A stretch of 63,819 nt of DNA, from contig JAGOUM010000010.1 of the NCBI GenBank assembly GCA_018061265.1, forward strand, positions 1 to 63,819, given 5' to 3'. Under the pieces are notes generated by a model. It was not told where the DNA came from, ran no database searches, and saw only the letters and a program-made list of their open reading frames with translations. Every line of letters begins with the position of its first letter. Position 1 is the stretch's first letter. A program made the position numbers and the translations under genes. Positions 1-63,819 of the stretch are shown here, in pieces. Origin of the DNA: Rhodoferax sp. (GTDB lineage Bacteria; Pseudomonadota; Gammaproteobacteria; Burkholderiales; Burkholderiaceae_C).

Positions 1-228
1 ACAAATCAATGGGTTAGCTCAATTGACGGGCTGACTCGTTTCTTCTTTGACGTTTCCAAATCGGCATTGTGAGTTGTTGCCGGACTCGAAAAACCTCTTG
101 CAAGGTTAAGTCCTGCGGCCTGATACTGACGGCCACGCTTGTTGAGCACTGAGTCAGAAAATACCACACCGGCGGACGCAATTTTGGCTACACTGCGGCG
201 CCCTTCTTAGCCTTCATTCGGATCCTCC

Positions 229-657
229 ATGAAACCAATCTCAGAATTGTTAAAACAGCGTGACTCGGTGCTGTATCAAATTGCACCAACCGTCAGCGTC
301 TTTGACGCCCTGGTATTGTTGGCAAAACTGGAAGTGGGTGCCTTGCTGGTCATGCAAGACGGCAAACTGCAAGGTGTGGTCTCAGAACGCGACTACACCC
401 GCAAGGTCGCCCTGCAAGGTCGCAATTCCAAGGAAACCACGGTTGCCGACATCATGACTCGGGAAGTGATTACGGTCGGGCCACAAACCGGTACCCGTGC
501 CTGTATGAGCCTGATGAGCCACAAGAAATTTCGGCATCTTCCGGTAGTGGATGATGGCAAAGTTCTGGGGCTGATTTCGATTCGTGACATCATGGATGAC
601 ATCATCGCCGACAACGAACAGACCATTTCGCAACTGACCAACTACATCAACAGTTGA
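229..657 (+). CDS. CBS-domain protein (142 aa)
   Basis: A small cytosolic protein made of a tandem pair of CBS domains (about residues 8-65 and 72-135) and nothing else. Such stand-alone pairs (Bateman modules) usually bind adenine nucleotides or S-adenosyl compounds and act as regulatory subunits; the ligand and partner cannot be told from the sequence. The repeated pattern of a buried hydrophobic strand followed by G-x-(I/V)-(S/T)-x-R-D is clear (VVSERDYTRK and LISIRDIMDD). The ATG at 229 follows a weak GGATCC-type spacer, and the next ATG is far inside the first domain. It stands alone, with no operon partner. The family call is solid and the role unknown. Confidence 0.85.
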   Translation: MKPISELLKQRDSVLYQIAPTVSVFDALVLLAKLEVGALLVMQDGKLQGVVSERDYTRKVALQGRNSKETTVADIMTREVITVGPQTGTRACMSLMSHKKFRHLPVVDDGKVLGLISIRDIMDDIIADNEQTISQLTNYINS

Positions 658-813
658 GTCTTTCCGTTATCCGGCGCGATCCTTGCTTGGCGAGACAGGT
701 GGGTGGCTGCTTTAAGTGGATTGCCGCCCCCGACCCACTCAATCAATCAAAAAGGTCTGCTCAAACTCAGCGCTGACCTCATACAGTCTCTGATGATGCA
801 GCCAGACCGGCCA

Positions 814-1146
814 TTAGGCGTCAACTTTGACCGTGGTGGTCGGGCCATTGGTTTTGACTGATTCGATACCGGCATCCCTGCTGGCAGTCGTTTTGTACAT
901 TTGGCTGGTGCCGATGATCTGGTGATTGCCAGCTTTCAGGTTGAAATAGAAACGGCCGTCGGAAGCCTCCTTACGGTCAAAGCGCGCCTCGTCCGCGCTG
1001 TTCTTCTGCACCGATGAAATGCCGTTTTCGGCAGAAGCCTTGCTCTCGTATTGTTCGCTGCGAAGAATCGTTTCGCCGTTGCCTGCTTTTAGGGCAAACG
1101 AGAACTGACCCTTGTCATTCTTGCTCAAAACAAACCATCCAGCCAT
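814..1146 (-). CDS. YegP-like DUF1508 protein (110 aa)
   Basis: Two tandem copies of the about 50-residue DUF1508/YegP fold. Each copy has the sequence pattern F-x-L-K-A-G-N followed by a tyrosine and a run of alanine and serine (copy 1 about 8-52, copy 2 about 59-103). E. coli YegP has the same two-repeat layout and length; its biochemical role is not established. No signal peptide or membrane segment is seen. The gene is monocistronic and divergent from clpB, with about 230 bases between them. The family assignment is confident; no function is claimed. Confidence 0.85.
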   Translation of the reverse strand: MAGWFVLSKNDKGQFSFALKAGNGETILRSEQYESKASAENGISSVQKNSADEARFDRKEASDGRFYFNLKAGNHQIIGTSQMYKTTASRDAGIESVKTNGPTTTVKVDA

Positions 1147-1373
1147 GTGTCGTCTCCATGAGGGTTAAAGATAAAAAGCACCAAGCAGAATGCCAAGGCG
1201 CCGACGTCATTGCGAAAGCCACAGGTCACTGCACTGACAGGGAGGAATGTAGCACTTTGCTGATCTCTGTTGGTATCCAGGTCCGGTGGGACCCAATGGT
1301 TGGACTCGTGTGGATCAATCCCTTGAAAAGCCCGTAGTTGGCACAAGCTGCGGCTTAACTAAGAGGATCTGCC

Positions 1374-3962
<2,589 letters not shown>

Positions 3963-4028
3963 GCGCGGGTGTGGGCCGGTGCGTCGACTGGCACGCCAAA
4001 CAGTCCGTGCCGGTTGCCCAGTGCCAAC

Positions 4029-5465
4029 TCAACAGTCTTGCGCCGCATGAAACCTAACGCGGTTGCGCCCGGCGGCTTTGGCTTGGTACATCGCGGCATC
4101 GGCGTGCATGAAGATTTCTTCCTGTGTGGCCGTTTCGCCCGAGTACAACACCACGCCGATACTCGCGGTGCAGTGGTGTTCAATGTTTGAGCAACCGCCG
4201 TTTCGATCCGTGAGCGCAAGCGAGTAGGGTTCTGACAGGCAAACCCGAATCTTCTCGGCAATGGCACTCGCGCGCAACTGTGCGGCGGTGCGGTCGCCTT
4301 CAAACTCGCGAAACATCACCACAAACTCATCACCGCCCATGCGCGCCACCGTGTCCATGGTGCGCACACTGGCGCAAAGACGGCCGGCAACTTCAATCAG
4401 CAGCAGATCGCCCGCCGAATGGCCATGCGTGTCATTGAGGGTCTTGAAGTTGTCCAGGTCCAAAAACAGCACTGCGCCGCACAGCCCGCTGCGCTTGCCG
4501 GAAGCCATGGCCTGGTTCAGGCGATCGGTTAGCAGACGGCGATTGGGTAATTTGGTCAGCGGGTCATAAAAGGCCAGCTGGCGCACCTGATCTTCCATTT
4601 GGCGACTCTTGGTGGTCTCTCGGGTGATGCCGTGGAAACCCAGCACCTTGCCATTGGCATCGTATTCGGGTCTAGAAAGAACCTCTGCCCACAACAGGCG
4701 GCCATCCTTGCAACGGTGCTGAACCTCAAAGGTGACAAAACCCTTGCGGGTGCCGTCAGGTTCAATCGCAGGCTTTTGCGCCATGAGTTTTTTCACCAAG
4801 GCAACGCCTTCTTCGGTGAACATCTCAAACACATGGTGACCAACCACCTCCTCGGCGGCAAAGCCGCGCAGCCGCTGATCTGAGGGACTGACGTAGGTGA
4901 TGAAAAGTTCGGCGTCCGCTTTCCAGAGCACATCCGCCGTGTCTTCCGTCAACAGCTTGTACAGACTCTGGCTTTCGATGAGCTGCTGCGTGCGCTCTTG
5001 CACCTGCGCCTTGAGGGCGCTGTTGTGTTCTTGCAGGTTGGCCAGCGGATAGATCTCGCCCGCGTTGGCTTGTCGGTATGGCACTGAGATACCGCTGTGC
5101 ACGATCTTCCAGTGCTCACCCTCAAGCCGAAAAATCAACACCAGTCGCGCCACTTCCCGCGACAAAACTTCTTCGGGCATGGGCAGGTGAATATGAAAAA
5201 AAGCCGTTGCCACGACCACATCCGCACTCAGATCCTGCAGGCAAACGTCGAGCATTTCAATACCGATTCGCTCTGTCACTTGGGCGAAATCCTGGCGTGT
5301 AATCGCCATCCACGCTTGGCGATCCTTGATTAAGACATCGCTGCTGCCCGCATAGCCGCTGAAGTTCTCACTGAAACGCGTGGTCAGATGATCGTCTCGT
5401 GACGCGTACATTTCGATGTACTCGTCCAGCAGTTTTTGGATCAAGGAATGGCGGTCGGTTCGCAT
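4029..5465 (-). CDS. Diguanylate cyclase with SnoaL-like, PAS and GGDEF domains
   Basis: Predicted cytosolic enzyme making cyclic di-GMP. From the chosen ATG at 5465 (478 aa) the order is an NTF2/SnoaL-like domain (about 1-135), a short coiled helix rich in Q and E (about 145-170), a PAS domain with PAC motif (about 172-295), then a GGDEF domain. The active-site motif is intact (RMGGDEF), and an RxxD inhibitory site (RTMD) lies five residues before it, so product inhibition is expected. There is no EAL domain and no membrane segment. An upstream in-frame ATG at 5555 would add 30 residues of low-complexity, Cys/Lys-rich sequence and is less likely. The SnoaL-like fold may be the input sensor; its ligand is unknown. 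Confidence 0.88.
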   Translation of the reverse strand: MRTDRHSLIQKLLDEYIEMYASRDDHLTTRFSENFSGYAGSSDVLIKDRQAWMAITRQDFAQVTERIGIEMLDVCLQDLSADVVVATAFFHIHLPMPEEVLSREVARLVLIFRLEGEHWKIVHSGISVPYRQANAGEIYPLANLQEHNSALKAQVQERTQQLIESQSLYKLLTEDTADVLWKADAELFITYVSPSDQRLRGFAAEEVVGHHVFEMFTEEGVALVKKLMAQKPAIEPDGTRKGFVTFEVQHRCKDGRLLWAEVLSRPEYDANGKVLGFHGITRETTKSRQMEDQVRQLAFYDPLTKLPNRRLLTDRLNQAMASGKRSGLCGAVLFLDLDNFKTLNDTHGHSAGDLLLIEVAGRLCASVRTMDTVARMGGDEFVVMFREFEGDRTAAQLRASAIAEKIRVCLSEPYSLALTDRNGGCSNIEHHCTASIGVVLYSGETATQEEIFMHADAAMYQAKAAGRNRVRFHAAQDC

Positions 5466-5615
5466 CGGTTCAGTCCAAGCCTTTTTTTTGCAGATGCAGT
5501 AACTCTGGCCATTGTCACTGTATTCATGGAAGTTGGCGATAGCTGCATCGAACATTCGCGCTGTACTGGTATTTTTTTTGCCTCCAGCGCTTGTTGGTAT
5601 TGTGTTCTTTGCTAC

Positions 5616-6404
5616 CTAAATGTTTGACTTGGCAAGTGTTCGCTGTACGCCTGTCCAGAATTTCAGTCGCGCTTGCACAGCCTGCCGGGCAGCCGTTTTG
5701 GCCTCAGCCAGGCGCTTCGGGTCACAGTTGATCAACTCATGCACCATGCGCAGGGCCAACGGGGCATGAAAGTCTTCGTCCAGGTGGACGTGCCGCTCAA
5801 GATAAAAGTGAAACGCGGGCGCTGACCCAGCATCTATACCCATGCGGGTTAACAGCGCCCTGAACATGTTGGGAATGATGTGCTCACGCCCGAGCGCAAA
5901 GGCCGCTCCCACCACATGGGGTTTGCCGCTGTCAATAAATCCAAAGGTCTTGCGCATAAAGGCCGCCGCCGCCTTTGGCGCGATGTTGCGTTCCAATGCC
6001 GCTTCGAGTCCTTGCTCAGCGGCTACATCAACAAAGCGGATGGCCGGCCCCGGGTCAGCGCCAATCTCCCGCATGGCCTGGCAATAGAGTTCAAAGTGGC
6101 TGGTGTGGGTAGGCTTTCCATCGGCGTCCGGCAAACCGTCGTCACACTCCTCGCCAACGACAATCTGGTTGATGAAGTAACGTACCTCACCACTGCCGCG
6201 GGGCCTCCAGGGAACTGTGGCAGGTGCTATATGTCCTTGAAGGCATTTGAGTAAGGACATGAAGTCCCAAACCGAATACACATGCTGTGCCATGAACAGG
6301 CGCAGGTCCATGATGGTTTGGACCGAGCCATAAATCGGATGGGTGTCGAGCTCTAAAGCAAGATCTGCCACAAAGTCTGGAGAAAAACCGGATGTACGCG
6401 CCAT
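5616..6404 (-). CDS. DUF3050 protein, heme-oxygenase-like fold (262 aa)
   Basis: Matches the DUF3050 family in length and layout: an N-terminal stretch with H-P-I-Y and M-A-Q-H-V-Y-S-V-W-D-F motifs, a central N-Q-I-V-x-G-E-E-C-D segment, and a C-terminal E-R-H-V-H-L-D-E-D-x-H motif. The conserved His and Glu residues resemble those of helical heme-oxygenase-like di-metal proteins, so an oxidase or ligase-type role is conceivable but not shown. No signal peptide. Its start lies about 100 bases from the divergent MFS gene; whether the two are related is unknown. Confidence 0.75.
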   Translation of the reverse strand: MARTSGFSPDFVADLALELDTHPIYGSVQTIMDLRLFMAQHVYSVWDFMSLLKCLQGHIAPATVPWRPRGSGEVRYFINQIVVGEECDDGLPDADGKPTHTSHFELYCQAMREIGADPGPAIRFVDVAAEQGLEAALERNIAPKAAAAFMRKTFGFIDSGKPHVVGAAFALGREHIIPNMFRALLTRMGIDAGSAPAFHFYLERHVHLDEDFHAPLALRMVHELINCDPKRLAEAKTAARQAVQARLKFWTGVQRTLAKSNI

Positions 6405-6506
6405 TTGAGAAAAAAACTCAAGTTTAAGGTTTGTTCAGCGGCAACGGGTCTTGCCTTTCGACGCCACCCTGCTTCGGGTGGGGTGGCTGCAAGCTAATAT
6501 CCGACC

Positions 6507-7715
6507 ATGACAATCGCCGCACACGCCATACCCGCACCGGTTCCGCTCCAGCAAGATGCCGCCATCATCGGTCTTGTCGGGTTGGCACACGCTTCATCCC
6601 ACTTTGGTCATTTGCTGTTACCACCCCTGTTTCCGGTGTTCATGACCGAGTTTGGCCTGAGTTATTCACAGCTCGGCTTGCTGGTGAGCACTTTTTTTGT
6701 CGTTTCTGGCGTCGGGCAAGCCAGCGCCGGTTTTGTGGTGGACAAACTCGGTGCACGCCCCTTGCTGTTTGCTGCGCTCGGGCTGTTTGTGCTGGCCTGT
6801 CTGTTGGGCGCGATCGCCAGTGGCTACAACGCGCTTCTGGGCGTGGCTGCGGTCGCTGGCCTGGCGAATGCGACTTTTCACCCGGTGGATTTCACCATTC
6901 TGAACCAGCGTGTGTCGGCCCCTCGTCTGGGTTATGCGTTCAGTGCGCATGGTTTGACCGGCAATCTGGGCTGGGCATTGGCGCCAGTTTTTTTTGTCGG
7001 CATCAGTGCCTTGACGAACTGGAGGACCGCCTACCTGGCGGCGGCAGTCTTGTATGTTCTGGTGTTACTGTTGCTGTTTGTGAATCGTGAAAAGTTGCTG
7101 ACCCGGGTGGTCACCCACCCAAAAGATCAAGCGGTGGAGCACAGTATGGCGTTTATGAAGCTGCCGGTGGTGTGGTGGTGTTTTGGATTTTTCTTTTTGT
7201 CCACCATGACTCTGGCGGTAGTTCAGAGTTTTTCAGTGTCGATTCTCAAGGCGATGCACGGCATCAGTTTTGAGTCAGCCACTCTGACACTCACCGCCTA
7301 TATGTTGTGTGGTGCCCTGGGCATGTTTGTGGGCGGTTTTGTAGCTGCCAAATCACATCACAGTGATCGTGTGGTGGCATGGTCCATGACTGCCGGTGCC
7401 TTGTTGCTGGCCTTGTGCGGTAGCGGGCTGCTCGGTGCGGGTATGACCATGGTGATTCTGGCAAGTACCGGTTTTGCCATTGGTATTGGCGGCCCTTCGC
7501 GTGACATGATGATCAAGAAGGCCACTCCCAGAGGGGCGACGGGACGGGTTTATGGCCTGGTCTATTCAGGGCTGGATACCGGTTTTGCCATCTCGCCAGT
7601 GGTTTTTGGTGCATTGATGGACCGGGGTTGGTACGCCACCACCTTGATAGGCGCGGCGGCAGTACTCCTGCTGAGTGTGGTTGCGGCGCTCGGTGTGGGT
7701 GACAGAACCCGGTAG
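6507..7715 (+). CDS. Major facilitator superfamily transporter (402 aa)
   Basis: Twelve hydrophobic segments spread over the full length give the usual MFS topology. The loop between helices 2 and 3 has the family signature G-x-x-V-D-K-L-G-A-R (about residues 77-86). Overall it looks like the drug/carboxylate-type exporters often annotated as CynX/NimT or Fsr-like; the substrate cannot be inferred. The ATG at 6507 directly precedes a short polar N-terminus with H-x-x-H residues before helix 1. It converges with the rhodanese gene downstream. Confidence 0.85.
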   Translation: MTIAAHAIPAPVPLQQDAAIIGLVGLAHASSHFGHLLLPPLFPVFMTEFGLSYSQLGLLVSTFFVVSGVGQASAGFVVDKLGARPLLFAALGLFVLACLLGAIASGYNALLGVAAVAGLANATFHPVDFTILNQRVSAPRLGYAFSAHGLTGNLGWALAPVFFVGISALTNWRTAYLAAAVLYVLVLLLLFVNREKLLTRVVTHPKDQAVEHSMAFMKLPVVWWCFGFFFLSTMTLAVVQSFSVSILKAMHGISFESATLTLTAYMLCGALGMFVGGFVAAKSHHSDRVVAWSMTAGALLLALCGSGLLGAGMTMVILASTGFAIGIGGPSRDMMIKKATPRGATGRVYGLVYSGLDTGFAISPVVFGALMDRGWYATTLIGAAAVLLLSVVAALGVGDRTR

Positions 7716-7733
7716 CGATGCTATCGGGTCTGT
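7702..7733. terminator. Hairpin between convergent genes
   Basis: A ten-pair stem (7707-7716 with 7720-7729, one G-U pair, three-base loop) that overlaps the end of the MFS gene and faces the end of the rhodanese gene. There is no long T-run on either side, so it is at best a weak two-way terminator. Confidence 0.4.
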
Positions 7734-7746
7734 ACACCAGAATTGA

Positions 7747-8916
7747 CTAGCTGCCCTTGATGGTGTAGCTGCCATCCTTTGCCCACTTGATGGCGGCGTC
7801 CAGAAACACGGTCTTGAGTTCAGGTTTGTAGAGTTTGACCATGTCATGGGCTTCACCGCTGCGTGCACCGGCGCCACAGAAAAAGATGATCGGCTTGTCC
7901 GTCGGTAGTTTGTCTATATTTTTTTCGAGCGAGCTGACCGGCATATTGATGGCACCCTTGAATGTGCCGGTTGCCATTTCATTGGGTTCGCGTACGTCGA
8001 TGAGATAAACGGTGGTGGGTGCCTCTTTGTAGATCCGCTCAAACGACGCGATAGAGATGCTTCCCGACTCCTTGCCGGCCTCAATGGCGGGTGCCTTGGG
8101 CGCGGCCGCGCCACCCGACGCAGTTGGGCCGGCGCCGTAGGCTTTCACCCAAGCCGGGTAGCCTTCTGGTACCACCTTGACGTTGGTGTAGCCGAGTTTG
8201 ATCGCTTTCAGTGCCGAGTCGTTGCTCAGTCGGCAACTCAGGCCTTCACAATAAAAGAACAGTGCAGAGGCCTTGTCTTTGGGCAGGCGTTCTGCGGCGA
8301 GTTTGTCAAATTGTGAGTCGGGCAAGCTGATGGCACCCGGAATGTGGCCCAGGTCGAATTTGCGCTCCTTGGGCCGAGAGTCCACCAGTAACGTCGGCGA
8401 GTTTGCATCCATCAGTTTCTTCACGTGCGCTACGCTGACGGCGTGCAAATTGCCGCCGGCAATCCAGCCTGGAAAACCTTCAGCAAACACCCGAACATTG
8501 GTGTAGCCGAGCTTCTCAGCCTTGTGCGCCGAGTTATGGCTGAGCATGCACTCATAACCCTCGCAGTAAAAAACCAGCAAAGTGGTCTTATCGGCAGGCA
8601 GCAAGGTCGGTGCGAGCTTGTCGAAACTGGTGTCTGGGATATTGATGGCGGTCGGGATGTGGCCAACGTCAAACTTGCGTACTGTGGGCCGAGAGTCAAC
8701 CAGCAAGACCCCGTCAATTTTGGGCAAAACGGCTTGTTTCTCGACAAAGTCAAGCTTGACGAGCTTGCCGTACCAGCCCGGTGCCGGGTTTTCAGGGGAA
8801 TATTTGGGCGCTTCGGCCGATGCGGCCGGTGCAGCAGTGGCTGTCTGCGCATGAACTGGAGCAACAGCAAGTGCAGCGAACACCGCGGCAAGTAAGGCAA
8901 CGTGTCTAAATTTCAT
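7747..8916 (-). CDS. Periplasmic triple-rhodanese-domain protein (389 aa)
   Basis: A cleavable signal peptide (about residues 1-23, ending VHAQ) is followed by three rhodanese domains (about 65-150, 165-255 and 285-385). Domains 1 and 2 carry the active-site cysteine in loops of the form C-E-G-x-x-C-x-L-S; domain 3 has the canonical C-G-A-G-A-R-S-G loop. Rhodaneses bind and transfer sulfane sulfur as a cysteine persulfide, so this is probably a periplasmic sulfur relay. It is the last gene of a leftward operon cytochrome c - YeeE/YedE - rhodanese and has a two-domain paralogue at 20734-21564, whose last two domains it closely resembles. The extra domain suggests internal duplication. Confidence 0.9.
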   Translation of the reverse strand: MKFRHVALLAAVFAALAVAPVHAQTATAAPAASAEAPKYSPENPAPGWYGKLVKLDFVEKQAVLPKIDGVLLVDSRPTVRKFDVGHIPTAINIPDTSFDKLAPTLLPADKTTLLVFYCEGYECMLSHNSAHKAEKLGYTNVRVFAEGFPGWIAGGNLHAVSVAHVKKLMDANSPTLLVDSRPKERKFDLGHIPGAISLPDSQFDKLAAERLPKDKASALFFYCEGLSCRLSNDSALKAIKLGYTNVKVVPEGYPAWVKAYGAGPTASGGAAAPKAPAIEAGKESGSISIASFERIYKEAPTTVYLIDVREPNEMATGTFKGAINMPVSSLEKNIDKLPTDKPIIFFCGAGARSGEAHDMVKLYKPELKTVFLDAAIKWAKDGSYTIKGS

Positions 8917-8943
8917 GATGACTCCTAAAAAATGAGAGATGTG

Positions 8944-10188
8944 TCACATCAGTGTAAATTTTTCGGTTGATTCGTTGTAGCGCACCAGTGCGTACCAGAG
9001 CAGCAGCAAGCCCCCTGAAATCAGCAGGGTGACACCCCAGCCTGAGGTCATTTCAGGCAAATAGGCCTGAAAGCCGACGGCCGTGCGCTCGTAACTCTCA
9101 AGATTGGTTTCGTCAATGGAGGTGATCTGAAACTTCTTGAAAAGAGCACTGGCGGTTGATCCCATCCAGGCAAAGAAGAACATCGCAACCCACAGTTTGA
9201 GGTGGCCCTCACCCATGCGCCAAAGTGAGCCTGATGCACAGCCGCCAGCGAACACCATACCGATCCCAAAAATCAGGCCACCGAGCAGTGAGCCGATCCA
9301 GAACGTGGCCGGAATGGCCACATAGGGGTCAATGACTTTTTTCTGAAACAGCAAGGCGGCGAGCGGCACACCGATCGCCAGCGCCAGTATCACCGCCTTG
9401 GTCATTTCACCTTCGCCCGTGACAAACGGCTCGCGAAACGCCCGTGCAAAACACAGCCGCGACCGGTGCATGATGAAGCCAATGGCAAACCCGGACAGCA
9501 CAATCAGCCCACGCGCCGCCAGTGACTCATCACCCGAACTGCGCCATAGTACGGCCCAGGCCACGACACCTGCCAATACCAGCCAGCCTAGCCATGGGTA
9601 GGCTTGCTTGATGGCAGGAGCCACTTGCAGCGTTGGCGGCGCCTGCATGCCCCACTCAATGTTCTCCATGGTCCACAGCAAAATCTTGAACCCAATGGCA
9701 GCACCTGCCAGCAAGCCTAACCACATGGCCCAGCCTGCGGGTGAAGAATGCAGCACCGGGTTAAAAAAACCACCGGTGGTGCAGCCGCCGGCCAACGCTG
9801 CACCAATGCCCATGAGGCAGCCACCCACCATCGCCCAAACGTATTCGAGCTTGGGCGGGCGACTGGGTGCAAACTGGCGGGCCATCAGGGCAGCACAGAA
9901 AGCGCCCAACACCAGCGTGGTGTTCATCAGTGACATGCGGTGCGTCAAAAAGCCGTCCAGATGTTCAGGTACACCCAGCGCCGGACCCAAGCCGATAGCA
10001 GTGTTGATCCAGTCGCCCCAGAACTTGACACCACCAAAAACGCCCCACACCATGCCGTTGATCATCAAGCCCAAAATCACCAACACCAGCAACGCTACTC
10101 CCATGTAGGATGACCATTTGCTGACAAAAAGCAAGTTGTAGTCTGCCTTGAAACCTTTGACCCAGCGTGCTTGACCGGATTCACTCAT
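8944..10188 (-). CDS. YeeE/YedE family sulfur-compound transporter (414 aa)
   Basis: An integral membrane protein with about ten hydrophobic segments arranged as two halves, each holding a conserved G-G-C motif (LAGGCTTGGFFNP near residue 118 and FAGGCASGSLWRMG near 320). In the YeeE/YedE family these cysteine loops move thiosulfate or sulfane sulfur across the inner membrane. The ATG at 10188 is preferred over the GTG three bases earlier because AGGAA lies about seven bases before it. It sits between a cytochrome c gene and a periplasmic triple rhodanese, and near cytosolic TusA and DsrE2, which fits a periplasm-to-cytosol sulfur handover. The exact substrate is inferred. Confidence 0.9.
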   Translation of the reverse strand: MSESGQARWVKGFKADYNLLFVSKWSSYMGVALLVLVILGLMINGMVWGVFGGVKFWGDWINTAIGLGPALGVPEHLDGFLTHRMSLMNTTLVLGAFCAALMARQFAPSRPPKLEYVWAMVGGCLMGIGAALAGGCTTGGFFNPVLHSSPAGWAMWLGLLAGAAIGFKILLWTMENIEWGMQAPPTLQVAPAIKQAYPWLGWLVLAGVVAWAVLWRSSGDESLAARGLIVLSGFAIGFIMHRSRLCFARAFREPFVTGEGEMTKAVILALAIGVPLAALLFQKKVIDPYVAIPATFWIGSLLGGLIFGIGMVFAGGCASGSLWRMGEGHLKLWVAMFFFAWMGSTASALFKKFQITSIDETNLESYERTAVGFQAYLPEMTSGWGVTLLISGGLLLLWYALVRYNESTEKFTLM

Positions 10189-10252
10189 CACAGAATTCCT
10201 TCACAATTGAACAAATGGCCAATGCGGCCAACGATTGGCTATGCGCTGGTTT

Positions 10253-10645
10253 TCAGCTGCAACTTGCTGGTGCGTCGCCGTCTTTCGCACCTTTGATCAG
10301 AAATGCCTTGATGTCGTCGAACAACTCTTTGTCGGGTGTGTCGATAAACTTGGCGGCAGCCTTGTTGCTGTCCTTGATGCTGACGCGATAGTCCTTGCTG
10401 ACATATTTGCTCACCGTATCTTTGCCTTTGGCGTGTTTGTCGGTCAGCAGGTAGGCACCCCAGTCTGCCTTGGATTTGGTGCTCGGATTGATGGCACCAA
10501 CAGTTCCGGCGGTGTGACATGAAGTGCACACACTGCGGTAATACACCCGGCCGCGTTTCCAGTCCGCGTCATAAGCCTGTGCGGAAAACGATGCGCCAAT
10601 GAGCGCTATCAAGGCAGCGCCGGAAAGAATCTTGAAATGTGTCAT
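10253..10645 (-). CDS. Periplasmic monoheme cytochrome c (130 aa)
   Basis: A signal peptide (about 1-24, ending SAQA) precedes a small class I-type cytochrome with one heme motif, CTSCH, near residue 41. The protein is charged and ends in a short tail with a cysteine (APASCS). It is closely similar to the cytochrome at 21694-22086, differing mainly in the signal peptide and a few surface positions, so the two are recent paralogues. As first gene of the operon with the YeeE/YedE transporter and triple rhodanese, it may carry electrons to or from periplasmic sulfur chemistry. I see a heme-ligand methionine only in the signal region, so the sixth ligand is uncertain. Confidence 0.88.
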   Translation of the reverse strand: MTHFKILSGAALIALIGASFSAQAYDADWKRGRVYYRSVCTSCHTAGTVGAINPSTKSKADWGAYLLTDKHAKGKDTVSKYVSKDYRVSIKDSNKAAAKFIDTPDKELFDDIKAFLIKGAKDGDAPASCS

Positions 10646-10850
10646 TTGGATCTCCTGAAAAAAGTAAACAGCTACAGGTCTTCCCCGTGGCGTATCGTGG
10701 TCTGAAGCCCAGGGCTGGGTTCAGGGAATAAAGCGCGAGGGCTCTGGGTTTGGGTGTGCGGCGTTCTGCAAGGCCGGAAAACATGCGATCAACGGTGAAA
10801 AACACCGATGTTGTACCTTTGAAATGCGGCGTCATGTCCAGACTTTTGAG

Positions 10851-10908
10851 AGCCGATTCACGAAAACCAGCATCGGCAACAGGGGTATTTTGATCAAGCT
10901 GCAAATTC
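10851..10908 (-). promoter_or_regulatory. Conserved upstream block, copy A
   Basis: This block is about four-fifths identical to 24343-24399, upstream of the octaheme cytochrome operon; shared cores include GCCGAT, GAAAACC, GCATCG and ATTTTGATCA in the same order. It lies about 200 bases before the cytochrome c gene at 10645, in the same orientation relative to its operon as copy B. No open frame is conserved. A shared promoter, regulator-binding or leader element is the simplest reading. Confidence 0.5.
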
Positions 10909-10940
10909 AATTGTTGATCCATCACAAACTTCTTTCGCAT

Positions 10941-10956
10941 CGTGACTTGAATCACG
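10941..10956. promoter_or_regulatory. CRP/FNR-type inverted repeat
   Basis: CGTGA, six bases, TCACG: a perfect five-base inverted repeat resembling CRP/FNR-family operators (nTGAC-N4-RTCAn). A related site lies at 24406-24419 next to copy B of the conserved block. The placement beside both flanking cassettes, and not the core operon, suggests common control by a redox or oxygen regulator. The call is tentative. Confidence 0.35.
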
Positions 10957-11010
10957 CGCAGCCTGCCGGCAATGGCCAGTTGTGGCAGCATTTCAAGCGC
11001 AGCAAAACGA

Positions 11011-11048
11011 AGGGCTCGCAATACACTGCGACGTGCTTTGCGAGCCCT
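11011..11048 (-). terminator. Terminator of the Hdr operon
   Basis: A perfect 11-pair stem (11011-11021 with 11038-11048) with a 16-base loop, 90 bases beyond the HdrB-like stop codon. On the leftward strand it is followed by a short T-rich stretch. It separates the Hdr operon from the cytochrome c - YeeE operon in the 490-base gap. The rest of the gap holds the conserved block and the inverted repeat listed separately and no convincing gene. Confidence 0.65.
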
Positions 11049-11137
11049 GACTCAATTCGGCGAAGTGATAGAGCCGACGCCACGGACAAACCGCCCTGAT
11101 TGACCTGCAGTCGTTGACCTCAAAGGCCGACGAATTC

Positions 11138-12115
11138 CTAACTGCTCGTCGCTACTGGCAAGCGCGCAGAGGCAAGGACGTTGGCAATGTCGTTGACGAC
11201 AACCTTGTCGCCAGCGGCTTTGCTGAGGTTCACCCAGCAGAACGGACACATGGTCACGACGTCTTTACCCTGGGTTTCCAGCTGGGTGATGCGAATGCCA
11301 GAAATCCGATGCGCCTCGGCCGGGAAAAGTGACTCCAGCGGTCCGCCGCAGCAGTGGGTTGACCTGCCCGCCAATTCTGGTTCGCGCACCGTCAATCCCG
11401 CTGCGCGCAACAGTTCACGGGGTTGGTCAACAACATTCTCGTAGCGCGCATAGAGACAGGAGTCATGGACCACAACTTCCTTGTTCACCGCCGCCATCTT
11501 CTCTGGATTCGCCTGGGCCAAAACTTCCAGGTAGCTCTGCACCTCGATGTCATAGTCTTTGACAAATTTCGGGTACACCTGACGAAGCATGTTGGTGGTG
11601 TGTGGGTCCACCGTGATGACGCGCCGAACACCCAATTCTTTCAAACGCGCCGCCACCCGGCGTGCATGGTTGCCGAAGGTTTCATCCAGCCCATCGTCAT
11701 GCGCAATTGCGCCAGAATAGAACTCGTCTTCGTACAAATAGCCGAACTCGACCCCCGCGCCGCGAAGCAAACCCACAATGTCGCGCAATACCCGGGAGGC
11801 ATGCGCCGTTTTCTCCTTGGACGTGGTGAGGCCCATGAAGAAAGACATGCTCACGAACTTATTGATCAGACGACCGATGCCAAAATACCGCGTCAAGAAC
11901 GAATTTTCGAGCGCGGCCATCTGTGTGGACATGGAAACGATGGCCGGGATCATTTGATAGATTTGCCCGGTATAGATCACGGTCTTTCCACCACGTGGCA
12001 GATTGAGCCCTTCGGCCCAACCCGTAGCCGCCCGTTTTGAGAGCGGTAAAACGCTGCCGCGTTTGCGCAAGTTATCGGCAAAGATGCCCAGAATGGGTGC
12101 AATTGGTAATGGCAT
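11138..12115 (-). CDS. HdrB/HdrD-like CCG-domain iron-sulfur protein (325 aa)
   Basis: The last gene of the Hdr operon. The C-terminal half has one canonical CCG domain (VVHDSC, then STHCCGG, then MCPFC; about residues 215-300) that in heterodisulfide reductases and relatives holds a non-cubane [4Fe-4S] site where disulfide chemistry occurs. The N-terminal half keeps a Rossmann-like outline, but the place where a first CCG motif would sit has no cysteine pair, so it differs from HdrB of methanogens, which has two. Together with the HdrC-like protein 13 bases upstream it should form the catalytic arm of the complex. The substrate (persulfide or disulfide on TusA/DsrE2, or a thiol) is inference. 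Confidence 0.85.
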   Translation of the reverse strand: MPLPIAPILGIFADNLRKRGSVLPLSKRAATGWAEGLNLPRGGKTVIYTGQIYQMIPAIVSMSTQMAALENSFLTRYFGIGRLINKFVSMSFFMGLTTSKEKTAHASRVLRDIVGLLRGAGVEFGYLYEDEFYSGAIAHDDGLDETFGNHARRVAARLKELGVRRVITVDPHTTNMLRQVYPKFVKDYDIEVQSYLEVLAQANPEKMAAVNKEVVVHDSCLYARYENVVDQPRELLRAAGLTVREPELAGRSTHCCGGPLESLFPAEAHRISGIRITQLETQGKDVVTMCPFCWVNLSKAAGDKVVVNDIANVLASARLPVATSS

Positions 12116-12128
12116 TACATCGATCTTT

Positions 12129-12434
12129 CTACTTCAAGCCAAACTCTTGCTCGTTGATCAGGACACGCAGGCTGCGTATGTTTTCCGCGATATGAACCCC
12201 TGATGGACAATTCACCTCGCACATGCGGCACAGCAAACAGGAGTAAATCTGCGGGATGCTGGCGCGGACCTTGTCTTCAAGTCCGAACATCACATCACGA
12301 AACAGTTTGCGCGGCAAAACCTCATAACCTAGCGGGCACAGCGCCGAGCATGTTCCACAATGAAAACACGCGCTGGCGTTGAACCCTTCCGCATTCTTCA
12401 TGCGGGCCGCTAATTCAGATGACACTTTGATCAT
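12129..12434 (-). CDS. HdrC-like 2x[4Fe-4S] ferredoxin protein (101 aa)
   Basis: Two classical [4Fe-4S] motifs, CFHCGTCSALCP (about 23-34) and CLLCRMCEVNCP (about 66-77), in a short soluble protein. This is the HdrC architecture: an electron relay between the flavoprotein HdrA and the CCG-domain HdrB. No membrane segment is present, so the complex is cytosolic, unlike QmoC or HdrE forms. The ATG at 12434 lies 21 bases after the preceding stop and 13 bases before the HdrB-like gene, in a tight operon. Confidence 0.9.
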   Translation of the reverse strand: MIKVSSELAARMKNAEGFNASACFHCGTCSALCPLGYEVLPRKLFRDVMFGLEDKVRASIPQIYSCLLCRMCEVNCPSGVHIAENIRSLRVLINEQEFGLK

Positions 12435-12455
12435 TTTGTTATCCTCATCGCCAAC

Positions 12456-12725
12456 TCATGCGGCGGCAGACTGGTGTCGCTTCGAGAGTTCATATTGGAA
12501 GTACCCATCATCATCGACACGGCCGATTTCTTCGACCCTGCCATAGCGGCGCATGCCAAACAGCCAAATTGCCACTTCCCGAGGGGTATAGCCCAAGACC
12601 TCGGCGATCTCAGGAATCGTTTTTGGGCCTTCTTCAAGGATGCTGGCGATGCGGTCGCGCATGACCATTTCGTCTTGCGCAATGTCAAGCATGTCGCGCA
12701 ATTTGGGTTTCAGAATGGTGATCAT
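12456..12725 (-). CDS. Small winged-helix-like protein inside the Hdr operon (89 aa)
   Basis: An 89-residue soluble protein whose middle (about 25-75) reads as a winged helix-turn-helix: a helix, then T-I-P-E-I-A-E-V-L-G-Y-T-P-R-E-V as the probable helix-turn-helix, then a wing around R-R-Y-G-R-V-E-E-I. The ATG overlaps the stop of the HdrA gene (ATGA), so it is translationally coupled and made with the complex. It could be a DNA-binding regulator, or a structural subunit that has reused the fold. There are no cysteines, so no metal site is expected. I do not recognise a named family. Confidence 0.75.
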   Translation of the reverse strand: MITILKPKLRDMLDIAQDEMVMRDRIASILEEGPKTIPEIAEVLGYTPREVAIWLFGMRRYGRVEEIGRVDDDGYFQYELSKRHQSAAA

Positions 12726-14500
12726 GCTGTTACGGTCTCCTTAAGACTGGCATCAATCATGGCCATGATCTGGTCATCGCGGAAGCCTTCAATCACAATG
12801 GCTTCGTGCGGGCAGAGCGGGACGCACGCGCCTTCGCCCTTGCACGATGACTCGATCGCCAGTGCCACTTCCTTGTCGCCGCACAGGATCTTCTCAATGG
12901 CACCATAGGGGCAGGCCTTGAGGCATTCATCGCACCAGATGCATTTGTCGGTGTCAATTTTGGCGACAAGTGGTTCGAGGTTCAAAAAGCCCTTCTTCAG
13001 CAACGCGCCGGTTTTGGCGACGGCCGCAAGCGAGGATGCAACGCTTTCGGACAGGCTCTTGGGGCCTTGCGCGGTACCGGCAATACAAACGCCGTCAATG
13101 GCGGTTTCGACTGGCCGCAATTTGATGTGAATCTCGTTGTAGAACCCGTCTTTGCTCTTGGGAATCTTCAGCACATCGTTGAGCGCGTCGTTTTCACGCG
13201 GTGTCATGCCGGTAGCCAGCACCACCAAATCCACACCAATGTCCAACTCTTCATCGCCCAACAGGGTGTCTTTGGCTTTGATGGAAAGGCGACCATCGCC
13301 CGGTTCTACCCGTGGCGGTGCCTTGGGGTCCCAGCGCAGAAACAGCGCACCATCGGCGCGGGCGGTCGTGTACACGGTTTCCAGATGCCCATAGGTGCGG
13401 ACATCGCGGTACAGGTGGTACTGGTTGATGGTTTGCTTATGCTTCTTCTCAAAGTCGTGCAACAGGCTGCCAGTGAAAGCAGTGGCCGTGCAGCAGAATC
13501 GCGAGCAGTGGGTGTTGGGATGCGGACACTCTTCGCTTTGCTCCTGGCGACTCCCAACGCAGTAGATAAAACCAACATCACGCACTGGCTTGCCGTTGTA
13601 GGTCAACGGGCCGTCGTCGGCCAGCAGCATCTGGCGAAAATCTTTCAGGGTGACCACACCGGGCATGCCCCAGCCGTATTCGCCCACGCGGGGTTCATAC
13701 GGATTGAAGCCGGTCGTCACGATGATGGCACCCACGTTGAGTGAGAGGTCGTCCTTGTCACGCAGTCGCACCGTGGCGATGAAGTCGCCGATATGGCCAC
13801 TCTTGGCTTTCAGTTCGGCATTGGTATAAAGAATGATGTTGTCGTGCTTCTTGATTTGCGTGAGCAAATTGGCAACCACCTCGGAACCCAGCTGATTGAC
13901 CGGGCCCATCCGTCCGACTTGTGATGCCCAGCCGCCGGGCTCGCTCTCACGCTCAATGATATAAACCGCCAACCCCATGTCAGCCAGCGAAATGGCGGCA
14001 CGCATACCTGCCACACCCGCACCAATCACCAACACGCGTTGCTGGGTTTCAATGCGGGTGGGGGTCAGCGGATGCGTCAGGGCAGCCTTGGCGACACCGG
14101 CACGCACAATGTTGATACCTTTGAACGTGGCTCCAACCTTGTCACCCGAGTGCACCCAGGAGCACTGCTCACGCAGATTGACGTGAACGTACTCATAAGG
14201 GTTCATCCCGGCACGCTCCGCCATGGCGCGGAAAGTGTACATGTGAAGTTTTGGCGAGCACGAGGCAATGACCAAACCATCAAGGTTCTTCTCCTTGATC
14301 TCGTCAATCATCTCCTGTTGAGAAGCATCCGAGCAGGCAAACAAGTGCGTCCGTGCCACCGCCACATCCGCTTCACCGGCCACCGATTCAGCCACTTCCT
14401 TGACGTTCACATGGTCAGAGATATTCCCTCCGCAATGGCACACATAGACACCGATGCGGCGTTTGTCCGTCACTTCAGTCACTTCTGTCACGTCAGTCAT
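12722..14500 (-). CDS. HdrA-like FAD/iron-sulfur subunit (592 aa)
   Basis: Heterodisulfide-reductase subunit A-type flavoprotein. The N-terminal domain contains Y-V-C-H-C-G-G-N (about 19-26), FACSD and IASCSP, the family's cysteine-bearing region; an FAD-binding GAGVAG motif follows near 160, and a C-terminal double ferredoxin (CIWCDECLKACP, about 520, and CKGEGACVPLCP, about 550) ends the protein. In known Hdr complexes HdrA binds FAD and links MvhD with HdrBC, in some systems bifurcating electrons. The stop overlaps the winged-helix gene and the start overlaps the HdrA-GltD gene (ATGA both times), giving a coupled run. The first residues contain a short T-E-V repeat, which may be an extended or alternative start. 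Confidence 0.92.
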   Translation of the reverse strand: MTDVTEVTEVTDKRRIGVYVCHCGGNISDHVNVKEVAESVAGEADVAVARTHLFACSDASQQEMIDEIKEKNLDGLVIASCSPKLHMYTFRAMAERAGMNPYEYVHVNLREQCSWVHSGDKVGATFKGINIVRAGVAKAALTHPLTPTRIETQQRVLVIGAGVAGMRAAISLADMGLAVYIIERESEPGGWASQVGRMGPVNQLGSEVVANLLTQIKKHDNIILYTNAELKAKSGHIGDFIATVRLRDKDDLSLNVGAIIVTTGFNPYEPRVGEYGWGMPGVVTLKDFRQMLLADDGPLTYNGKPVRDVGFIYCVGSRQEQSEECPHPNTHCSRFCCTATAFTGSLLHDFEKKHKQTINQYHLYRDVRTYGHLETVYTTARADGALFLRWDPKAPPRVEPGDGRLSIKAKDTLLGDEELDIGVDLVVLATGMTPRENDALNDVLKIPKSKDGFYNEIHIKLRPVETAIDGVCIAGTAQGPKSLSESVASSLAAVAKTGALLKKGFLNLEPLVAKIDTDKCIWCDECLKACPYGAIEKILCGDKEVALAIESSCKGEGACVPLCPHEAIVIEGFRDDQIMAMIDASLKETVTA

Positions 14501-17229
14501 GATTGGCCCCTCGTCCGTTCGATATAGGCGGCTGCCTGGGTCGCTGCCGCGCCGGAGTGCAGCACGGTGTCGGGAATGTCCATCACACCAATGGTCGTAC
14601 CTGCCGCAAAAAGTCCATCGACGTTGGTGCGCGATGGTTCACTGAAGGGATCAATTTCTCGCACGTAGCCGAAATCGTCCGAACCCAATTGCTCGCCCTT
14701 GTAAAGCGCAAAGGCATCGGTATTGGGCAGAAATCCCACCGTCAGAACCACCAGATCGTGCTCACGCACCCGCTTGCCTCCTTCGCCCAGCATGTCTTCG
14801 TAATGCACTTGCAGGTTGCCATTGGGGAGCTCGTCAATTCGCGCTACCTTGCCCTTGACGAATTCGATGCCCATGCCAATGGCTTGCTCGTAGAACTCGT
14901 TGTAGCCCTTGCCAAATGCCCGAATGTCAATGGTGTAAATGGTGATGTCGGCCATTGGCAAGGCACCCATGGCCAACTGCGCCTGCTTGATGGAATACAT
15001 GCAGCCAATGCGGCAACACAGCGGGTTGCAGACCGTCTGGTCACGCGAGCCGACACACAGCAGGATGGCGATGCTTTCGGGCTCCTTGCCGTCGGAGGGC
15101 CGAAGTACCCCATTGAAAGGACGCGTCGGTGCCAACAACCGGTCCATCTGCGGGCCGCTGACCACATTGGGGTACCTGTCGTAGCCCAGCAGTTCCTTGG
15201 TGGCCGGGTCGAGAATCTTGAACCCGGTTGACATGACCACTGAACCCACATTCAGTGACATGGGTGTTGGCTTCTGGGAAAAATCAATACAGTTGGGCGC
15301 ACAGACGCTGACACATTCCATGCACTGTGAGCACTCGCCACAGTTCATGCAACGCAGCGCCTCCTGGCGTGCTTCTTCCTCGGTCATGACTTGCTCGTAG
15401 CACTCAAAGCTGACGCGACGTTTTTCCAGCGACAACACAGGCTGTGGAATGGGCTGGCGCTTGGTAAAGCGTTTGGCTTCATCGAGCACCACCGCCTTGT
15501 CGGTCTTCTCCATGACACCATCAAACGGAACGTCCATCGACTCGTTCTTCAGATGGCGGTCCATGTAGAACGCCGCGCGCCGCCCCTGGGCGATCGCGTT
15601 GATGATCATGGTCGGTGCCGTCACGCAGTCGCCACAGGCAAAAATATCCGGGTAGGCAGTCTGACGGGTTTGCGGATCAGCAATCAAAAGGCCCTTGCTG
15701 TTCTTCATCTCTGTGGGGAAATCAGTGGTCGATGGCAGCAGGCCAATGGCCAGCACCGCCATGTCAACCGGAATCACCTTTTCCGAACCTTTGAGCGGCA
15801 CCGGGCGACGCCGACCACTCTCATCAGGCTCGCCGAGTTCCATGGTGATGCATTCGACACCCACCAACTTGCCGTCATTGCCAATGAACTTGGTCGGCGC
15901 GCTCATCAGCATGAGCTCCACGCCTTCCTCAATGGCACCGTCGATTTCCCACTCATGCGCAGGCATTTCCTTGCGCCCGCGGCGGTAGTTGATGATGACC
16001 CGTTTGGCACCCATGCGAATGGCTGCCCGCGCCGGGTCCATTGCCGAGTTGCCGCCACCAATGACCATGACGGTTTTGCCCTTGACATCGGGCTTGGTAC
16101 CGATATTGATCTCATGCAGGAAATGCATGCAACCCATGATGCCGTCCAGATCGTGGCCATCAATATCGAGGCCATTTTCATCCGATGCACCCGTGGTGAT
16201 CAGAATGGCATTGAAGCCCTGCTGCTTGAGCTTAGACAGATCGGTGACCCGATGTCCGGTCTTGATTTGGACACCCAGCGCCGTGACGTTCTTGATATCA
16301 CGGTCCACCACATCGTTGGGGCAACGATAAGGGGGGATAGCGGTACGCAACATGCCGCCGGGCTTGCTTTCGGCCTCAAATATTGTGACTTGGTGACCTT
16401 CGCGCGCCAGATAGAACGCAGCACTCAAGCCCGCCGGGCCGGAGCCTACCACGGCAACCCGTGTTGCCAGCTGGTGCTCAACCGGACCGTATTCGGGTTC
16501 AGGATGCTCAGCATAGTAGTGGTCGGCCATGAAGCGCTTGATGCCACGGATTTGAACCGTTCCTTCTTTGTCGCCTCGCGTGCAGTCGGATTCGCAAGGC
16601 GCATAACACGCCCGCGCCAAGCTGCCGACCAGTGGTGCGTTTTCCAGATGCAGGTCGAACGCCTCTTTGAAGCGCCCCGCCCTGACCAGCGAGATATAAC
16701 CGCTGGCCTTGACGTTGCCCGGACAAGTGAAAGTGCAGGGGGCTTCGCCACGCCGGTCAATCACCGCCTTTTTGGGGATGGCCTGCGGGAAAGGAATATG
16801 TGCCACCCGGCGCGTCACCAGACCGTAGTTGTATTGATCAGGTACTGTGACCGTGCAGATTTCCTCGCACTTGCCACAGCCGGTACAGGCATCAAAGTCG
16901 ACGTAGGAGGCCTTTTTGTGCAAGTCCACAGCGAATGAGCCGTCGGCGTTGCGCACAACGCTGTCAACCTCGCTGTAGGTCATGATTTGCACATTGGGAT
17001 GATGCGAGACTGACGCCATTTTTGGCGTCACGATGCAACTCGCGCAATCGAGCGTCGGGAATACCTTACTCAGCAGGATGGCCCGTCCGCCAATGCTGGC
17101 ATCTTTGTCCACCAGCAGAACGCGGTATCCCATATCGCCCATCGAGGCAGCGGTTTCCATGCCGGCAACGCCAGCACCCACCACCATTACATCGTAGTCC
17201 AGCGGACGTGTTTCAGTATTAGGCTTCAA
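14497..17229 (-). CDS. HdrA-like protein split by a GltD-type NAD(P)H module (910 aa)
   Basis: An unusual composite. Residues 1-150 are HdrA N-terminal: FAD motif GAGVAG near 18, a DCASC pair, and CTGCGKCEEIC at 115-125. Residues about 160-600 are a complete glutamate-synthase small-subunit (GltD) module with its own cysteines (165, 169, 208, 212, 216), a first dinucleotide motif GSGPAG near 262, a second nucleotide-binding motif GGGNSAMD near 391 and a terminal IFACGD motif near 530. A cysteine-rich segment (627-647) and the C-terminal half of HdrA (about 650-910) follow. This predicts two flavins, several iron-sulfur clusters and an NAD(P)H site in one chain. Its start overlaps the MvhD-like gene by 11 bases. 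NADH versus NADPH preference and electron direction are not decidable here. Confidence 0.9.
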   Translation of the reverse strand: MKPNTETRPLDYDVMVVGAGVAGMETAASMGDMGYRVLLVDKDASIGGRAILLSKVFPTLDCASCIVTPKMASVSHHPNVQIMTYSEVDSVVRNADGSFAVDLHKKASYVDFDACTGCGKCEEICTVTVPDQYNYGLVTRRVAHIPFPQAIPKKAVIDRRGEAPCTFTCPGNVKASGYISLVRAGRFKEAFDLHLENAPLVGSLARACYAPCESDCTRGDKEGTVQIRGIKRFMADHYYAEHPEPEYGPVEHQLATRVAVVGSGPAGLSAAFYLAREGHQVTIFEAESKPGGMLRTAIPPYRCPNDVVDRDIKNVTALGVQIKTGHRVTDLSKLKQQGFNAILITTGASDENGLDIDGHDLDGIMGCMHFLHEINIGTKPDVKGKTVMVIGGGNSAMDPARAAIRMGAKRVIINYRRGRKEMPAHEWEIDGAIEEGVELMLMSAPTKFIGNDGKLVGVECITMELGEPDESGRRRPVPLKGSEKVIPVDMAVLAIGLLPSTTDFPTEMKNSKGLLIADPQTRQTAYPDIFACGDCVTAPTMIINAIAQGRRAAFYMDRHLKNESMDVPFDGVMEKTDKAVVLDEAKRFTKRQPIPQPVLSLEKRRVSFECYEQVMTEEEARQEALRCMNCGECSQCMECVSVCAPNCIDFSQKPTPMSLNVGSVVMSTGFKILDPATKELLGYDRYPNVVSGPQMDRLLAPTRPFNGVLRPSDGKEPESIAILLCVGSRDQTVCNPLCCRIGCMYSIKQAQLAMGALPMADITIYTIDIRAFGKGYNEFYEQAIGMGIEFVKGKVARIDELPNGNLQVHYEDMLGEGGKRVREHDLVVLTVGFLPNTDAFALYKGEQLGSDDFGYVREIDPFSEPSRTNVDGLFAAGTTIGVMDIPDTVLHSGAAATQAAAYIERTRGQS

Positions 17230-17626
17230 GAGACTTTAACTCCTGTTGGTATTTGTTCATGTGAACAACGAAGTTGTCCGCGCAGACGGAGCAGAGCCCG
17301 GCCATCTTCAGTCGTTTGGGACTGATGCCGTGCTCTTTCATCATCGTTTGCGCGCGCGAAACCAGTGTGCTGGTGCGCGATGTGCAATCAGTCAGGTAGG
17401 CACAGTCACCCCCGCAGGCGGCAATAAATACGCCATCAAAGCCACGTTCGAGGGCATGAACGATCCAGGAAGGCTTGACACCGCTGGAACAGGGCAAGGG
17501 GATGACCTGTACGGCAGTCGAATAGTGCAAATGTGCACTGCCGGCTTGGTCAATACCTGGATCCGAGATCGCGTTCGTTGAGAACACGAGGATCTTTGGG
17601 GCGTTATCGCTGGCGGGGGTACTCAC
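17219..17626 (-). CDS. MvhD/FlpD-like [2Fe-2S] electron-transfer subunit (135 aa)
   Basis: Matches the MvhD/FlpD family of hydrogenase-heterodisulfide reductase linker proteins in length and in its cysteine pattern: V-I-P-L-P-C-S-S near 47, A-C-G-G-D-C near 70, a single cysteine near 78, and L-C-S-V-C near 111. In methanogens this subunit passes electrons from hydrogenase or formate dehydrogenase to HdrA. No hydrogenase is encoded in the window, so here it may connect HdrA to the NAD(P)H module next door or to another donor. It sits between TusA and the HdrA-GltD gene, overlapping the latter by 11 bases. Confidence 0.88.
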   Translation of the reverse strand: MSTPASDNAPKILVFSTNAISDPGIDQAGSAHLHYSTAVQVIPLPCSSGVKPSWIVHALERGFDGVFIAACGGDCAYLTDCTSRTSTLVSRAQTMMKEHGISPKRLKMAGLCSVCADNFVVHMNKYQQELKSLEA

Positions 17627-17628
17627 TT

Positions 17629-17883
17629 TTAGACCTTCCGACGCAGGTAAACGCTCCAGAAACCATCATTCTCGACATCACCGAGATACTCGTGGCCCAT
17701 CTTCTTGCACCAACGCTGAATGTCAACAATGGTGCCGCTGTCCGACGATTGCACCTCCATTGCACCGCCGACAGCAACTTCGCCAATGGCGCGCTTTGCT
17801 TCAAGCATGGGACCAGGACAAGCGGTGCCACGGGCATCGATGAGTTTACCGATCGACAGAGCTTTTAATTCACTAGCATTCAT
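17629..17883 (-). CDS. tusA: TusA-family sulfur carrier (84 aa)
   Basis: A short SirA/TusA protein with the defining C-P-G-P motif (DARGTACPGPML, cysteine near residue 22); that cysteine carries sulfane sulfur as a persulfide. The ATG at 17883 starts at the usual place for the family; an open frame further upstream has no matching extension and is rejected. It lies in the same operon as a DsrE2-like protein and the Hdr genes, the grouping expected when TusA delivers sulfur to a cytosolic oxidising or disproportionating complex instead of tRNA thiolation. Two bases separate its stop from the MvhD-like ATG. Confidence 0.92.
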   Translation of the reverse strand: MNASELKALSIGKLIDARGTACPGPMLEAKRAIGEVAVGGAMEVQSSDSGTIVDIQRWCKKMGHEYLGDVENDGFWSVYLRRKV

Positions 17884-17932
17884 GGTATGGAGCCTTTTGA
17901 GTTGGGTTAAAAAATGGATTGAAAGTGATCTG

Positions 17933-18424
17933 TTACATGAACCAGCATTGTTTGGAGTGGCTGCACATATCAATGAGGGTGGCGACACCGGCAAACTTGA
18001 TGTTCGGGTAGTCGATCAGGTCTTCACGCTTGATGCCCATGAGATCCATCGACAGGTTGCAAACAGTGATTCGCACCCCGAGCTCACCAGCAGTGCTGAT
18101 GAGCTGGTCAAGAGGCATGGCGTTGTGTTTCTTCAAATCAAACTTGATTTCTGAAGGCTGCATTGCGCCCGCCGAATCCGGCAGATCTCGCTTGGCCTTG
18201 CTCGGGTCAACCAGCGCTGCGGTGGCCCTGAGCATGAAGAACATGTCGACTTCCGTATCGAAGGTTGTTGCGCCAAGCGCGATCATGAAGGCACCCATCG
18301 TGTGCTCAAGGTCACCGCTCATCACACCGATGGTGAGTTGATCCTTGGGTGCCTCGCGCTCAAGTGCTTCCACCCGTTTCAGCAGGTCTTGCAGAAGTTG
18401 GTCCTTGTCTTGACTGTCGCTCAT
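17933..18424 (-). CDS. DsrE2-like sulfurtransferase (163 aa)
   Basis: A DsrE/DsrF-fold protein of the DsrE2 type: a short N-terminal coiled helix (about 8-26), the strand-turn D-L-E-H-T-M-G-A-F, and the cysteine motif V-R-I-T-V-C-N-L-S-M-D-L-M-G, which carries the sulfane sulfur in the family. Two more cysteines lie in the tail (MCSHSKQCWF). Unlike many DsrE2 proteins it lacks obvious membrane helices. The ATG at 18424 has GAGGAAAG about six bases before it; a TTG-type start 15 bases earlier is less likely. It is the first full-size gene of the Hdr operon and probably exchanges sulfur with TusA. Confidence 0.9.
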   Translation of the reverse strand: MSDSQDKDQLLQDLLKRVEALEREAPKDQLTIGVMSGDLEHTMGAFMIALGATTFDTEVDMFFMLRATAALVDPSKAKRDLPDSAGAMQPSEIKFDLKKHNAMPLDQLISTAGELGVRITVCNLSMDLMGIKREDLIDYPNIKFAGVATLIDMCSHSKQCWFM

Positions 18425-18484
18425 GTTGACTTTCCTCAAATGGTTGTATAAAAGTTCTTCTTGCTGGTTTCCGCTGGGAGGGCG

Positions 18485-18535
18485 TCAATGGCAGATTCCG
18501 GTCTGGCATTGGCATATCACTTCGTATTTGTTCAT
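18485..18535 (-). other. Possible 16-residue Cys-rich leader peptide
   Basis: An ATG-started frame of 16 codons with three TGC cysteine codons clustered in its second half (pattern C-x-C-x4-C-H), about 60 bases before the DsrE2-like gene and in the same direction. The nearest purine-rich site is 14 bases from the ATG, so initiation would be weak. It could be a cysteine-sensing leader peptide, a tiny metal-binding product, or chance. Confidence 0.25.
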
Positions 18536-18573
18536 TGGGCCGTCGGCTACCTCAGTGAGTTCGAGTGACTGTG

Positions 18574-18589
18574 TGGCACGACTTTTGCT
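18574..18589 (+). promoter_or_regulatory. Sigma-54 promoter, rightward, full consensus
   Basis: TGGCACG, four bases, TTGCT: every consensus position of a -24/-12 promoter matches, with GG and GC ten bases apart. It points right, toward and antisense to the two small leftward genes and toward the sigma-54 activator gene at 19338, with a predicted start near 18601. No rightward gene begins nearby, so it makes either an antisense/small RNA or a roughly 740-base leader for the activator. The remainder of 18590-18817 shows no gene I can support. Confidence 0.75.
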
Positions 18590-18817
18590 GAGTGGGTTTC
18601 ATTGGTAAAAAATGCCACAACCGCTTCTTTATCAATCGGTGTTAGCTATCAGATTTGTCAGCACTTGCAACGGTTCCAAGTGGATGCTGTCTGCTGCGGG
18701 GGTATGTCCATGCGGACGCGGCGCGAGCGCGCCATTGTCCCGTTTGGTCCGACTCTGCATTGTTTTGCACCATGCGTTTCTATTTGATTAAGGTATCTGG
18801 TTGCCTTGACTGGTTGG

Positions 18818-18943
18818 TTAGACCACGCAACTGGCCCTCTTGAGCATTGCGTCAAGCTTGGCAGCCGACACGGCATCATCCAATGAGTCTGCCAGCGCTG
18901 GTTGCTGCGCTCGGGCAATCAGCCTTGCCAAGATGGCAACCAT
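18818..18943 (-). CDS. Tiny coupled ORF (41 aa), unrecognised
   Basis: Begins with an ATG directly adjacent to the stop codon of the 60-residue membrane protein (TAAATG), so it would be translated by coupling. The product is a mainly helical, Ala/Leu-rich peptide ending in C-V-V. I recognise no family. It lies between the leftward sigma-54 promoter and the DsrE2-like gene, hence in the leader part of the Hdr transcript. It could be genuine or the tail of a decayed gene. Confidence 0.4.
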   Translation of the reverse strand: MVAILARLIARAQQPALADSLDDAVSAAKLDAMLKRASCVV

Positions 18944-19126
18944 TTATCGCTCTTTCGGGCCTTGAAGCAGACTGGCAAACCAGCTGACCGGTGAGCGCAA
19001 CGACCGCAAAGGGAGGTACACCAACAAAACTGGAACCATCAACACCAGTATTGGCATATAGATCAACAGTGTTGATGTAACTTCGGCGGTTTGCATCAAT
19101 TGATGCTGCAGGTCAGTCGGGCTCAT
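18944..19126 (-). CDS. Small single-span membrane protein (60 aa)
   Basis: One clear hydrophobic segment (about residues 18-42, rich in Leu, Val, Ile and Pro), a polar N-terminus with D-L-Q-H-Q-L and a basic C-terminus (Q-G-P-K-E-R), which suggests the C-terminus faces the cytosol. GGGAG lies about nine bases before the ATG at 19126, and a sigma-54-type promoter lies about 55 bases upstream. It is probably the first gene of the Hdr transcript. It might anchor a cytosolic protein of the operon at the membrane; that is inference. Confidence 0.65.
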   Translation of the reverse strand: MSPTDLQHQLMQTAEVTSTLLIYMPILVLMVPVLLVYLPLRSLRSPVSWFASLLQGPKER

Positions 19127-19180
19127 GATGGTGCTCCCAATCAGGGTTTGTGAAATTTATGGATTGGTCATCAGAACAAC

Positions 19181-19197
19181 TGCATAAACCGGGCCAA
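19181..19197 (-). promoter_or_regulatory. Sigma-54-type promoter, leftward, for the Hdr operon
   Basis: Read leftward: TTGGCCCG, four bases, ATGCA. GG and GC are exactly ten bases apart and the match to consensus has two mismatches. The predicted start near 19170 leaves about 45 bases of leader before the 60-residue membrane protein, the first gene of the leftward operon. The adjacent sigma-54 activator gene strengthens the call. Confidence 0.6.
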
Positions 19198-19337
19198 GTC
19201 TGCAGTTTTGTAACTTATTGATAACGTTGACTATTTTTCCGCGTAATCTCCATTGGCTCAGATAGACTGCAAAAAATGGCGGCAGTGACCTCACGAAACC
19301 GCCATAATTGGCGGTCAAAAAACCTTGGGAGTTGTGC

Positions 19338-20636
19338 GTGAACCTGAACAAAATCAGTTCGTTTCTGGATTCATTTGACGAACCAAGCATCGTCATGGAT
19401 GCCAACTACCGCATCCTCTCAGCCAATCAAGCCTATCTGCGCGACTTCAGCAACAATGGCCCGGTCGTTGGCCGCCTTTGTTATGAAATCTCTCACCGGT
19501 TCAGTGTGCCCTGTGATCAGGCAGGCGAATCTTGTCCCTTGCAGGCAAGCCGGGCCAGCGGTCAGAAAGAACGGGTACTTCACCTTCACTACACATCACG
19601 TGGCGAAGAACACGTCGATGTCGAAACGACGCCGATCAGCGACGACAACGGAGAGCGAACACTCTACGTCGAGACGATGCGCGTGGTACGCCAGGCCAGC
19701 AGTCGCCCTGCGGCGCAGGGTCTGGTGGGACGCTCGCCGGCGTTTACCCGCATGCTGGCACGTGTGATGCGCGTTGCGCCGTCAATGGCAGCGGTGATGC
19801 TGCTTGGTGAAACCGGCACCGGCAAGGAGCTGGTCGCTCGGGCAATCCACGAAGGTAGTGCACGTGCGGCCCGTCCATTCGTTCCGGTCGACTGTTCAGG
19901 CTTGACGGAAACCCTCTTCGAAAGCGAGCTGTTTGGCTACGAGAAAGGTGCCTTCACCGGCGCGACGCACCGCAAACAGGGCCTGATCGAAACGGCCAAC
20001 GGCGGCACATTGTTTCTTGATGAAATTGGCGATCTGCCGCTTGCGCTGCAAGTCAAGCTATTGCGATTGCTCGAAACCGGCACTTTTCGGCGCGTCGGCG
20101 GTGTAGAGGTGTTGCCAGCGAATTTCCGCCTCATCTCGGCGACGCACCGCGATCTCGATGCTTTGGTCAAAGTGGAAACATTTCGCCGCGATCTGTACTT
20201 TCGCATCAACACATTTCCAATCCACACGCCGTCTTTGCGAGAACGCGCGCCTGACCTCGCGTTGCTAGTCGAGTCACTGCTTTCGCGCGTCGCGCCGGGA
20301 CGCGAATTGCATTTAAATGCCGAGGCGATGTCGATGCTGGAGTCCATGCAGTTCGATGGCAATATTCGTGAATTGCGCAATCTTCTCGAGCGTGCCAGCC
20401 TGCTTGCCGATGGAGATGAAATCGAACCTCGGCATATCCTCGACATGGAGACCGAACCGGAAGCCAGTGCGGTTACGCGCCCCAAAGAGATCGACGGCAG
20501 GTGGCTGACGCTCAAGGAAAACGAGCATCGTTATCTGGCCTGGGCGTTGGCGGCGCACCAAGGCGATCGCCCAGCACTGGCGCGGCACCTTGGCATCAGC
20601 GAACGCACCTTGTTCCGAAAACTTGGTACTTTGTAA
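19338..20636 (+). CDS. Sigma-54-dependent transcriptional activator with PAS-type sensor (432 aa)
   Basis: An enhancer-binding protein. An N-terminal PAS-type sensor (about 8-120) has several cysteines (LCYEISHRFSVPCDQAGESC) that could bind a metal, heme or sulfur species. A complete AAA+ domain follows, with Walker A GETGTGKE near 155, the sigma-54-contacting GAFTGA motif, and FLDEIGDL. A Fis-type helix-turn-helix closes the protein (LARHLGISERTLFRKL). The GTG at 19338 is preferred because GGGAG lies six bases before it; an upstream ATG at 19308 has no good site. No response-regulator receiver domain is present, so sensing is direct. It is divergent from the Hdr operon and probably activates its sigma-54 promoters. 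Confidence 0.92.
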   Translation: MNLNKISSFLDSFDEPSIVMDANYRILSANQAYLRDFSNNGPVVGRLCYEISHRFSVPCDQAGESCPLQASRASGQKERVLHLHYTSRGEEHVDVETTPISDDNGERTLYVETMRVVRQASSRPAAQGLVGRSPAFTRMLARVMRVAPSMAAVMLLGETGTGKELVARAIHEGSARAARPFVPVDCSGLTETLFESELFGYEKGAFTGATHRKQGLIETANGGTLFLDEIGDLPLALQVKLLRLLETGTFRRVGGVEVLPANFRLISATHRDLDALVKVETFRRDLYFRINTFPIHTPSLRERAPDLALLVESLLSRVAPGRELHLNAEAMSMLESMQFDGNIRELRNLLERASLLADGDEIEPRHILDMETEPEASAVTRPKEIDGRWLTLKENEHRYLAWALAAHQGDRPALARHLGISERTLFRKLGTL

Positions 20637-20647
20637 CCAGCAGACAG

Positions 20648-20671
20648 GGGTTCAGCTAGTCAGCCGAACCC
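20648..20671. terminator. Hairpin between convergent activator and rhodanese genes
   Basis: GGGTTC pairs with GAACCC, extended by GCT/AGC around a four-base loop. It lies in the 97-base gap between the ends of the sigma-54 activator and the double-rhodanese gene, so it may serve both. There is no strong T-run. Confidence 0.4.
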
Positions 20672-20733
20672 ACCTGACGAACCAGCACAGGTGTTCAGAC
20701 AAGCCCAATCGAGTGAAACCGGCGAACTCGGAC

Positions 20734-21564
20734 CTATTTGGCCTTGATGGTGTAACTGCCGTCTTTGAGCCACTGGATGTCAGCATCCAGAAAAGCGGTT
20801 TTCAGCTCAGGTTTGTACAGCTTGACCATGTCATAAGCCTCACCGCTGCGCCCGCCAGCACCGCAGAAGAAGATGATGGGCTTGTCAGTGGGCAGCTTGT
20901 CAATGCTCTTCTCCAGCGCATTGATGGGGAAGTTGAGCGCACCCTTGAAGGTGCCAGCGGCCACCTCCTGCGGTTCCCGCACGTCGATCAGGTGTACTGT
21001 GTCGGGTGCTTCTTTGTAGATGCGCTCAAACGATGCCACCGTAATGGTGCCAGCCTCTTTGCCTGCTTCCATCGCCGGGGGTGGCAAGGCGGAGGGCAGG
21101 CCTGAGTTTTTCACCCAATCGGGCATACCTGCTTCGTAAACACGGATATTGGTATAGCCCAGCTTTTCGGCCTTGAAGGCCGAGTTGTGGCTAAGCACAC
21201 AGGTTGGGCCATCGCAATAAAAAATCAGCAATTTGGATTTGTCAGCCGGCAACAGCTTGGGGGCGAGCTTGTCAAACTGTGAATCGGGCATGTTCACAGC
21301 GGTGGGAATGTGCCCCAGGTTGAACTTGCGCGCTGCGGGCCGTGCATCAATGATCATGGTGCCGTCGCCTTTGGCAGCCACCACATAAGGCTTGACGAAG
21401 GCCAGGTCAACAATCTGGCTGTAGCGCTTGAATGACGCGCTGGCAGCAGGCGCTGCCGGTTCTGCAGCAGCCTGAGCGTAGGCTGCAGTGCTGCAAAACA
21501 TGGGCAGCATGACCAAAGAGGCGGCCAGCACGGTGCTGGCAAAGTGGAACGATTGGCGTGACAT
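20734..21564 (-). CDS. Periplasmic double-rhodanese protein (276 aa)
   Basis: A signal peptide (about 1-31, ending AYAQ) and two rhodanese domains. The first (about 55-150) has the cysteine loop C-D-G-P-T-C-V-L-S-H; the second (about 175-270) has the canonical C-G-A-G-G-R-S-G loop. The C-terminal domain is nearly the same as that of the triple rhodanese at 7747-8916, including a shared SIDKLPTDKPIIFFCGAG-type stretch. Two adjacent ATGs exist; the one at 21564 is better spaced from AAGGAG. It is the last gene of the leftward octaheme cytochrome - cytochrome b - cytochrome c operon and is probably a periplasmic sulfane-sulfur acceptor or donor. Confidence 0.9.
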   Translation of the reverse strand: MSRQSFHFASTVLAASLVMLPMFCSTAAYAQAAAEPAAPAASASFKRYSQIVDLAFVKPYVVAAKGDGTMIIDARPAARKFNLGHIPTAVNMPDSQFDKLAPKLLPADKSKLLIFYCDGPTCVLSHNSAFKAEKLGYTNIRVYEAGMPDWVKNSGLPSALPPPAMEAGKEAGTITVASFERIYKEAPDTVHLIDVREPQEVAAGTFKGALNFPINALEKSIDKLPTDKPIIFFCGAGGRSGEAYDMVKLYKPELKTAFLDADIQWLKDGSYTIKAK

Positions 21565-21693
21565 CATGAACTCCTTTTTGTAAACTGGCGCGAAAGCAAA
21601 GCCGCACAAAATATGCCCGGCAATGGCCCCAAGCCAGGCATGCTGTTGAAACAGGAAACCATTGGAAACGACGACTGGTTCAGGGGCTGGCTA

Positions 21694-22086
21694 TTAACTG
21701 CAACTCGCCGGTGCATCACCGTCTTTGGCACCCTTTATCAAAAAGGACTTGATGTCCTCAAACAATTCCTTGGCGGGTGTGTCGGCAAACTTGGCAGCGG
21801 CCTTGTTGCTGTCTTTGATGCTGGCACGGTATTCAGGACTGACGTATTTGCTCACCGTTTCCTTACCTTTGGCGTGCTTGTCGGTCAGCATGTAGGCACC
21901 CCAGTCGGCTTTGGTCTTGGTGCTGGGGTTGATGGAACCAATGGGTGCTGCGGTGTGGCATGAAGTGCATACGCTGCGGTAGTACACCCGGCCGCGCTTC
22001 CAGTCTGCGTCATACGCTTGTGCTGAAAACGATGCACCCAGCAGCGTCAGCAAAGCGGCAGTGGTGAGGGTATTGAAATGTGTCAT
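21694..22086 (-). CDS. Periplasmic monoheme cytochrome c, paralogue (130 aa)
   Basis: Same length and layout as the cytochrome at 10253-10645: a signal peptide ending SAQA, mature start YDADWKRGRVYY, one CTSCH heme site near residue 41, and an identical GAKDGDAPASCS tail. The strong identity along the mature chain marks a duplication shared by the two cassettes. Here it follows the membrane cytochrome b, so it may be the soluble partner passing electrons between that protein and the octaheme cytochrome or a terminal acceptor. Confidence 0.88.
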   Translation of the reverse strand: MTHFNTLTTAALLTLLGASFSAQAYDADWKRGRVYYRSVCTSCHTAAPIGSINPSTKTKADWGAYMLTDKHAKGKETVSKYVSPEYRASIKDSNKAAAKFADTPAKELFEDIKSFLIKGAKDGDAPASCS

Positions 22087-22111
22087 GCGAATCTCCTGAT
22101 AAGAAATGAAA

Positions 22112-22708
22112 TTAGTCGAGCTCTTCCCAGCCAGTGATCATGGCCTTGATCTGCGAGGTGACTTTGTGACCCGTGGTGGCCAGATACAGGTGCGAAATCA
22201 AAAACGCCAGCATGAGAAAGGCACCAATCACATGGCCGGTGGCGACCCATTCCAGCTGCAGGCTGCTCAGGCCCCAATTGGCCCAGTCGGCGTAGTACAA
22301 ATACAGCCAGCCGGTGATCCAGATCAGCGGGCTCAGCAGGGTCAAAATGGCCAGGTAGGTCAGACGTTGCAGCGGGTTGTGCTTTTGCCGCGAGCTGGGC
22401 TTAAAAGGGTGAGGTTCGTTCTTGAAGATCCCCGAAGAGTAATAGTTCATGATCGCCACCACCTTGTCAAAGGTGGGTATGTATTGGCGCCATTCGCCCG
22501 TGGTCACATGCCAGAAGATGGCAAACACCCACAGCCCCACCAAGGTCCATGCCGCAGTAACGTGCAAGTCAACGGCACGCTCAAACCCCAGCAGGTTGTA
22601 GGTGCCACGAATCTCAAAGCCGCTGACCAGCATGAAGATGATCAGCGCCGCCTGCGACCAGTGCCAGAAGCGCTCAAAGCCCTTGAACAGATAGACACGT
22701 TCACTCAT
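22112..22708 (-). CDS. Membrane cytochrome b, hydrogenase/thiosulfate-reductase type (198 aa)
   Basis: Four hydrophobic segments with histidines in positions typical of the Ni,Fe-hydrogenase/thiosulfate-reductase cytochrome b family (F-W-H-W in helix 1, D-L-H-V in helix 2, a histidine in V-A-T-G-H-V-I-G, and S-H-L-Y in the last). These ligate two b hemes. The ATG overlaps the stop of the octaheme cytochrome gene (ATGA), so the two are made in step and likely form a quinone-linked membrane complex. Such a protein either reduces quinone with electrons from the periplasm or delivers quinol electrons outward; direction is not shown. Confidence 0.88.
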   Translation of the reverse strand: MSERVYLFKGFERFWHWSQAALIIFMLVSGFEIRGTYNLLGFERAVDLHVTAAWTLVGLWVFAIFWHVTTGEWRQYIPTFDKVVAIMNYYSSGIFKNEPHPFKPSSRQKHNPLQRLTYLAILTLLSPLIWITGWLYLYYADWANWGLSSLQLEWVATGHVIGAFLMLAFLISHLYLATTGHKVTSQIKAMITGWEELD

Positions 22709-24327
22709 TTTGTTGCTCCTTGAGTCTTGCCACGAGACACCACGCGCAGTGCGCCATGGCCCAACACACCGATCAGCACCAACAGCGCAAGACTCCAGCC
22801 CAGCTTGTCAAGCCAGGCGGTGCTGCCGCTGCCGGGCATGTAGATGCCATCCAGGCCAGCCAGGCGGCCGTCCTTGCTGTGGCAGTCGACACAACTCAGG
22901 GCTTTGTCTTTGGGTGCCACCATGTGGGTGATGGGCCAGTCCATCTGGGTCTTTACAAAGTCAAACTTACCAGAATACGGGGTGCCCGACACCTTCATGC
23001 CGGCCTCAATGGCCTTATTCCACTCCAGGTTCTTCCAGTAGCCGGTATCGTCATTGCCCGCGGTGTGCGGCGTGATCAGCGTCATGTTGCCGGTGTCATA
23101 AGGTTGCTTACCGCCAAAGCGTTTGATAGGCCAGATCATCGACTTGCCGTCGCTGGCGCTGCCGCCCAGCTTGTTGATGTGGGTCACCGGCTGGCTGGTG
23201 TCGAGCTTGTCGGTAAGCAACGTGTAGTTGACCTGCCCGTTGAACCAGACGTACTGTGGTTTGACGTTTTCGGCCAGCACAAAGTCGCCCTTGCGTGACT
23301 CGTAAGTGATGTGGCCTTTGGCATCTTTGCGCACGATGTGCTGGCCGTTGGCATCACGCTGGCCTGCGGTAGACCAGTCCCAGTTCATCTTGGTGGCGAT
23401 GCCACCCCGGGCGAAGGTTGGAATGTGGCACGTCTGGCAGGCCAGCTTGGCGGTGTGCTGGTTCAGTCGCTGTTTGGTTTTGTGCGGGCCATTGCCGTGG
23501 CACGACACGCAGGTGGCCGGGTTGCCATTGCCAGTGTTGCCGCGAAGGTGCGCGCCCTTGCCGTCTTTGGCGGTGGGGGTGTAGCGGCTGCCGGCCACGT
23601 CATGGCTGGAGGTTTTGTGGCATGTGCCACAGGTGAAGTCCAGGCCAGAGGCATCCATGTGCACATCAAGCTCTTTTTCAGGTGCGGCCAACGAACTGTC
23701 CATGTCACCGTGTTTGACCCCATCGCCGCCGCCACCATTGAAGTGGCAGGCGCCGCAGGTGTCACGACTGGATTTACCCACCTTCTGGGCAATTTTGGAG
23801 AGATCAATGCCCTTGAGGATCTTGCCCGAGCCGGGCGGAGACTCGGTGTCTTTGGTGAGCACATTGCCGGCAAAGCCGGCTGGTTTTTTGTAATTGCCAG
23901 TGGTGTCGTGGCACACCACGCAGTCCACATTTTCTTCGGACTTGAAGTCAAACGACGCATCTTTCCAGCCGTAACCCACATGGCAACTGTTGCATGCAGC
24001 CTCGTTCGACGCAACGGAGATGCAGAAGTTGTTGACCACATTTTTCTTGCCCAACAGCTGGTTGGTCTCAGGGTTGCGGTATTCCCACTTCCAGTGCTTG
24101 GTGCGGTGAATCTGTCCGGCCGCCTCGGTGTGGCAACTCAGGCAGACTTTGGTCAGCTCAGGGCCAGAGTTGAACTGGACTTGCAATTCCTTGAACTTGG
24201 AGTGGTCTGCGGTAGTGTTGAGCTTGAGCGGTTTGTCTTCTTGAGCCTGGATTGCTGTTGCAGTACCAAACAACAAACAGCCAACGATGCCTAACACCGT
24301 GGTTATGTGCTTGAAATGGATAGTCAT
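22705..24327 (-). CDS. Octaheme tetrathionate-reductase-type cytochrome c (540 aa)
   Basis: A signal peptide (about 1-28, ending QAQE), eight CxxCH motifs (CLSCH, CNSCH, CVVCH, CGACH, CGTCH, CVSCH, CQTCH and a distant CVDCH near 490) and a C-terminal membrane helix (about 510-530) followed by a basic tail. Eight hemes at this spacing fit the octaheme tetrathionate reductase family, whose members also reduce nitrite or hydroxylamine in vitro; the physiological substrate is often unknown. The ATG at 24327 with AGAGG six bases before it is preferred to a TTG at 24333. As first gene of an operon with cytochromes b and c and a rhodanese, a sulfur oxyanion or polysulfide substrate is plausible. Confidence 0.85.
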   Translation of the reverse strand: MTIHFKHITTVLGIVGCLLFGTATAIQAQEDKPLKLNTTADHSKFKELQVQFNSGPELTKVCLSCHTEAAGQIHRTKHWKWEYRNPETNQLLGKKNVVNNFCISVASNEAACNSCHVGYGWKDASFDFKSEENVDCVVCHDTTGNYKKPAGFAGNVLTKDTESPPGSGKILKGIDLSKIAQKVGKSSRDTCGACHFNGGGGDGVKHGDMDSSLAAPEKELDVHMDASGLDFTCGTCHKTSSHDVAGSRYTPTAKDGKGAHLRGNTGNGNPATCVSCHGNGPHKTKQRLNQHTAKLACQTCHIPTFARGGIATKMNWDWSTAGQRDANGQHIVRKDAKGHITYESRKGDFVLAENVKPQYVWFNGQVNYTLLTDKLDTSQPVTHINKLGGSASDGKSMIWPIKRFGGKQPYDTGNMTLITPHTAGNDDTGYWKNLEWNKAIEAGMKVSGTPYSGKFDFVKTQMDWPITHMVAPKDKALSCVDCHSKDGRLAGLDGIYMPGSGSTAWLDKLGWSLALLVLIGVLGHGALRVVSRGKTQGATK

Positions 24328-24342
24328 GTTCAACCTCTTTAA

Positions 24343-24399
24343 GGCCGATCCAGGAAAACCTGCATCGACAAGGGTTGATTTTGATCACGCTTGAAATTT
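24343..24399 (-). promoter_or_regulatory. Conserved upstream block, copy B
   Basis: Counterpart of 10851-10908. It begins about 15 bases before the octaheme cytochrome start, so it covers the leader and probably the promoter. CAGG-AAAA-CCTG could form a small hairpin in this copy. The rest of the 450-base gap to 24785 holds the FNR-like site and one dispersed repeat, and I see no gene in it. Confidence 0.5.
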
Positions 24400-24405
24400 A
24401 TTTTT

Positions 24406-24419
24406 TTGACAATGGTCAA
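24406..24419. promoter_or_regulatory. FNR-like box upstream of the octaheme cytochrome operon
   Basis: TTGAC, four bases, GTCAA: a perfect inverted repeat matching eight of the ten fixed positions of the FNR/ANR box (TTGAT-N4-ATCAA). It lies about 80 bases before the start codon, a normal distance for an activator. It supports induction under low oxygen; the regulator itself is not in the window. Confidence 0.45.
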
Positions 24420-24690
24420 TATTCGTGCTCGCTTATTTTGACCTTGCGCAAACTTTCATTGCATTTTGCCGCTGCCTATTCGCATCTGACTTGGCTTAGC
24501 CAGGCCGGCAGGCAACCATCGGGCAGGCGTTGACGTAGTGCCAAAACGCAAAGCCGTGCAGCCCGGATTAATCGGCATCAAACAACCTGACCACACCAGC
24601 GTACAGCTGCGTGGATTGCAATTTCGCTGCGTGTTGATGCCTGACAGCGATTAAAAGAAGCCCCAACAAGAAGAGCGTGACATTGTTATT

Positions 24691-24710
24691 TGATAAGCGC
24701 TAGAAGCCAA
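24691..24710. repeat. Comamonadaceae-type intergenic repeat, partial copy
   Basis: TGATAAGCGCTAGAAGCCAA, sharing the core AAGCGCTAGA with copies at 41733-41774 and 49212-49252. Only the right half of the palindrome is retained. It lies near the end of the LysR gene. Confidence 0.6.
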
Positions 24711-24785
24711 TATGCCTCACATCTAAACAGCGTGTGACACATTGCCGTTTCATCGCGGTTTTGCGCCGTGATGGTCTGCCGTCGC

Positions 24786-25733
24786 TCAAACCTTGCGCCA
24801 CCACAGCGACCCGAACTGACCTTGCAGCCAGGCGATGAACTGCGTGACCTTGGCGGGCACCATGCGCGGCGACGGGAACACGGCATGGATATCCTGCTGC
24901 GGCAATTGCCAGGTATCGAGCACACTCACGAGCGATCCGTTGGCCATCGATGGGTACGCCACGTACTGCGGCAGCGCGGCCACGCCAAAGCCCAGGCGCG
25001 CTGCTTCCATCAGCGACGACAGGTTGTTGGAGCGCAGCTGGCCGCGCACCGCCACCGACTGCGTCTGCCCGACGGCGTCACCAAAATGCCAGCGCGCATC
25101 GCCTTGCACCGTGCTGTAGATCAGTGCCTGATGGTCAGCCAGATCGTGTGGTGACTGCGGTGTGCCACAGCGTTTCAGATAGTCCGGCGATGCCACCACC
25201 ACCCAGGGGTTCAGGCCAAGAAAACGCGAACCCAAAGTGGAGTCGGCCAGACGACCCATGCGGATGGCCACATCGACCCCCTGCTCGACCATGTTGACAT
25301 AACGGTCTTCGCAGTTCAGGTCAACCTGCACCTGCGGGTTCATGCGCATGAACTGCAGCACCAGTGGTGCCAGCACGCGCCGCCCAAACGCTACCGAAGT
25401 ATTGATGCGTAGGGCACCTTGAATCTGGGTTTGCAGCAGCGCGGCCACCGAGCTGGCTTCATCCACATGGTGGGCAATCAGCTTGCATTTGTCGTAGTAC
25501 AGCAGGCCGATTTCGGTCGGTGTCACACCCTGCGTGCTGCGGTGCAGCAGGCGCGCGCCCAAGTGCGCTTCCATGCGGCTGACTTGTTTGGTGGCGGCGG
25601 GTTGGCCGATACCCAGCTCGGCAGCGGCCTTGCTGTATGAGCCCAGATCAACTACGCGAACAAACAGTTTGAGCCTGGCGCCGCCATCAACCCGCTGTAT
25701 GCGCAGCTGCGCGAACGTCAAAGTATCGCCCAT
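24786..25733 (-). CDS. LysR-family regulator with a damaged 5' end
   Basis: The winged helix-turn-helix (LKLFVRVVDLGSYSKAAAEL, then Q-P-A-A-T-K-Q-V-S) and the full LysR effector domain are intact down to the C-terminus (L-Q-G-Q-F-G-S). Family members normally start only about five residues before LKLF. Here the upstream codons, as far as 25674, are the antisense of a glyoxylate carboligase remnant, so the native start has been deleted. The frame stays open to an ATG at 25733 (315 aa) and beyond, so a fusion product may still be made, but no ribosome-binding site is visible. It may have regulated the lost gcl gene. Functional status is uncertain. Confidence 0.7.
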   Translation of the reverse strand: MGDTLTFAQLRIQRVDGGARLKLFVRVVDLGSYSKAAAELGIGQPAATKQVSRMEAHLGARLLHRSTQGVTPTEIGLLYYDKCKLIAHHVDEASSVAALLQTQIQGALRINTSVAFGRRVLAPLVLQFMRMNPQVQVDLNCEDRYVNMVEQGVDVAIRMGRLADSTLGSRFLGLNPWVVVASPDYLKRCGTPQSPHDLADHQALIYSTVQGDARWHFGDAVGQTQSVAVRGQLRSNNLSSLMEAARLGFGVAALPQYVAYPSMANGSLVSVLDTWQLPQQDIHAVFPSPRMVPAKVTQFIAWLQGQFGSLWWRKV

Positions 25734-25853
25734 GTGCTGGCGCGCCATGTGTAAGGTGCGTCCCACATGGTCGGGGGCTACACCCGGGCACGCGCCGGCC
25801 ACACCGGTGTGTGTATTGGCACCAGCGGCGCGGCTGGCACCGAAATGACGGGC
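25674..25853 (+). pseudogene. gcl: Glyoxylate carboligase (gcl) remnant
   Basis: Translating rightward from 25674 gives P-G-A-A-I-N-P-L-Y-A, then A-H-V-L-A-R-H-V, a stop codon (25752-25754) where the family has glutamate (H-V-E-G-A-S-H-M), then [18 protein letters not shown]. This is the N-terminal thiamine-diphosphate-binding part of glyoxylate carboligase (tartronate-semialdehyde synthase), including the invariant glutamate region now lost to the stop. Neither the true start nor anything after residue about 85 is present. It is the scar of a deleted glyoxylate/allantoin-type locus. Nothing else is seen in 25860-26310. Confidence 0.8.
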
Positions 25854-26313
25854 ACGACCACGCCATCCCGCCTGCACGTCACCCCTTGTACATGAACGCA
25901 AGGTCTCTCAATCCAGCCAGCTGGTCAGGCAACACAGGCAACTGATCGCCTGTTGGGTCCGTGACTCTCAACCCCGAACGCGTCTTCGTCATCTTGGAGC
26001 ATTCGTCGGGCAACCTTATTTTGCAGTTGGCTGCATGAATGAGGCGACAACTAACTTGAAGCGCACTGCGATGACACGCTCACTATTGAAGGCTTGAATT
26101 GGTGCTTGAAATTGTTAGGCAATAGGGAAAGGGCGCCTGACTTCAAAAACAACCACGTCTATAAGCTGTAACCAAGATGCTTGGTTGGCTCGGAGCTTTG
26201 TGCGCGAGTCACAACGATCCGTCGGACACTTGTTTTAGGCGCATGAGGCCGATCCGCGACCGGATGCGCCATAAGACATTCTGAATTTCAAACCGGATAC
26301 TCGTGGCCGCCGC

Positions 26314-26347
26314 TAAAAAAATAAACCCCTCCAGCGTGCTGGAGGGG
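26314..26347 (-). terminator. Terminator after the dipeptide-transporter operon
   Basis: A ten-pair GC-rich stem (26326-26335 with 26338-26347) followed on the leftward strand by a T-run broken by one A. It lies about 90 bases past the substrate-binding-protein stop and is a textbook intrinsic terminator. Confidence 0.9.
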
Positions 26348-26434
26348 TCATCAATACAGACCGGCAATACAGCGTCAGCAACTCCTGTTTAGAGCCACTG
26401 GCGTCAACTGCGTTCGACCGCAGCTGGATATAGC

Positions 26435-28048
26435 TTACTTGGTCATGTCTACGCCATAGAACGAATGCCGTCCGAACGGGCTGAGCTTGAAGTCGATGAC
26501 TTCTTTACGCACCGGCTTGAGCTGCACCGCATGCGCGATGGTGAACCAAGGGGCTTGCTCCTTGAAGATCACCTGGGCCTGCTCATAGAGCTTGGTGCGT
26601 TCAGCCGGGTTGGTGACGGTCTTGGCCTTGACCACCAGATCGTCAAACGGTTTGTGGCAGAACTTGGCGACATTACTGCCGCCGGCTTTGGCCGAATCAC
26701 AACCTAGCAAGGTGTGAAGGAAGTTGTCTGGATCACCGTTGTCACCGGTCCAGCCGAGCATGCCCATCTGATGTTCGCCCGCTTGCATGCGCTTGCGGTA
26801 CTCGCCCCACTCAAAACTCTTGATTTCGGCCTTGATACCCACCTTGGCCAGGTCAGCCTGCATCAGTTCGGCGATACGTTTGGCGTTCGGGTTGTAAGGG
26901 CGCTGTACCGGCATGGCCCACAGGTCGGTGCTGAAGCCGTCCTTCAGGCCCGCGGCGGCAAGCAGCTTTTTGGCTTCTGCGGGGTTAAAGGCGTCATCCT
27001 TGATGGACTTGTTGTACGACCATTGGGTCGGCGGAATCGGGTTGGTGGCTGGCACGCCGGTGCCTAGGTAAACCGCATCAACGATGGCTTTTTTGTCGAT
27101 CGCCATATTGACCGCCTTGCGTACACGCACATCGTCAAACGGCTTCTTGGTGGTGTTGTACGCCAGGTAACCAACGTTCAGACCAGGTTGCTCCAGCACT
27201 TTGACGTTGGCATCTTTGCGGATGGCCGGCAGGTCAGCCGGGTTGGGATAGGGCATGACATGGCATTCACCCTTTTGCAACTTGGCCCAGCGCACCGATG
27301 CATCAGGGGTGATCGAGAAGATCAGGTCATCGATCTTGGCTTTGCCGGCCCAGTACTGCGGGTTGGCCTTGTAACGAATCAGGGCGTCTTTCTGGTATTG
27401 CACCAGCATGAAGGGGCCAGTGCCGATGGGGTCCTGGTCAATTTTTTCTGGCGTGCCGGCCTTGAGCATGGCAATCGCATATTCCTTGGATTGCACACCG
27501 GCAAACTGCATCGCCAGATTTGACAGGAACGGCGCCTCAGGGGCGTTCAGCACAATCTTGACGGTGTAGTCGTCAACTTTGTCCACCGACTTCAGCAGTT
27601 TGGGCATGCCCATGTCATTGAAATACGAGTGGTTCGGGCTGGTGACTTTGAAGTACGGGTCGTTTTCTTTCCACTGACGCTCAAACATGAACAGCACGTC
27701 GTCGGCGTTGAAATCGCGGCTGGGCTTGAAGTTCTTGTTGGAGTGCCACTTCACGCCTTTGCGCAGGTTAAAGGTGTACTCCAGACCATCCTTTGAGACA
27801 GTCCAGCTTTGCGCCAGGTTGGGCACAACCTTGGTGCCACCGCGCTCGAAATCGACCAGATTGTCATAAATCTGCTCGCCGGCATCAAATGAGGTGCCGG
27901 TGGTGTTGATGCTGGGGGCAAAGTTTTCCGGGCTGCCTTCAGAGCAGAACACCAGCGTCTTGGCCGAAACCGGGGAGAGCGCCAGTAGCGCAGGCAAAGC
28001 CAGCACACACAGAGCCGTGGGCTTGAGCGAGAATTTTGAAATCGTCAT
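26435..28048 (-). CDS. dppA: Dipeptide-type ABC transporter substrate-binding protein (537 aa)
   Basis: A periplasmic binding protein of the SBP family 5. A signal peptide (about 1-29, ending VSAK) is followed by LVFCSEGSPENF, very like E. coli DppA, and the mature chain has the family's length and conserved W-x-x-A-L-Q-x-G-like segments. DppA also binds delta-aminolevulinate and heme in enterobacteria, so peptide is the default but not the only possible ligand. The gene is last in a leftward operon (permeases and ATPases come first), the reverse of the usual dppABCDF order. Eighteen bases separate it from the upstream ATPase gene. Confidence 0.88.
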   Translation of the reverse strand: MTISKFSLKPTALCVLALPALLALSPVSAKTLVFCSEGSPENFAPSINTTGTSFDAGEQIYDNLVDFERGGTKVVPNLAQSWTVSKDGLEYTFNLRKGVKWHSNKNFKPSRDFNADDVLFMFERQWKENDPYFKVTSPNHSYFNDMGMPKLLKSVDKVDDYTVKIVLNAPEAPFLSNLAMQFAGVQSKEYAIAMLKAGTPEKIDQDPIGTGPFMLVQYQKDALIRYKANPQYWAGKAKIDDLIFSITPDASVRWAKLQKGECHVMPYPNPADLPAIRKDANVKVLEQPGLNVGYLAYNTTKKPFDDVRVRKAVNMAIDKKAIVDAVYLGTGVPATNPIPPTQWSYNKSIKDDAFNPAEAKKLLAAAGLKDGFSTDLWAMPVQRPYNPNAKRIAELMQADLAKVGIKAEIKSFEWGEYRKRMQAGEHQMGMLGWTGDNGDPDNFLHTLLGCDSAKAGGSNVAKFCHKPFDDLVVKAKTVTNPAERTKLYEQAQVIFKEQAPWFTIAHAVQLKPVRKEVIDFKLSPFGRHSFYGVDMTK

Positions 28049-28066
28049 TAATGAACTCCTGACAGG

Positions 28067-29101
28067 TTAATGCTGCGCTGCAGCGGGTTGGATAAATTGT
28101 TCGGCCAGATGGCAGGCGACTTGCCTGCCAGCCAACTCACGCAGGACCGGGCGCTCCGATTGGCAGCGCGCTGTCACATGCGGGCAGCGTGTTGAAAAAA
28201 CGCAGCCGCTGGGCGGGTTCAATGGTGAGGGCAGTTCACCCTTGAGAACGATACGCTGTTGACTGACACCACTGCCCGCGATACCAGGGGTGGAGGCAAG
28301 CAGGGCCTGTGTGTACGGGTGTAATGGCCGGGCAAACAGGGTGGCCTTGTCACCCTGTTCCATCGTGTGTCCGAGGTACATCACCAGCACTTCGTGGGCG
28401 ATGTGGCGCACAACACCCAGGTCGTGTGAAATGAAAAGGTAGGCCAAGCCCAAATCACGTTGCAGGTCAGCCAGCAAGTTGAGCACTTGTGCCTGAATCG
28501 ACACGTCAAGCGCCGACACCGGCTCGTCAGCGACGATCAAGCCCGGCTTGAGCATCAACGCCCGTGCAATGGCAATACGCTGACGCTGTCCGCCAGAGAA
28601 CATGTGGGGGTAACGGTCGTAATGTTCCGGGCGCAGCCCCACCAGCGCCAGCATGTCGCGTGCTTCAGCGGCGCGCTGGGTGGCACCCAGCCTGGTGTTG
28701 ATTTCAAGAGGTGCTTCGAGGATGGCACCAATCTTCTTGCGCGGGTTGAGCGAGCCATAGGGATTCTGAAACACCAGCTGTACGCTGCGACGCAGCGCAT
28801 GGCGCTCGCTGGCACTGGCGCTGACAACATCAAACTCACCAAGTTGAAGGCTGCCTGCTGTAGGAGTTTCAATCAGCGACACCATACGCGCCAGGGTTGA
28901 CTTGCCACAGCCGGACTCGCCCACCACAGCCAGTGTTCTGCCCGGGAAAACGGCAAACGAAACACCGCCCACGGCCTGCAAATGGTCTGCCTTGCGAAAT
29001 GCGCCATGGCTGATTTTGTAAACCTGTTTCAGGTCGCGCGCTTGCACAACCGGCTGTGCCGGGTTGACGTGTGCTGCAGGGTGTTTGACAGAGGCGTTCA
29101 T
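28067..29101 (-). CDS. dppF: Dipeptide-type ABC transporter ATP-binding protein, DppF-like (344 aa)
   Basis: An ABC ATPase with Walker [10 protein letters not shown] near 60, signature motif [10 protein letters not shown] near 165 and Walker [13 protein letters not shown] near 190. The C-terminal oligopeptide-transporter domain ([14 protein letters not shown], with cysteines that in OppF/DppF hold an iron-sulfur cluster) is present. It pairs with the DppD-like ATPase, whose stop overlaps this start (ATGA). Confidence 0.93.
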
Positions 29102-30081
29102 GCGACTGATTCCGCAATGGCCTCACCCAATGGCGCATGGCAGCGCACCCATCCGGTCTGCCATTCACGCAGCGCGGGGCGCTCGTCACGGCAATGCCGG
29201 TTGGCGTAGATGCAGCGCGGCGAAAACAGACAGCCTGTGGGGCGGTCGTACAGGCCGGGCACCATGCCCGGAATGGTCGAAAGACGGGTCGCACCATCGC
29301 TGCGCTCGGGCATGGCTGCCAGCAACGCTTCGGTGTAGGGATGTTGCGGGGACTCAAAGATGTCTTGTGCGCTGCGCTCTTCCATGATCTGACCAGCGTA
29401 CATCACCGCCACACGTTGTGCCATCTCGGAGACAACACCCATGTTGTGCGTGATCAGCACCAGCGCCATGTTGCGGTCTTTTTGCAAGGTGCGCAACAAG
29501 TCCAAAATTTGCGCTTGGATGGTCACATCCAGCGCGGTGGTCGGCTCATCTGCAATCAGGAGTTTCGGGTTGCAGGCAATGGCCATGGCAATCATCACGC
29601 GCTGGCTCATGCCCCCGGAGAGTTGGTGCGGATAGATTCCCAGACGGCTTTCCGGAGCGGGTATGCCCACCTGCTCAAGCAACTCAATGGAGCGTTTGCG
29701 CGCCTCGGTTTTACTCATGCCCAGATGAAGACGCAGCGTCTCGGCCATCTGAAAGCCGACAGTGAAACAGGGATTAAGGCTGGTGGTTGGGTCCTGAAAA
29801 ATCATCGCCATGTCCTTGCCGATGACACTGCGGCGCTGGCGCTCGGACATGTTGAGCAAATCCTGACCATCAAATAGCAGGCGGTCGGCCGAGATCTGGC
29901 CCGGATAAGCGACAAGACCCATCAGTGCCATCATGGTCACACTCTTACCAGAGCCAGACTCTCCCACAATGCCCAGTACATCACCCGCTTCCAGGCTAAG
30001 CGACACCCCGTCGACGGCGTGCATGACGCCCGTCTTGGACGGGAACTGCACCGAGAGGTTTTCGATTTCCAGCATGGCCAT
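29098..30081 (-). CDS. dppD: Dipeptide-type ABC transporter ATP-binding protein, DppD-like (327 aa)
   Basis: An ABC ATPase with Walker A GESGSGKS near 40, signature motif LSGGMSQRV near 155 and Walker [13 protein letters not shown]. The tail contains [10 protein letters not shown], the cysteine pattern of OppD/DppD. It is the partner of the following DppF-like subunit, with overlapping start and stop. It lies 20 bases after the permease gene. Confidence 0.93.
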
Positions 30082-30101
30082 ACAGTTATAGAACCCTTGA
30101 A

Positions 30102-31004
30102 TCAGCGTTTCAGCTTGGGGTCAAACGCGTCGCGCAGACCGTCACCCAGCAAGTTGAACGCCAGCACGGTGATCAGGATGGCCAGGCCAGGAAATGTCAC
30201 GACCCACCAGGCACGCAGGACGAATTCGCGCGCATCAGCCAGCATGGTTCCCCACTCGGGTGAAGGTGGCTGGGCACCAAGACCCAGAAAACCCAGGGCT
30301 GCGGCGTCGAGAATGGCAGTCGAGATGCCCAGCGACGCTTGCACAATCAGTGGTGCTGTGCAATTGGGTAATACTTCGGAAAACATCAGGCGTATATGAC
30401 CGGCGCCGTTCATTCGTGCAGCGGTGACATAGTCTTTGGACATTTCAGATATCACGGCGGCGCGGGTGATACGCACGTAATGTGGCAGCACCACCACGGC
30501 CACGGCGAGCATGGCGTTCATCAGGCCTGGCCCCAAAATGGCCACAATCACAATGGCCAGCAGCAGACTGGGCAGGGTCAAAATGATGTCCATGGCGCGC
30601 ATCACTGCGATCTCGAACACGCCACGGAAATATCCTGCCGCCAGCCCGAGCACTGTGCCTACCAGCACCGACAGGGCCACCACGGCCAGCCCGATCGTGA
30701 GAGAAAGCCGGGCACCAAAGATCAGGCGGGAAAGAATGTCGCGGCCAATCGCGTCAGTGCCGAGCCAATGTGCCGTCGAGCCACCTTCCTGCCAGGCAGG
30801 GGGCACCAGGAATACACTGGAGTCGGTGGTGTCCGGGGCAAAGGGGGCGATCCACGGCGCAAATGCGGCCATCAACAGCACGCTAAGCACGATCAGCAAA
30901 CCCGCAACAGCCCCTTTGTTGGTCGAAAAATAGTCCCAGAACTCGCGCAGCGGGTGGCGCGGTGTGGGCACAGGAGTGGTGTCGGTCAGAGTCGTCACAG
31001 TCAA
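30102..31004 (-). CDS. dppC: Dipeptide-type ABC transporter permease, DppC-like (300 aa)
   Basis: An N-terminal OppC-type segment ([16 protein letters not shown]) and about six membrane helices, with the inner-membrane ABC-permease EAA loop near residues 190-215 ([20 protein letters not shown]). A periplasmic loop with [10 protein letters not shown] is typical of DppC. It forms a heterodimer with the DppB-like permease nine bases upstream. Confidence 0.92.
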
Positions 31005-31013
31005 TGTTCCGAT

Positions 31014-32018
31014 CTAGTGCCGGATGCGCGGATTGATGATGCCGTAGGTGACATCCACCAGCAGATTCACCAGCATCACCATGCCACCCAGCAGCAACAT
31101 GCCGCCTTGAAGCACGGGGTAGTCGCGTCGGCCAATCGCCTCGATCATCCACTTGCCAACCCCGGGCCAGGAAAAAATGGTTTCTGTCAGGATGGCGCCG
31201 GTGAACAGCACCCCCACCTGCAGGCCGATCACTGTCACCACCGGAATCAAGGCGTTGCGTAGGGCGTGTAAGGCCACCACCCTGAAGTTGGACAGACCCT
31301 TGGCGCGGGCGGTACGGATGTAATCTTCACCCAGAACCTCGAGCATGGCTGAGCGGGTCATCCGGGCAATCACCGCCAACGGATTGGTGCCCAGCACAAT
31401 CATTGGCAAAATCAGGTGTGAAGCCGCGCTCCAGAAGGCGTCCATGTCACCCGCCATCCAGGTGTCGATCAGCAGGAATCCGGTGACAGGTTCGATAAAG
31501 TACTGCACCGCGATGCGTCCCGATACAGGTGTCAGGTCCAGGTTCACCGAAAACAGCAGGATCAGCAGCAGGCCCCACCAGAAGATGGGCATGGAGTAAC
31601 CCGTCAGTGACACCCCCATCACCCCATGGTCGAGGATGGTGTTGCGTTTGACTGCCGCCAGAATGCCCGCCGGAACCCCGATGATCAGAGCAAACAGGAT
31701 GGCACTCAATGCCAGTTCAATGGTGGCGGGAAACAGCGCCAGAAACTCATTTAGTACCGGCTCATGGGTGATGACCGACTTGCCCAGGTCACCTTGCAGC
31801 ACCCGCCCGATGTAAATGGCGTATTGCACCAGGATAGGGCGGTCAAAACCGTACTCGTGGCGCAACTCGGCATGGCGCTGCGGGTCAATGCCGCGCTCAC
31901 CTGCCAGCGTTTCGATCGGGTCACCCGGTACCAGCCTGATCAGGAAGAACGCGACCAGTGTCATACCGACAAAGGTCGGAATGATCAGACTGAAACGGGT
32001 GAGCAGGAAACGCAGCAT
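31014..32018 (-). CDS. dppB: Dipeptide-type ABC transporter permease, DppB-like (334 aa)
   Basis: Starts with the characteristic M-L-R-F-L-L-T-R-F helix and the R-L-V-P-G-D-P loop of DppB/OppB, with six helices and an EAA loop (ARAKGLSNFRVVALHALRN). The ATG at 32018 is chosen because it begins the conserved first helix; the open frame extends 15 codons upstream without homology. It is the first gene of the five-gene leftward operon. The terminator of the preceding H1-like gene lies only about 45 bases upstream, so its promoter must be very close or expression depends on read-through. Confidence 0.92.
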   Translation of the reverse strand: MLRFLLTRFSLIIPTFVGMTLVAFFLIRLVPGDPIETLAGERGIDPQRHAELRHEYGFDRPILVQYAIYIGRVLQGDLGKSVITHEPVLNEFLALFPATIELALSAILFALIIGVPAGILAAVKRNTILDHGVMGVSLTGYSMPIFWWGLLLILLFSVNLDLTPVSGRIAVQYFIEPVTGFLLIDTWMAGDMDAFWSAASHLILPMIVLGTNPLAVIARMTRSAMLEVLGEDYIRTARAKGLSNFRVVALHALRNALIPVVTVIGLQVGVLFTGAILTETIFSWPGVGKWMIEAIGRRDYPVLQGGMLLLGGMVMLVNLLVDVTYGIINPRIRH

Positions 32019-32061
32019 CAGCGCAGGGCTTGTAATGTTTTGGTGACCGGAATCATGCCAC

Positions 32062-32087
32062 AAAGAAAAAGCCGACTTGCGTCGGCT
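32062..32087 (-). terminator. Terminator of the H1/SWIB gene
   Basis: AGCCGAC, four-base loop, GTCGGCT, with a T-rich run on the leftward strand. It lies about 30 bases past the H1-like gene and just before the dipeptide-transporter operon, insulating the two. Confidence 0.85.
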
Positions 32088-32119
32088 CTTCCAGGTCGTG
32101 ACAGACCAGTCTGGAGCAT

Positions 32120-32632
32120 TTACTTCAGGTGTTTGCCAATCAGACCGGCGATCTCAAACATGGTCACCTGGGCCTTGCCGAAGACTTCCTTGAGCTTGGC
32201 GTCCGCATTCACCAGGCGCTTGTTGACGGCGTCTTGCAGCTTGTTTTTCTTGATGTAGTCCCATAGTTTCTTGACCACCTCGGTGCGTGGCATGGCTTTG
32301 GCGCCCACAACGGCTGCCAGAGCGCCGCTGGGCGTCAGGGCTTTCATGAAGGCGGCGTTGACCGTGCGTTTGCCTTCGGCCTTTTTCGGGGCAGCTTTCT
32401 TGGCGGGCGCAGCGGCCTTGGCGGGTGCAGCTTTTTTGGCCGGAGCCGCTTTGGCGGCGGCCTTGGCTGGTGCCTTGGCGGCAGCTTTCACCGGTGCTTT
32501 GGCGGCTACCTTTTTTTCTGGCGCCGCAGCTTTTGCCGGGGCGGCTTTTTTAGCGGGGGCTGCTTTTTTAGCAGGCGCTGCTTTTGTCTCGGGAGCCGCT
32601 TTTTTAGCTGGCGCTTTTTTTGCAGTTGCCAT
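32120..32632 (-). CDS. Histone H1-like Lys/Ala/Pro-rich tail fused to a SWIB domain (170 aa)
   Basis: Residues 1-85 are almost entirely K, A and P in repeats of the AAPAKKA type, like bacterial H1/HctB-type DNA-binding tails. Residues about 95-168 form a SWIB/MDM2-like fold (M-K-A-L-T-P-S-G-A-L-A-A-V-V-G, D-Y-I-K-K-N-K-L-Q-D, F-E-I-A-G-L-I-G-K-H). Such fusions occur in Burkholderiales and Chlamydiae and are thought to bind DNA or adjust chromosome compaction. The lysine-rich part is repetitive and prone to length change. It is monocistronic with its own terminator. Confidence 0.85.
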   Translation of the reverse strand: MATAKKAPAKKAAPETKAAPAKKAAPAKKAAPAKAAAPEKKVAAKAPVKAAAKAPAKAAAKAAPAKKAAPAKAAAPAKKAAPKKAEGKRTVNAAFMKALTPSGALAAVVGAKAMPRTEVVKKLWDYIKKNKLQDAVNKRLVNADAKLKEVFGKAQVTMFEIAGLIGKHLK

Positions 32633-32820
32633 GTGTGTTGTCCTATGGGTAGTTGATCAATCACCAGCAATAACAGCCCGTTGCTGGTTGTGCCGAATCC
32701 TAATGGAGAAACCCGTGCTTTCCAAGCGCCATGTAAGAAATACGTCACGCAAAAGCACTTTTTTGTGGCATCTTGGTGCGAGATTTACAATTTTTACAAA
32801 TTTGAAGGAGTTTGTTCACC

Positions 32821-33339
32821 ATGAAACCCTTTGCGACCTGTGATTTGTGTGATGCCAACAAGAATGCCTCAGGTGCCAGATTTCGGGTTTTGCCGCCAGT
32901 GTTTCGTGACTTTGGCGCGGTCAGAAGCTTTTGTGGGCCGGTGGTAACAGTCAAGTGTTTTGAGGACAACTCGCTGGTCAAAGCGGCGGTTGATGCCTGC
33001 GGTTATGTCGATACGCCAGAAGGACGCCAGAGCAAGGTGCTGGTGGTGGACGGTGCGGGCTCACTGCGGCGCGCCCTGCTGGGTGGCAACCTTGGTGCAG
33101 CGGCGGCCCGCAATGGCTGGGCTGGCGTGGTGATTGATGGTTGTGTGCGGGACGTGGCTGAACTGCTGGTGCAGGATGTTGGTATTCGCGCCCTGGCCAG
33201 TATGCCAATGCCCACCGAAAAAAAGAACCAGGGGTTGGCCGACGTGCCGGTGCAGATTCAGGGGGTGTGGGTACATCCCGGCGACTGGTTGTACGCAGAT
33301 GCCGACGGAATGTTGGTCAGCGATACAGCCTTGGTCTGA
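32821..33339 (+). CDS. RraA-family protein (172 aa)
   Basis: Compared with the RraA/menG-like fold it has the conserved D-N-S-L-V-K-A-A-V segment, G-G-N-L-G-A-A-A-A-R-N-G-W-A-G-V-V-I-D-G-C-V-R-D and a metal-binding carboxylate nearby. Family members inhibit RNase E (RraA) or act as 4-hydroxy-4-methyl-2-oxoglutarate aldolase/oxaloacetate decarboxylase; the retained G-x-x-R-D motif is compatible with the aldolase, so the function is undecided. The ATG at 32821 is ten bases from GAAGGAG; a TTG nine bases earlier is not needed. Confidence 0.85.
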   Translation: MKPFATCDLCDANKNASGARFRVLPPVFRDFGAVRSFCGPVVTVKCFEDNSLVKAAVDACGYVDTPEGRQSKVLVVDGAGSLRRALLGGNLGAAAARNGWAGVVIDGCVRDVAELLVQDVGIRALASMPMPTEKKNQGLADVPVQIQGVWVHPGDWLYADADGMLVSDTALV

Positions 33340-33361
33340 GTGGCGAAACCCGCTGCGCCGC

Positions 33362-34318
33362 TTATCGAACAGACGTCCCGCCTGCGGGCAAGGTTGCCAG
33401 GACCACGCCGCCCAGACACAGCACAAACGCAAACACCTGCATCGTGCTAAGAGTTTCACCCAGCACCATGACACCGACCAGGGCTGCGGAAATTGGCAGC
33501 ATGACGGTGAAGACTCCAGCGCGGGAGGCAGGTACCGTTTGTAACCCGGTCATCCATAACCAGACAGTCCAGACACTGGCCGCCAGGGCGTAAAACAGCA
33601 GCAGCAACCAACTGCCCCACGCAACACCCGCAAAATCAAATGACAACGCGGCAAACAAACCCAGCGGTGTCATCAGTGCAAACCCCCAGAGGTTGATCAG
33701 TGCGGTGATGCGTTTGGGCGAAACACTGCCGGTGAGTGTTTTACCGATCACCGCATAGGCCGCCTCACACACGACAGCGCCAAACACCAGCAAATTGCCC
33801 AGCCATTGGGTATTTGATGTCAAATTGGCACCTGACGCAATACCAGTATGCATTTGTTGCTCTGTTTTTGAAATTGAAAACAAGCCAATTCCGAGCACTG
33901 CCAGCACAATTGCCAGGCCGACCCTTGGACATATGCGCTCGCGCAAAAACAGCCAGCTCAGCAGTGCCACCATGGTGGGGATGGCCGCCATGATCACACC
34001 GGCAGACACTGCGGTGGTCATGCTGACGCCAAACAGCATACAAATCGTGAACAGAAAATTGCCCAGGAACGATTCCAGGAAGATCAGCCAGCGTGTTTTG
34101 CGCGTCATCGGTGGCTCGTTGGCGGGTTTCAGCAGCCAGTGGGGCATCGCCATCGCACCGATACCAAAACGCAGCCATGCCAGCAGAAATACCGGCAGCG
34201 CGGCAACCAGCGGCTTGCTGAGCGCAACATAACTGCCAACCAGCGACATGCTGAGCGCCAGGAACGAGTACGCCATCCAGCGCGGTGGATGTGGCAGTGG
34301 GGTGGCAGCGTGGTGCAT
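33362..34318 (-). CDS. EamA/DMT-superfamily transporter (318 aa)
   Basis: Ten hydrophobic segments arranged as two five-helix EamA repeats (about 15-150 and 170-305), with the usual F-L-R-E and L-G-E-T motifs after the fourth helices. It is probably an exporter of metabolites or amino acids, but the substrate cannot be named. It converges with the RraA-like gene and diverges from the agmatinase gene. Confidence 0.88.
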   Translation of the reverse strand: MHHAATPLPHPPRWMAYSFLALSMSLVGSYVALSKPLVAALPVFLLAWLRFGIGAMAMPHWLLKPANEPPMTRKTRWLIFLESFLGNFLFTICMLFGVSMTTAVSAGVIMAAIPTMVALLSWLFLRERICPRVGLAIVLAVLGIGLFSISKTEQQMHTGIASGANLTSNTQWLGNLLVFGAVVCEAAYAVIGKTLTGSVSPKRITALINLWGFALMTPLGLFAALSFDFAGVAWGSWLLLLFYALAASVWTVWLWMTGLQTVPASRAGVFTVMLPISAALVGVMVLGETLSTMQVFAFVLCLGGVVLATLPAGGTSVR

Positions 34319-34491
34319 CAGGCGATTATTGGGAAAACTTGCGGTCGTCCGTCAGGCGCAAGTGTGGAACAGGTGGTCAGTGGATTGTCGTCGAGGGCCA
34401 GAATTGGCCCCAGGCCTTGTCCTGAATGCGGCGAAACTCACGGCTTTCGGCCATCTTGGCCTAAACCGACTGTTTTCAGGAGTGTGCCAGT

Positions 34492-35409
34492 ATGTCTATG
34501 GGTCAATTTGCCTACGCCAGCAACAGCAACCGGTTTCTGGCTGCGCCCGATCTGGTGCAGCAGCCTTATGCTGTGGTCGGCGTGCCGTTTGATGGCGCGG
34601 TGACCAACCGGCCCGGCGCACGTTTTGGTCCGCAAGAGATTCGCCGCGCCAGCTTGATGCTGTGTGACGGTATTCATCCCTACTTTGATGTGTCACCCTT
34701 GGGCCAGCTGGGTGATGCGGGCGACATGCGCCTGCCCAATGCGACGCCGCTTTCCGAAGTGCGAACCCAGATTGAGGCACAGGCATCCACCTTGATGGCG
34801 CGGCACCACTGCGTGTTTCTGGGCGGTGATCACTCGGTGACCTTGCCCTTGCTGCGCGCTGCCCATGCCATCCATGGTCCGCTGGCGCTGATCCATTTTG
34901 ATGCCCACTGCGACACCTGGGTTGACCACTTTGGCGAGCCGTCGGGCCACGGCACCTGGACCTATGAGGCCCTGCAGGAGGGCCTGGTCAGTGCACGGCA
35001 CACGGTGCAAATCGGCATCCGCTCCAGTGGTGAACGGGCGGCACGCGAGTACGTGCAAGACCAGGGTGGGCTGATCTTCACGGCGCGCAGCCTGCGCGGG
35101 GTCGATGGTGCAGCGCTGCAGCCGGTGGTGGCAAAAATCAAGGAGCGGCTTGGCAGCCAGGCCTGTTATCTGACGCTGGACATTGACTGCCTGGACCCGG
35201 CTTTTGCGCCCGGCACCGGTACCCCCGAGCCAGGTGGCATGAGCAGTTCACAGGTATTGACGCTGCTGGAAGACCTGAGCAGCCTGAACCTGGTTGGCAT
35301 GGATTGTGTTGAGGTGGCACCGGCCTATGACCATGCTGAGCTCACCAGCAGTGCAGCCGCCAGTTTTGTCTGGACTTACCTGTGTGGCCAGATTGCCAAA
35401 CGCCTCTGA
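34492..35409 (+). CDS. speB: Agmatinase (305 aa)
   Basis: An ureohydrolase that splits agmatine into putrescine and urea. Manganese-binding motifs are present: G-G-D-H-S-V near 114, F-D-A-H-C-D near 139 and L-D-I-D-C-L-D-P-A-F near 228. The second has cysteine where most agmatinases have threonine or alanine; the metal-binding His and Asp are unchanged. The N-terminal G-V-P-F-D-G-A-V-T-N-R-P-G-A-R-F-G motif favours agmatinase over arginase. AGGAG lies nine bases before the ATG. It is followed 12 bases later by a PuuB-like oxidase, making the putrescine it releases available at once. Confidence 0.92.
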   Translation: MSMGQFAYASNSNRFLAAPDLVQQPYAVVGVPFDGAVTNRPGARFGPQEIRRASLMLCDGIHPYFDVSPLGQLGDAGDMRLPNATPLSEVRTQIEAQASTLMARHHCVFLGGDHSVTLPLLRAAHAIHGPLALIHFDAHCDTWVDHFGEPSGHGTWTYEALQEGLVSARHTVQIGIRSSGERAAREYVQDQGGLIFTARSLRGVDGAALQPVVAKIKERLGSQACYLTLDIDCLDPAFAPGTGTPEPGGMSSSQVLTLLEDLSSLNLVGMDCVEVAPAYDHAELTSSAAASFVWTYLCGQIAKRL

Positions 35410-35421
35410 GAGAACACCACC

Positions 35422-36723
35422 ATGCTGATCAATTCCGACACCCAACTTAACCAGAACAGCTACTACGAGGCAAGTGTCACGCGACCGGCATTGCTGCCTG
35501 CCTTGCAGGAGACGATTGACACCGATGTGCTGGTGGTCGGCGCGGGGTTTGCCGGCCTGTCAGCAGCCATCGAACTGTCGCAGCGCGGCTACTCTGTGGT
35601 TGTGCTGGAGGCCGACCGGGTGTGCAGTGGCGCCTCCGGGCGTAATGGCGGTCAGGCGATTGTGGGTTATGCCAGCGGTCAGGAACCATTTGAGCATCAG
35701 CTCGGGCGCGCGCAAAGCCGACTGGCCTGGGACATGTCGATGCAGTCGCTGGACCTGATTGATCGGCGTATTCGGGACTTCAAGATTGACTGCGACTGGG
35801 TCAAAGGTTATTTGCATGTGGCCGACTCGCCGCGCAAGGCGAGAGCACTTGAACAGGAAATCAGTGGCATGGCGCGCGACTACGGTTTTAAGGCCGAACT
35901 GTTGACCGGCGCAGAGGTGCAGCGTCATATCCGCAGTCCGATTTACCATGCATCGGCGTTTGACACTACCTCGGGCCACCTGCACCCGCTCAAGTACGGT
36001 TTGGGGCTGTTGCGTGCTTCACTGTCCCTGGGGGTGCGGGTGTATGAACGGTCAGCGGTCGTCAAGTTGCTACGTGGTGAAACCCTGATGGCCAGCACGG
36101 CCACGGGCAGCGTGCAGGCCAGATTCTGTGTGCTGGCTGGCAACTGCACCTTGCCTGAATACGGACCAGCGGTCGCGCCCGAGATCAGCGCGCGCATCAT
36201 GCCGGTTGGCACCTACATGATCGGCACGGCACCGCTGGACGCTGCACTGTGCCGCGAACTGATCCCCAGCAACGCCGCCGCGTGTGACAACAACTTCATT
36301 CTGGATTACTTCAGGTTCAGTGCTGACCATCGCATGCTGTTTGGCGGACGGGTCAGTTACTCGACCAGAACGCCGCTGAATCTGCGCGGCCTGATGGCCA
36401 AGCGGATGGCCACGGTGTTTCCGCAGCTCCAGGGCGTGCCGGTCGAATTCCTCTGGGGCGGCTTTGTTGACATCAGCATGAACCGCGCGCCCGACTTTGG
36501 CCGCCTCGGGCACAACGTGTATTACCTGCAAGGGTTCAGCGGCCATGGGGTCGCACTCACCGGCCTGGCCGGGCAGCTGGTGGCACAGGCGCTGGCCGGC
36601 CAGGCAGAACAATTTGATTTGTTTGCCAGCCTGCAGCACCACAAGTTTCCGGGTGGTCCGCTGCTGCGAACACCCAGCCTGGTGCTGGGGATGTTGTTTC
36701 ATCGGCTCAAGGATGCGCTGTGA
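35422..36723 (+). CDS. puuB: FAD-dependent gamma-glutamylputrescine oxidoreductase-like (433 aa)
   Basis: A DAO/GlpO-type amine oxidase fold. The N-terminal N-Q-N-S-Y-Y-E-A-S motif is typical of PuuB; FAD motif G-A-G-F-A-G follows near 40, G-A-S-G-R-N-G-G-Q near 75, and the C-terminal Q-G-F-S-G-H-G-V near 370. PuuB oxidises gamma-glutamylputrescine to the aldehyde. The partner enzymes, PuuA-like synthetases and a PuuC-like dehydrogenase, lie downstream in the same locus. It has probably one transcript with agmatinase. A related oxidase of another amine is possible but the context favours PuuB. Confidence 0.85.
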   Translation: MLINSDTQLNQNSYYEASVTRPALLPALQETIDTDVLVVGAGFAGLSAAIELSQRGYSVVVLEADRVCSGASGRNGGQAIVGYASGQEPFEHQLGRAQSRLAWDMSMQSLDLIDRRIRDFKIDCDWVKGYLHVADSPRKARALEQEISGMARDYGFKAELLTGAEVQRHIRSPIYHASAFDTTSGHLHPLKYGLGLLRASLSLGVRVYERSAVVKLLRGETLMASTATGSVQARFCVLAGNCTLPEYGPAVAPEISARIMPVGTYMIGTAPLDAALCRELIPSNAAACDNNFILDYFRFSADHRMLFGGRVSYSTRTPLNLRGLMAKRMATVFPQLQGVPVEFLWGGFVDISMNRAPDFGRLGHNVYYLQGFSGHGVALTGLAGQLVAQALAGQAEQFDLFASLQHHKFPGGPLLRTPSLVLGMLFHRLKDAL

Positions 36724-36961
36724 TGCGGATTCACGATGCGTCCATAAAGATTTTTGGCAGATGACTCTTTGCGAATTGTCAAACTGATACCATTGTTTTC
36801 CGCTATAGGTATTTTGATATCCTGCGCCGGCGCGGTTTCTACCCATACCTGTCCAGTACGTTTTTCCAAATGGAGGCGCTGATGTGCTATCTCGGATTTT
36901 CAACTGGCCGCTCAGACGGGCGCCTTGCGCTGTTGTGCTGGCCCACTAATCCAGGACAGGC

Positions 36962-38662
36962 ATGATGAGCGCCGATCGCATGCACTCGCGTCCGCCAGGC
37001 AGCAGCCTGCTGAGCAACCTGCGTATCAGCCAGCGACTGGCGTTGGGCAGCACACTGCCGGTCGTGCTGTTGCTGGCATTTGCTGCTTGGCTATGGATAT
37101 CGGTGGGACAGCTTCAGGTTGGCGTGAGTGTCAAACTCTCCGAACAGGCGGCCATGGCGTTGGAAGCGCGCATCATGGAGCGCGAGGTGGTGCAGGTGCA
37201 GCAATTCCTGTCTGATGTTTCTGCCACCCGAGCGCTTGACGGGCTGGATGATGGCTTTGCGCTGGCGGAGAAAAGTCGTGCCGAGTTTCTCAAGGGGCTT
37301 GCCCGTTTTGATGACTACGCGCGCACGCGCGCCGAGATGGCCGGGCAATTGAACTTGACCAAGGTGCGAGCCGACTTCGATGCCTATTACGCCGCTGGTG
37401 TGGTGATGGCCAAGGCTTATGTGGCCGGTGGCCCTGAGCAGGGCAACCCGTTGATGGAACCTTTTGACAAAGCCAGTTCAGCACTGCAGGACAGCATGGA
37501 AATCCTGGCCAAAGCCGCCTCGACGCAGATGCAGCAAGAGGTTGCTGCGGTTGTGGCGCAAGCCGGGTTGTTGCGTTTGGTGGCCGTTAGCTTGTGTGCC
37601 GCCGTGTTGTTGATCACCGGGGTAACCAACTGGCGCATTGCGCGCAGCATCGTGCGGCCCTTGCGCTCAGCAATGCAGGCGTTGCGCCGTGTGTCGCAAG
37701 GCGACCTGGCTTTTGATGTGGTGGTGGCGGGCAAGGACGAAACTGCGGATTTGATGCTGTCGCTGCGCAGCATGCAAGAGCAGTTGCGAAGCACTTATTT
37801 TGGGGTGCGCGCCAATGCCGAGCAGGTTGCCACTGCCAGTGAACAAATTGCCCGCGGTAACCAGGACTTGAGTGTGCGCACCGAGGAGCAAGCCAGCGCA
37901 TTGCAGCAGACATCGGACTCGATGGAACGGCTTGATGCGGCTGTGGGTCAGAGTGCCCACAGCGCCAGCGAAGCCAATGTTCTGGCGCAGGCTGCCTCTT
38001 CGGCAGCCTCTCAGGCCGGTGGTGTGGTGGCGGCCATGGTGCAGACCATGGATGGGATCAATGAGAGTTCGCGCAAGATCGGCGACATCATTGGTGTGAT
38101 TGACAGCATCGCCTTTCAGACCAATATCCTGGCGCTCAATGCAGCGGTGGAAGCGGCCCGGGCGGGTGAGCAGGGGCGCGGCTTTGCCGTGGTGGCGTCG
38201 GAGGTGCGCTCCCTTGCCGGGCGCAGCGCAGACGCGGCCCGAGAAATCAAGACGCTGATCACCGACAGCGTGCAACGCGTCGAAAGTGGCAGTGGTTTGG
38301 TGCAGCAAGCAGGCCATTCCATTGAGGCGGTGGTGGGTTCGATTCACAAAGTGGCGTCCATCATGCGCCAAATCACACAGGCAACCGGGCAAGAGCACTC
38401 GAGCATCGCCCAGGTGGCCCAGTCGGTGCGGCAGATGGATGCTGTGACCCAGCAAAATGCCGCGTTGGTGGAAGAAAGCGCTGCCGCAGCAGGCTCGCTG
38501 AGCGATCAGGCGCGGCATTTGTTGCAACTTGTCTCGGTGTTTAATTTGGGCCAGTCCGGCGCTGCAATGGGCACCATGGCGGCTCGCGGTGGCGATTTTT
38601 CGTCAGGCGGGTTTTCTGCCGTCGGTACCGGATCGTCGGCCCGGCAGTTGACGATGCGTTGA
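36962..38662 (+). CDS. Methyl-accepting chemotaxis protein (566 aa)
   Basis: A transmembrane chemoreceptor. Helix 1 (about 20-45) is followed by a 140-residue periplasmic helical sensor (about 46-190), helix 2 (about 192-215), a HAMP domain (about 215-265) and a cytoplasmic signalling domain with the hairpin tip I-G-V-I-D-S-I-A-F-Q-T-N-I-L-A-L-N-A-A-V-E-A near 390. The C-terminus lacks a CheR-binding pentapeptide. It is embedded between polyamine genes, so it may detect a polyamine or agmatine; that is inferred from position. It may start at either of two adjacent ATGs. Confidence 0.92.
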   Translation: MMSADRMHSRPPGSSLLSNLRISQRLALGSTLPVVLLLAFAAWLWISVGQLQVGVSVKLSEQAAMALEARIMEREVVQVQQFLSDVSATRALDGLDDGFALAEKSRAEFLKGLARFDDYARTRAEMAGQLNLTKVRADFDAYYAAGVVMAKAYVAGGPEQGNPLMEPFDKASSALQDSMEILAKAASTQMQQEVAAVVAQAGLLRLVAVSLCAAVLLITGVTNWRIARSIVRPLRSAMQALRRVSQGDLAFDVVVAGKDETADLMLSLRSMQEQLRSTYFGVRANAEQVATASEQIARGNQDLSVRTEEQASALQQTSDSMERLDAAVGQSAHSASEANVLAQAASSAASQAGGVVAAMVQTMDGINESSRKIGDIIGVIDSIAFQTNILALNAAVEAARAGEQGRGFAVVASEVRSLAGRSADAAREIKTLITDSVQRVESGSGLVQQAGHSIEAVVGSIHKVASIMRQITQATGQEHSSIAQVAQSVRQMDAVTQQNAALVEESAAAAGSLSDQARHLLQLVSVFNLGQSGAAMGTMAARGGDFSSGGFSAVGTGSSARQLTMR

Positions 38663-38725
38663 GGCAGTGCGGGGCAGTCGCTGGCACAGACCTGCGCTGC
38701 CCGCCAATGTGGCGCTGCACGGTGC

Positions 38726-40198
38726 CTATTTGGGTCCGTTGGCTTGCAAATAGCCTGACACACGGCGTGCCAATAGTGGCCCAAAGCGCTCAGTGTCCGC
38801 CAGCGGTGCATAGCCGTAGCCAATGACCAGCCCACCGATATCGCGGCGGCTCACGCAATAGGCCGATAGCGGGCGCACCATCAGGCCAGATTTGCGGATG
38901 TCCTGTGTCAGTGCCTGGTCATTCACGCCATCGGGCAGACGCATGCAGAGGTGCAGGCCCTGTTCGGCACCGCCAATGTGGCAATGTTCCGCCAGGCAGG
39001 GCTGTAGTGCGCCCAGCAGGCTCTGGCGACGCATGGCGTAGCCTTGGCGGGCGCGCCGCAAAGCGTTGGCAAAATGTCCAAGGTCGATGAATTCGGCCAG
39101 CGCCGCTTGTAAAGGCATTTGACCCGGGCGGTTCAGGTCGTAATGTGCGGATTTAAATGCTGCGGCCAGGCCCTTGGGGACTACCAGGTAGCCGAGCTTC
39201 AACCCGGGATAGAGTACCTTGGAGAATGAGCCCAGGTACAAGACCCGTCCTTCGGTGTCGAGCCCGGCCAGTGACGATATGGGCGGGCCGCTGAAGCGGA
39301 ACTCGCTGTCATAGTCGTCTTCAAGAATCCATGCCTGATGTTGGCGGGCAAACGCCAGGAGCTGCTGACGTCGCGCCAACGACATGACTGCGCCCGTTGG
39401 ATACTGATGCGACGGCGTGACGTAAATCAGTCTGGGTGTGTGCTGACTGTCCTGCAGCCGTGGTGCGATGCCTTGTTCGTCCACAGGTATCGCATGCATA
39501 TTGAGACCGGTGGCCATAAATGCCTTGACCGCGCCCCAGTAGGCCGGATCTTCGATCCAGACCGTGTCTTTGTGGTTGGCCAGCAGTTGGGCACACAGAA
39601 CCAGTGACTCCTGGGTGCCACTGGTGATGATGACCTGATCGTCATCCAGAGGCACGCTGCGAAATACGCGCAGATAGTCTGCCAAGGCGCGGCGCAAGGG
39701 AGCATGGCCACCCGCACCGCTGTAGTCCAGCATGTCGGGGTAGGTCATACGCCAGTGTTTGTTTTGCAGGCGCTGCCACAGCGCCACAGGAAATGCGCTG
39801 AAGTCGGCGATGCCGGGCGTAAATGGTTGAACTTCGAGTTCGGATGCACAAAATTGGGTGCTCAATGACTGGCCGCGGTGCGACAGCGGGCTGTTTTGGT
39901 GCGTTGGAGCGGGACGTCGATGGCGAGGTCGCTGAGGTACCTGGCTGTTGACAAAGGTGCCACTGCCAACACGGCTGACCAGATAACCTTCAACGGCGAG
40001 TTGGTTCAGGGCCGCCACCACCGTATTGCGCGACAGCTTCAGGTCCTGCACCAGGCTGCGACTTGAGGGCAGGCGCTCGTCAGCGTTCAGCCTGCCGTCC
40101 AGTATGGCGCGCCGCAGCGCCTCGTACAGTTGCCGGTGCAGCGGCAGTTTGCTGTAGGGTGTGGTGCTGAGTTCGGTGAGTAATAGTTCTGAAAGCAC
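38726..40198 (-). CDS. MocR/PdxR-type GntR regulator with aminotransferase domain (490 aa)
   Basis: An N-terminal GntR winged helix (about 15-80: Q-L-Y-E-A-L-R-R-A-I-L-D-G-R-L, then S-R-S-L-V-Q-D-L-K-L-S-R-N-T-V) is joined to a fold-type I aminotransferase domain that binds PLP but serves for sensing. The PLP lysine region (Y-L-G-S-F-S-K-V-L-Y-P-G-L-K) is present. The GTG at 40198 is the likely start because the frame before it is Cys/Pro/Arg-rich and not conserved. Divergent from the first gamma-glutamylpolyamine synthetase gene with about 170 bases between them, it probably controls that gene and the locus. Confidence 0.87.
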   Translation of the reverse strand: MLSELLLTELSTTPYSKLPLHRQLYEALRRAILDGRLNADERLPSSRSLVQDLKLSRNTVVAALNQLAVEGYLVSRVGSGTFVNSQVPQRPRHRRPAPTHQNSPLSHRGQSLSTQFCASELEVQPFTPGIADFSAFPVALWQRLQNKHWRMTYPDMLDYSGAGGHAPLRRALADYLRVFRSVPLDDDQVIITSGTQESLVLCAQLLANHKDTVWIEDPAYWGAVKAFMATGLNMHAIPVDEQGIAPRLQDSQHTPRLIYVTPSHQYPTGAVMSLARRQQLLAFARQHQAWILEDDYDSEFRFSGPPISSLAGLDTEGRVLYLGSFSKVLYPGLKLGYLVVPKGLAAAFKSAHYDLNRPGQMPLQAALAEFIDLGHFANALRRARQGYAMRRQSLLGALQPCLAEHCHIGGAEQGLHLCMRLPDGVNDQALTQDIRKSGLMVRPLSAYCVSRRDIGGLVIGYGYAPLADTERFGPLLARRVSGYLQANGPK

Positions 40199-40368
40199 GA
40201 TGCGGCAACAGGGTGATGGGTTACAGTGGCTTGGGCGGGATCGCAGTGTGTGCCTCCAAGTGGCACCATTCACTTAAATCAAATGGCCCTGATTGTGAGC
40301 CAATTTAGCCCCCACAATGCGCCACTGGCCCGATGGCGTTGTCCGGCTCAACGTCCCAAGGAGTAAGT

Positions 40369-41736
40369 ATGAATGACAAAAAATCAATGAACTTCAACGA
40401 TCTTGAGCAATGGCTCAACGAGCGGCGCGTGACCGAAGTGGAATGCCTGGTACCCGACTTGACCGGTGTGGCGCGCGGAAAGATCCTGCCACGCGTCAAG
40501 TTCACGGAGGACCGTGGCATGCGTCTGCCGCAATCGGTGGTCGCCATGGGGGTGACCGGCGAGTTTCCTGAAAGCGGCCCGTATTACGACGTGATCGACC
40601 CGACCGACCGCGACATGCAGTTGCGCCCTGACCCCAGCACGGTGCGCATCGTGCCCTGGGCTACGGACCCCACCGCACAGGTGATCCACGACTGTTTTGA
40701 CCACCACGGCAATCTGGTGCCGTTTGCCCCACGCACCGTGCTGCGCCGGGTCTGTGACCTGTTTGCCGCCGATGGGCTGCAACCCATCGTGGCACCAGAG
40801 CTGGAGTTTTACCTGACCGCGCGCAACACTGACCCGAACACGCTGCTGCGCCCGCCGATTGGTCGCAGCGGCCGCGCCGAGACCTCACGCCAGGCCTACA
40901 GCATTGATGCGGTGAATGAGTTTGACCCCTTGTTTGAAGAAATCTACGACTATTCCGACAAGATGGAGCTCAATGTGGACACGCTGATCCACGAGATTGG
41001 TGCCGGCCAGATGGAGATCAACTTTTTTCACGCCGAACCACTGGGACTGGCCGACGAGGTGTTTTTCTTCAAGCGCACGGTGCGCGAATCGGCCCTGCGT
41101 CACGACATGTACGCCACCTTCATGGCCAAACCCATCGCGGGTGAACCGGGCAGTGCCATGCATGTGCACCAGAGCATCATCAACAAGGCCACGGGCAAAA
41201 ACATCTTCAGCAATCCGGATGGGTCGCCGTCTGATGACTTTTTGCACTACATCGGCGGCCTGCAACATTACATCCCGGCGGCCATGGTGCTGGTGGCGCC
41301 CTATGTGAACAGTTACCGGCGTCTGGCGCGCCATACCGCTGCGCCCATCAACATCGAGTGGGGTTATGACAACCGGACCGTCGGCATTCGATCTCCGATC
41401 TCGTCGCCGGCGGCACGCCGGGTCGAAAACCGGGTGATTGGTGCCGATGCCAACCCGTATGTGGCGCTGGCCATGACGTTGGCTTGTGGCTACCTGGGAC
41501 TGAAGAACAAGATCAAACCCAAAGCCGAGATGAAAGGTGATGCCTACCTGTCACCCTATGCCTTGCCCCGCTCGCTGGGTGAAGCGCTGGACTGGTTGCG
41601 CCGTGAGTCTGACCTGCACGACGTGCTGGGCAAGGAGTTCATTACCGTTTATTCCGAAATCAAAGAACTGGAATTTGAAGAGTTCATGAAGGTGATTTCA
41701 CCTTGGGAACGTGAACATCTGTTATTACATGTATAG
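40369..41736 (+). CDS. puuA: Glutamine-synthetase-like gamma-glutamylpolyamine synthetase (455 aa)
   Basis: A GS-superfamily ligase. It contains the beta-grasp N-terminal region, the metal-binding E-L-E-F-Y-L near 145, E-I-G-A-G-Q-M-E-I near 210, M-H-V-H-Q-S near 260, and N-S-Y-R-R-L near 320. Compared with true GlnA it lacks the adenylylation-site tyrosine loop, which marks the PuuA/GlnA3-type polyamine branch that attaches glutamate to putrescine. AAGGAG lies before the ATG at 40369; an in-frame ATG at 40333 is too early. A second, more divergent copy is at 49258-50589. A dispersed repeat overlaps its stop codon. Confidence 0.85.
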   Translation: MNDKKSMNFNDLEQWLNERRVTEVECLVPDLTGVARGKILPRVKFTEDRGMRLPQSVVAMGVTGEFPESGPYYDVIDPTDRDMQLRPDPSTVRIVPWATDPTAQVIHDCFDHHGNLVPFAPRTVLRRVCDLFAADGLQPIVAPELEFYLTARNTDPNTLLRPPIGRSGRAETSRQAYSIDAVNEFDPLFEEIYDYSDKMELNVDTLIHEIGAGQMEINFFHAEPLGLADEVFFFKRTVRESALRHDMYATFMAKPIAGEPGSAMHVHQSIINKATGKNIFSNPDGSPSDDFLHYIGGLQHYIPAAMVLVAPYVNSYRRLARHTAAPINIEWGYDNRTVGIRSPISSPAARRVENRVIGADANPYVALAMTLACGYLGLKNKIKPKAEMKGDAYLSPYALPRSLGEALDWLRRESDLHDVLGKEFITVYSEIKELEFEEFMKVISPWEREHLLLHV

Positions 41737-41774
41737 CTATTAGACTAATCAGGATAAGCGCTAGAGGCCAATTT
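41733..41774. repeat. Comamonadaceae-type intergenic repeat, full-length copy
   Basis: ATAGCTATTAGACTAATC followed by AGGATAAGCGCTAGAGGCC-type sequence. The left part is changed so the palindrome is imperfect. It overlaps the stop of the preceding gene and ends just before the aminotransferase ribosome-binding site. Confidence 0.6.
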
Positions 41775-41796
41775 ATTGTTGAAAAGGACGCGATTG

Positions 41797-43206
41797 ATGA
41801 GCACCCCGAACCCCGCCAGCCAGGTGAACACCAAAGATATTCAGGCGCTCGACAGCGCCCATTTCATGCACCCGTTTACCGACCACGGTGACCTTGCCAC
41901 GCGAGGTGCCCGGGTGATCACCCGGGCCGAGGACGTGTATGTATGGGACTCTGAGGGTGCCAGGTTGTTTGATGCCATGAGTGGCCTGTGGTGTGTCAAC
42001 GTGGGTTATGGCCGCAAGGCCCTGGCCGACGCAGCCTATGCACAGATGATGTCGCTGCCTTTCTACAACAGCTTTTTCCAGACCACCAATGTGCCGGCGG
42101 TCAAACTGGCGGCCAAACTGGCTTCACTGGCACCCAAGGTCGATGGCCGCAGCTTTGAGCATGTGTTCTTTTCGTCGAGTGGGTCTGAGAGCAACGACTC
42201 GAACGTGCGTATGGTGCGGCGCTACTGGGATCTCCTTGGCCAGCCGCAGCGCAAGGTGATCATTAGCCGCCACAATGCCTACCACGGCAGCACCATGGCC
42301 GGCGCCTCGCTGGGCGGCATGAGTGGTATGCATGCGCAAGGCGACCTGCCCATCCCGAACATCACACATATTGGCCAGCCCTACTTTTTCGAGAACGGCA
42401 ATCCTGGCGAGACAGCCGACGAGTTCGGTCTGCGTGCGGCGCGCTGGCTGGAAGAAAAAATTCTTGAAACCGGTGCCGACAAGGTGGCTGCCTTCATTGC
42501 TGAGCCCATCCAGGGTGCGGGGGGCGTGATTATTCCGCCGGCCACTTATTGGCCCGAGATCCAGCGTATTGTGGACAAATACGGCATCTTGCTGATCAGC
42601 GACGAGGTGATTTGTGCCTTCGGTCGTTTGGGCCACTGGTTTGCCTACGAGCGTTTTGGCTACAAACCTGATCTGGTGACCTTTGCCAAGGCCGTGACGA
42701 GTGGCTACATCCCGCTGGGCGGTGTCATGGTGGGGGATCGTGTGGCCAAGGTGCTGATTGAAAAGGGCGGCGAGTTCAACCATGGTTACACCTACAGCGG
42801 CCACCCGGTGGCGTGCGCGGTGGCATTGGCCAACCTCGAAATCATGGAGACCGAACAACTGCCACAGCGTGTGCTTGGCGAAGCAGGGGCCTACTTTGCC
42901 AAGCGTTACGCCGAACTGAACGACCATCCGCTGGTGGGTCTGGCTGAGAACTGCGGCTTTGTGGCAGGGCTGGTGCTGGTGAAGAACAAGCAGACCAAAG
43001 AGCGTTTCAAGGAAGACGACGCAGTGGGTATGATCTGCCGCGGCCACTGTTTTCGCAATGGTCTGATCATGCGGGCTGTGGGGGACCGAATGATCATTGC
43101 GCCGCCGCTGACCCTGACACATGGTCAGATTGACGAGCTCCTGCAATTGATCCGCAATGCGCTGGATCTGACACTGCAAGACCTTAAGCAGAAGGGTTTG
43201 TACTGA
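41797..43206 (+). CDS. Class III aminotransferase, putrescine/polyamine type (469 aa)
   Basis: A PLP-dependent omega-aminotransferase of the same length as SpuC/YhxA-type putrescine:pyruvate aminotransferases. It has L-F-D-A-M-S-G-L-W-C-V-N-V-G-Y-G near 60, S-S-G-S-E-S-N-D near 130, I-S-D-E-V-I-C-A-F-G-R near 260 and the PLP lysine in F-A-K-A-V-T-S-G-Y near 295. It would convert putrescine to 4-aminobutyraldehyde as an alternative to the glutamylated route. The ATG at 41797 has AAAAGGA before it; a TTG start earlier is not required. Confidence 0.87.
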   Translation: MSTPNPASQVNTKDIQALDSAHFMHPFTDHGDLATRGARVITRAEDVYVWDSEGARLFDAMSGLWCVNVGYGRKALADAAYAQMMSLPFYNSFFQTTNVPAVKLAAKLASLAPKVDGRSFEHVFFSSSGSESNDSNVRMVRRYWDLLGQPQRKVIISRHNAYHGSTMAGASLGGMSGMHAQGDLPIPNITHIGQPYFFENGNPGETADEFGLRAARWLEEKILETGADKVAAFIAEPIQGAGGVIIPPATYWPEIQRIVDKYGILLISDEVICAFGRLGHWFAYERFGYKPDLVTFAKAVTSGYIPLGGVMVGDRVAKVLIEKGGEFNHGYTYSGHPVACAVALANLEIMETEQLPQRVLGEAGAYFAKRYAELNDHPLVGLAENCGFVAGLVLVKNKQTKERFKEDDAVGMICRGHCFRNGLIMRAVGDRMIIAPPLTLTHGQIDELLQLIRNALDLTLQDLKQKGLY

Positions 43207-43313
43207 CAGAAATGGCCGAATAATTTACTGGTCTGGATATTGCTAGCCGTAAACTAGCGACTGGTTCTCACTTTTCCCCCTTTTCGTCTTTTCTATTTGA
43301 TGGAGTGCTTTTC

Positions 43314-44486
43314 ATGATGAAGAAGTATGTAGCGACTTTTGCGCTGTCGGCGCTGGTGCTGGCGGCCTGCGGTAAGAAAGAGGAGGCACCGGCGCCCGCG
43401 CCCGCCGCCGCACCGGTTGCCAGTGCCCCTGCGTCAGCGCCTGCACCAGTACCTGCGGAAGAAAAGGTGCTCAATATCTACAACTGGCCTGACTACATCC
43501 CTGAAGGCATGGTGGCCGCGTTCGAAAAAGAAACCGGCATCAAGGTCAATTACGACACTTTCGAGACCAACGAGGCCCTGCACGCCAAACTGGTGGCTGG
43601 CAACACGGGCTATGACATCGTGGTGCCGGGCACCGTGTTTGCCAAACCACAAATAGAAGGCGGCCTATTGCAGGCACTGGACAAGGCCCAGATCAAAAAC
43701 CTGGCCAATCTGGACCCGGCCATCATGGGTGTGCTGGCCAAGGCTGACCCTGACAACAAACATCTGGTGCCGTGGGCCTGGGGCTTCACCACCGTGGGCA
43801 TCAACAAGACCAAGCTCGAAAAAGCGCTGGGCAAGACACCCATGCCGGAGAACGCGTGGGACCTCGTGTTCAACCCCGAGTACACCAAGAAAGTCAAGGC
43901 CTGCGGCATCGCCTACCTGGATTCGCCGACCGAAATTATTCCGGTAGCGCTGCATTACATTGGCAAGGACGCCTACTCCAATGACCCGGCCGATTACAAA
44001 GCGGCCGCCGAAATGCTGGCCAAGGTACGCAAAGACGTGCGCCTGTTCAGTTCCACCATGATCGATGACATCGCCGGTGGCAAGGCCTGCGTGGCGATTG
44101 GCTGGTCCGGTGACATCAATATTGCGGCGGGCCGTGCAAAAGAGAACAAGTCCAAAGACGTCATTGAGGCGTTGTTGCCGGCAACTGGCGCATTGATGTT
44201 TGCCGATACCATGGCCGTGACCAAAGATGCCAAGCACCCCAACAATGCAATGGCCTTCATTGATTTCTACCTCAGGGTTGAGAACGCGGCGCTGATGAGC
44301 AACGAGATGAGTTACCCCACCGGTAACAAGGCTGCGATGGACAAGATCAACCCGGAAATCGCTGGCAACAAGACGATTTTTGTCGAGGCTGATTACATGG
44401 CCAAGATGATTGCGCCGTCGAGTTTCACCAATGAGGCGCGTGAGGCGATGGCAACCGCCTACAACGCGTTCAAAAAAGGCAAATAA
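43314..44486 (+). CDS. potF: Polyamine ABC transporter substrate-binding lipoprotein, PotF-like (390 aa)
   Basis: A lipoprotein signal with lipobox (A-L-V-L-A-A-C near residue 18) and an Ala/Pro-rich linker precede a mature domain beginning V-L-N-I-Y-N-W-P-D-Y-I-P, the PotD/PotF fingerprint. Other ligand-pocket elements (D-T-F-E-T-N-E, W-G-F-T-T-V-G-I, G-W-S-G-D) are present, pointing to putrescine or spermidine. GGAG lies eight bases before the ATG at 43314. The gene is followed by an intrinsic terminator before the ATPase gene, allowing more binding protein than transporter. Confidence 0.9.
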   Translation: MMKKYVATFALSALVLAACGKKEEAPAPAPAAAPVASAPASAPAPVPAEEKVLNIYNWPDYIPEGMVAAFEKETGIKVNYDTFETNEALHAKLVAGNTGYDIVVPGTVFAKPQIEGGLLQALDKAQIKNLANLDPAIMGVLAKADPDNKHLVPWAWGFTTVGINKTKLEKALGKTPMPENAWDLVFNPEYTKKVKACGIAYLDSPTEIIPVALHYIGKDAYSNDPADYKAAAEMLAKVRKDVRLFSSTMIDDIAGGKACVAIGWSGDINIAAGRAKENKSKDVIEALLPATGALMFADTMAVTKDAKHPNNAMAFIDFYLRVENAALMSNEMSYPTGNKAAMDKINPEIAGNKTIFVEADYMAKMIAPSSFTNEAREAMATAYNAFKKGK

Positions 44487-44510
44487 ACCCGCGTTAAGAG
44501 ACTGGCCCGA

Positions 44511-44545
44511 GGCTGTTTGTACAGGTTGTACAAACAGCCTTTTTT
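44511..44545 (+). terminator. Intra-operon terminator after potF-like gene
   Basis: A perfect 12-pair stem (44511-44522 with 44528-44539), five-base loop and six Ts. It is a strong intrinsic terminator between the binding-protein gene and the ATPase gene, so most transcripts probably stop here. Confidence 0.92.
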
Positions 44546-44585
44546 GACAGATTTGAATGACATGGCGCAAGCCTGAGGTGGGCAC

Positions 44586-45689
44586 ATGGCTGAGACAGAA
44601 CCCAGAAAAGACTACCTGGTGACAGAAAAGCTGGTCAAGCGTTTTGATGAAGCGCTGGCCGTTGATGAGGTCAACCTGTCGATCAAGCAGGGTGAGATTT
44701 TTGCACTGCTGGGCAGTTCAGGTTGCGGCAAGTCAACCCTGTTGCGTATGCTCGCGGGTTTTGAGCGGCCAAGTTCGGGGCGGATATTGCTCAGCGGGCA
44801 AGATGTTGCCGGTCTGGCACCGTATGAGCGGCCCTTCAACATGATGTTCCAGAGTTATGCGCTGTTTCCACATCTGGACATCTGGGAGAACGTGGCGTTT
44901 GGCCTCAAACGCGAGGGCCTGCCCAAGGCCGACATCCAGCAGCGGGTGGGCGAGATGCTTGATCTGGTGCAGCTTGGACCCTACGCCAAACGTAAACCGC
45001 ACCAGCTTTCGGGTGGGCAACAACAACGCGTGGCGTTGGCGCGCAGCCTGGCCAAACGGCCCAAAGTCCTGTTGCTTGACGAACCACTGGGTGCTCTGGA
45101 CAAAAAACTGCGCGAACAAACCCAGTTCGAATTGGTCAATATCATCGAGAAGGTCGGCGTGACCTGTGTGATGGTCACACACGATCAGGAGGAGGCCATG
45201 ACCATGGCCAGCCGAATTGCGGTCATGAGCAAGGGGCGGGTGCAGCAGGTGGGCTCACCGCAGGAAATCTACGAATACCCGAAAAATCGCTTCGTGGCAG
45301 ACTTTATTGGCAGTGTGAACATGCTCGATGGCAAGCTCAGCGTCGACGAACCAGACCATTGTGCGGCGCAGACTGCGATCGGTGAAATCCATGTCGGTCA
45401 CAGCATCAGCGGTACACTGGGTATGAAGGTGGCCGTGGCCGTGCGGCCAGAAAAGGTCAGCATCGGCAAAACGGCTCCTGCGGGTTTGAGCCGCAACTTG
45501 TTTGGCGGGCAGGTCAAAGAGATTGCCTACTTTGGCTCTTACAACACCTACATCGTTGTCACGCCCCAAGGTGTTCGCATGAAGATCACCGAGCCCAACG
45601 GCTCACACTTGAATCTGCTGGACATCACCTGGGAAGATCATGTCTTCTTCTGGTGGGATGACACCGACGCCGTGTTGCTGCGTGATTGA
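44586..45689 (+). CDS. potG: Polyamine ABC transporter ATP-binding protein, PotG-like (367 aa)
   Basis: A spermidine/putrescine importer ATPase. It has Walker [10 protein letters not shown] near 44, signature [10 protein letters not shown] near 142, Walker [12 protein letters not shown] and a TOBE domain at the C-terminus (about 285-360). Motifs [19 protein letters not shown] are the PotA/PotG type. It ends 18 bases before the PotH-like permease gene. Confidence 0.93.
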
Positions 45690-45707
45690 AGTCTGGAGGT
45701 CGCTGCC

Positions 45708-46628
45708 ATGACAACGCTAGGATTCAAATTGCCCGGACGTCGTTTCGTGATCGGGGTGCCCTTTGCCTGGTTGCTGGTGTTTTTCCTGATGCCCTTCCTG
45801 ATTCTGCTGTACATCAGCTTTGTCGATATGGGCAACGATATTTCGCCGTTCAAACCGATCTGGGATTCCACCACCGGTTTGCTGAAACTCAAATATGAGA
45901 ATTATTGGACCATTTTCAGGGCGGAGGATGGTACGGGTGGTTTGTTTCAGACCATCTACATTGAAGCTTACGTGCGATCACTGGTGTATGCGCTGGCAAC
46001 GGCACTGCTTTGCCTGCTGATCGGTTATCCGTTCTCCTACTTCATTGCGCGTAGTCCCGCCAGTGTGCGGCCTGCCTTGCTGATGATGGTGATGCTGCCG
46101 TTCTGGACCTCATTCCTGCTGCGTGTTTACGCCTGGAAAGGCATCTTGGCTGATCAGGGCGTGATCAATCAGGTGCTGATGGGGCTCGGGCTGATCGATG
46201 AGCCGATCCAGATGCTGTACACCAACGTGTCGATGTTGGTGGGGATGACCTATGTGTATTTGCCGTTCATGGTGTTGCCACTTTACGCCAATTTGGTCAA
46301 GATGGATTTTCGACTGCTTGAGGCCGCTTACGATCTGGGGACAACACCGCTCAAAGCCTTCTGGCTGGTGACCGTACCGCTGTCCAAGGCCGGCATCATT
46401 GCCGGATTCATGCTGGTGTTTATCCCATGCGTCGGTGAGTTCGTGATTCCGTCTCTGCTGGGTGGGCCAGAAAACATCATGATCGGGCGTGTGGTGTGGG
46501 ACGAAATGTTCACCAGCAACAACTGGCCGCGCGCGTCTGCCCTGGCGGTGGTGATGATTGGCCTCATCGTCATTCCTCTGGCAATTTATTACCACTACAC
46601 CGGCGATGCCGCCGAGCCAAGGCATTAA
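45708..46628 (+). CDS. potH: Polyamine ABC transporter permease, PotH-like (306 aa)
   Basis: Six membrane helices with an EAA loop near 205-225 (EAAYDLGTTPLKAFWLVTVPL) of the PotB/PotH type, and a long first periplasmic loop (about 40-90). GGAGG lies before the ATG at 45708. It pairs with the PotI-like permease 12 bases downstream. Confidence 0.92.
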   Translation: MTTLGFKLPGRRFVIGVPFAWLLVFFLMPFLILLYISFVDMGNDISPFKPIWDSTTGLLKLKYENYWTIFRAEDGTGGLFQTIYIEAYVRSLVYALATALLCLLIGYPFSYFIARSPASVRPALLMMVMLPFWTSFLLRVYAWKGILADQGVINQVLMGLGLIDEPIQMLYTNVSMLVGMTYVYLPFMVLPLYANLVKMDFRLLEAAYDLGTTPLKAFWLVTVPLSKAGIIAGFMLVFIPCVGEFVIPSLLGGPENIMIGRVVWDEMFTSNNWPRASALAVVMIGLIVIPLAIYYHYTGDAAEPRH

Positions 46629-46640
46629 CAAGAGCGCGTG

Positions 46641-47501
46641 ATGAACAACTTCCTGATTCGCTATTTTGGCAAGGCATGGATGGCTTTGACCTTCCTGTTT
46701 TTGTACCTGCCACTAATGTTCATGATTGTGTTCTCGTTCAACAGCACACGTCAGGACGCCGAGTTCACCGGTTTCTCGCTGCGCTGGTATGAGGCGCTGA
46801 CCAAGGACACCAAGATTGTTGAAGGTTTCTGGTTGTCATTGCAGGTGGCCACTTTTTCTGGCATTGCCTCGGCTGTGCTGGCCACTTTTGCTGCATTTGT
46901 ACTGGTGCGTTACCGGCGTTTTCGGGGGCGCACACTGTTCTCGGGCATGGTCAATGCCCCGCTGGTGATGCCTGAGGTGGTCATCGGCCTGTCCCTGTTG
47001 TTGTTGATGGTGGGTATTCAAAATGCGTTTGACTGGCCACAACGCGGTATGTTGACCATTGTGCTGGGGCACACCTTGCTGGGTATGGCCTACGGCATGG
47101 TGGTGGTGCAAAGCCGTCTGCTGGAAATGAACCGGTCAATAGAGGAAGCCGCCATGGATTTGGGTGCCAAGCCCTTTCAGGTGTTTTTTCTGGTGACCAT
47201 GCCCAACATCTTTCAGGCGATCCTGGCGGCGTTCCTGCTGGCATTCACGTTGAGCTTTGACGATGTGGTGATTTCCGAGTTCCTGTCCGGTCCCGGCGTC
47301 AACACCTTGCCACAAGTCATCTTTGGTTACGCCCGCCGAGGCATCAACCCCACCATCTACGCCGCCGCGACCTTGCTGATTGTTTCGGTCACTTTGGTTG
47401 TCATTGCTTACAGCGTTTGGGTAGCAAGACAAACGCGCCGACGCGAACGCGAAATCGCTGCGGCAACCCGGGCTGAGTTGGCCGCGCTGCAACCCAAATA
47501 A
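46641..47501 (+). CDS. potI: Polyamine ABC transporter permease, PotI-like (286 aa)
   Basis: Six helices with EAA loop E-E-A-A-M-D-L-G-A-K-P-F-Q-V-F-F-L near 170 and the PotC/PotI type start (F-L-Y-L-P-L-M-F-M-I-V-F-S-F-N). The ATG at 46641 directly follows an in-frame GTG; either could be used. The C-terminal tail is basic and alanine-rich, probably cytosolic. Confidence 0.92.
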   Translation: MNNFLIRYFGKAWMALTFLFLYLPLMFMIVFSFNSTRQDAEFTGFSLRWYEALTKDTKIVEGFWLSLQVATFSGIASAVLATFAAFVLVRYRRFRGRTLFSGMVNAPLVMPEVVIGLSLLLLMVGIQNAFDWPQRGMLTIVLGHTLLGMAYGMVVVQSRLLEMNRSIEEAAMDLGAKPFQVFFLVTMPNIFQAILAAFLLAFTLSFDDVVISEFLSGPGVNTLPQVIFGYARRGINPTIYAAATLLIVSVTLVVIAYSVWVARQTRRREREIAAATRAELAALQPK

Positions 47502-47564
47502 ACTGCTGATTGGCCGGTTGCAGCGGCCAATGCGCCAACAAGACTCATAGTCAGGAGATCACGC

Positions 47565-49031
47565 ATGAGCGAAACCTACGACGGCCGCGCCTTCATCAAC
47601 GGTGCGCGCACCCCGGCCATTGGCCAACTCACTTTCGACTGCATCTCGCCAGTTGATGGCCGCCTGCTGACCCAGGTGGCACGTTGTACCGAAGCCGACA
47701 TTGACGCTGCCGTGGCCGCTGCCCGCGCCGCGTTTGAAGACAAGCGCTGGTGCGGCATGCCTCCCGCTGCGCGCAAGCGCGTGATGATCAAATTTGCTGA
47801 CCAGTTGCTGATCCACGCCGAAGAGCTGGCGCTGATGGAAACGCTGGACATGGGCAAACCCATCAAGTATTCAAAAGCCGTTGATGTCAACAGTGCTGCC
47901 AACTGCATCCGCTGGTATGGCGAGGCGGTAGACAAAATCTACGATGAAATCGCCCCCACCGCCAGCACCGCGCTGGCGCTGATCACGCGTGAACCGATGG
48001 GTGTGGTCGGTGTGATCGTGCCGTGGAACTACCCGATGATCATGGCCGCCTGGAAGATCGCACCAGCCCTGGCCGCTGGTAATTCGGTGGTGCTTAAACC
48101 CAGTGAAAAGTCCCCTTTGACCGCGCTGCGCCTGGCTGAGCTGGCCATCGAGGCCGGCATTCCGCCCGGGGTGTTCAATGTCGTTCCTGGCTATGGTCCA
48201 GAGGCCGGCTCGCCGCTGGCGCTGCACATGGACGTCGACTGCATCGGTTTTACCGGCTCCACCCGTGTCGGCAAGCAAATCCATGTGATGGCTGGGCAAA
48301 GCAACCTCAAACGCGCTTGGACCGAACTCGGTGGCAAGTCGCCCAACATCGTGTTTGCCGACTGCCCTGATCTGGACAAGGCGGTGGAAGCCGCCGTCGG
48401 CAGCATCTTCTTTAACCAGGGCGAGAGCTGCAATGCACCGTCGCGCCTGTTTGTCGAAGCCAGCATTCAGGAGCAGTTTCTGGAGAAAGCCGTGGCCTTG
48501 GCCCCCAAATTTGCCCCTGCCAACCCGCTCAACCCCGACACCATCATGGGTGCCATCGTCGATAAAACCCAAATGGACACTGTGCTGCGCTATGTCGAAA
48601 GTGGCAAATCCCAAGGTGCCAGCCTGCTGTATGGTGGTGAACAGGCTTTGAGTGAGACCGGTGGCTGTTATGTGCAACCTACCATCTTTGCCGGTGTCAA
48701 GCCAGAGATGAAAATATGCTGTGAAGAGATTTTTGGCCCGGTGTTGTCGGTGATGGGGTTCACTGATGCTGCCGAAGTGGTGAGACAGGCTAACGCCAGC
48801 ATGTATGGCTTGCAGGCGGCGGTGTGGACACGGGACATCAACCGCGCCCACGGTATTGCCCGTGCGCTTCGTGCGGGTACGGTACACGTCAATCAGTACG
48901 ATGAAGACGACATCACAGTGCCGTTTGGTGGCTACAAGCAAAGCGGGGTAGGGCGCGACAAATCCCTGCACGCGTTTGACAAATACACTGAGACCAAGAC
49001 CACCTGGATTCGTATCGATTCGCCGGTATAG
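47565..49031 (+). CDS. puuC: Aldehyde dehydrogenase, PuuC-like (488 aa)
   Basis: An NAD(P)-dependent aldehyde dehydrogenase with the catalytic glutamate in E-L-G-G-K-S-P-N (about 262) and the nucleophile cysteine in N-Q-G-E-S-C (about 290). N-terminal D-G-R-A-F-I-N-G-A-R and the terminal Y-K-Q-S-G-V-G-R-D-K-S-L-H-A-F-D-K-Y signature fit PuuC and gamma-aminobutyraldehyde dehydrogenases. It would take the aldehyde from the PuuB-like oxidase or aminotransferase to the acid. CAGGAG lies before the ATG. It closes the run from potF. Confidence 0.88.
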   Translation: MSETYDGRAFINGARTPAIGQLTFDCISPVDGRLLTQVARCTEADIDAAVAAARAAFEDKRWCGMPPAARKRVMIKFADQLLIHAEELALMETLDMGKPIKYSKAVDVNSAANCIRWYGEAVDKIYDEIAPTASTALALITREPMGVVGVIVPWNYPMIMAAWKIAPALAAGNSVVLKPSEKSPLTALRLAELAIEAGIPPGVFNVVPGYGPEAGSPLALHMDVDCIGFTGSTRVGKQIHVMAGQSNLKRAWTELGGKSPNIVFADCPDLDKAVEAAVGSIFFNQGESCNAPSRLFVEASIQEQFLEKAVALAPKFAPANPLNPDTIMGAIVDKTQMDTVLRYVESGKSQGASLLYGGEQALSETGGCYVQPTIFAGVKPEMKICCEEIFGPVLSVMGFTDAAEVVRQANASMYGLQAAVWTRDINRAHGIARALRAGTVHVNQYDEDDITVPFGGYKQSGVGRDKSLHAFDKYTETKTTWIRIDSPV

Positions 49032-49091
49032 CCTGATGACGAGAAAAGGCTTGTTGCTGACGCCCAAGCGGTGGAGCAGATTGGGTGAGCA

Positions 49092-49174
49092 GAATTGGGG
49101 TCGGATCCCCATTCGGCCCAGCATAGTCGATTTCGTCGCAGCACTATCCCCGAATGGGGCTCTGACCCCAATTC
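49092..49174. repeat. REP-like imperfect inverted repeat
   Basis: Two 25-base arms (49092-49116 and 49150-49174) match as an inverted repeat at 23 positions around a 33-base spacer. Each arm itself contains G-G-G-G-T-C and C-C-C-C boxes of a kind seen in repeated extragenic palindromes of betaproteobacteria. It lies between the aldehyde dehydrogenase and the second synthetase. Confidence 0.65.
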
Positions 49175-49211
49175 CGCGGCCATACCAACCCCGCAAAGTA
49201 CTGCATATTAC

Positions 49212-49252
49212 ATAGCTGCTAGCGCTTTCCTGATAAGCGCTAGAGCCCTAAT
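49212..49252. repeat. Comamonadaceae-type intergenic repeat, palindromic copy
   Basis: Contains AGCGCTT (49221-49227) pairing with AAGCGCT (49235-49241) across seven bases, flanked by ATAGCTGCT and AGAGCCC. This copy retains the full palindrome and lies just before the second synthetase start. Confidence 0.7.
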
Positions 49253-49257
49253 TAACC

Positions 49258-50589
49258 ATGAATTCCTACGAAAAAACCATCACCGATTTCAAGGCGCAGG
49301 GCATCCACTCCATCCTCACCCAGTTCTGCGACCTGCACGGCGTGGCCAAGGGCAAGCTAGTGCCGCTGGATAACCTGCGCGAGTGGGTTGAAAGCGGTGC
49401 CGGCTTTGCCGGCCCCAGCATCTGGGGCACCGGGCTAGGGCGCTTTGGCAATCGTAGCGAATACTATGGCCGGGTGCAGGTGCACAGCCTGCGCCCGCTG
49501 CCCTTCATGCCAGGCGTTGCGCACGCTGTATGCGATGGGTATGCAGGCGGTGAGCCGCTGGAGACCTGCTCGCGCCAGTTGCTCAAGCGCCAGTTGCAGC
49601 GGCTCAAAGCGCGCGCCTGGACGCTGTGGGTGGGAATTGAACCCGAGTTTTTCCTGCTGAAAAAAGACGCATCAGGTCATTGGGTGGGTGCCGACCCGCA
49701 GGACCAACTGGACAAACCGTCATACGACCTCAAAGCCATTCACCGCAACCACGCCTTTCTGGACGATATGCGCGAAATCCTGACGCAACTAGGGTTCGAG
49801 CTACAGCAGATGGACCATGAAGATGCCTGCGGCCAGTATGAAATCAATTACAAGTTTGACGAGGCGCTGGCGGCGGCAGACCGCTTCATGCTGTTCAAGA
49901 TGACGGCACACGCAGTGGCCGAGCGGCATGGCGCGGTGTTTAGCTGCATGCCCAAACCCTTTGCCAACGCACCAGGCAGTGGTCTGCACTTTCACTTGAG
50001 CATCACCAATGCCAAAGGCAAGCCAGTGTTTACCGACCTGGCTGACCCGCTGCAGCTCAGCGACAAGGCTTACCAATTCATTGCTGGGCTGCTGCAGCAC
50101 GCTGATGCCCTGTGCGCCTTATGCGCACCGACCGTCAATAGCTACAAGCGCCTAGCGGTCAGCCAAAGTGCATCGGGCACCACTTGGTCGCCGGTATGGA
50201 AGACTTTTGGCGACAACAACCGCACCTGCCTGGTGCGCACGGTGGCTGGGCGCATGGAACTGCGCCTGCCTGATCCGTCTTGCAACGTGTACGCTGCCAT
50301 TGCAGCCACGTTAGCCGCTGGGCTGGAAGGCATCGAGAAACAATTGCATGCCCCGGCTGCCTGCACTGAAGACCTGTATGAGCGCTTTGCCAGTGGCCAG
50401 CCCATGCCGGCACGCCTGCCCGCTGACTTGGGTCAAGCCGTGAAAGCGCTGGCCAGCGATCAGGTGATGCAAGAGGCGATTGGCCCAGAATTTTGCCAAC
50501 AGTTTATTGCGCTTAAACGACAGGAGTGGAGTAGTTATTGCCAGCAGGTCAGCGCTTGGGAGTTGCAGCGTTACGCCGATGCGTTTTGA
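49258..50589 (+). CDS. Second glutamine-synthetase-like ligase (443 aa)
   Basis: A divergent GS-superfamily member. Metal-binding E-P-E-F-F-L near 126, H-E-D-A-C-G-Q-Y-E-I-N near 185, F-H-L-S-I near 243, and N-S-Y-K-R-L near 296 are recognisable, but similarity to the copy at 40369-41736 is modest. Proteins like this are annotated as type III or GlnT-like and gamma-glutamyl-amine ligases. It could ligate glutamate to a different amine (for example ethanolamine, isopropylamine or spermidine). A following long AT-rich region to 50730 separates it from aceA. Confidence 0.8.
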   Translation: MNSYEKTITDFKAQGIHSILTQFCDLHGVAKGKLVPLDNLREWVESGAGFAGPSIWGTGLGRFGNRSEYYGRVQVHSLRPLPFMPGVAHAVCDGYAGGEPLETCSRQLLKRQLQRLKARAWTLWVGIEPEFFLLKKDASGHWVGADPQDQLDKPSYDLKAIHRNHAFLDDMREILTQLGFELQQMDHEDACGQYEINYKFDEALAAADRFMLFKMTAHAVAERHGAVFSCMPKPFANAPGSGLHFHLSITNAKGKPVFTDLADPLQLSDKAYQFIAGLLQHADALCALCAPTVNSYKRLAVSQSASGTTWSPVWKTFGDNNRTCLVRTVAGRMELRLPDPSCNVYAAIAATLAAGLEGIEKQLHAPAACTEDLYERFASGQPMPARLPADLGQAVKALASDQVMQEAIGPEFCQQFIALKRQEWSSYCQQVSAWELQRYADAF

Positions 50590-50730
50590 GATTTTGAATC
50601 GCAAGCTTGTCATTTCACAATACGATAAGTTGATGGATTTGGTATTGCCAATTTTTCTTATCATGAAAAACAAAAAACCGCATTGCAAAATGAATAACTT
50701 AACGTGTTGTTTTAAAACGCAATAATAAAA

Positions 50731-50774
50731 GTCTTATATAAGACACAAGAGAGACTTTAGGTCTTCTATAAGAC
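50731..50774. promoter_or_regulatory. Tandem palindromic operators upstream of aceA
   Basis: GTCTTATATAAGAC (50731-50744) and GTCTTCTATAAGAC (50761-50774), 30 bases start to start, i.e. about three helical turns on one face. The first is a perfect palindrome; the second has one change. They lie about 75-120 bases before the isocitrate lyase ATG. They resemble operators of GntR- or XRE-type regulators of acyl-CoA and glyoxylate metabolism, but the regulator is not identified here. Confidence 0.7.
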
Positions 50775-50848
50775 TAGAATACAAGTCATGGCAACGGTGC
50801 AGTCATCGCGCCCAAGCCGCTTGTTTCAACCAACCTAGGAGTTCTCTC

Positions 50849-52165
50849 ATGACCCAAATGACCCGCGAGCAACAAATTGCAGCCCTGGAAAAAGACTGGG
50901 CCACCAACCCCCGCTGGAAAGGTATCAAGCGCGGCTACAGCGCCGCTGACGTGGTGCGTCTGCGTGGCAGCATGCCTATTGAGCACACCTTGGCCAAGCG
51001 TGGCGCTGAAAAGCTGTGGGATCTGGTCAATGGCGGTGCCAAAAAAGGCTACGTCAACGCCTTTGGTGCCATCACCGCCGGCCAAGCCATGCAGCAAGCC
51101 AAAGCCGGCCTCGAAGCCGTGTACCTATCAGGCTGGCAAGTTGCCGCGGACGGCAACACGTCTGAAACCATGTACCCGGACCAGTCGCTGTACGCCTACG
51201 ACTCGGTGCCATCCATGGTGCGTCGCATCAACAACACCTTCAAGCGCGCCGACGAAGTGCAATGGTCGCGCGGCGTCAATGTTGGTGACAAAGAATTCAT
51301 CGACTACTTCCTGCCGATTGTGGCCGACGCTGAAGCGGGTTTTGGCGGCGTGCTCAACGCGTTCGAGCTGATGAAGAACATGATTGCCGCCGGTGCGGCT
51401 GGCGTTCACTTTGAAGACCAGCTGGCTGCCGTCAAGAAGTGCGGCCACATGGGTGGCAAGGTGCTGGTGCCCACCAGCGAAGCCGTTGAAAAGCTGATCT
51501 CGGCCCGTTTTGCCGCCGACGTGATGGGCACGCCTACCATTGTGCTGGCCCGCACCGATGCCGAAGCCGCCAACCTGCTCACCAGCAACCATGACGCGAA
51601 CGACAAACCCTTCCTGACCGGTGAGCGCACCCCGGAAGGTTTCTACCGCGTCAAGAACGGCCTGGAGCAAGGCATCAGCCGTGGTGTGGCTTACGCCCCC
51701 TACGCCGACCTGGTGTGGTGCGAGACTGGCGTGCCAGACATCGGTTTTGCCCGTGAATTCGCCCAGGCCGTGCTGGCTGCCTGCCCTGGCAAGCTGCTGT
51801 CGTACAACTGCTCGCCGTCGTTCAACTGGAAGAAGAACCTCAACGACAGCCAGATCGCCTCGTTCCAGGAAGACCTGTCGGCACTCGGCTACAAGTACCA
51901 ATTCATCACCTTGGCCGGTATCCATATCAACTGGTACAACACCTTCCAGTTTGCCAAAGCCTACGCTGGCGGCGAAGGTATGAAGCACTACACCCAGATG
52001 GTGCAAGAACCCGAATTTGCCGCACGCGAACAAGGCTACACCTTTGTGTCGCATCAGCAGGAAGTGGGCGCAGGCTACTTTGACGACGTGACCACGGTCA
52101 TCCAGGGTGGCTCGTCATCGGTGAAGGCTCTCACTGGTTCTACTGAAGAAGAGCAGTTTCACTGA
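50849..52165 (+). CDS. aceA: Isocitrate lyase (438 aa)
   Basis: A glyoxylate-shunt enzyme splitting isocitrate into succinate and glyoxylate. The catalytic K-K-C-G-H-M-G-G-K motif near 190 and the phosphate/metal-binding A-D-A-E-A-G-F-G-G near 155 are intact, and the length is that of the short bacterial class. AGGAG lies about seven bases before the ATG. It is monocistronic with operators upstream and a terminator at about 52237. Malate synthase is not in the window. Confidence 0.97.
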
Positions 52166-52236
52166 AATGGCAGTCCGGCGGTTGCAGTGATCTGAACCGC
52201 TGATGCCAATTGATCAGGCTACCCGAGGAGGGTGAG

Positions 52237-52266
52237 GCTGGCAGCTCGCAAGGGCGGCCAGCTTTT
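52237..52266 (+). terminator. Terminator after aceA
   Basis: GCTGGC pairs with GCCAGC across a 14-base loop, followed by TTTTATT. A modest but plausible intrinsic terminator. Confidence 0.5.
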
Positions 52267-52312
52267 ATTGATTGAAGATGCCGGGGTCAAGGCTTGTCCA
52301 GCCTGCCGGGCC

Positions 52313-53245
52313 TTATCCGTCCAGATTAATTTGTTTGATCAATGCCTGGAGTACCTCTTCCGCCTGGATGTTTTCGACCTGGCAGGTACCCGCGGCGTTG
52401 TGGCCGCCGCCGCCGTACTTCAGCATCAACTCGCCAACATTGGTTTTGCTGCTGCGATCGAGAATGGACTTGCCGGTGGCAAACACCGTATTCTGTTTTT
52501 GCACCCCCCACATCTGGTGAATGGAGATGTTGCATTGCGGGAACATGGCGTAAATCATGAAGCGATTGACCGCAAAAATGGTGTCTTCCGCACGCAGGTC
52601 AAGCACCACCAGATTTCCATGGACCGTCGCGCACCGGGTAATCTGCTCCCGTCCCTTGAGCTCATGATCCCGGAATAACTCGACCCGTTCAACAACATCG
52701 GGCAATTTCAGTATCTCATCGATACCGTGATGGCGACAGTACTCAATCAGGTCCATCATCAACTGATAGTTGCTCACGCGAAACTGCCTGAATCGACCCA
52801 GACCGGTACGAGAATCCATCAGGTAGTTCAGCAGCACCCAATCAGTCGGTGCCAGTATTTCGTCGCGGCTGAACTGGGCTGAGTCGGCTTTGTCCACTGC
52901 CAGCATCATCTCCTCACTGATGCCCGGAAACGCCCTGGCTCCGCCGTAATAGTCGTACACCACCCGCGCTGCAGAGGGCGCATGTGCCGAAATGATGTGG
53001 TTGCTGCGTTCACCTGTGTTGCGCAAAGTCTCGGACTCATGGTGGTCAAACGACAGGTGCGCCGCAGCGACATACGGCAGATTGGTGGTGATATCCCGCG
53101 GGGTAATTTCAACTTTGCCATCCTGCATGTCTTTGGGATGAACAAACTTGATCTCATCAATCATGTCCAGATCCTTGAGCAGCACCGCGCAGACCAGCCC
53201 ATCAAAATCACTGCGGGTTACGAGACGAAATTTGCTTTGGCTCAT
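52313..53245 (-). CDS. DHH-family phosphoesterase-like protein (310 aa)
   Basis: An N-terminal DHH domain (T-R-S-D-F-D-G-L-V-C-A near residue 12, then S-F-D-H-H-E-S-E near 60, the metal-binding motifs) and a C-terminal DHHA1-like domain with G-G-G-G-H-N-A-A-G-T near 280. These domains occur in exopolyphosphatase, nanoRNase and RecJ-type enzymes; the size fits an exopolyphosphatase-like or NrnA-like protein. The ATG at 53245, with AAAGGA before it, begins the conserved part, and a longer frame upstream adds nothing conserved. Exact substrate unknown. It converges with aceA. Confidence 0.82.
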   Translation of the reverse strand: MSQSKFRLVTRSDFDGLVCAVLLKDLDMIDEIKFVHPKDMQDGKVEITPRDITTNLPYVAAAHLSFDHHESETLRNTGERSNHIISAHAPSAARVVYDYYGGARAFPGISEEMMLAVDKADSAQFSRDEILAPTDWVLLNYLMDSRTGLGRFRQFRVSNYQLMMDLIEYCRHHGIDEILKLPDVVERVELFRDHELKGREQITRCATVHGNLVVLDLRAEDTIFAVNRFMIYAMFPQCNISIHQMWGVQKQNTVFATGKSILDRSSKTNVGELMLKYGGGGHNAAGTCQVENIQAEEVLQALIKQINLDG

Positions 53246-53565
53246 GGAAGTCCTTTGTTTGGCAATGGTGAAACTGCACGCGGTTTTGAAAGTGTAGGCC
53301 TGACTCAAATCCTAACTCAAAATTTCAGCCCTGCTGGTCTTCTTTGCGCGGCTTCCTGCCAGTCAGCGCCTTTTGATTTGGGTTGGGTCGTAAAGGGCCA
53401 AGCAGCAATACCCCAGCTGACTACGGTTAAAATCTCTCCACTTCAGATTAGTAAGAGCGAGAAAGGCATCCTGGTTATGACACCGCGAACGACACGGCAG
53501 TTTTTATAAGAATAAGGCCGTTGCCCGCGTGCCTTATGCGCGCAAAGCTCTTGATAATGTAGTAA

Positions 53566-53593
53566 AAACGCGGACAGACCCGCGTTTTTTTTT
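53566..53593 (+). terminator. Leader hairpin with T-run before thrS
   Basis: AAACGCGG pairs with CCGCGTTT across six bases and continues into nine Ts, ending about 30 bases before the thrS ATG. It is either the terminator of an unseen upstream transcript or an attenuator in the thrS leader. A GATAAT sequence at 53552 could be a -10 that starts transcription right at the hairpin. Confidence 0.7.
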
Positions 53594-53623
53594 GTTCGTT
53601 TCCCCAACCCATTCCAGATCATC

Positions 53624-55537
53624 ATGGTTCAAATTACGCTCCCAGACGGTTCGCAACGCGACTTCCCCGCAGCGGTTACAGTGGCCGAAGTTGCCGCCTC
53701 CATCGGTGCCGGCCTTGCCAAAGCAGCCTTGGCAGGAAAAGTTGATGGCAAGATGGTCGACACCAGTACCCTGATCGAATCCGATGCCTCTCTGGCAATC
53801 ATCACGGCCAAAGATACCGATGGGCTGGAGATCATTCGACACTCGACAGCGCACTTGCTGGCCTATGCGGTCAAAGAGCTGTTTCCCAAAGCGCAGGTCA
53901 CGATCGGCCCAGTGATCGAAAACGGCTTTTTTTATGACTTTTCGTTTGAGCGTCCGTTCACCATGGACGATTTGGCCTCGATTGAAAAGCGCATGGCCGA
54001 GCTTGCCAGCAAGGACGAACCCATCTTGCGTCGCGTGCTGCCGCGTGACGAAGCGGTCGCCTATTTCAAAGGTCTGGGCGAGCATTACAAGGCCGAGATC
54101 ATTGCCAGCATTCCCGTCAATGAGGATGTCAGCCTGTACCGCGAAGGCACTTTTGAAGACTTGTGCCGCGGGCCCCACGTACCCAGCACCGGCAAGCTCA
54201 AACACTTCAAGCTGATGAAAGTGGCCGGTGCCTACTGGCGCGGCGACCATCGCAACGAGATGTTGCAACGGATTTATGGCACAGCCTGGGCTAGCAAAGA
54301 TGATTTGGCAGCCCATCTCACCATGCTCGAGGAGGCCGAAAAGCGTGATCACCGCAAACTGGGCCAGCAGCTTGATTTGTTTCACATTGATGATCACGCG
54401 CCTGGTGTGGTGTTCTGGCATCCCAAGGGCTGGGCGGTGTGGCAGGCGGTGGAGCAATACATGCGCCAGGTGTACCGTGACAACGGCTATCAGGAAGTCA
54501 AAGGTCCGCAGTTGCTCGACAAGTCATTGTGGGAAAAGACCGGACACTGGGAGAAATACCGCGACAACATGTTCACCACTGAAAGCGAAAAGCGGGAATA
54601 TGCCCTCAAGCCGATGAACTGCCCAGGGCATATCCTGATATTCAAGCAGGGTATCAAGAGCTACCGGGACCTGCCGCTGCGTTATGGTGAATTTGGTCAA
54701 TGTCATCGCAATGAGCCCTCGGGCGGGTTGCATGGCATCATGCGGGTGCGTGGTTTCACCCAGGACGACGGGCATATCTTCTGTACCGAAGACCAGATCC
54801 TGAAAGAATGTGCCGACTACACCGCCCTGCTGCAAAAGGTCTATGCAGATTTTGGGTTCAAAAACATCATTTACAAGATCGCCACACGTCCCGAGAAGCG
54901 TATCGGCTCAGACGAAAGCTGGGACAAGGCGGAGCACGCCTTGATGGAAAGCCTGCGAGCGTCGGGGTGCGAATTTGAGATTACCCCGGGTGAAGGTGCC
55001 TTCTACGGCCCAAAAATCGAATACACCCTCAAAGACGCCATTGGCAGGCAGTGGCAATGCGGCACGATCCAGGTCGACTTTTTCATGACGGAGCGGCTTG
55101 ATGCCGAGTATGTGGGTGAGGACGGTGCCCGTCATCGCCCGGTCATGCTGCACCGCGCCATTGTTGGCAGCCTGGAGCGGTTCATCGGGATCCTGATCGA
55201 AGAAACGGCGGGAGCGTTGCCGACATGGTTGGCTCCGGTGCAGATCGCGGTGCTCAATATCACCGATGCACAAGCCGAATACGCCCGTGGTGTCGCCAAA
55301 ACGCTGCAAAATCAAGGGTTTAGGGTTGATCTCGATCTGAGGAACGAGAAAATCACGTATAAAATACGTGAGCATTCAATGCAAAAGCTGCCGTATCTGC
55401 TCATCGTGGGTGACAAAGAAATGGCTTCTGGTGCCGTTGCGGTGCGCGCCCGGGGTGGACGAGACCTTGGCGTGATGTCGGTGGAGGACTTTTTGCAAGA
55501 AGCCACATCAGACATTGCCCGAAAATCCAACTCTTGA
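53624..55537 (+). CDS. thrS: Threonyl-tRNA synthetase (637 aa)
   Basis: Class II synthetase with N-terminal TGS domain (about 1-60), the tRNA-SAD editing domain (zinc residues in H-S-T-A-H near 70, and C-R-G-P-H-V near 180), catalytic core with K-P-M-N-C-P-G-H near 328 and C-terminal anticodon-binding domain. Length is normal. Followed by infC after 87 bases, the widespread thrS-infC-rpmI-rplT order. Confidence 0.98.
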
Positions 55538-55624
55538 ATCATACAGAGACAGTTCTGTGATTGAGGCTTGCGCTGCGCGGATTATTGCTGCAATTTTTGT
55601 AGTTTTATTGTGAAGGATTAAGTC

Positions 55625-56218
55625 ATCGCTACCGAATTTCGTGATCGCCGTCAGCGCGAAGAACGTAAACACCGATTAAATCGGGAGATCATGGTGCCAG
55701 AGGTTCGCCTCTCTGGCGTGGAAAACGAACCGCTGGGTGTCGTCAGCATCAATGATGCGTTGCGTATGGCGGGTGAGTTGGACGTTGATCTGGTTGAAAT
55801 CGCAGCAACTGCGACGCCACCCGTTTGTCGTTTGATGGATTACGGCAAGTTCAAGTACCAGGAACAGAAAAAGGCAGCTGAAGCGAAGGCCAAGCAAACT
55901 GTGATCGACATCAAGGAGATCAAGTTCCGGCCTGGTACCGATGATGGTGACTACAACATCAAGATGCGCAATATCAAGCGCTTTCTGTCAGAAGGTGACA
56001 AGTGCAAGATTACGCTGAGATTTCGCGGGCGTGAAATTACTCACCAGGACCTCGGCATTGCCTTGTTGAACCGGATTCGTGACGAGTTGGGCGATACGAT
56101 TGTGGTCGAGCAGTTTCCCAAACTCGAGGGGCGGCAGATGATCATGATGATTGCGCCGGGTCGCAAGAAGCAACAGGCGGCCAAGGTGAGTGCGCCTGAA
56201 CAGGCAGCGGTTGCCTGA
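55625..56218 (+). CDS. infC: Translation initiation factor IF-3, ATC start (197 aa)
   Basis: IF-3 with both domains: N-terminal (about 20-90, [16 protein letters not shown]) and C-terminal (about 105-185, [13 protein letters not shown]). The conserved N-terminus A-T-E-F-R-D-R-R precedes the first ATG (55691), and directly before it lies ATC at 55625 with GAAGGA seven bases upstream and an in-frame stop just before that. IF-3 genes are known for AUU or other rare start codons that IF-3 itself rejects, giving self-control; ATC fits that habit. Annotating from 55691 would cut 22 residues. Confidence 0.93.
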
Positions 56219-56433
56219 CGGGCAGACTGGTTTTCTTTGACTCGAGAACCAAGAACAGGTTGAAGCGGTAGTTGGACCTCTCAAGGGTGTTTCTACTGCA
56301 TCAAGGGTAGCTGGGTTTATACCAGCGACCAAAAGTGGACAACTCGTTTGTTCACTCAGAAGTGGCTCGGGGCCATCAAGGCTGCAAGTTGTTTGCAGAC
56401 GCCTCACGAGCACAATGTAAAAGGAGCATGCAA

Positions 56434-56637
56434 ATGCCCAAAATGAAGACCAAGAGCGCGGCGAAGAAACGCTTCCGCGTCCGTCCAGGTGGCACCGTGA
56501 AACGCGGTCAAGCCTTCAAACGTCACATACTGACCAAGAAGACCACCAAAAATAAACGCCATCTGCGTGGTGCAACGGCTGTTCATGAGACCGATATGGG
56601 TCGCATGGCACAGATGCTGCCCGGCCGTGGTCTTTGA
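56434..56637 (+). CDS. rpmI: Ribosomal protein L35
   Basis: A 67-residue basic protein beginning [14 protein letters not shown], the L35 signature. AAGGAG lies seven bases before the chosen ATG at 56434; an ATG two codons earlier is less well placed. The 215-base gap after infC contains a small hairpin and may hold the L20-binding control site, as in other bacteria. Confidence 0.97.
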
Positions 56638-56662
56638 TTAACGACGAACAAGGAGTACTCAC

Positions 56663-57022
56663 ATGCCTCGCGTCAAACGTGGTGTAACGGCTCGCGCCCG
56701 CCACAAAAAAGTTCTGGCCCTTGCAAAAGGCTTCCGCGGTCGTCGTGGTAATGTTTTCCGGGTCGCCAAAGAAGCGGTCATGAAAGCAGGGCAATATGCC
56801 TACCGTGACCGTCGTACCAAAAAACGTGTCTTCCGTCAGTTGTGGATTGCCCGTATCAATGCCGCTGCGCGTCAGTGTGGCATGACCTACAGCCAGTTCG
56901 CCAACGGGCTGAAGAAAGCCTGTATCGAGATTGACCGCAAGGTACTGTCTGACATCGCCGTGCATGACATGGCGGCGTTTGCCGGTATCGTGGCGCAGGT
57001 CAAGGCCAAACTGGCGGCTTGA
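56663..57022 (+). CDS. rplT: Ribosomal protein L20
   Basis: A 119-residue basic protein with [17 protein letters not shown] at the start and the full globular C-terminus. L20 usually represses its own operon. It lies 25 bases after rpmI and is followed by a terminator before pheS. Confidence 0.98.
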
Positions 57023-57071
57023 GAAAAGCCAGGTGTGCTAATTAAAAAATAGCAAGCTTGGCTATAAAGAC

Positions 57072-57106
57072 AAGGGCTAGAGCTTGAAAAAGCCCTAGCC
57101 CTTTTT
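57072..57106 (+). terminator. Terminator or attenuator between rplT and pheS
   Basis: A nine-pair stem (57072-57080 with 57095-57103), extended by an inner GCTT/AAGC hairpin, running into five Ts. The preceding bases (ATAGCAAGCTT) and the stem arm itself resemble the dispersed repeat copies elsewhere, so the terminator may have evolved from one. pheST must either start afresh after it or depend on read-through. Confidence 0.82.
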
Positions 57107-57129
57107 CCTTTGAACCGAATTAAATCTCT

Positions 57130-58206
57130 ATGAACGACCTACAGACTGTTGTCGACGCCGCCTGTGCGGCCTTCGAATTGTCACAAACGCCCGCTGATCT
57201 GGAGAACACCAAAGCCCTCTACCTGGGCAAATCCGGCCGGATCACCGAGCTGATGAAGGGTCTGGCAGCGCTGTCGGTCGACGAGAAAAAAACCCGTGGT
57301 GCGGCCATCAACTTGGCCAAACAAGGAATAGAGGCCGCCTTGACCGCGCGCCGACAGGCACTGGCGGAGGCCGAACTGCTGGCTCAGTTGCGGGCCGAGG
57401 CGCTGGATGTCACCCTACCCGGGCGTCCCCGCACAGTCGGCGGTCTGCACCCCGTGTCGCTGACATTGGAGCGTATCGAGGCGATTTTTGGCTCAATGGG
57501 TTTTGAAGTCGCTCAAGGCCCCGAGATCGAGTCTGACTGGTTCAACTTCACCGCGCTCAACACGCCCGAAGACCACCCGGCGCGCTCCATGCACGACACC
57601 TTTTATGTGGAAGGCGGCACCGAGACCGCACCCAATCTGCTGCGCACCCACACCAGCCCGATGCAGATTCGCCACGCAGTGCAGCATGTCAAAAAGCACC
57701 GCCGGCAGATCGAAGGCAGCGACGCAGCAAACGGCTTGTTTTCCGGTGACATGCCTGAGATTCGCGTGATTGCCCCGGGGCGCACTTACCGCGTCGATAG
57801 CGATGCCACGCATTCGCCCATGTTTCACCAGTGTGAAGGCCTGTGGGTGGGTGAGAACGTCAGCTTCAAGGACCTGAAGTTTGTCTTCACCGACTTTTGC
57901 CGTACCTTTTTTGAAAACCCCGACCTGGTGCTGCGCTTTCGACCGAGCTTTTTCCCGTTCACCGAACCCAGTGCCGAAATTGATATCCAATTTCCCAGTG
58001 GGCCGCTGGCTGGCCGCTGGCTTGAAGTGGCCGGCAGTGGCCAGGTGCATCCCAACGTGATTCGCAATATGGGCCTCGACCCAGAGCGTTATATTGGCTT
58101 TGCGTTTGGCATGGGGCCGGACCGGCTGACCATGCTGCGTTATGGTGTCAACGACTTGCGCCTGTTCTTTGATGGTGACATCCGTTTTCTGTCGCAGTTC
58201 CGCTGA
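57130..58206 (+). CDS. pheS: Phenylalanyl-tRNA synthetase alpha subunit (358 aa)
   Basis: Class II catalytic subunit. N-terminal coiled-coil (about 1-85) for tRNA contact, then motif G-G-L-H-P-V-S-L-T near 105, motif [12 protein letters not shown] near 275 and motif 3 [10 protein letters not shown] near 325. Acts as an alpha2-beta2 enzyme with PheT, 53 bases downstream. Confidence 0.98.
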
Positions 58207-58259
58207 GTCCGAACTGCACTGATGCCCTGTATCACCCTGTCTGACCTGATTGAACAATT

Positions 58260-60689
58260 ATGCAATTCCCTGAATCCTGGTTGCGCGAGTTCTGCAACCC
58301 GCCCCTGACGACCGCACAACTCTCCGATACCCTGACCATGGCGGGTCTGGAAGTAGAAGAGCTCAAACCCGTCGCACCACCGTTTGCCAACATCGTGGTG
58401 GGCGAAATCAAAGAGGCGGTGCAGCACCCCAACGCTGATCGTTTGCGCGTTTGCCAGGTTGATGTCGGCCAGGCAGAACTGCTGACCATCGTCTGTGGCG
58501 CACCCAACGCGCGCATCGGCATCAAGGTGCCTTGTGCGCTGGTCGGCGCTGAATTGCCGCCCGGTGACGACGGCAAGCCATTTTTGATCGGCAAAGGCAA
58601 ATTGCGCGGAGTTGAAAGCTTTGGCATGCTGTGCTCCGCACGCGAACTAAAGTTGTCCGAAGACCACGGCGGTCTGCTCGAACTGGCTGCGAACGTGCCG
58701 GTGGGGCAGGACATTCGGCAGACACTGAACCTCGACGACACGCTGTTTACCCTCAAACTCACGCCCAATCTGGCGCATTGCCTGAGTGTCTATGGTGTGG
58801 CGCGCGAGTTGTCGGCATTGACCGGCACGCCATTGCAAACTCCGACCTTCCCGGTGACCCAAGTGACCACCAGTGACATCCTGCCGGTGAAGGTCAGCGC
58901 GCCCGATTTGTGCGGCCGTTTTTCCGGGCGCATCATTCGCGGTGTCAACCCCAAAGCCGCGACCCCCGGCTGGATGGTGGACCGGTTGGCGCGGTGCGGC
59001 CAGCGCAGCGTGACGGCATTGGTCGATATCTCCAACTACGTGATGTTCGAATTTGGCCGTCCATCGCACATTTTTGACCTCGACAAAATCCATGGCGGTC
59101 TGAACGTGCGCTGGGGCCAGCCCGGCGAGCAGCTCAAGTTGCTTAACGGCAACACTGTCACGGTGGATGCCCAAGTCGGCGTGATTGCCGACGACACCCA
59201 GGTTGAATCACTGGCAGGCATCATGGGTGGCGATGCCACCGCGGTGTCAGACGATACGCAAAACGTCTATGTCGAAGCCGCTTTCTGGTGGCCCCGGGCG
59301 ATTGCCGGGCGTTCACGCCGCTTCAATTTTTCGACCGATGCCGGGCACCGCTTTGAGCGCGGTGTCGATCCCGAGCTAACGGTTGAACACATCGAGCGCA
59401 TCACGCAACTCATCATCGACATCTGCGGCACCCCGCAAACCGTGTGCGGCCCGATGGATGACCAGCAAGTCGCCATGCCTGCCGCGCAAACCGTCACCCT
59501 GCGCGTGGCGCGCGCCAGCAAAGTGCTGGGCATGCCTTTGAGCCAGACGCAATGCACCAACGCTTTGAGCGGATTGGGTTTGCCCCTGACCGAAGGTGAT
59601 GGCACCATCACGGTCACGCCGCCTTCGTACCGCTTTGACCTGCAAATCGAAGAAGACCTGATCGAAGAAGTGGCCCGCATGGTCGGCTTCGACAAGCTGC
59701 CGCAAACCCCGCCGCAAGCACCCATCACCGCCAAAATCCGCCCCGAGTCCGAACGCAGCGCTTTTGCCGTGCGCCGTGCCGTAGCGGCACTGGGTTACCA
59801 GGAAACCATCAACTTCAGCTTTGTTGAAGAACGCTGGGAGCATGAGTTGGCGGGCAACCCCAACCCGATCAAGTTGCTTAACCCGATTGCAAGCCAAATG
59901 AGTGTCATGCGCTCATCTCTGTTGGGTTCATTGCTACAGGTATTGAAGTTCAACCAGGATCGAAAAGCGCCTCGGGTGCGGGTGTTTGAAATCGGGCGCG
60001 TGTTCTTGCGTGATGCGTCGGTGCTCAGCACAGACACCACTGTCAACGGCTTTCATCAACCCATGCGCTTGGCTGGACTTGCCACAGGTGCCGCTCTGGC
60101 ACCGGATTGGGGTGTCAAGGACCGTCCGATTGACTTTTACGACGTGAAGGGTGATATCGAGGCGCTGCTTGCACCTTTACCGCTTAGCTTTGTGCCAGCC
60201 CAGCACCCAGCCATGCACCCGGGACGTTGCGCACAGATTCAGATCGATGGTCACCCGATCGGCTACGTGGGCGAGTTGCACCCCAAATGGCGCCAAAGTT
60301 ATGAACTGGTCCAGGCACCTGAGTTGTTTGAACTTGAGCTTGACGCAGTTCTGGCGCGAAAGGTGTCTGCTTTTAAATCCGTGCCCAAGTTTCAAGCAGT
60401 TGAAAGGGACATCGCGGTGATGGTCGATGAACGGGTCACCCATGCAGCGCTGTTGCAGGCCATCTGGTCGGCTCCACTGGACGGTGTCTTGCGTGATGCG
60501 TTGTTGTTTGATATTTACCGACCCAAACTTGCCGAAGGTCAAACGACACCGGCCAATGAAAAGAGTATGGCGGTGCGCCTGACGCTGAACGGCAAAGATG
60601 CCGCGCTGACCGAGGGACAAATCGAATCCAGTGTCGCTGCAGTGATTGCGGCGTTATCGCAACAGGTTGGCGCTCGTCAGCGAGTCTGA
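58260..60689 (+). CDS. pheT: Phenylalanyl-tRNA synthetase beta subunit (809 aa)
   Basis: Full-length beta subunit: N-terminal OB/tRNA-binding domain (about 40-150), B3/B4 editing domain (about 210-390), B5 domain (about 400-480), core (about 485-700) and C-terminal ferredoxin-fold anticodon-binding domain (about 715-805). It binds the anticodon region and edits mischarged tyrosine. Directly follows pheS. Confidence 0.98.
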
Positions 60690-60727
60690 GTCGCTGTCAA
60701 TTCGCTGAGCATGAACGAGGAGTTCTC

Positions 60728-61069
60728 ATGAACATTGCGGTGGATACCCTTGAGACCCCGGCCTTGACCAAGGCCCAGCTCGCCGAGATGCTGTTTGAGC
60801 AGATCGGCCTGAACAAGCGTGAATCAAAAGACATGATCGACGCTTTTTTTGACTTGGTGGCCCATAGCCTGGTTGAGGGGCATGACGTCAAGATCACCGG
60901 CTTTGGAAATTTTCAGATTCGTACCAAAGCACCCCGACCGGGGCGTAACCCGCGCACTGGCGAGCCGATCCCGATCGAAGCGCGGCGGGTCGTTACCTTT
61001 CATGCCAGCCAAAAGCTCAAAGAGCAAATTCAGGAGCAGGATGATCACGCTTCGCGACTGTTGCCCTGA
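60728..61069 (+). CDS. ihfA: Integration host factor alpha subunit (113 aa)
   Basis: A DNA-bending HU/IHF protein with the alpha-subunit order: [11 protein letters not shown] near the start and the proline-tipped arm motif [14 protein letters not shown]. It is about ten residues longer at the N-terminus than E. coli IHF-alpha. Follows pheT by 38 bases as in many proteobacteria. Its bending ability matters for sigma-54 promoters such as those of the sulfur island. Confidence 0.97.
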
Positions 61070-61159
61070 ACCCTAATCGCTTGAAAATTTTCCTTCCCCT
61101 GGTCTTTACACTGTCAGTGGACTTGGAGTAACCTGCAAGTTTGCGCAGCATTTGCACCC

Positions 61160-61615
61160 ATGTCCATGGAGAACCCTCTCCCCTCTATCCCGGCCAAACG
61201 TTATTTCACCATTGGTGAAGTGGGGGACCTATGTGGTGTCAAGCCTCATGTACTTCGATATTGGGAGCAAGAATTCACGCAGCTGCGGCCGATGAAGCGA
61301 CGTGGTAACCGTCGCTACTACCAGCACCACGAGGTACTGATGATCCGGCGAATCCGTGACCTGCTGTACGACCAGGGCTTTACGATCAGCGGCGCGCGCA
61401 ACAAGATGCAGGAGTTGCTGCAAAGTGGCACCGACCGGGTTCCCGGTATGCAAAGTCTCGATGATGGTTCTCAAGGCAGTGATGGTGAAGCACTGGCATC
61501 TGCCGATTTTGCTGAAACAGACCCCGATCTGACCATCGTGCAACTGTCTAGCCCTTGGCAGCAGATACAGCGGGAGCTCTTCGAAATCAGGGACTTACTG
61601 GCTGTGGCTGGATAA
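61160..61615 (+). CDS. MerR-family regulator (151 aa)
   Basis: An N-terminal MerR helix-turn-helix (Y-F-T-I-G-E-V-G-D-L-C-G-V-K-P-H-V-L-R-Y-W-E, about 15-36) followed by R-R-G-N-R-R-Y-Y. The C-terminal half is acidic, without obvious metal-binding cysteines. This MerR gene after ihfA and before tRNA-Pro is a standard arrangement in Burkholderiales. Effector unknown. Confidence 0.92.
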   Translation: MSMENPLPSIPAKRYFTIGEVGDLCGVKPHVLRYWEQEFTQLRPMKRRGNRRYYQHHEVLMIRRIRDLLYDQGFTISGARNKMQELLQSGTDRVPGMQSLDDGSQGSDGEALASADFAETDPDLTIVQLSSPWQQIQRELFEIRDLLAVAG

Positions 61616-61650
61616 AAATCACCGCAGCTGACGGCTATAATCGCGCTCTT

Positions 61651-61727
61651 CGGTGTGTGGCGCAGCCTGGTAGCGCACTTGCATGGGGTGCAAGGGGTCG
61701 AAGGTTCGAATCCTTTCACACCGACCA
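61651..61727 (+). tRNA. tRNA-Pro (GGG)
   Basis: A 77-base cloverleaf including the encoded CCA. Acceptor stem CGGTGTG pairs with CACACCG, D-arm GCGC-AGCCTGGTA-GCGC, anticodon stem CTTGC/GCAAG with loop ATGGGGT (anticodon GGG), and T-arm with GGTTCGAATCC. A TATAAT box at 61636-61641 lies ten bases before the gene and is its likely promoter. Confidence 0.97.
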
Positions 61728-61738
61728 ACAGACAGTAC

Positions 61739-61774
61739 AAAGGCCATCAAGGACATATTCTTGGTGGCCTTTTT
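61739..61774 (+). terminator. Terminator after tRNA-Pro
   Basis: A 13-pair stem with one G-U pair (61739-61751 with 61760-61772), an eight-base loop and five Ts. A clean intrinsic terminator. The 200 bases beyond it, up to the antitoxin gene, show no gene. Confidence 0.9.
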
Positions 61775-61914
61775 CATTGGGCCAGCGTTCAATTCCAGTT
61801 CAACAGGGTACAGAGGCCGGCATTTTCAGTCGGACCAAAACGGGGGAACATAAGGGGGAACCAACTGGCCAAAGGTGCCGACGTGGTCCAGTTCAAGCCA
61901 GCATGAATTCATCC

Positions 61915-61965
61915 TTGTACCTCAAGGGCGGCTACTGGCTTATACTTGAACAACTTTGAGTACAA
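61915..61965. promoter_or_regulatory. Probable promoter and operator of the toxin-antitoxin pair
   Basis: TTGTACCTCAA (61915-61925) and TTGAGTACAA (61956-61965) form an inverted pair around a TATACT box (61941-61946). YefM-type antitoxins bind TGTACA-like half-sites next to their promoter, so autorepression is likely. The -35 spacing is not ideal. Confidence 0.45.
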
Positions 61966-61983
61966 CTAACGTCATTCACCATC

Positions 61984-62238
61984 ATGAAAGTCATCACCTA
62001 TTCCGAAGCCCGTGGTTCGTTGAAGTCTGTACTCGATGGCGTGCATGATGATGCGGACGTGACGGTCATCAGCAGGCGCGATGGTGCCGATGCAGTGGTG
62101 ATGTCTCTTGACCACTATCAGAGCATCATGGAAACGATGCACCTGCTATCCACTCCAGCCAATGCGGCGCATATTGCCAAGTCAATCGCCCAACACAAAG
62201 CAGGCAAGGCCACACGTCGCGAATTAACCAAGGTTTGA
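61984..62238 (+). CDS. yefM: YefM/Phd-type antitoxin (84 aa)
   Basis: Begins with M-K-V-I-T-Y-S-E-A-R, the Phd/YefM DNA-binding fold, and ends in a basic, flexible tail (HKAGKATRRELTKV) that would wrap the toxin. It neutralises YoeB and represses the operon. Three bases separate it from the toxin gene. Confidence 0.92.
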   Translation: MKVITYSEARGSLKSVLDGVHDDADVTVISRRDGADAVVMSLDHYQSIMETMHLLSTPANAAHIAKSIAQHKAGKATRRELTKV

Positions 62239-62241
62239 AGC

Positions 62242-62508
62242 ATGGCCCGATCCATTCGGTTTACGCCGGCGGCATGGGATGACTACACCTACTGGCAGGG
62301 GCAAGACAAAAAGACCTTGAAGCGCATCAACGTGCTGATTGACGCGACGGCGAGCGACCCATTCGCAGGCATTGGCAAGCCTGAACCGCTGCTGGGCACG
62401 ATGGCGGGATATTGGTCACGCAGGATTGATGCAATTCACCGCCTGGTGTATGCGGTGGACGACATGGATCTGGATGTGATCGCCTGCCGTGGGCATTACG
62501 ACGCTTGA
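62242..62508 (+). CDS. yoeB: YoeB-type mRNA interferase toxin (88 aa)
   Basis: A RelE-fold toxin with the YoeB pattern: F-T-P-A-A-W-D-D-Y-T-Y-W near the start, G-I-G-K-P-E-P-L, a catalytic glutamate region, and the terminal H-R-L-V-Y-A-V and H-Y-D-A. The catalytic E, R, H and C-terminal tyrosine are kept, so it should be active in ribosome-dependent mRNA cleavage. Coupled to yefM. The pair beside a tRNA gene may mark an island remnant. Confidence 0.92.
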   Translation: MARSIRFTPAAWDDYTYWQGQDKKTLKRINVLIDATASDPFAGIGKPEPLLGTMAGYWSRRIDAIHRLVYAVDDMDLDVIACRGHYDA

Positions 62509-62725
62509 CATTTTTTGGCCACACCTAGCCTGAGGCTGATACCTGTGGCCGAAAAACAGGTTGCCCCTGACCTGTTTGGCGCTGGTTCATTCTCAGTGCG
62601 TGTAGGGGAACGGGTATGTTGGCACCAACCAGATTTGGCCAGCGGCCGATCCGTGAACTGGCCACAGTAACTTCTGCATCACACTTGTCGCGTCAGAGCA
62701 TTAAAAATAACGGCAGAATAGGGCT

Positions 62726-63049
62726 ATGGTGACCGATAGTTCAGTAACCGACATCGTCTTGGGTGACCAGGTCTGTTTCACCCAGGAGCGACTTTCCATG
62801 TTGACGCCTGGTGACCGAAAGCGTCTGGAAGGGCGCGTCGGTGTGGTTGAAGGGTATTGGGGTTTCACAAAGAAACTGACCGTCTCCTTCCCGCGTGACG
62901 CTGGCCGACCTCTGTTGCGCATTTTGAGTGTTGATCCGCGACAACTTGAGCGTGTCGCCGAGTCAGTTGCCACTGAGCCCGAAATGGCCACTGACAACTT
63001 GTGCGAGTCCAAACTGTCGCAGGACGATACCGATGCACTTTTTGGCTGA
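62726..63049 (+). CDS. Unrecognised small protein (107 aa)
   Basis: A soluble acidic protein with a central G-R-V-G-V-V-E-G-Y-W-G-F-T-K-K-L-T-V-S-F-P segment of beta-strand character, reminiscent of a KOW/SH3-like barrel, but I cannot place it in a family. The gap before it (62509-62725) shows nothing. It ends 66 bases before the truncated luciferase-like gene. Codon use resembles that of its neighbours, so it is probably real. Confidence 0.55.
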   Translation: MVTDSSVTDIVLGDQVCFTQERLSMLTPGDRKRLEGRVGVVEGYWGFTKKLTVSFPRDAGRPLLRILSVDPRQLERVAESVATEPEMATDNLCESKLSQDDTDALFG

Positions 63050-63115
63050 AGATATGCGGCCAACGACCCAAGGGCAAACTATGGCCACTTTTCAATTTCC
63101 CGGGCTGAGTCGACT

Positions 63116-63700
63116 ATGAATCGGCGCAAGCCATTTCAACTATCAATGCTCGATCTGGTGGCCGTGCGCGAAGGTGGCACTGTGGCCAACGCGCTGGCGC
63201 TTTCTTTGCGCACGGCGCGCCATGTCGAGTCCTTAGGTTTCAAGCGGTACTGGCTGGCAGAACATCACAACATGACCGGTATTGCCAGTTCCGCGACCGC
63301 GGTGCTGGTAGGGCATATTGCTGGTGGCACAAAAAGTATGCGGGTTGGATCAGGTGGCATCATGTTACCCAATCATGCCCCCTTGGTGGTGGCCGAAGCG
63401 TTTGGAACACTGGCTGAGTTGTATCCGGGACGTATTGATCTGGGCCTGGGCCGGGCGCCTGGGACAGATCGGGCGACCATGCGGGCCTTGCGTCGTGATC
63501 GGGTCGAGACCGAGCAGGATTTTCCGCGTGATGTGGCAGAGTTACAGCGCTTGCTTGGCCCGGTGCAGCCCGGCCAAGGTATTGTTGCCATGCCGGGTGC
63601 CAACACCCAGGTGCCGATCTGGTTGCTGGGATCGAGCTTGTTCTCGGCGCAACTGGCGGCTGAGCGTGGATTGCCCTACGCCTTTGCGGCCCATTTGTAA
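63116..63700 (+). pseudogene. LLM-class flavin monooxygenase, truncated by an insertion
   Basis: The N-terminal 190 residues of a luciferase-like monooxygenase (about 330 aa in full): [32 protein letters not shown] and I-W-L-L-G-S-S are all conserved. The reading breaks exactly at Y-A-F-A-A-H, where family members continue F-A-P. The TAA stop at 63698-63700 comes from foreign sequence starting GTAAGC at 63697. The N-terminal half alone lacks part of the FMN site and is probably inactive. Confidence 0.82.
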
Positions 63701-63819
63701 GCAAGCGGCAAAGGCATCTTGCACCGAGTCAAAATTCTTAAGACGATCGTGTCCACTTCAAAACAGGTGGACACATGCACACTTCAAGATCAGAAATTCA
63801 AATGCCGATGGCCGGACGG
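63697..63819 (+). mobile_element. Probable left end of an insertion sequence (IS66-like), running off the window
   Basis: The break in the monooxygenase gene is followed by GTAAGC, the terminal sequence typical of IS66-family ends, about 50 bases of noncoding sequence, an inverted repeat (GTGTCCAC at 63749-63756 with GTGGACAC at 63767-63774) and an ATG at 63775 with an open frame to the window edge (15 codons). The family guess rests on the GTAA end alone. Confidence 0.45.

Follow-up and report, generated by a model that had tools for sequence, protein, structure and literature searches.

How sulfur-oxidising bacteria supply themselves with NAD(P)H is a long-standing question, to which the usual answers are reverse electron transport or DsrL. 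The window analysed here (the whole stretch of 63,819 nucleotides from Rhodoferax sp.) raises it again: a single operon encodes a predicted NADP(H) flavoprotein along with sulfur carriers and an Hdr-type active site, which makes a direct route to NAD(P)H testable. The initial annotation saw in this locus a YedE-TusA-DsrE plus Hdr sulfur system that could serve persulfide oxidation or sulfur disproportionation. What, then, could the operon do? The best reading of the sequences is a complex of the Hdr/Bam type that couples electrons through flavins, with NADP(H) as its predicted partner, and that would exchange electrons with sulfur bound to TusA and DsrE2. The probability that the product is a cytoplasmic complex of Hdr type coupling protein-bound sulfane sulfur to NADP(H) is put at roughly 0.5.

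The core operon consists of eight genes located at 11138-18424 on the minus strand, in the order dsrE2, tusA, flpD, HdrA-type chimera with a GltD/NfnB-type insert, hdrA, winged-helix gene, hdrC and hdrB. The placement and identities initially proposed for the genes of the operon and its flanks were confirmed by profile matches and, for the winged-helix protein, by a structural model. The operon and its divergent neighbour comprise:

17933..18424, minus strand: DsrE2-like sulfurtransferase (PF13686, 72 bits)
17629..17883, minus strand: TusA sulfur carrier (PF01206, 70 bits; CPGP motif)
17219..17626, minus strand: FlpD/MvhD-type Fe-S subunit (PF02662, 101 bits)
14497..17229, minus strand: HdrA-GltD/NfnB-type chimera, 910 aa, putative equivalent of BamE's N-terminal half
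12722..14500, minus strand: HdrA, 592 aa, with an N-terminal domain, a FAD domain and a C-terminal dicluster, putative equivalent of BamE's C-terminal half
12456..12725, minus strand: winged-helix protein, 89 aa, fold predicted from a structural model
12129..12434, minus strand: HdrC, with two [4Fe-4S] motifs
11138..12115, minus strand: HdrB, with one CCG motif for a non-cubane cluster, according to a narrow pattern that detects none in the host's own DsrK or in sHdrB1
19308..20636, plus strand: sigma-54-dependent regulator with a PAS domain, divergent from the operon

The putative sulfur role of the complex is deduced from the presence of TusA and DsrE2. Both retain their reactive cysteines: the CPGP motif of TusA is unchanged in all 13 aligned sequences and Cys122 of DsrE2 in all 12, the DsrE2-like protein scoring only 34 bits against the NCBIfam DsrE2 model (cut-off 210). 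The winged-helix protein was also considered as a counterpart of DsrD. This is unsupported, as its sole match at E <= 0.001 is SmtB and DsrD is absent among the 50 listed of its 1857 matches.

The link to NAD(P)(H), already suspected in the initial annotation, is likely, given the GltD/NfnB-type insert of the chimera and the YRR motif that it carries in 13 of the 14 module loci (L015 lacks it). In the available text of PMC7596348, this motif is tied to NADP. The HdrA-type FAD domain of the chimera is split (residues about 1-158 and 627-905) by the insert (about 160-565). The stretch from residue 158 to 649 hits a GltD-like family of NAD(P)-binding proteins (457 bits, below the cut-off of 516), and residues 627-904 match HdrA2. 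The best solved-structure matches of the insert are 9bov, 9n5u (NfnA) and 8oh5, and it is 31% identical to the DsrL-like protein of the same genome. A relation to flavin-based electron-bifurcating Hdr/Nfn enzymes is predicted from homology to HdrA and to NfnA/GltD-type proteins.

The core was found in at least 13 further loci by one scan with six short peptide patterns, a census that is a lower bound; this recurrence indicates that the operon is a real module and not a chance assembly. The records are named Betaproteobacteria, Alphaproteobacteria, Acidobacteria, Actinobacteria or simply "bacterium". The complete eight-gene order is seen in six of the 14 loci (the window, L004, L005, L007, L008 and L018), and three incomplete loci (L010, L011 and L014) match it as far as they reach, while dsrE2 lies at the 3' end in L006 and L009. 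The winged-helix gene is present in all 13 loci that reach its position, and L014, L018 and L012 also carry homologues of the sigma-54-dependent regulator close to the module. In L013 and L015, a QmoC-like membrane protein takes the place of HdrC and HdrB. The operon also suggests that a Hdr/Bam-type electron-transfer core is reused beyond methanogenesis and the breakdown of aromatics, and that its terminal partner can be exchanged (HdrC-HdrB or a QmoC-like protein).

The chimeras of Alpha- and Betaproteobacteria share 82-85% identity, which suggests a possible transfer of the module between classes, but the trees disagree. Two chimera trees group L006 and L007 with Rhodoferax-like rows (98/89 and 97/88) and a third leaves this grouping unsettled, whereas in the HdrA part of the trees the three alphaproteobacterial rows fall outside the betaproteobacterial ones. 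Carriage of the module by plasmids was rejected, since only six of 72,556 plasmid records match the chimera at E <= 1e-60; the matches lie in the GltD part and cover at most 53% of the protein. No description of this operon was recognised in the open-licence literature, subscription papers being outside the scope of the search; its absence from print is weakly supported.

Phylogenetic analyses place neither HdrA-type protein in the sHdr clade or the Qmo clades. The nearest tree neighbours of the two are, with moderate support, the two halves of BamE: HdrA joins the C-terminal half (100/99 in one tree, 98/97 in another) and the chimera the N-terminal half (91/85 and 88/78 in the same trees). 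The tree program flags these joins as possible long-branch artefacts, and reduced quick trees keep them with SH-aLRT of only 82 and 90. In pairwise comparison, HdrA scores higher with methanogen HdrA (363 bits) than with the C-terminal half of BamE (307 bits). The best pairwise match of HdrB is BamD (95 bits), the other five proteins compared reaching at most 27 bits, and for FlpD the gene position together with a weak match (52 bits) points to BamF as the equivalent. The Bam references (L197 and L198) are loci that we take to be such from an AFOR match and the gene order. HdrC and the one-cluster HdrB would correspond together to BamD, the chimera and HdrA to one BamE half each, and FlpD to BamF.

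This likeness, with trees nearest to BamE and HdrB nearest to BamD, is in keeping with a non-dissimilatory role, in which the Bam-like core would serve a tungsten enzyme or another reductase while TusA and DsrE2 supply sulfur for cofactor synthesis. An AFOR-type gene does occur on another contig of the same genome (C81). However, none is found among the operon genes and no AFOR match was obtained in five of the 14 module genomes (G401, G402, G404, G407 and G408), so that an AFOR/Bam partnership is not required and this role appears improbable.

The operon was first described as lacking sox, dsr and lipoate-binding genes. For sox and dsr, this holds within the 64-kb window but not for the genome, a draft that is 89.5% complete. 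It possesses soxB, soxX, soxA and soxY (SoxB on contig C172, 850 bits, cut-off 550), and DsrA (contig C158, 531 bits, cut-off 393) lies within an oxidative-type dsr operon that includes a DsrL-like gene. Since the host is otherwise an ordinary sulfur oxidiser, the operon is an unusual add-on and no replacement pathway. The lack of lipoate-binding genes extends to the whole searchable draft, where LbpA was not found: the two GCV_H matches are a protein encoded between gcvT and gcvP (132 bits) and a 615-aa frame (23 bits).

According to the initial annotation, Hdr proteins inside the sHdr clade, or a lipoate-binding protein and sox genes elsewhere in the genome acting with the operon, would reduce it to a variant of a known pathway. 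Half of this applies: sox (and dsr) genes are present elsewhere, but the HdrA proteins stay outside the sHdr clade. One variant considered is a sHdr system oxidising persulfide to sulfite. The operon does resemble the sHdr loci L140 and L142 in pairing Hdr-like proteins with carriers of the TusA and DsrE types. However, HdrA lies outside the sHdrA group (three rows, set apart by a branch 1.35-1.5 changes per column long, support 100/100), and there is just one HdrB and one HdrC. Furthermore, the available part of PMC6067878 describes LbpA as inevitably associated with sHdr. The trees and the failure to find LbpA led to rejection of sHdr membership, in agreement with the operon having been proposed as distinct from this pathway; a sHdr variant is very unlikely.

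The genes flanking the core, among them yedE, are:

7747..8916, minus strand: triple-rhodanese protein with a hydrophobic N-terminal stretch, flanking cassette
8944..10191, minus strand: YeeE/YedE transporter (PF04143)
10253..10645, minus strand: small c-type cytochrome, one CXXCH in its translation, paralogue of that at 21694-22086
20734..21609, minus strand: double-rhodanese protein with a hydrophobic N-terminal stretch, flanking cassette
21694..22086, minus strand: small c-type cytochrome, flanking cassette
22112..22708, minus strand: cytochrome b561-type membrane subunit
22705..24333, minus strand: octaheme c-type cytochrome of the tetrathionate reductase family (TIGR04315, 628 bits, cut-off 375)

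In favour of a sulfur-disproportionation complex, yedE and tusA share an 11-kb stretch with hdr genes and a gene of the dsrE type. However, none of the other 13 loci, some of which have short flanks, showed a yedE match near the core, and the yedE, rhodanese and octaheme cassettes are not conserved together with it. In the parts available of PMC12998232 and PMC13293266, the YTD cluster is made up of yedE, tusA and dsrE accompanied by two or three further genes, none of them hdr, and its value as a marker is disputed. No candidate for these further genes was seen among the window genes read, by reading rather than by profile. Moreover, the host carries Sox and oxidative-type dsr genes. Gene content thus gives no support to a YTD identity, and the disproportionation initially envisaged seems extremely improbable.

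The sulfur genes of the module hosts also bear on the direction in which the complex might run. In genome-wide profile searches, where the best few candidates were scored per genome (3 in one, up to 15 in another), DsrA exceeds the cut-off in 11 of the 14 module genomes, SoxB in eight and either in 12; in G401 and G410 neither does. On one contig of the Roseiarcus MAG L007, dsrA lies 9 kb from the module. Among Betaproteobacteria, DsrA is found in 7/8 module genomes against 83/398 in the order (Fisher p = 1.4e-4), and within the genus the link is weak (3/4 against 22/85, p = 0.065). Neither test corrects for shared ancestry, and four of the eight genomes come from the host's own genus (G000, G399, G400 and G409). 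An obligate partnership with rDsr was dropped because of this within-genus value and of the genome of L004 (G485, 99% complete), which has the module without DsrA among up to 15 candidates scored. In the same way, a partnership with AprAB is not general, as AprA exceeds the cut-off in six of the 14 genomes (G405 adds one more, in two pieces) and not in the host itself.

In a complex coupling TusA/DsrE2-bound sulfur to NADP(H), sulfane sulfur would reach TusA and DsrE2, and the single non-cubane cluster of HdrB would exchange electrons with their persulfide or disulfide form. The two flavoproteins could then link the HdrB site with NADP(H) and a low-potential carrier, shuttling electrons among the three through flavin-based coupling. 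Oxidation of the carrier towards NADPH, aided by a reduced low-potential carrier, would be the likelier direction in a Sox/rDsr lithotroph, and in its own genome the complex would act alongside Dsr and DsrL, not instead of them. The strict form of this scheme, in which the Hdr/Bam core with its built-in NfnB-type site confurcates electrons from TusA/DsrE2 sulfane sulfur and from a low-potential carrier into NADPH, is rather unlikely. If true, it would represent a new energy-coupling enzyme of sulfur lithotrophs, yielding NADPH from sulfur oxidation without reverse electron transport through the membrane.

Less probably, the complex would run in reverse, NADPH reducing the sulfane sulfur bound to TusA/DsrE2, with release of sulfide, and simultaneously a low-potential ferredoxin. 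For a disulfide-reducing Hdr, bifurcation is the downhill direction, which counts for this reverse run, as does the occurrence of the module without DsrA in one 99% complete genome. It also resembles the proposal made for FlxABCD-HdrABC with DsrC in Desulfovibrio; according to the part of PMC10504309 available, DsrC is an interaction partner of FlxABCD-HdrABC when D. vulgaris grows by fermentation. However, no Flx-type gene is found among the operon genes, and SoxB or DsrA occurs in most hosts, as counted above.

Among known systems, this putative coupling complex is nearest in the trees, subject to the long-branch warning, to BamDEF of the class II benzoyl-CoA reductase (BamBCDEFGHI), with which it would share a one-CCG HdrB/HdrC (BamD), paired HdrA-type domains (BamE) and a MvhD-type subunit (BamF). 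However, no BamB/BamC tungsten subunit is found among the operon genes, the BamE-like protein is split in two and bears the GltD/NfnB-type insert, and TusA, DsrE2 and the winged-helix protein are added. HdrA, HdrB, HdrC and MvhD-type parts are also common to HdrABC-MvhD of methanogens and FlxABCD-HdrABC, with 38% identity between this HdrA and that of methanogens across the two compared stretches; here, HdrB has one cluster motif and the NfnB-type insert replaces the hydrogenase or Flx module. QmoABC and QmoAB-HdrCB (HdrAACB) display the same order of two HdrA-type flavoproteins, HdrC and HdrB, and L013 and L015 end with a QmoC-like protein, but the flavoproteins group with neither QmoA nor QmoB, and the insert and TusA/DsrE2 are particular to the module. 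AprA, moreover, accompanies it in a minority of genomes. The sHdr systems share the Hdr-like proteins and the TusA and DsrE-type carriers, and differ by LbpA, a second HdrB/HdrC and another HdrA clade. The YTD cluster (DsrEFH type II) has tusA and a dsrE-type gene in common with the operon, which differs by its hdr genes and by a yedE that is nearby but outside the conserved module. Lastly, DsrL is likewise a NfnB/GltD-type flavoprotein of sulfur oxidisers; in this operon, the corresponding domain sits within a HdrA-type protein, in a genome that has its own dsrL-like gene besides.

The genes described in the initial annotation are real, as family matches and translations in the window confirm. 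They are organized around a core operon of eight genes:

11138-18424, minus strand: core operon with dsrE2, tusA, flpD, the HdrA::GltD chimera, hdrA, a winged-helix gene, hdrC and hdrB
7747-10645, downstream of the core: small cytochrome c, yedE and triple-rhodanese protein
20734-24333, upstream of the core: octaheme cytochrome (tetrathionate reductase family), b561-type cytochrome, small cytochrome c and double-rhodanese protein
19308-20636, divergent from the operon: sigma-54 regulator

The upstream small cytochrome c is a near-copy of the downstream one. By eye, the cytochrome c genes (10253-10645 and 21694-22086) and the rhodanese genes (7747-8916 and 20734-21609) resemble near-copies on the two sides of the core, and the two cassettes may therefore stem from a duplication around the operon. 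The sigma-54 regulator has a PAS domain with several cysteines, a possible sensor of redox or sulfur. Homologues of this regulator lie close to the module in loci L014 (90%), L018 (67%) and L012 (32%).

A pattern-limited scan of 84,980 species, with one genome per species, returned 19 loci. The core is a module, carried by L004-L015 and L018 (14 loci including the window). The full gene order is found in 6 of these 14 loci, and three others agree in order but end at contig ends. The dsrE2 gene sits at the 3' end of the module in L006 and L009, as does, in L012, a DsrE-like frame seen by eye and without family match. In L013 and L015, QmoC-like proteins (189 and 184 bits, under the cut-off of 300) replace HdrC-HdrB; the terminal electron partner of the module thus appears swappable. 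This QmoC-like membrane protein closes the module at L013:11594-12718 (Acidobacteria) and L015:14625-15788 (Actinobacteria records). In L016 and L017, which carry a more distant version, a single frame (1404 and 1489 aa) covers both chimera and HdrA; the match of L019-L022 is limited to the region around the GltD part. The window's yedE and octaheme genes are unmatched at the 13 other module loci, some with little flanking sequence. L007 and L013 have rhodanese-like stretches close to the core, and L018 has a cytochrome b there. Of the named relatives, the closest found is a Rhodoferax MAG (L014): over 475 residues, its chimera shares 99% identity with that of the window. Among the candidates scored in each genome, the 399 genomes of the order gave module-type HdrA in the host alone, and the 89 of the genus gave it in three (G000, the host itself, G472 and G485); in a fourth, G446, which the place of its dsrA identifies with the L014 genome, the module is broken by a contig end.

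In trees, the module HdrA (13 rows) and the chimera (10 rows) each form their own clade (100/100), separate from sHdrA, QmoA and QmoB. The Bam rows of these trees are three, from two genomes of the host's genus, with clusters recognised by an AFOR-type gene and then by genes that we take to be BamC-, BamD-, BamE- and BamF-like. The module HdrA joins the C-terminal half of BamE (100/99 and 98/97 in two trees) and the chimera its N-terminal half (91/85 and 88/78), both joins being flagged by the tree program as uniting long branches; they persist in reduced quick trees (SH-aLRT 82 and 90). In pairwise comparison, the module HdrA scores higher against methanogen HdrA (363 bits) than against the C-terminal half of BamE (307), and the chimera is closest to the N-terminal half (283; runner-up 257). 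The module HdrB scores 95 bits against BamD and at most 27 against the other five proteins compared. Among solved proteins, it matches EtfD (52 bits); one CCG motif is present in 9 of 9 sequences compared, and its predicted model (pLDDT 68) resembles EtfD, HdrB and LutA. PMC13328260 describes the subunits BamBCDEFGHI and treats BamE and BamD as homologues of HdrA, B and C. The insert of the chimera matches 9bov, 9n5u (NfnA) and other GltD-type chains, and 13 of the 14 module loci have its YRR motif, which PMC7596348 links to NADP. Bam-type clusters occur in the two host-genus genomes examined, G429 and G475 (L197 and L198; two sets in G475), and HdrA frames resembling theirs, about 1040-1140 aa long, are present in six more genomes of the genus.

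The absence of sox and dsr genes, put forward in the initial annotation, holds within the window only. The 4.24-Mb draft genome (89.5% complete) encodes SoxB, with SoxX, SoxA and SoxY over cut-off, on contig C172. Another contig, C158, encodes DsrA, DsrE, DsrF, DsrH, DsrC, DsrK and DsrO over cut-off, DsrM-like (166 of 300) and DsrP-like (62 of 350) proteins under cut-off, a DsrL-like NAD(P)-binding protein (747 bits), a dsrB-like frame, a triheme frame read as DsrJ and a DsrN-like protein. Oxidative-type dsr operons are marked by DsrEFH and a DsrL-like gene; by this gene content, the dsr operon of C158 is of that type. Beyond the dsr genes lies a molybdopterin oxidoreductase, presumably SoeA, which NCBIfam matches below cut-off only. 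Judged by its genes, and in the scheme of PMC6397845, the host resembles a Sox-Dsr-Soe oxidiser. About 10 kb upstream of dsrA there is a second tusA-dsrE2-yedE cluster (G000:C158:25883-28717, L148), with a DsrE2 that clears the NCBIfam cut-off (278 bits vs 210), whereas that of the core operon does not. TusA matches number three in the genome. The DsrN-like protein (G000:C158:49204-50988; L149:11704-13488) ends in a DsrC/TusE-family domain (residues 488-589, 92 bits, cut-off 53.5), an unexpected fusion.

Of the 14 genomes with the module, 11 have DsrA over cut-off, 8 have SoxB and 8 the octaheme cytochrome; DsrA is over cut-off in 84/399 genomes of the order sample and 25/89 of the genus sample. 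DsrA has no match in G485, a module host (the L004 genome, judging by its contig) that is 99% complete. The link between module and Dsr is suggestive, not obligatory. In the order sample, the octaheme cytochrome (22705-24333 in the window) tracks DsrA: 28 of the 35 genomes (of 399) having it over cut-off also have DsrA over cut-off (hand count).

Conserved carrier cysteines, cluster motifs and flavin- and nucleotide-binding families suggest, at the sequence level, that the operon complex probably couples electrons of carrier-bound sulfur and NADP(H). Between carrier-bound sulfur and NADP(H), electrons would pass via HdrB, HdrC and both flavoproteins, and a low-potential carrier would take part as third partner. 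Since most hosts carry sox or dsr, we lean towards oxidation with NADPH formation; the reverse, in which NADPH would reduce sulfane sulfur bound to TusA/DsrE2, seems less likely.

The distinctness suggested initially is supported by the trees, in which the proteins fall outside the sHdr clade. Of the findings said to reduce the system to a known variant, sox (and dsr) genes do occur elsewhere in the genome but sHdr placement does not. The lack of a lipoate-binding protein extends to the draft genome, where the single strong GCV_H match sits between gcvT and gcvP. Unlike sHdr, the module has its HdrA outside the sHdrA clade and no LbpA found; unlike Qmo, its flavoproteins lie outside the QmoA and QmoB clades. 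Among the genes read, the extra genes of the YTD (yedE-tusA-dsrE disproportionation) cluster give no sign at the module, and the catalytic Bam subunits are absent from it. The single-frame protein of L016 and L017 (about 1400-1490 aa) resembles BamE with an insert. On these comparisons with sHdr, Qmo, YTD and Bam, the operon is filed outside the sulfur pathways already named, as a variant of the Hdr/Bam electron-coupling kind.
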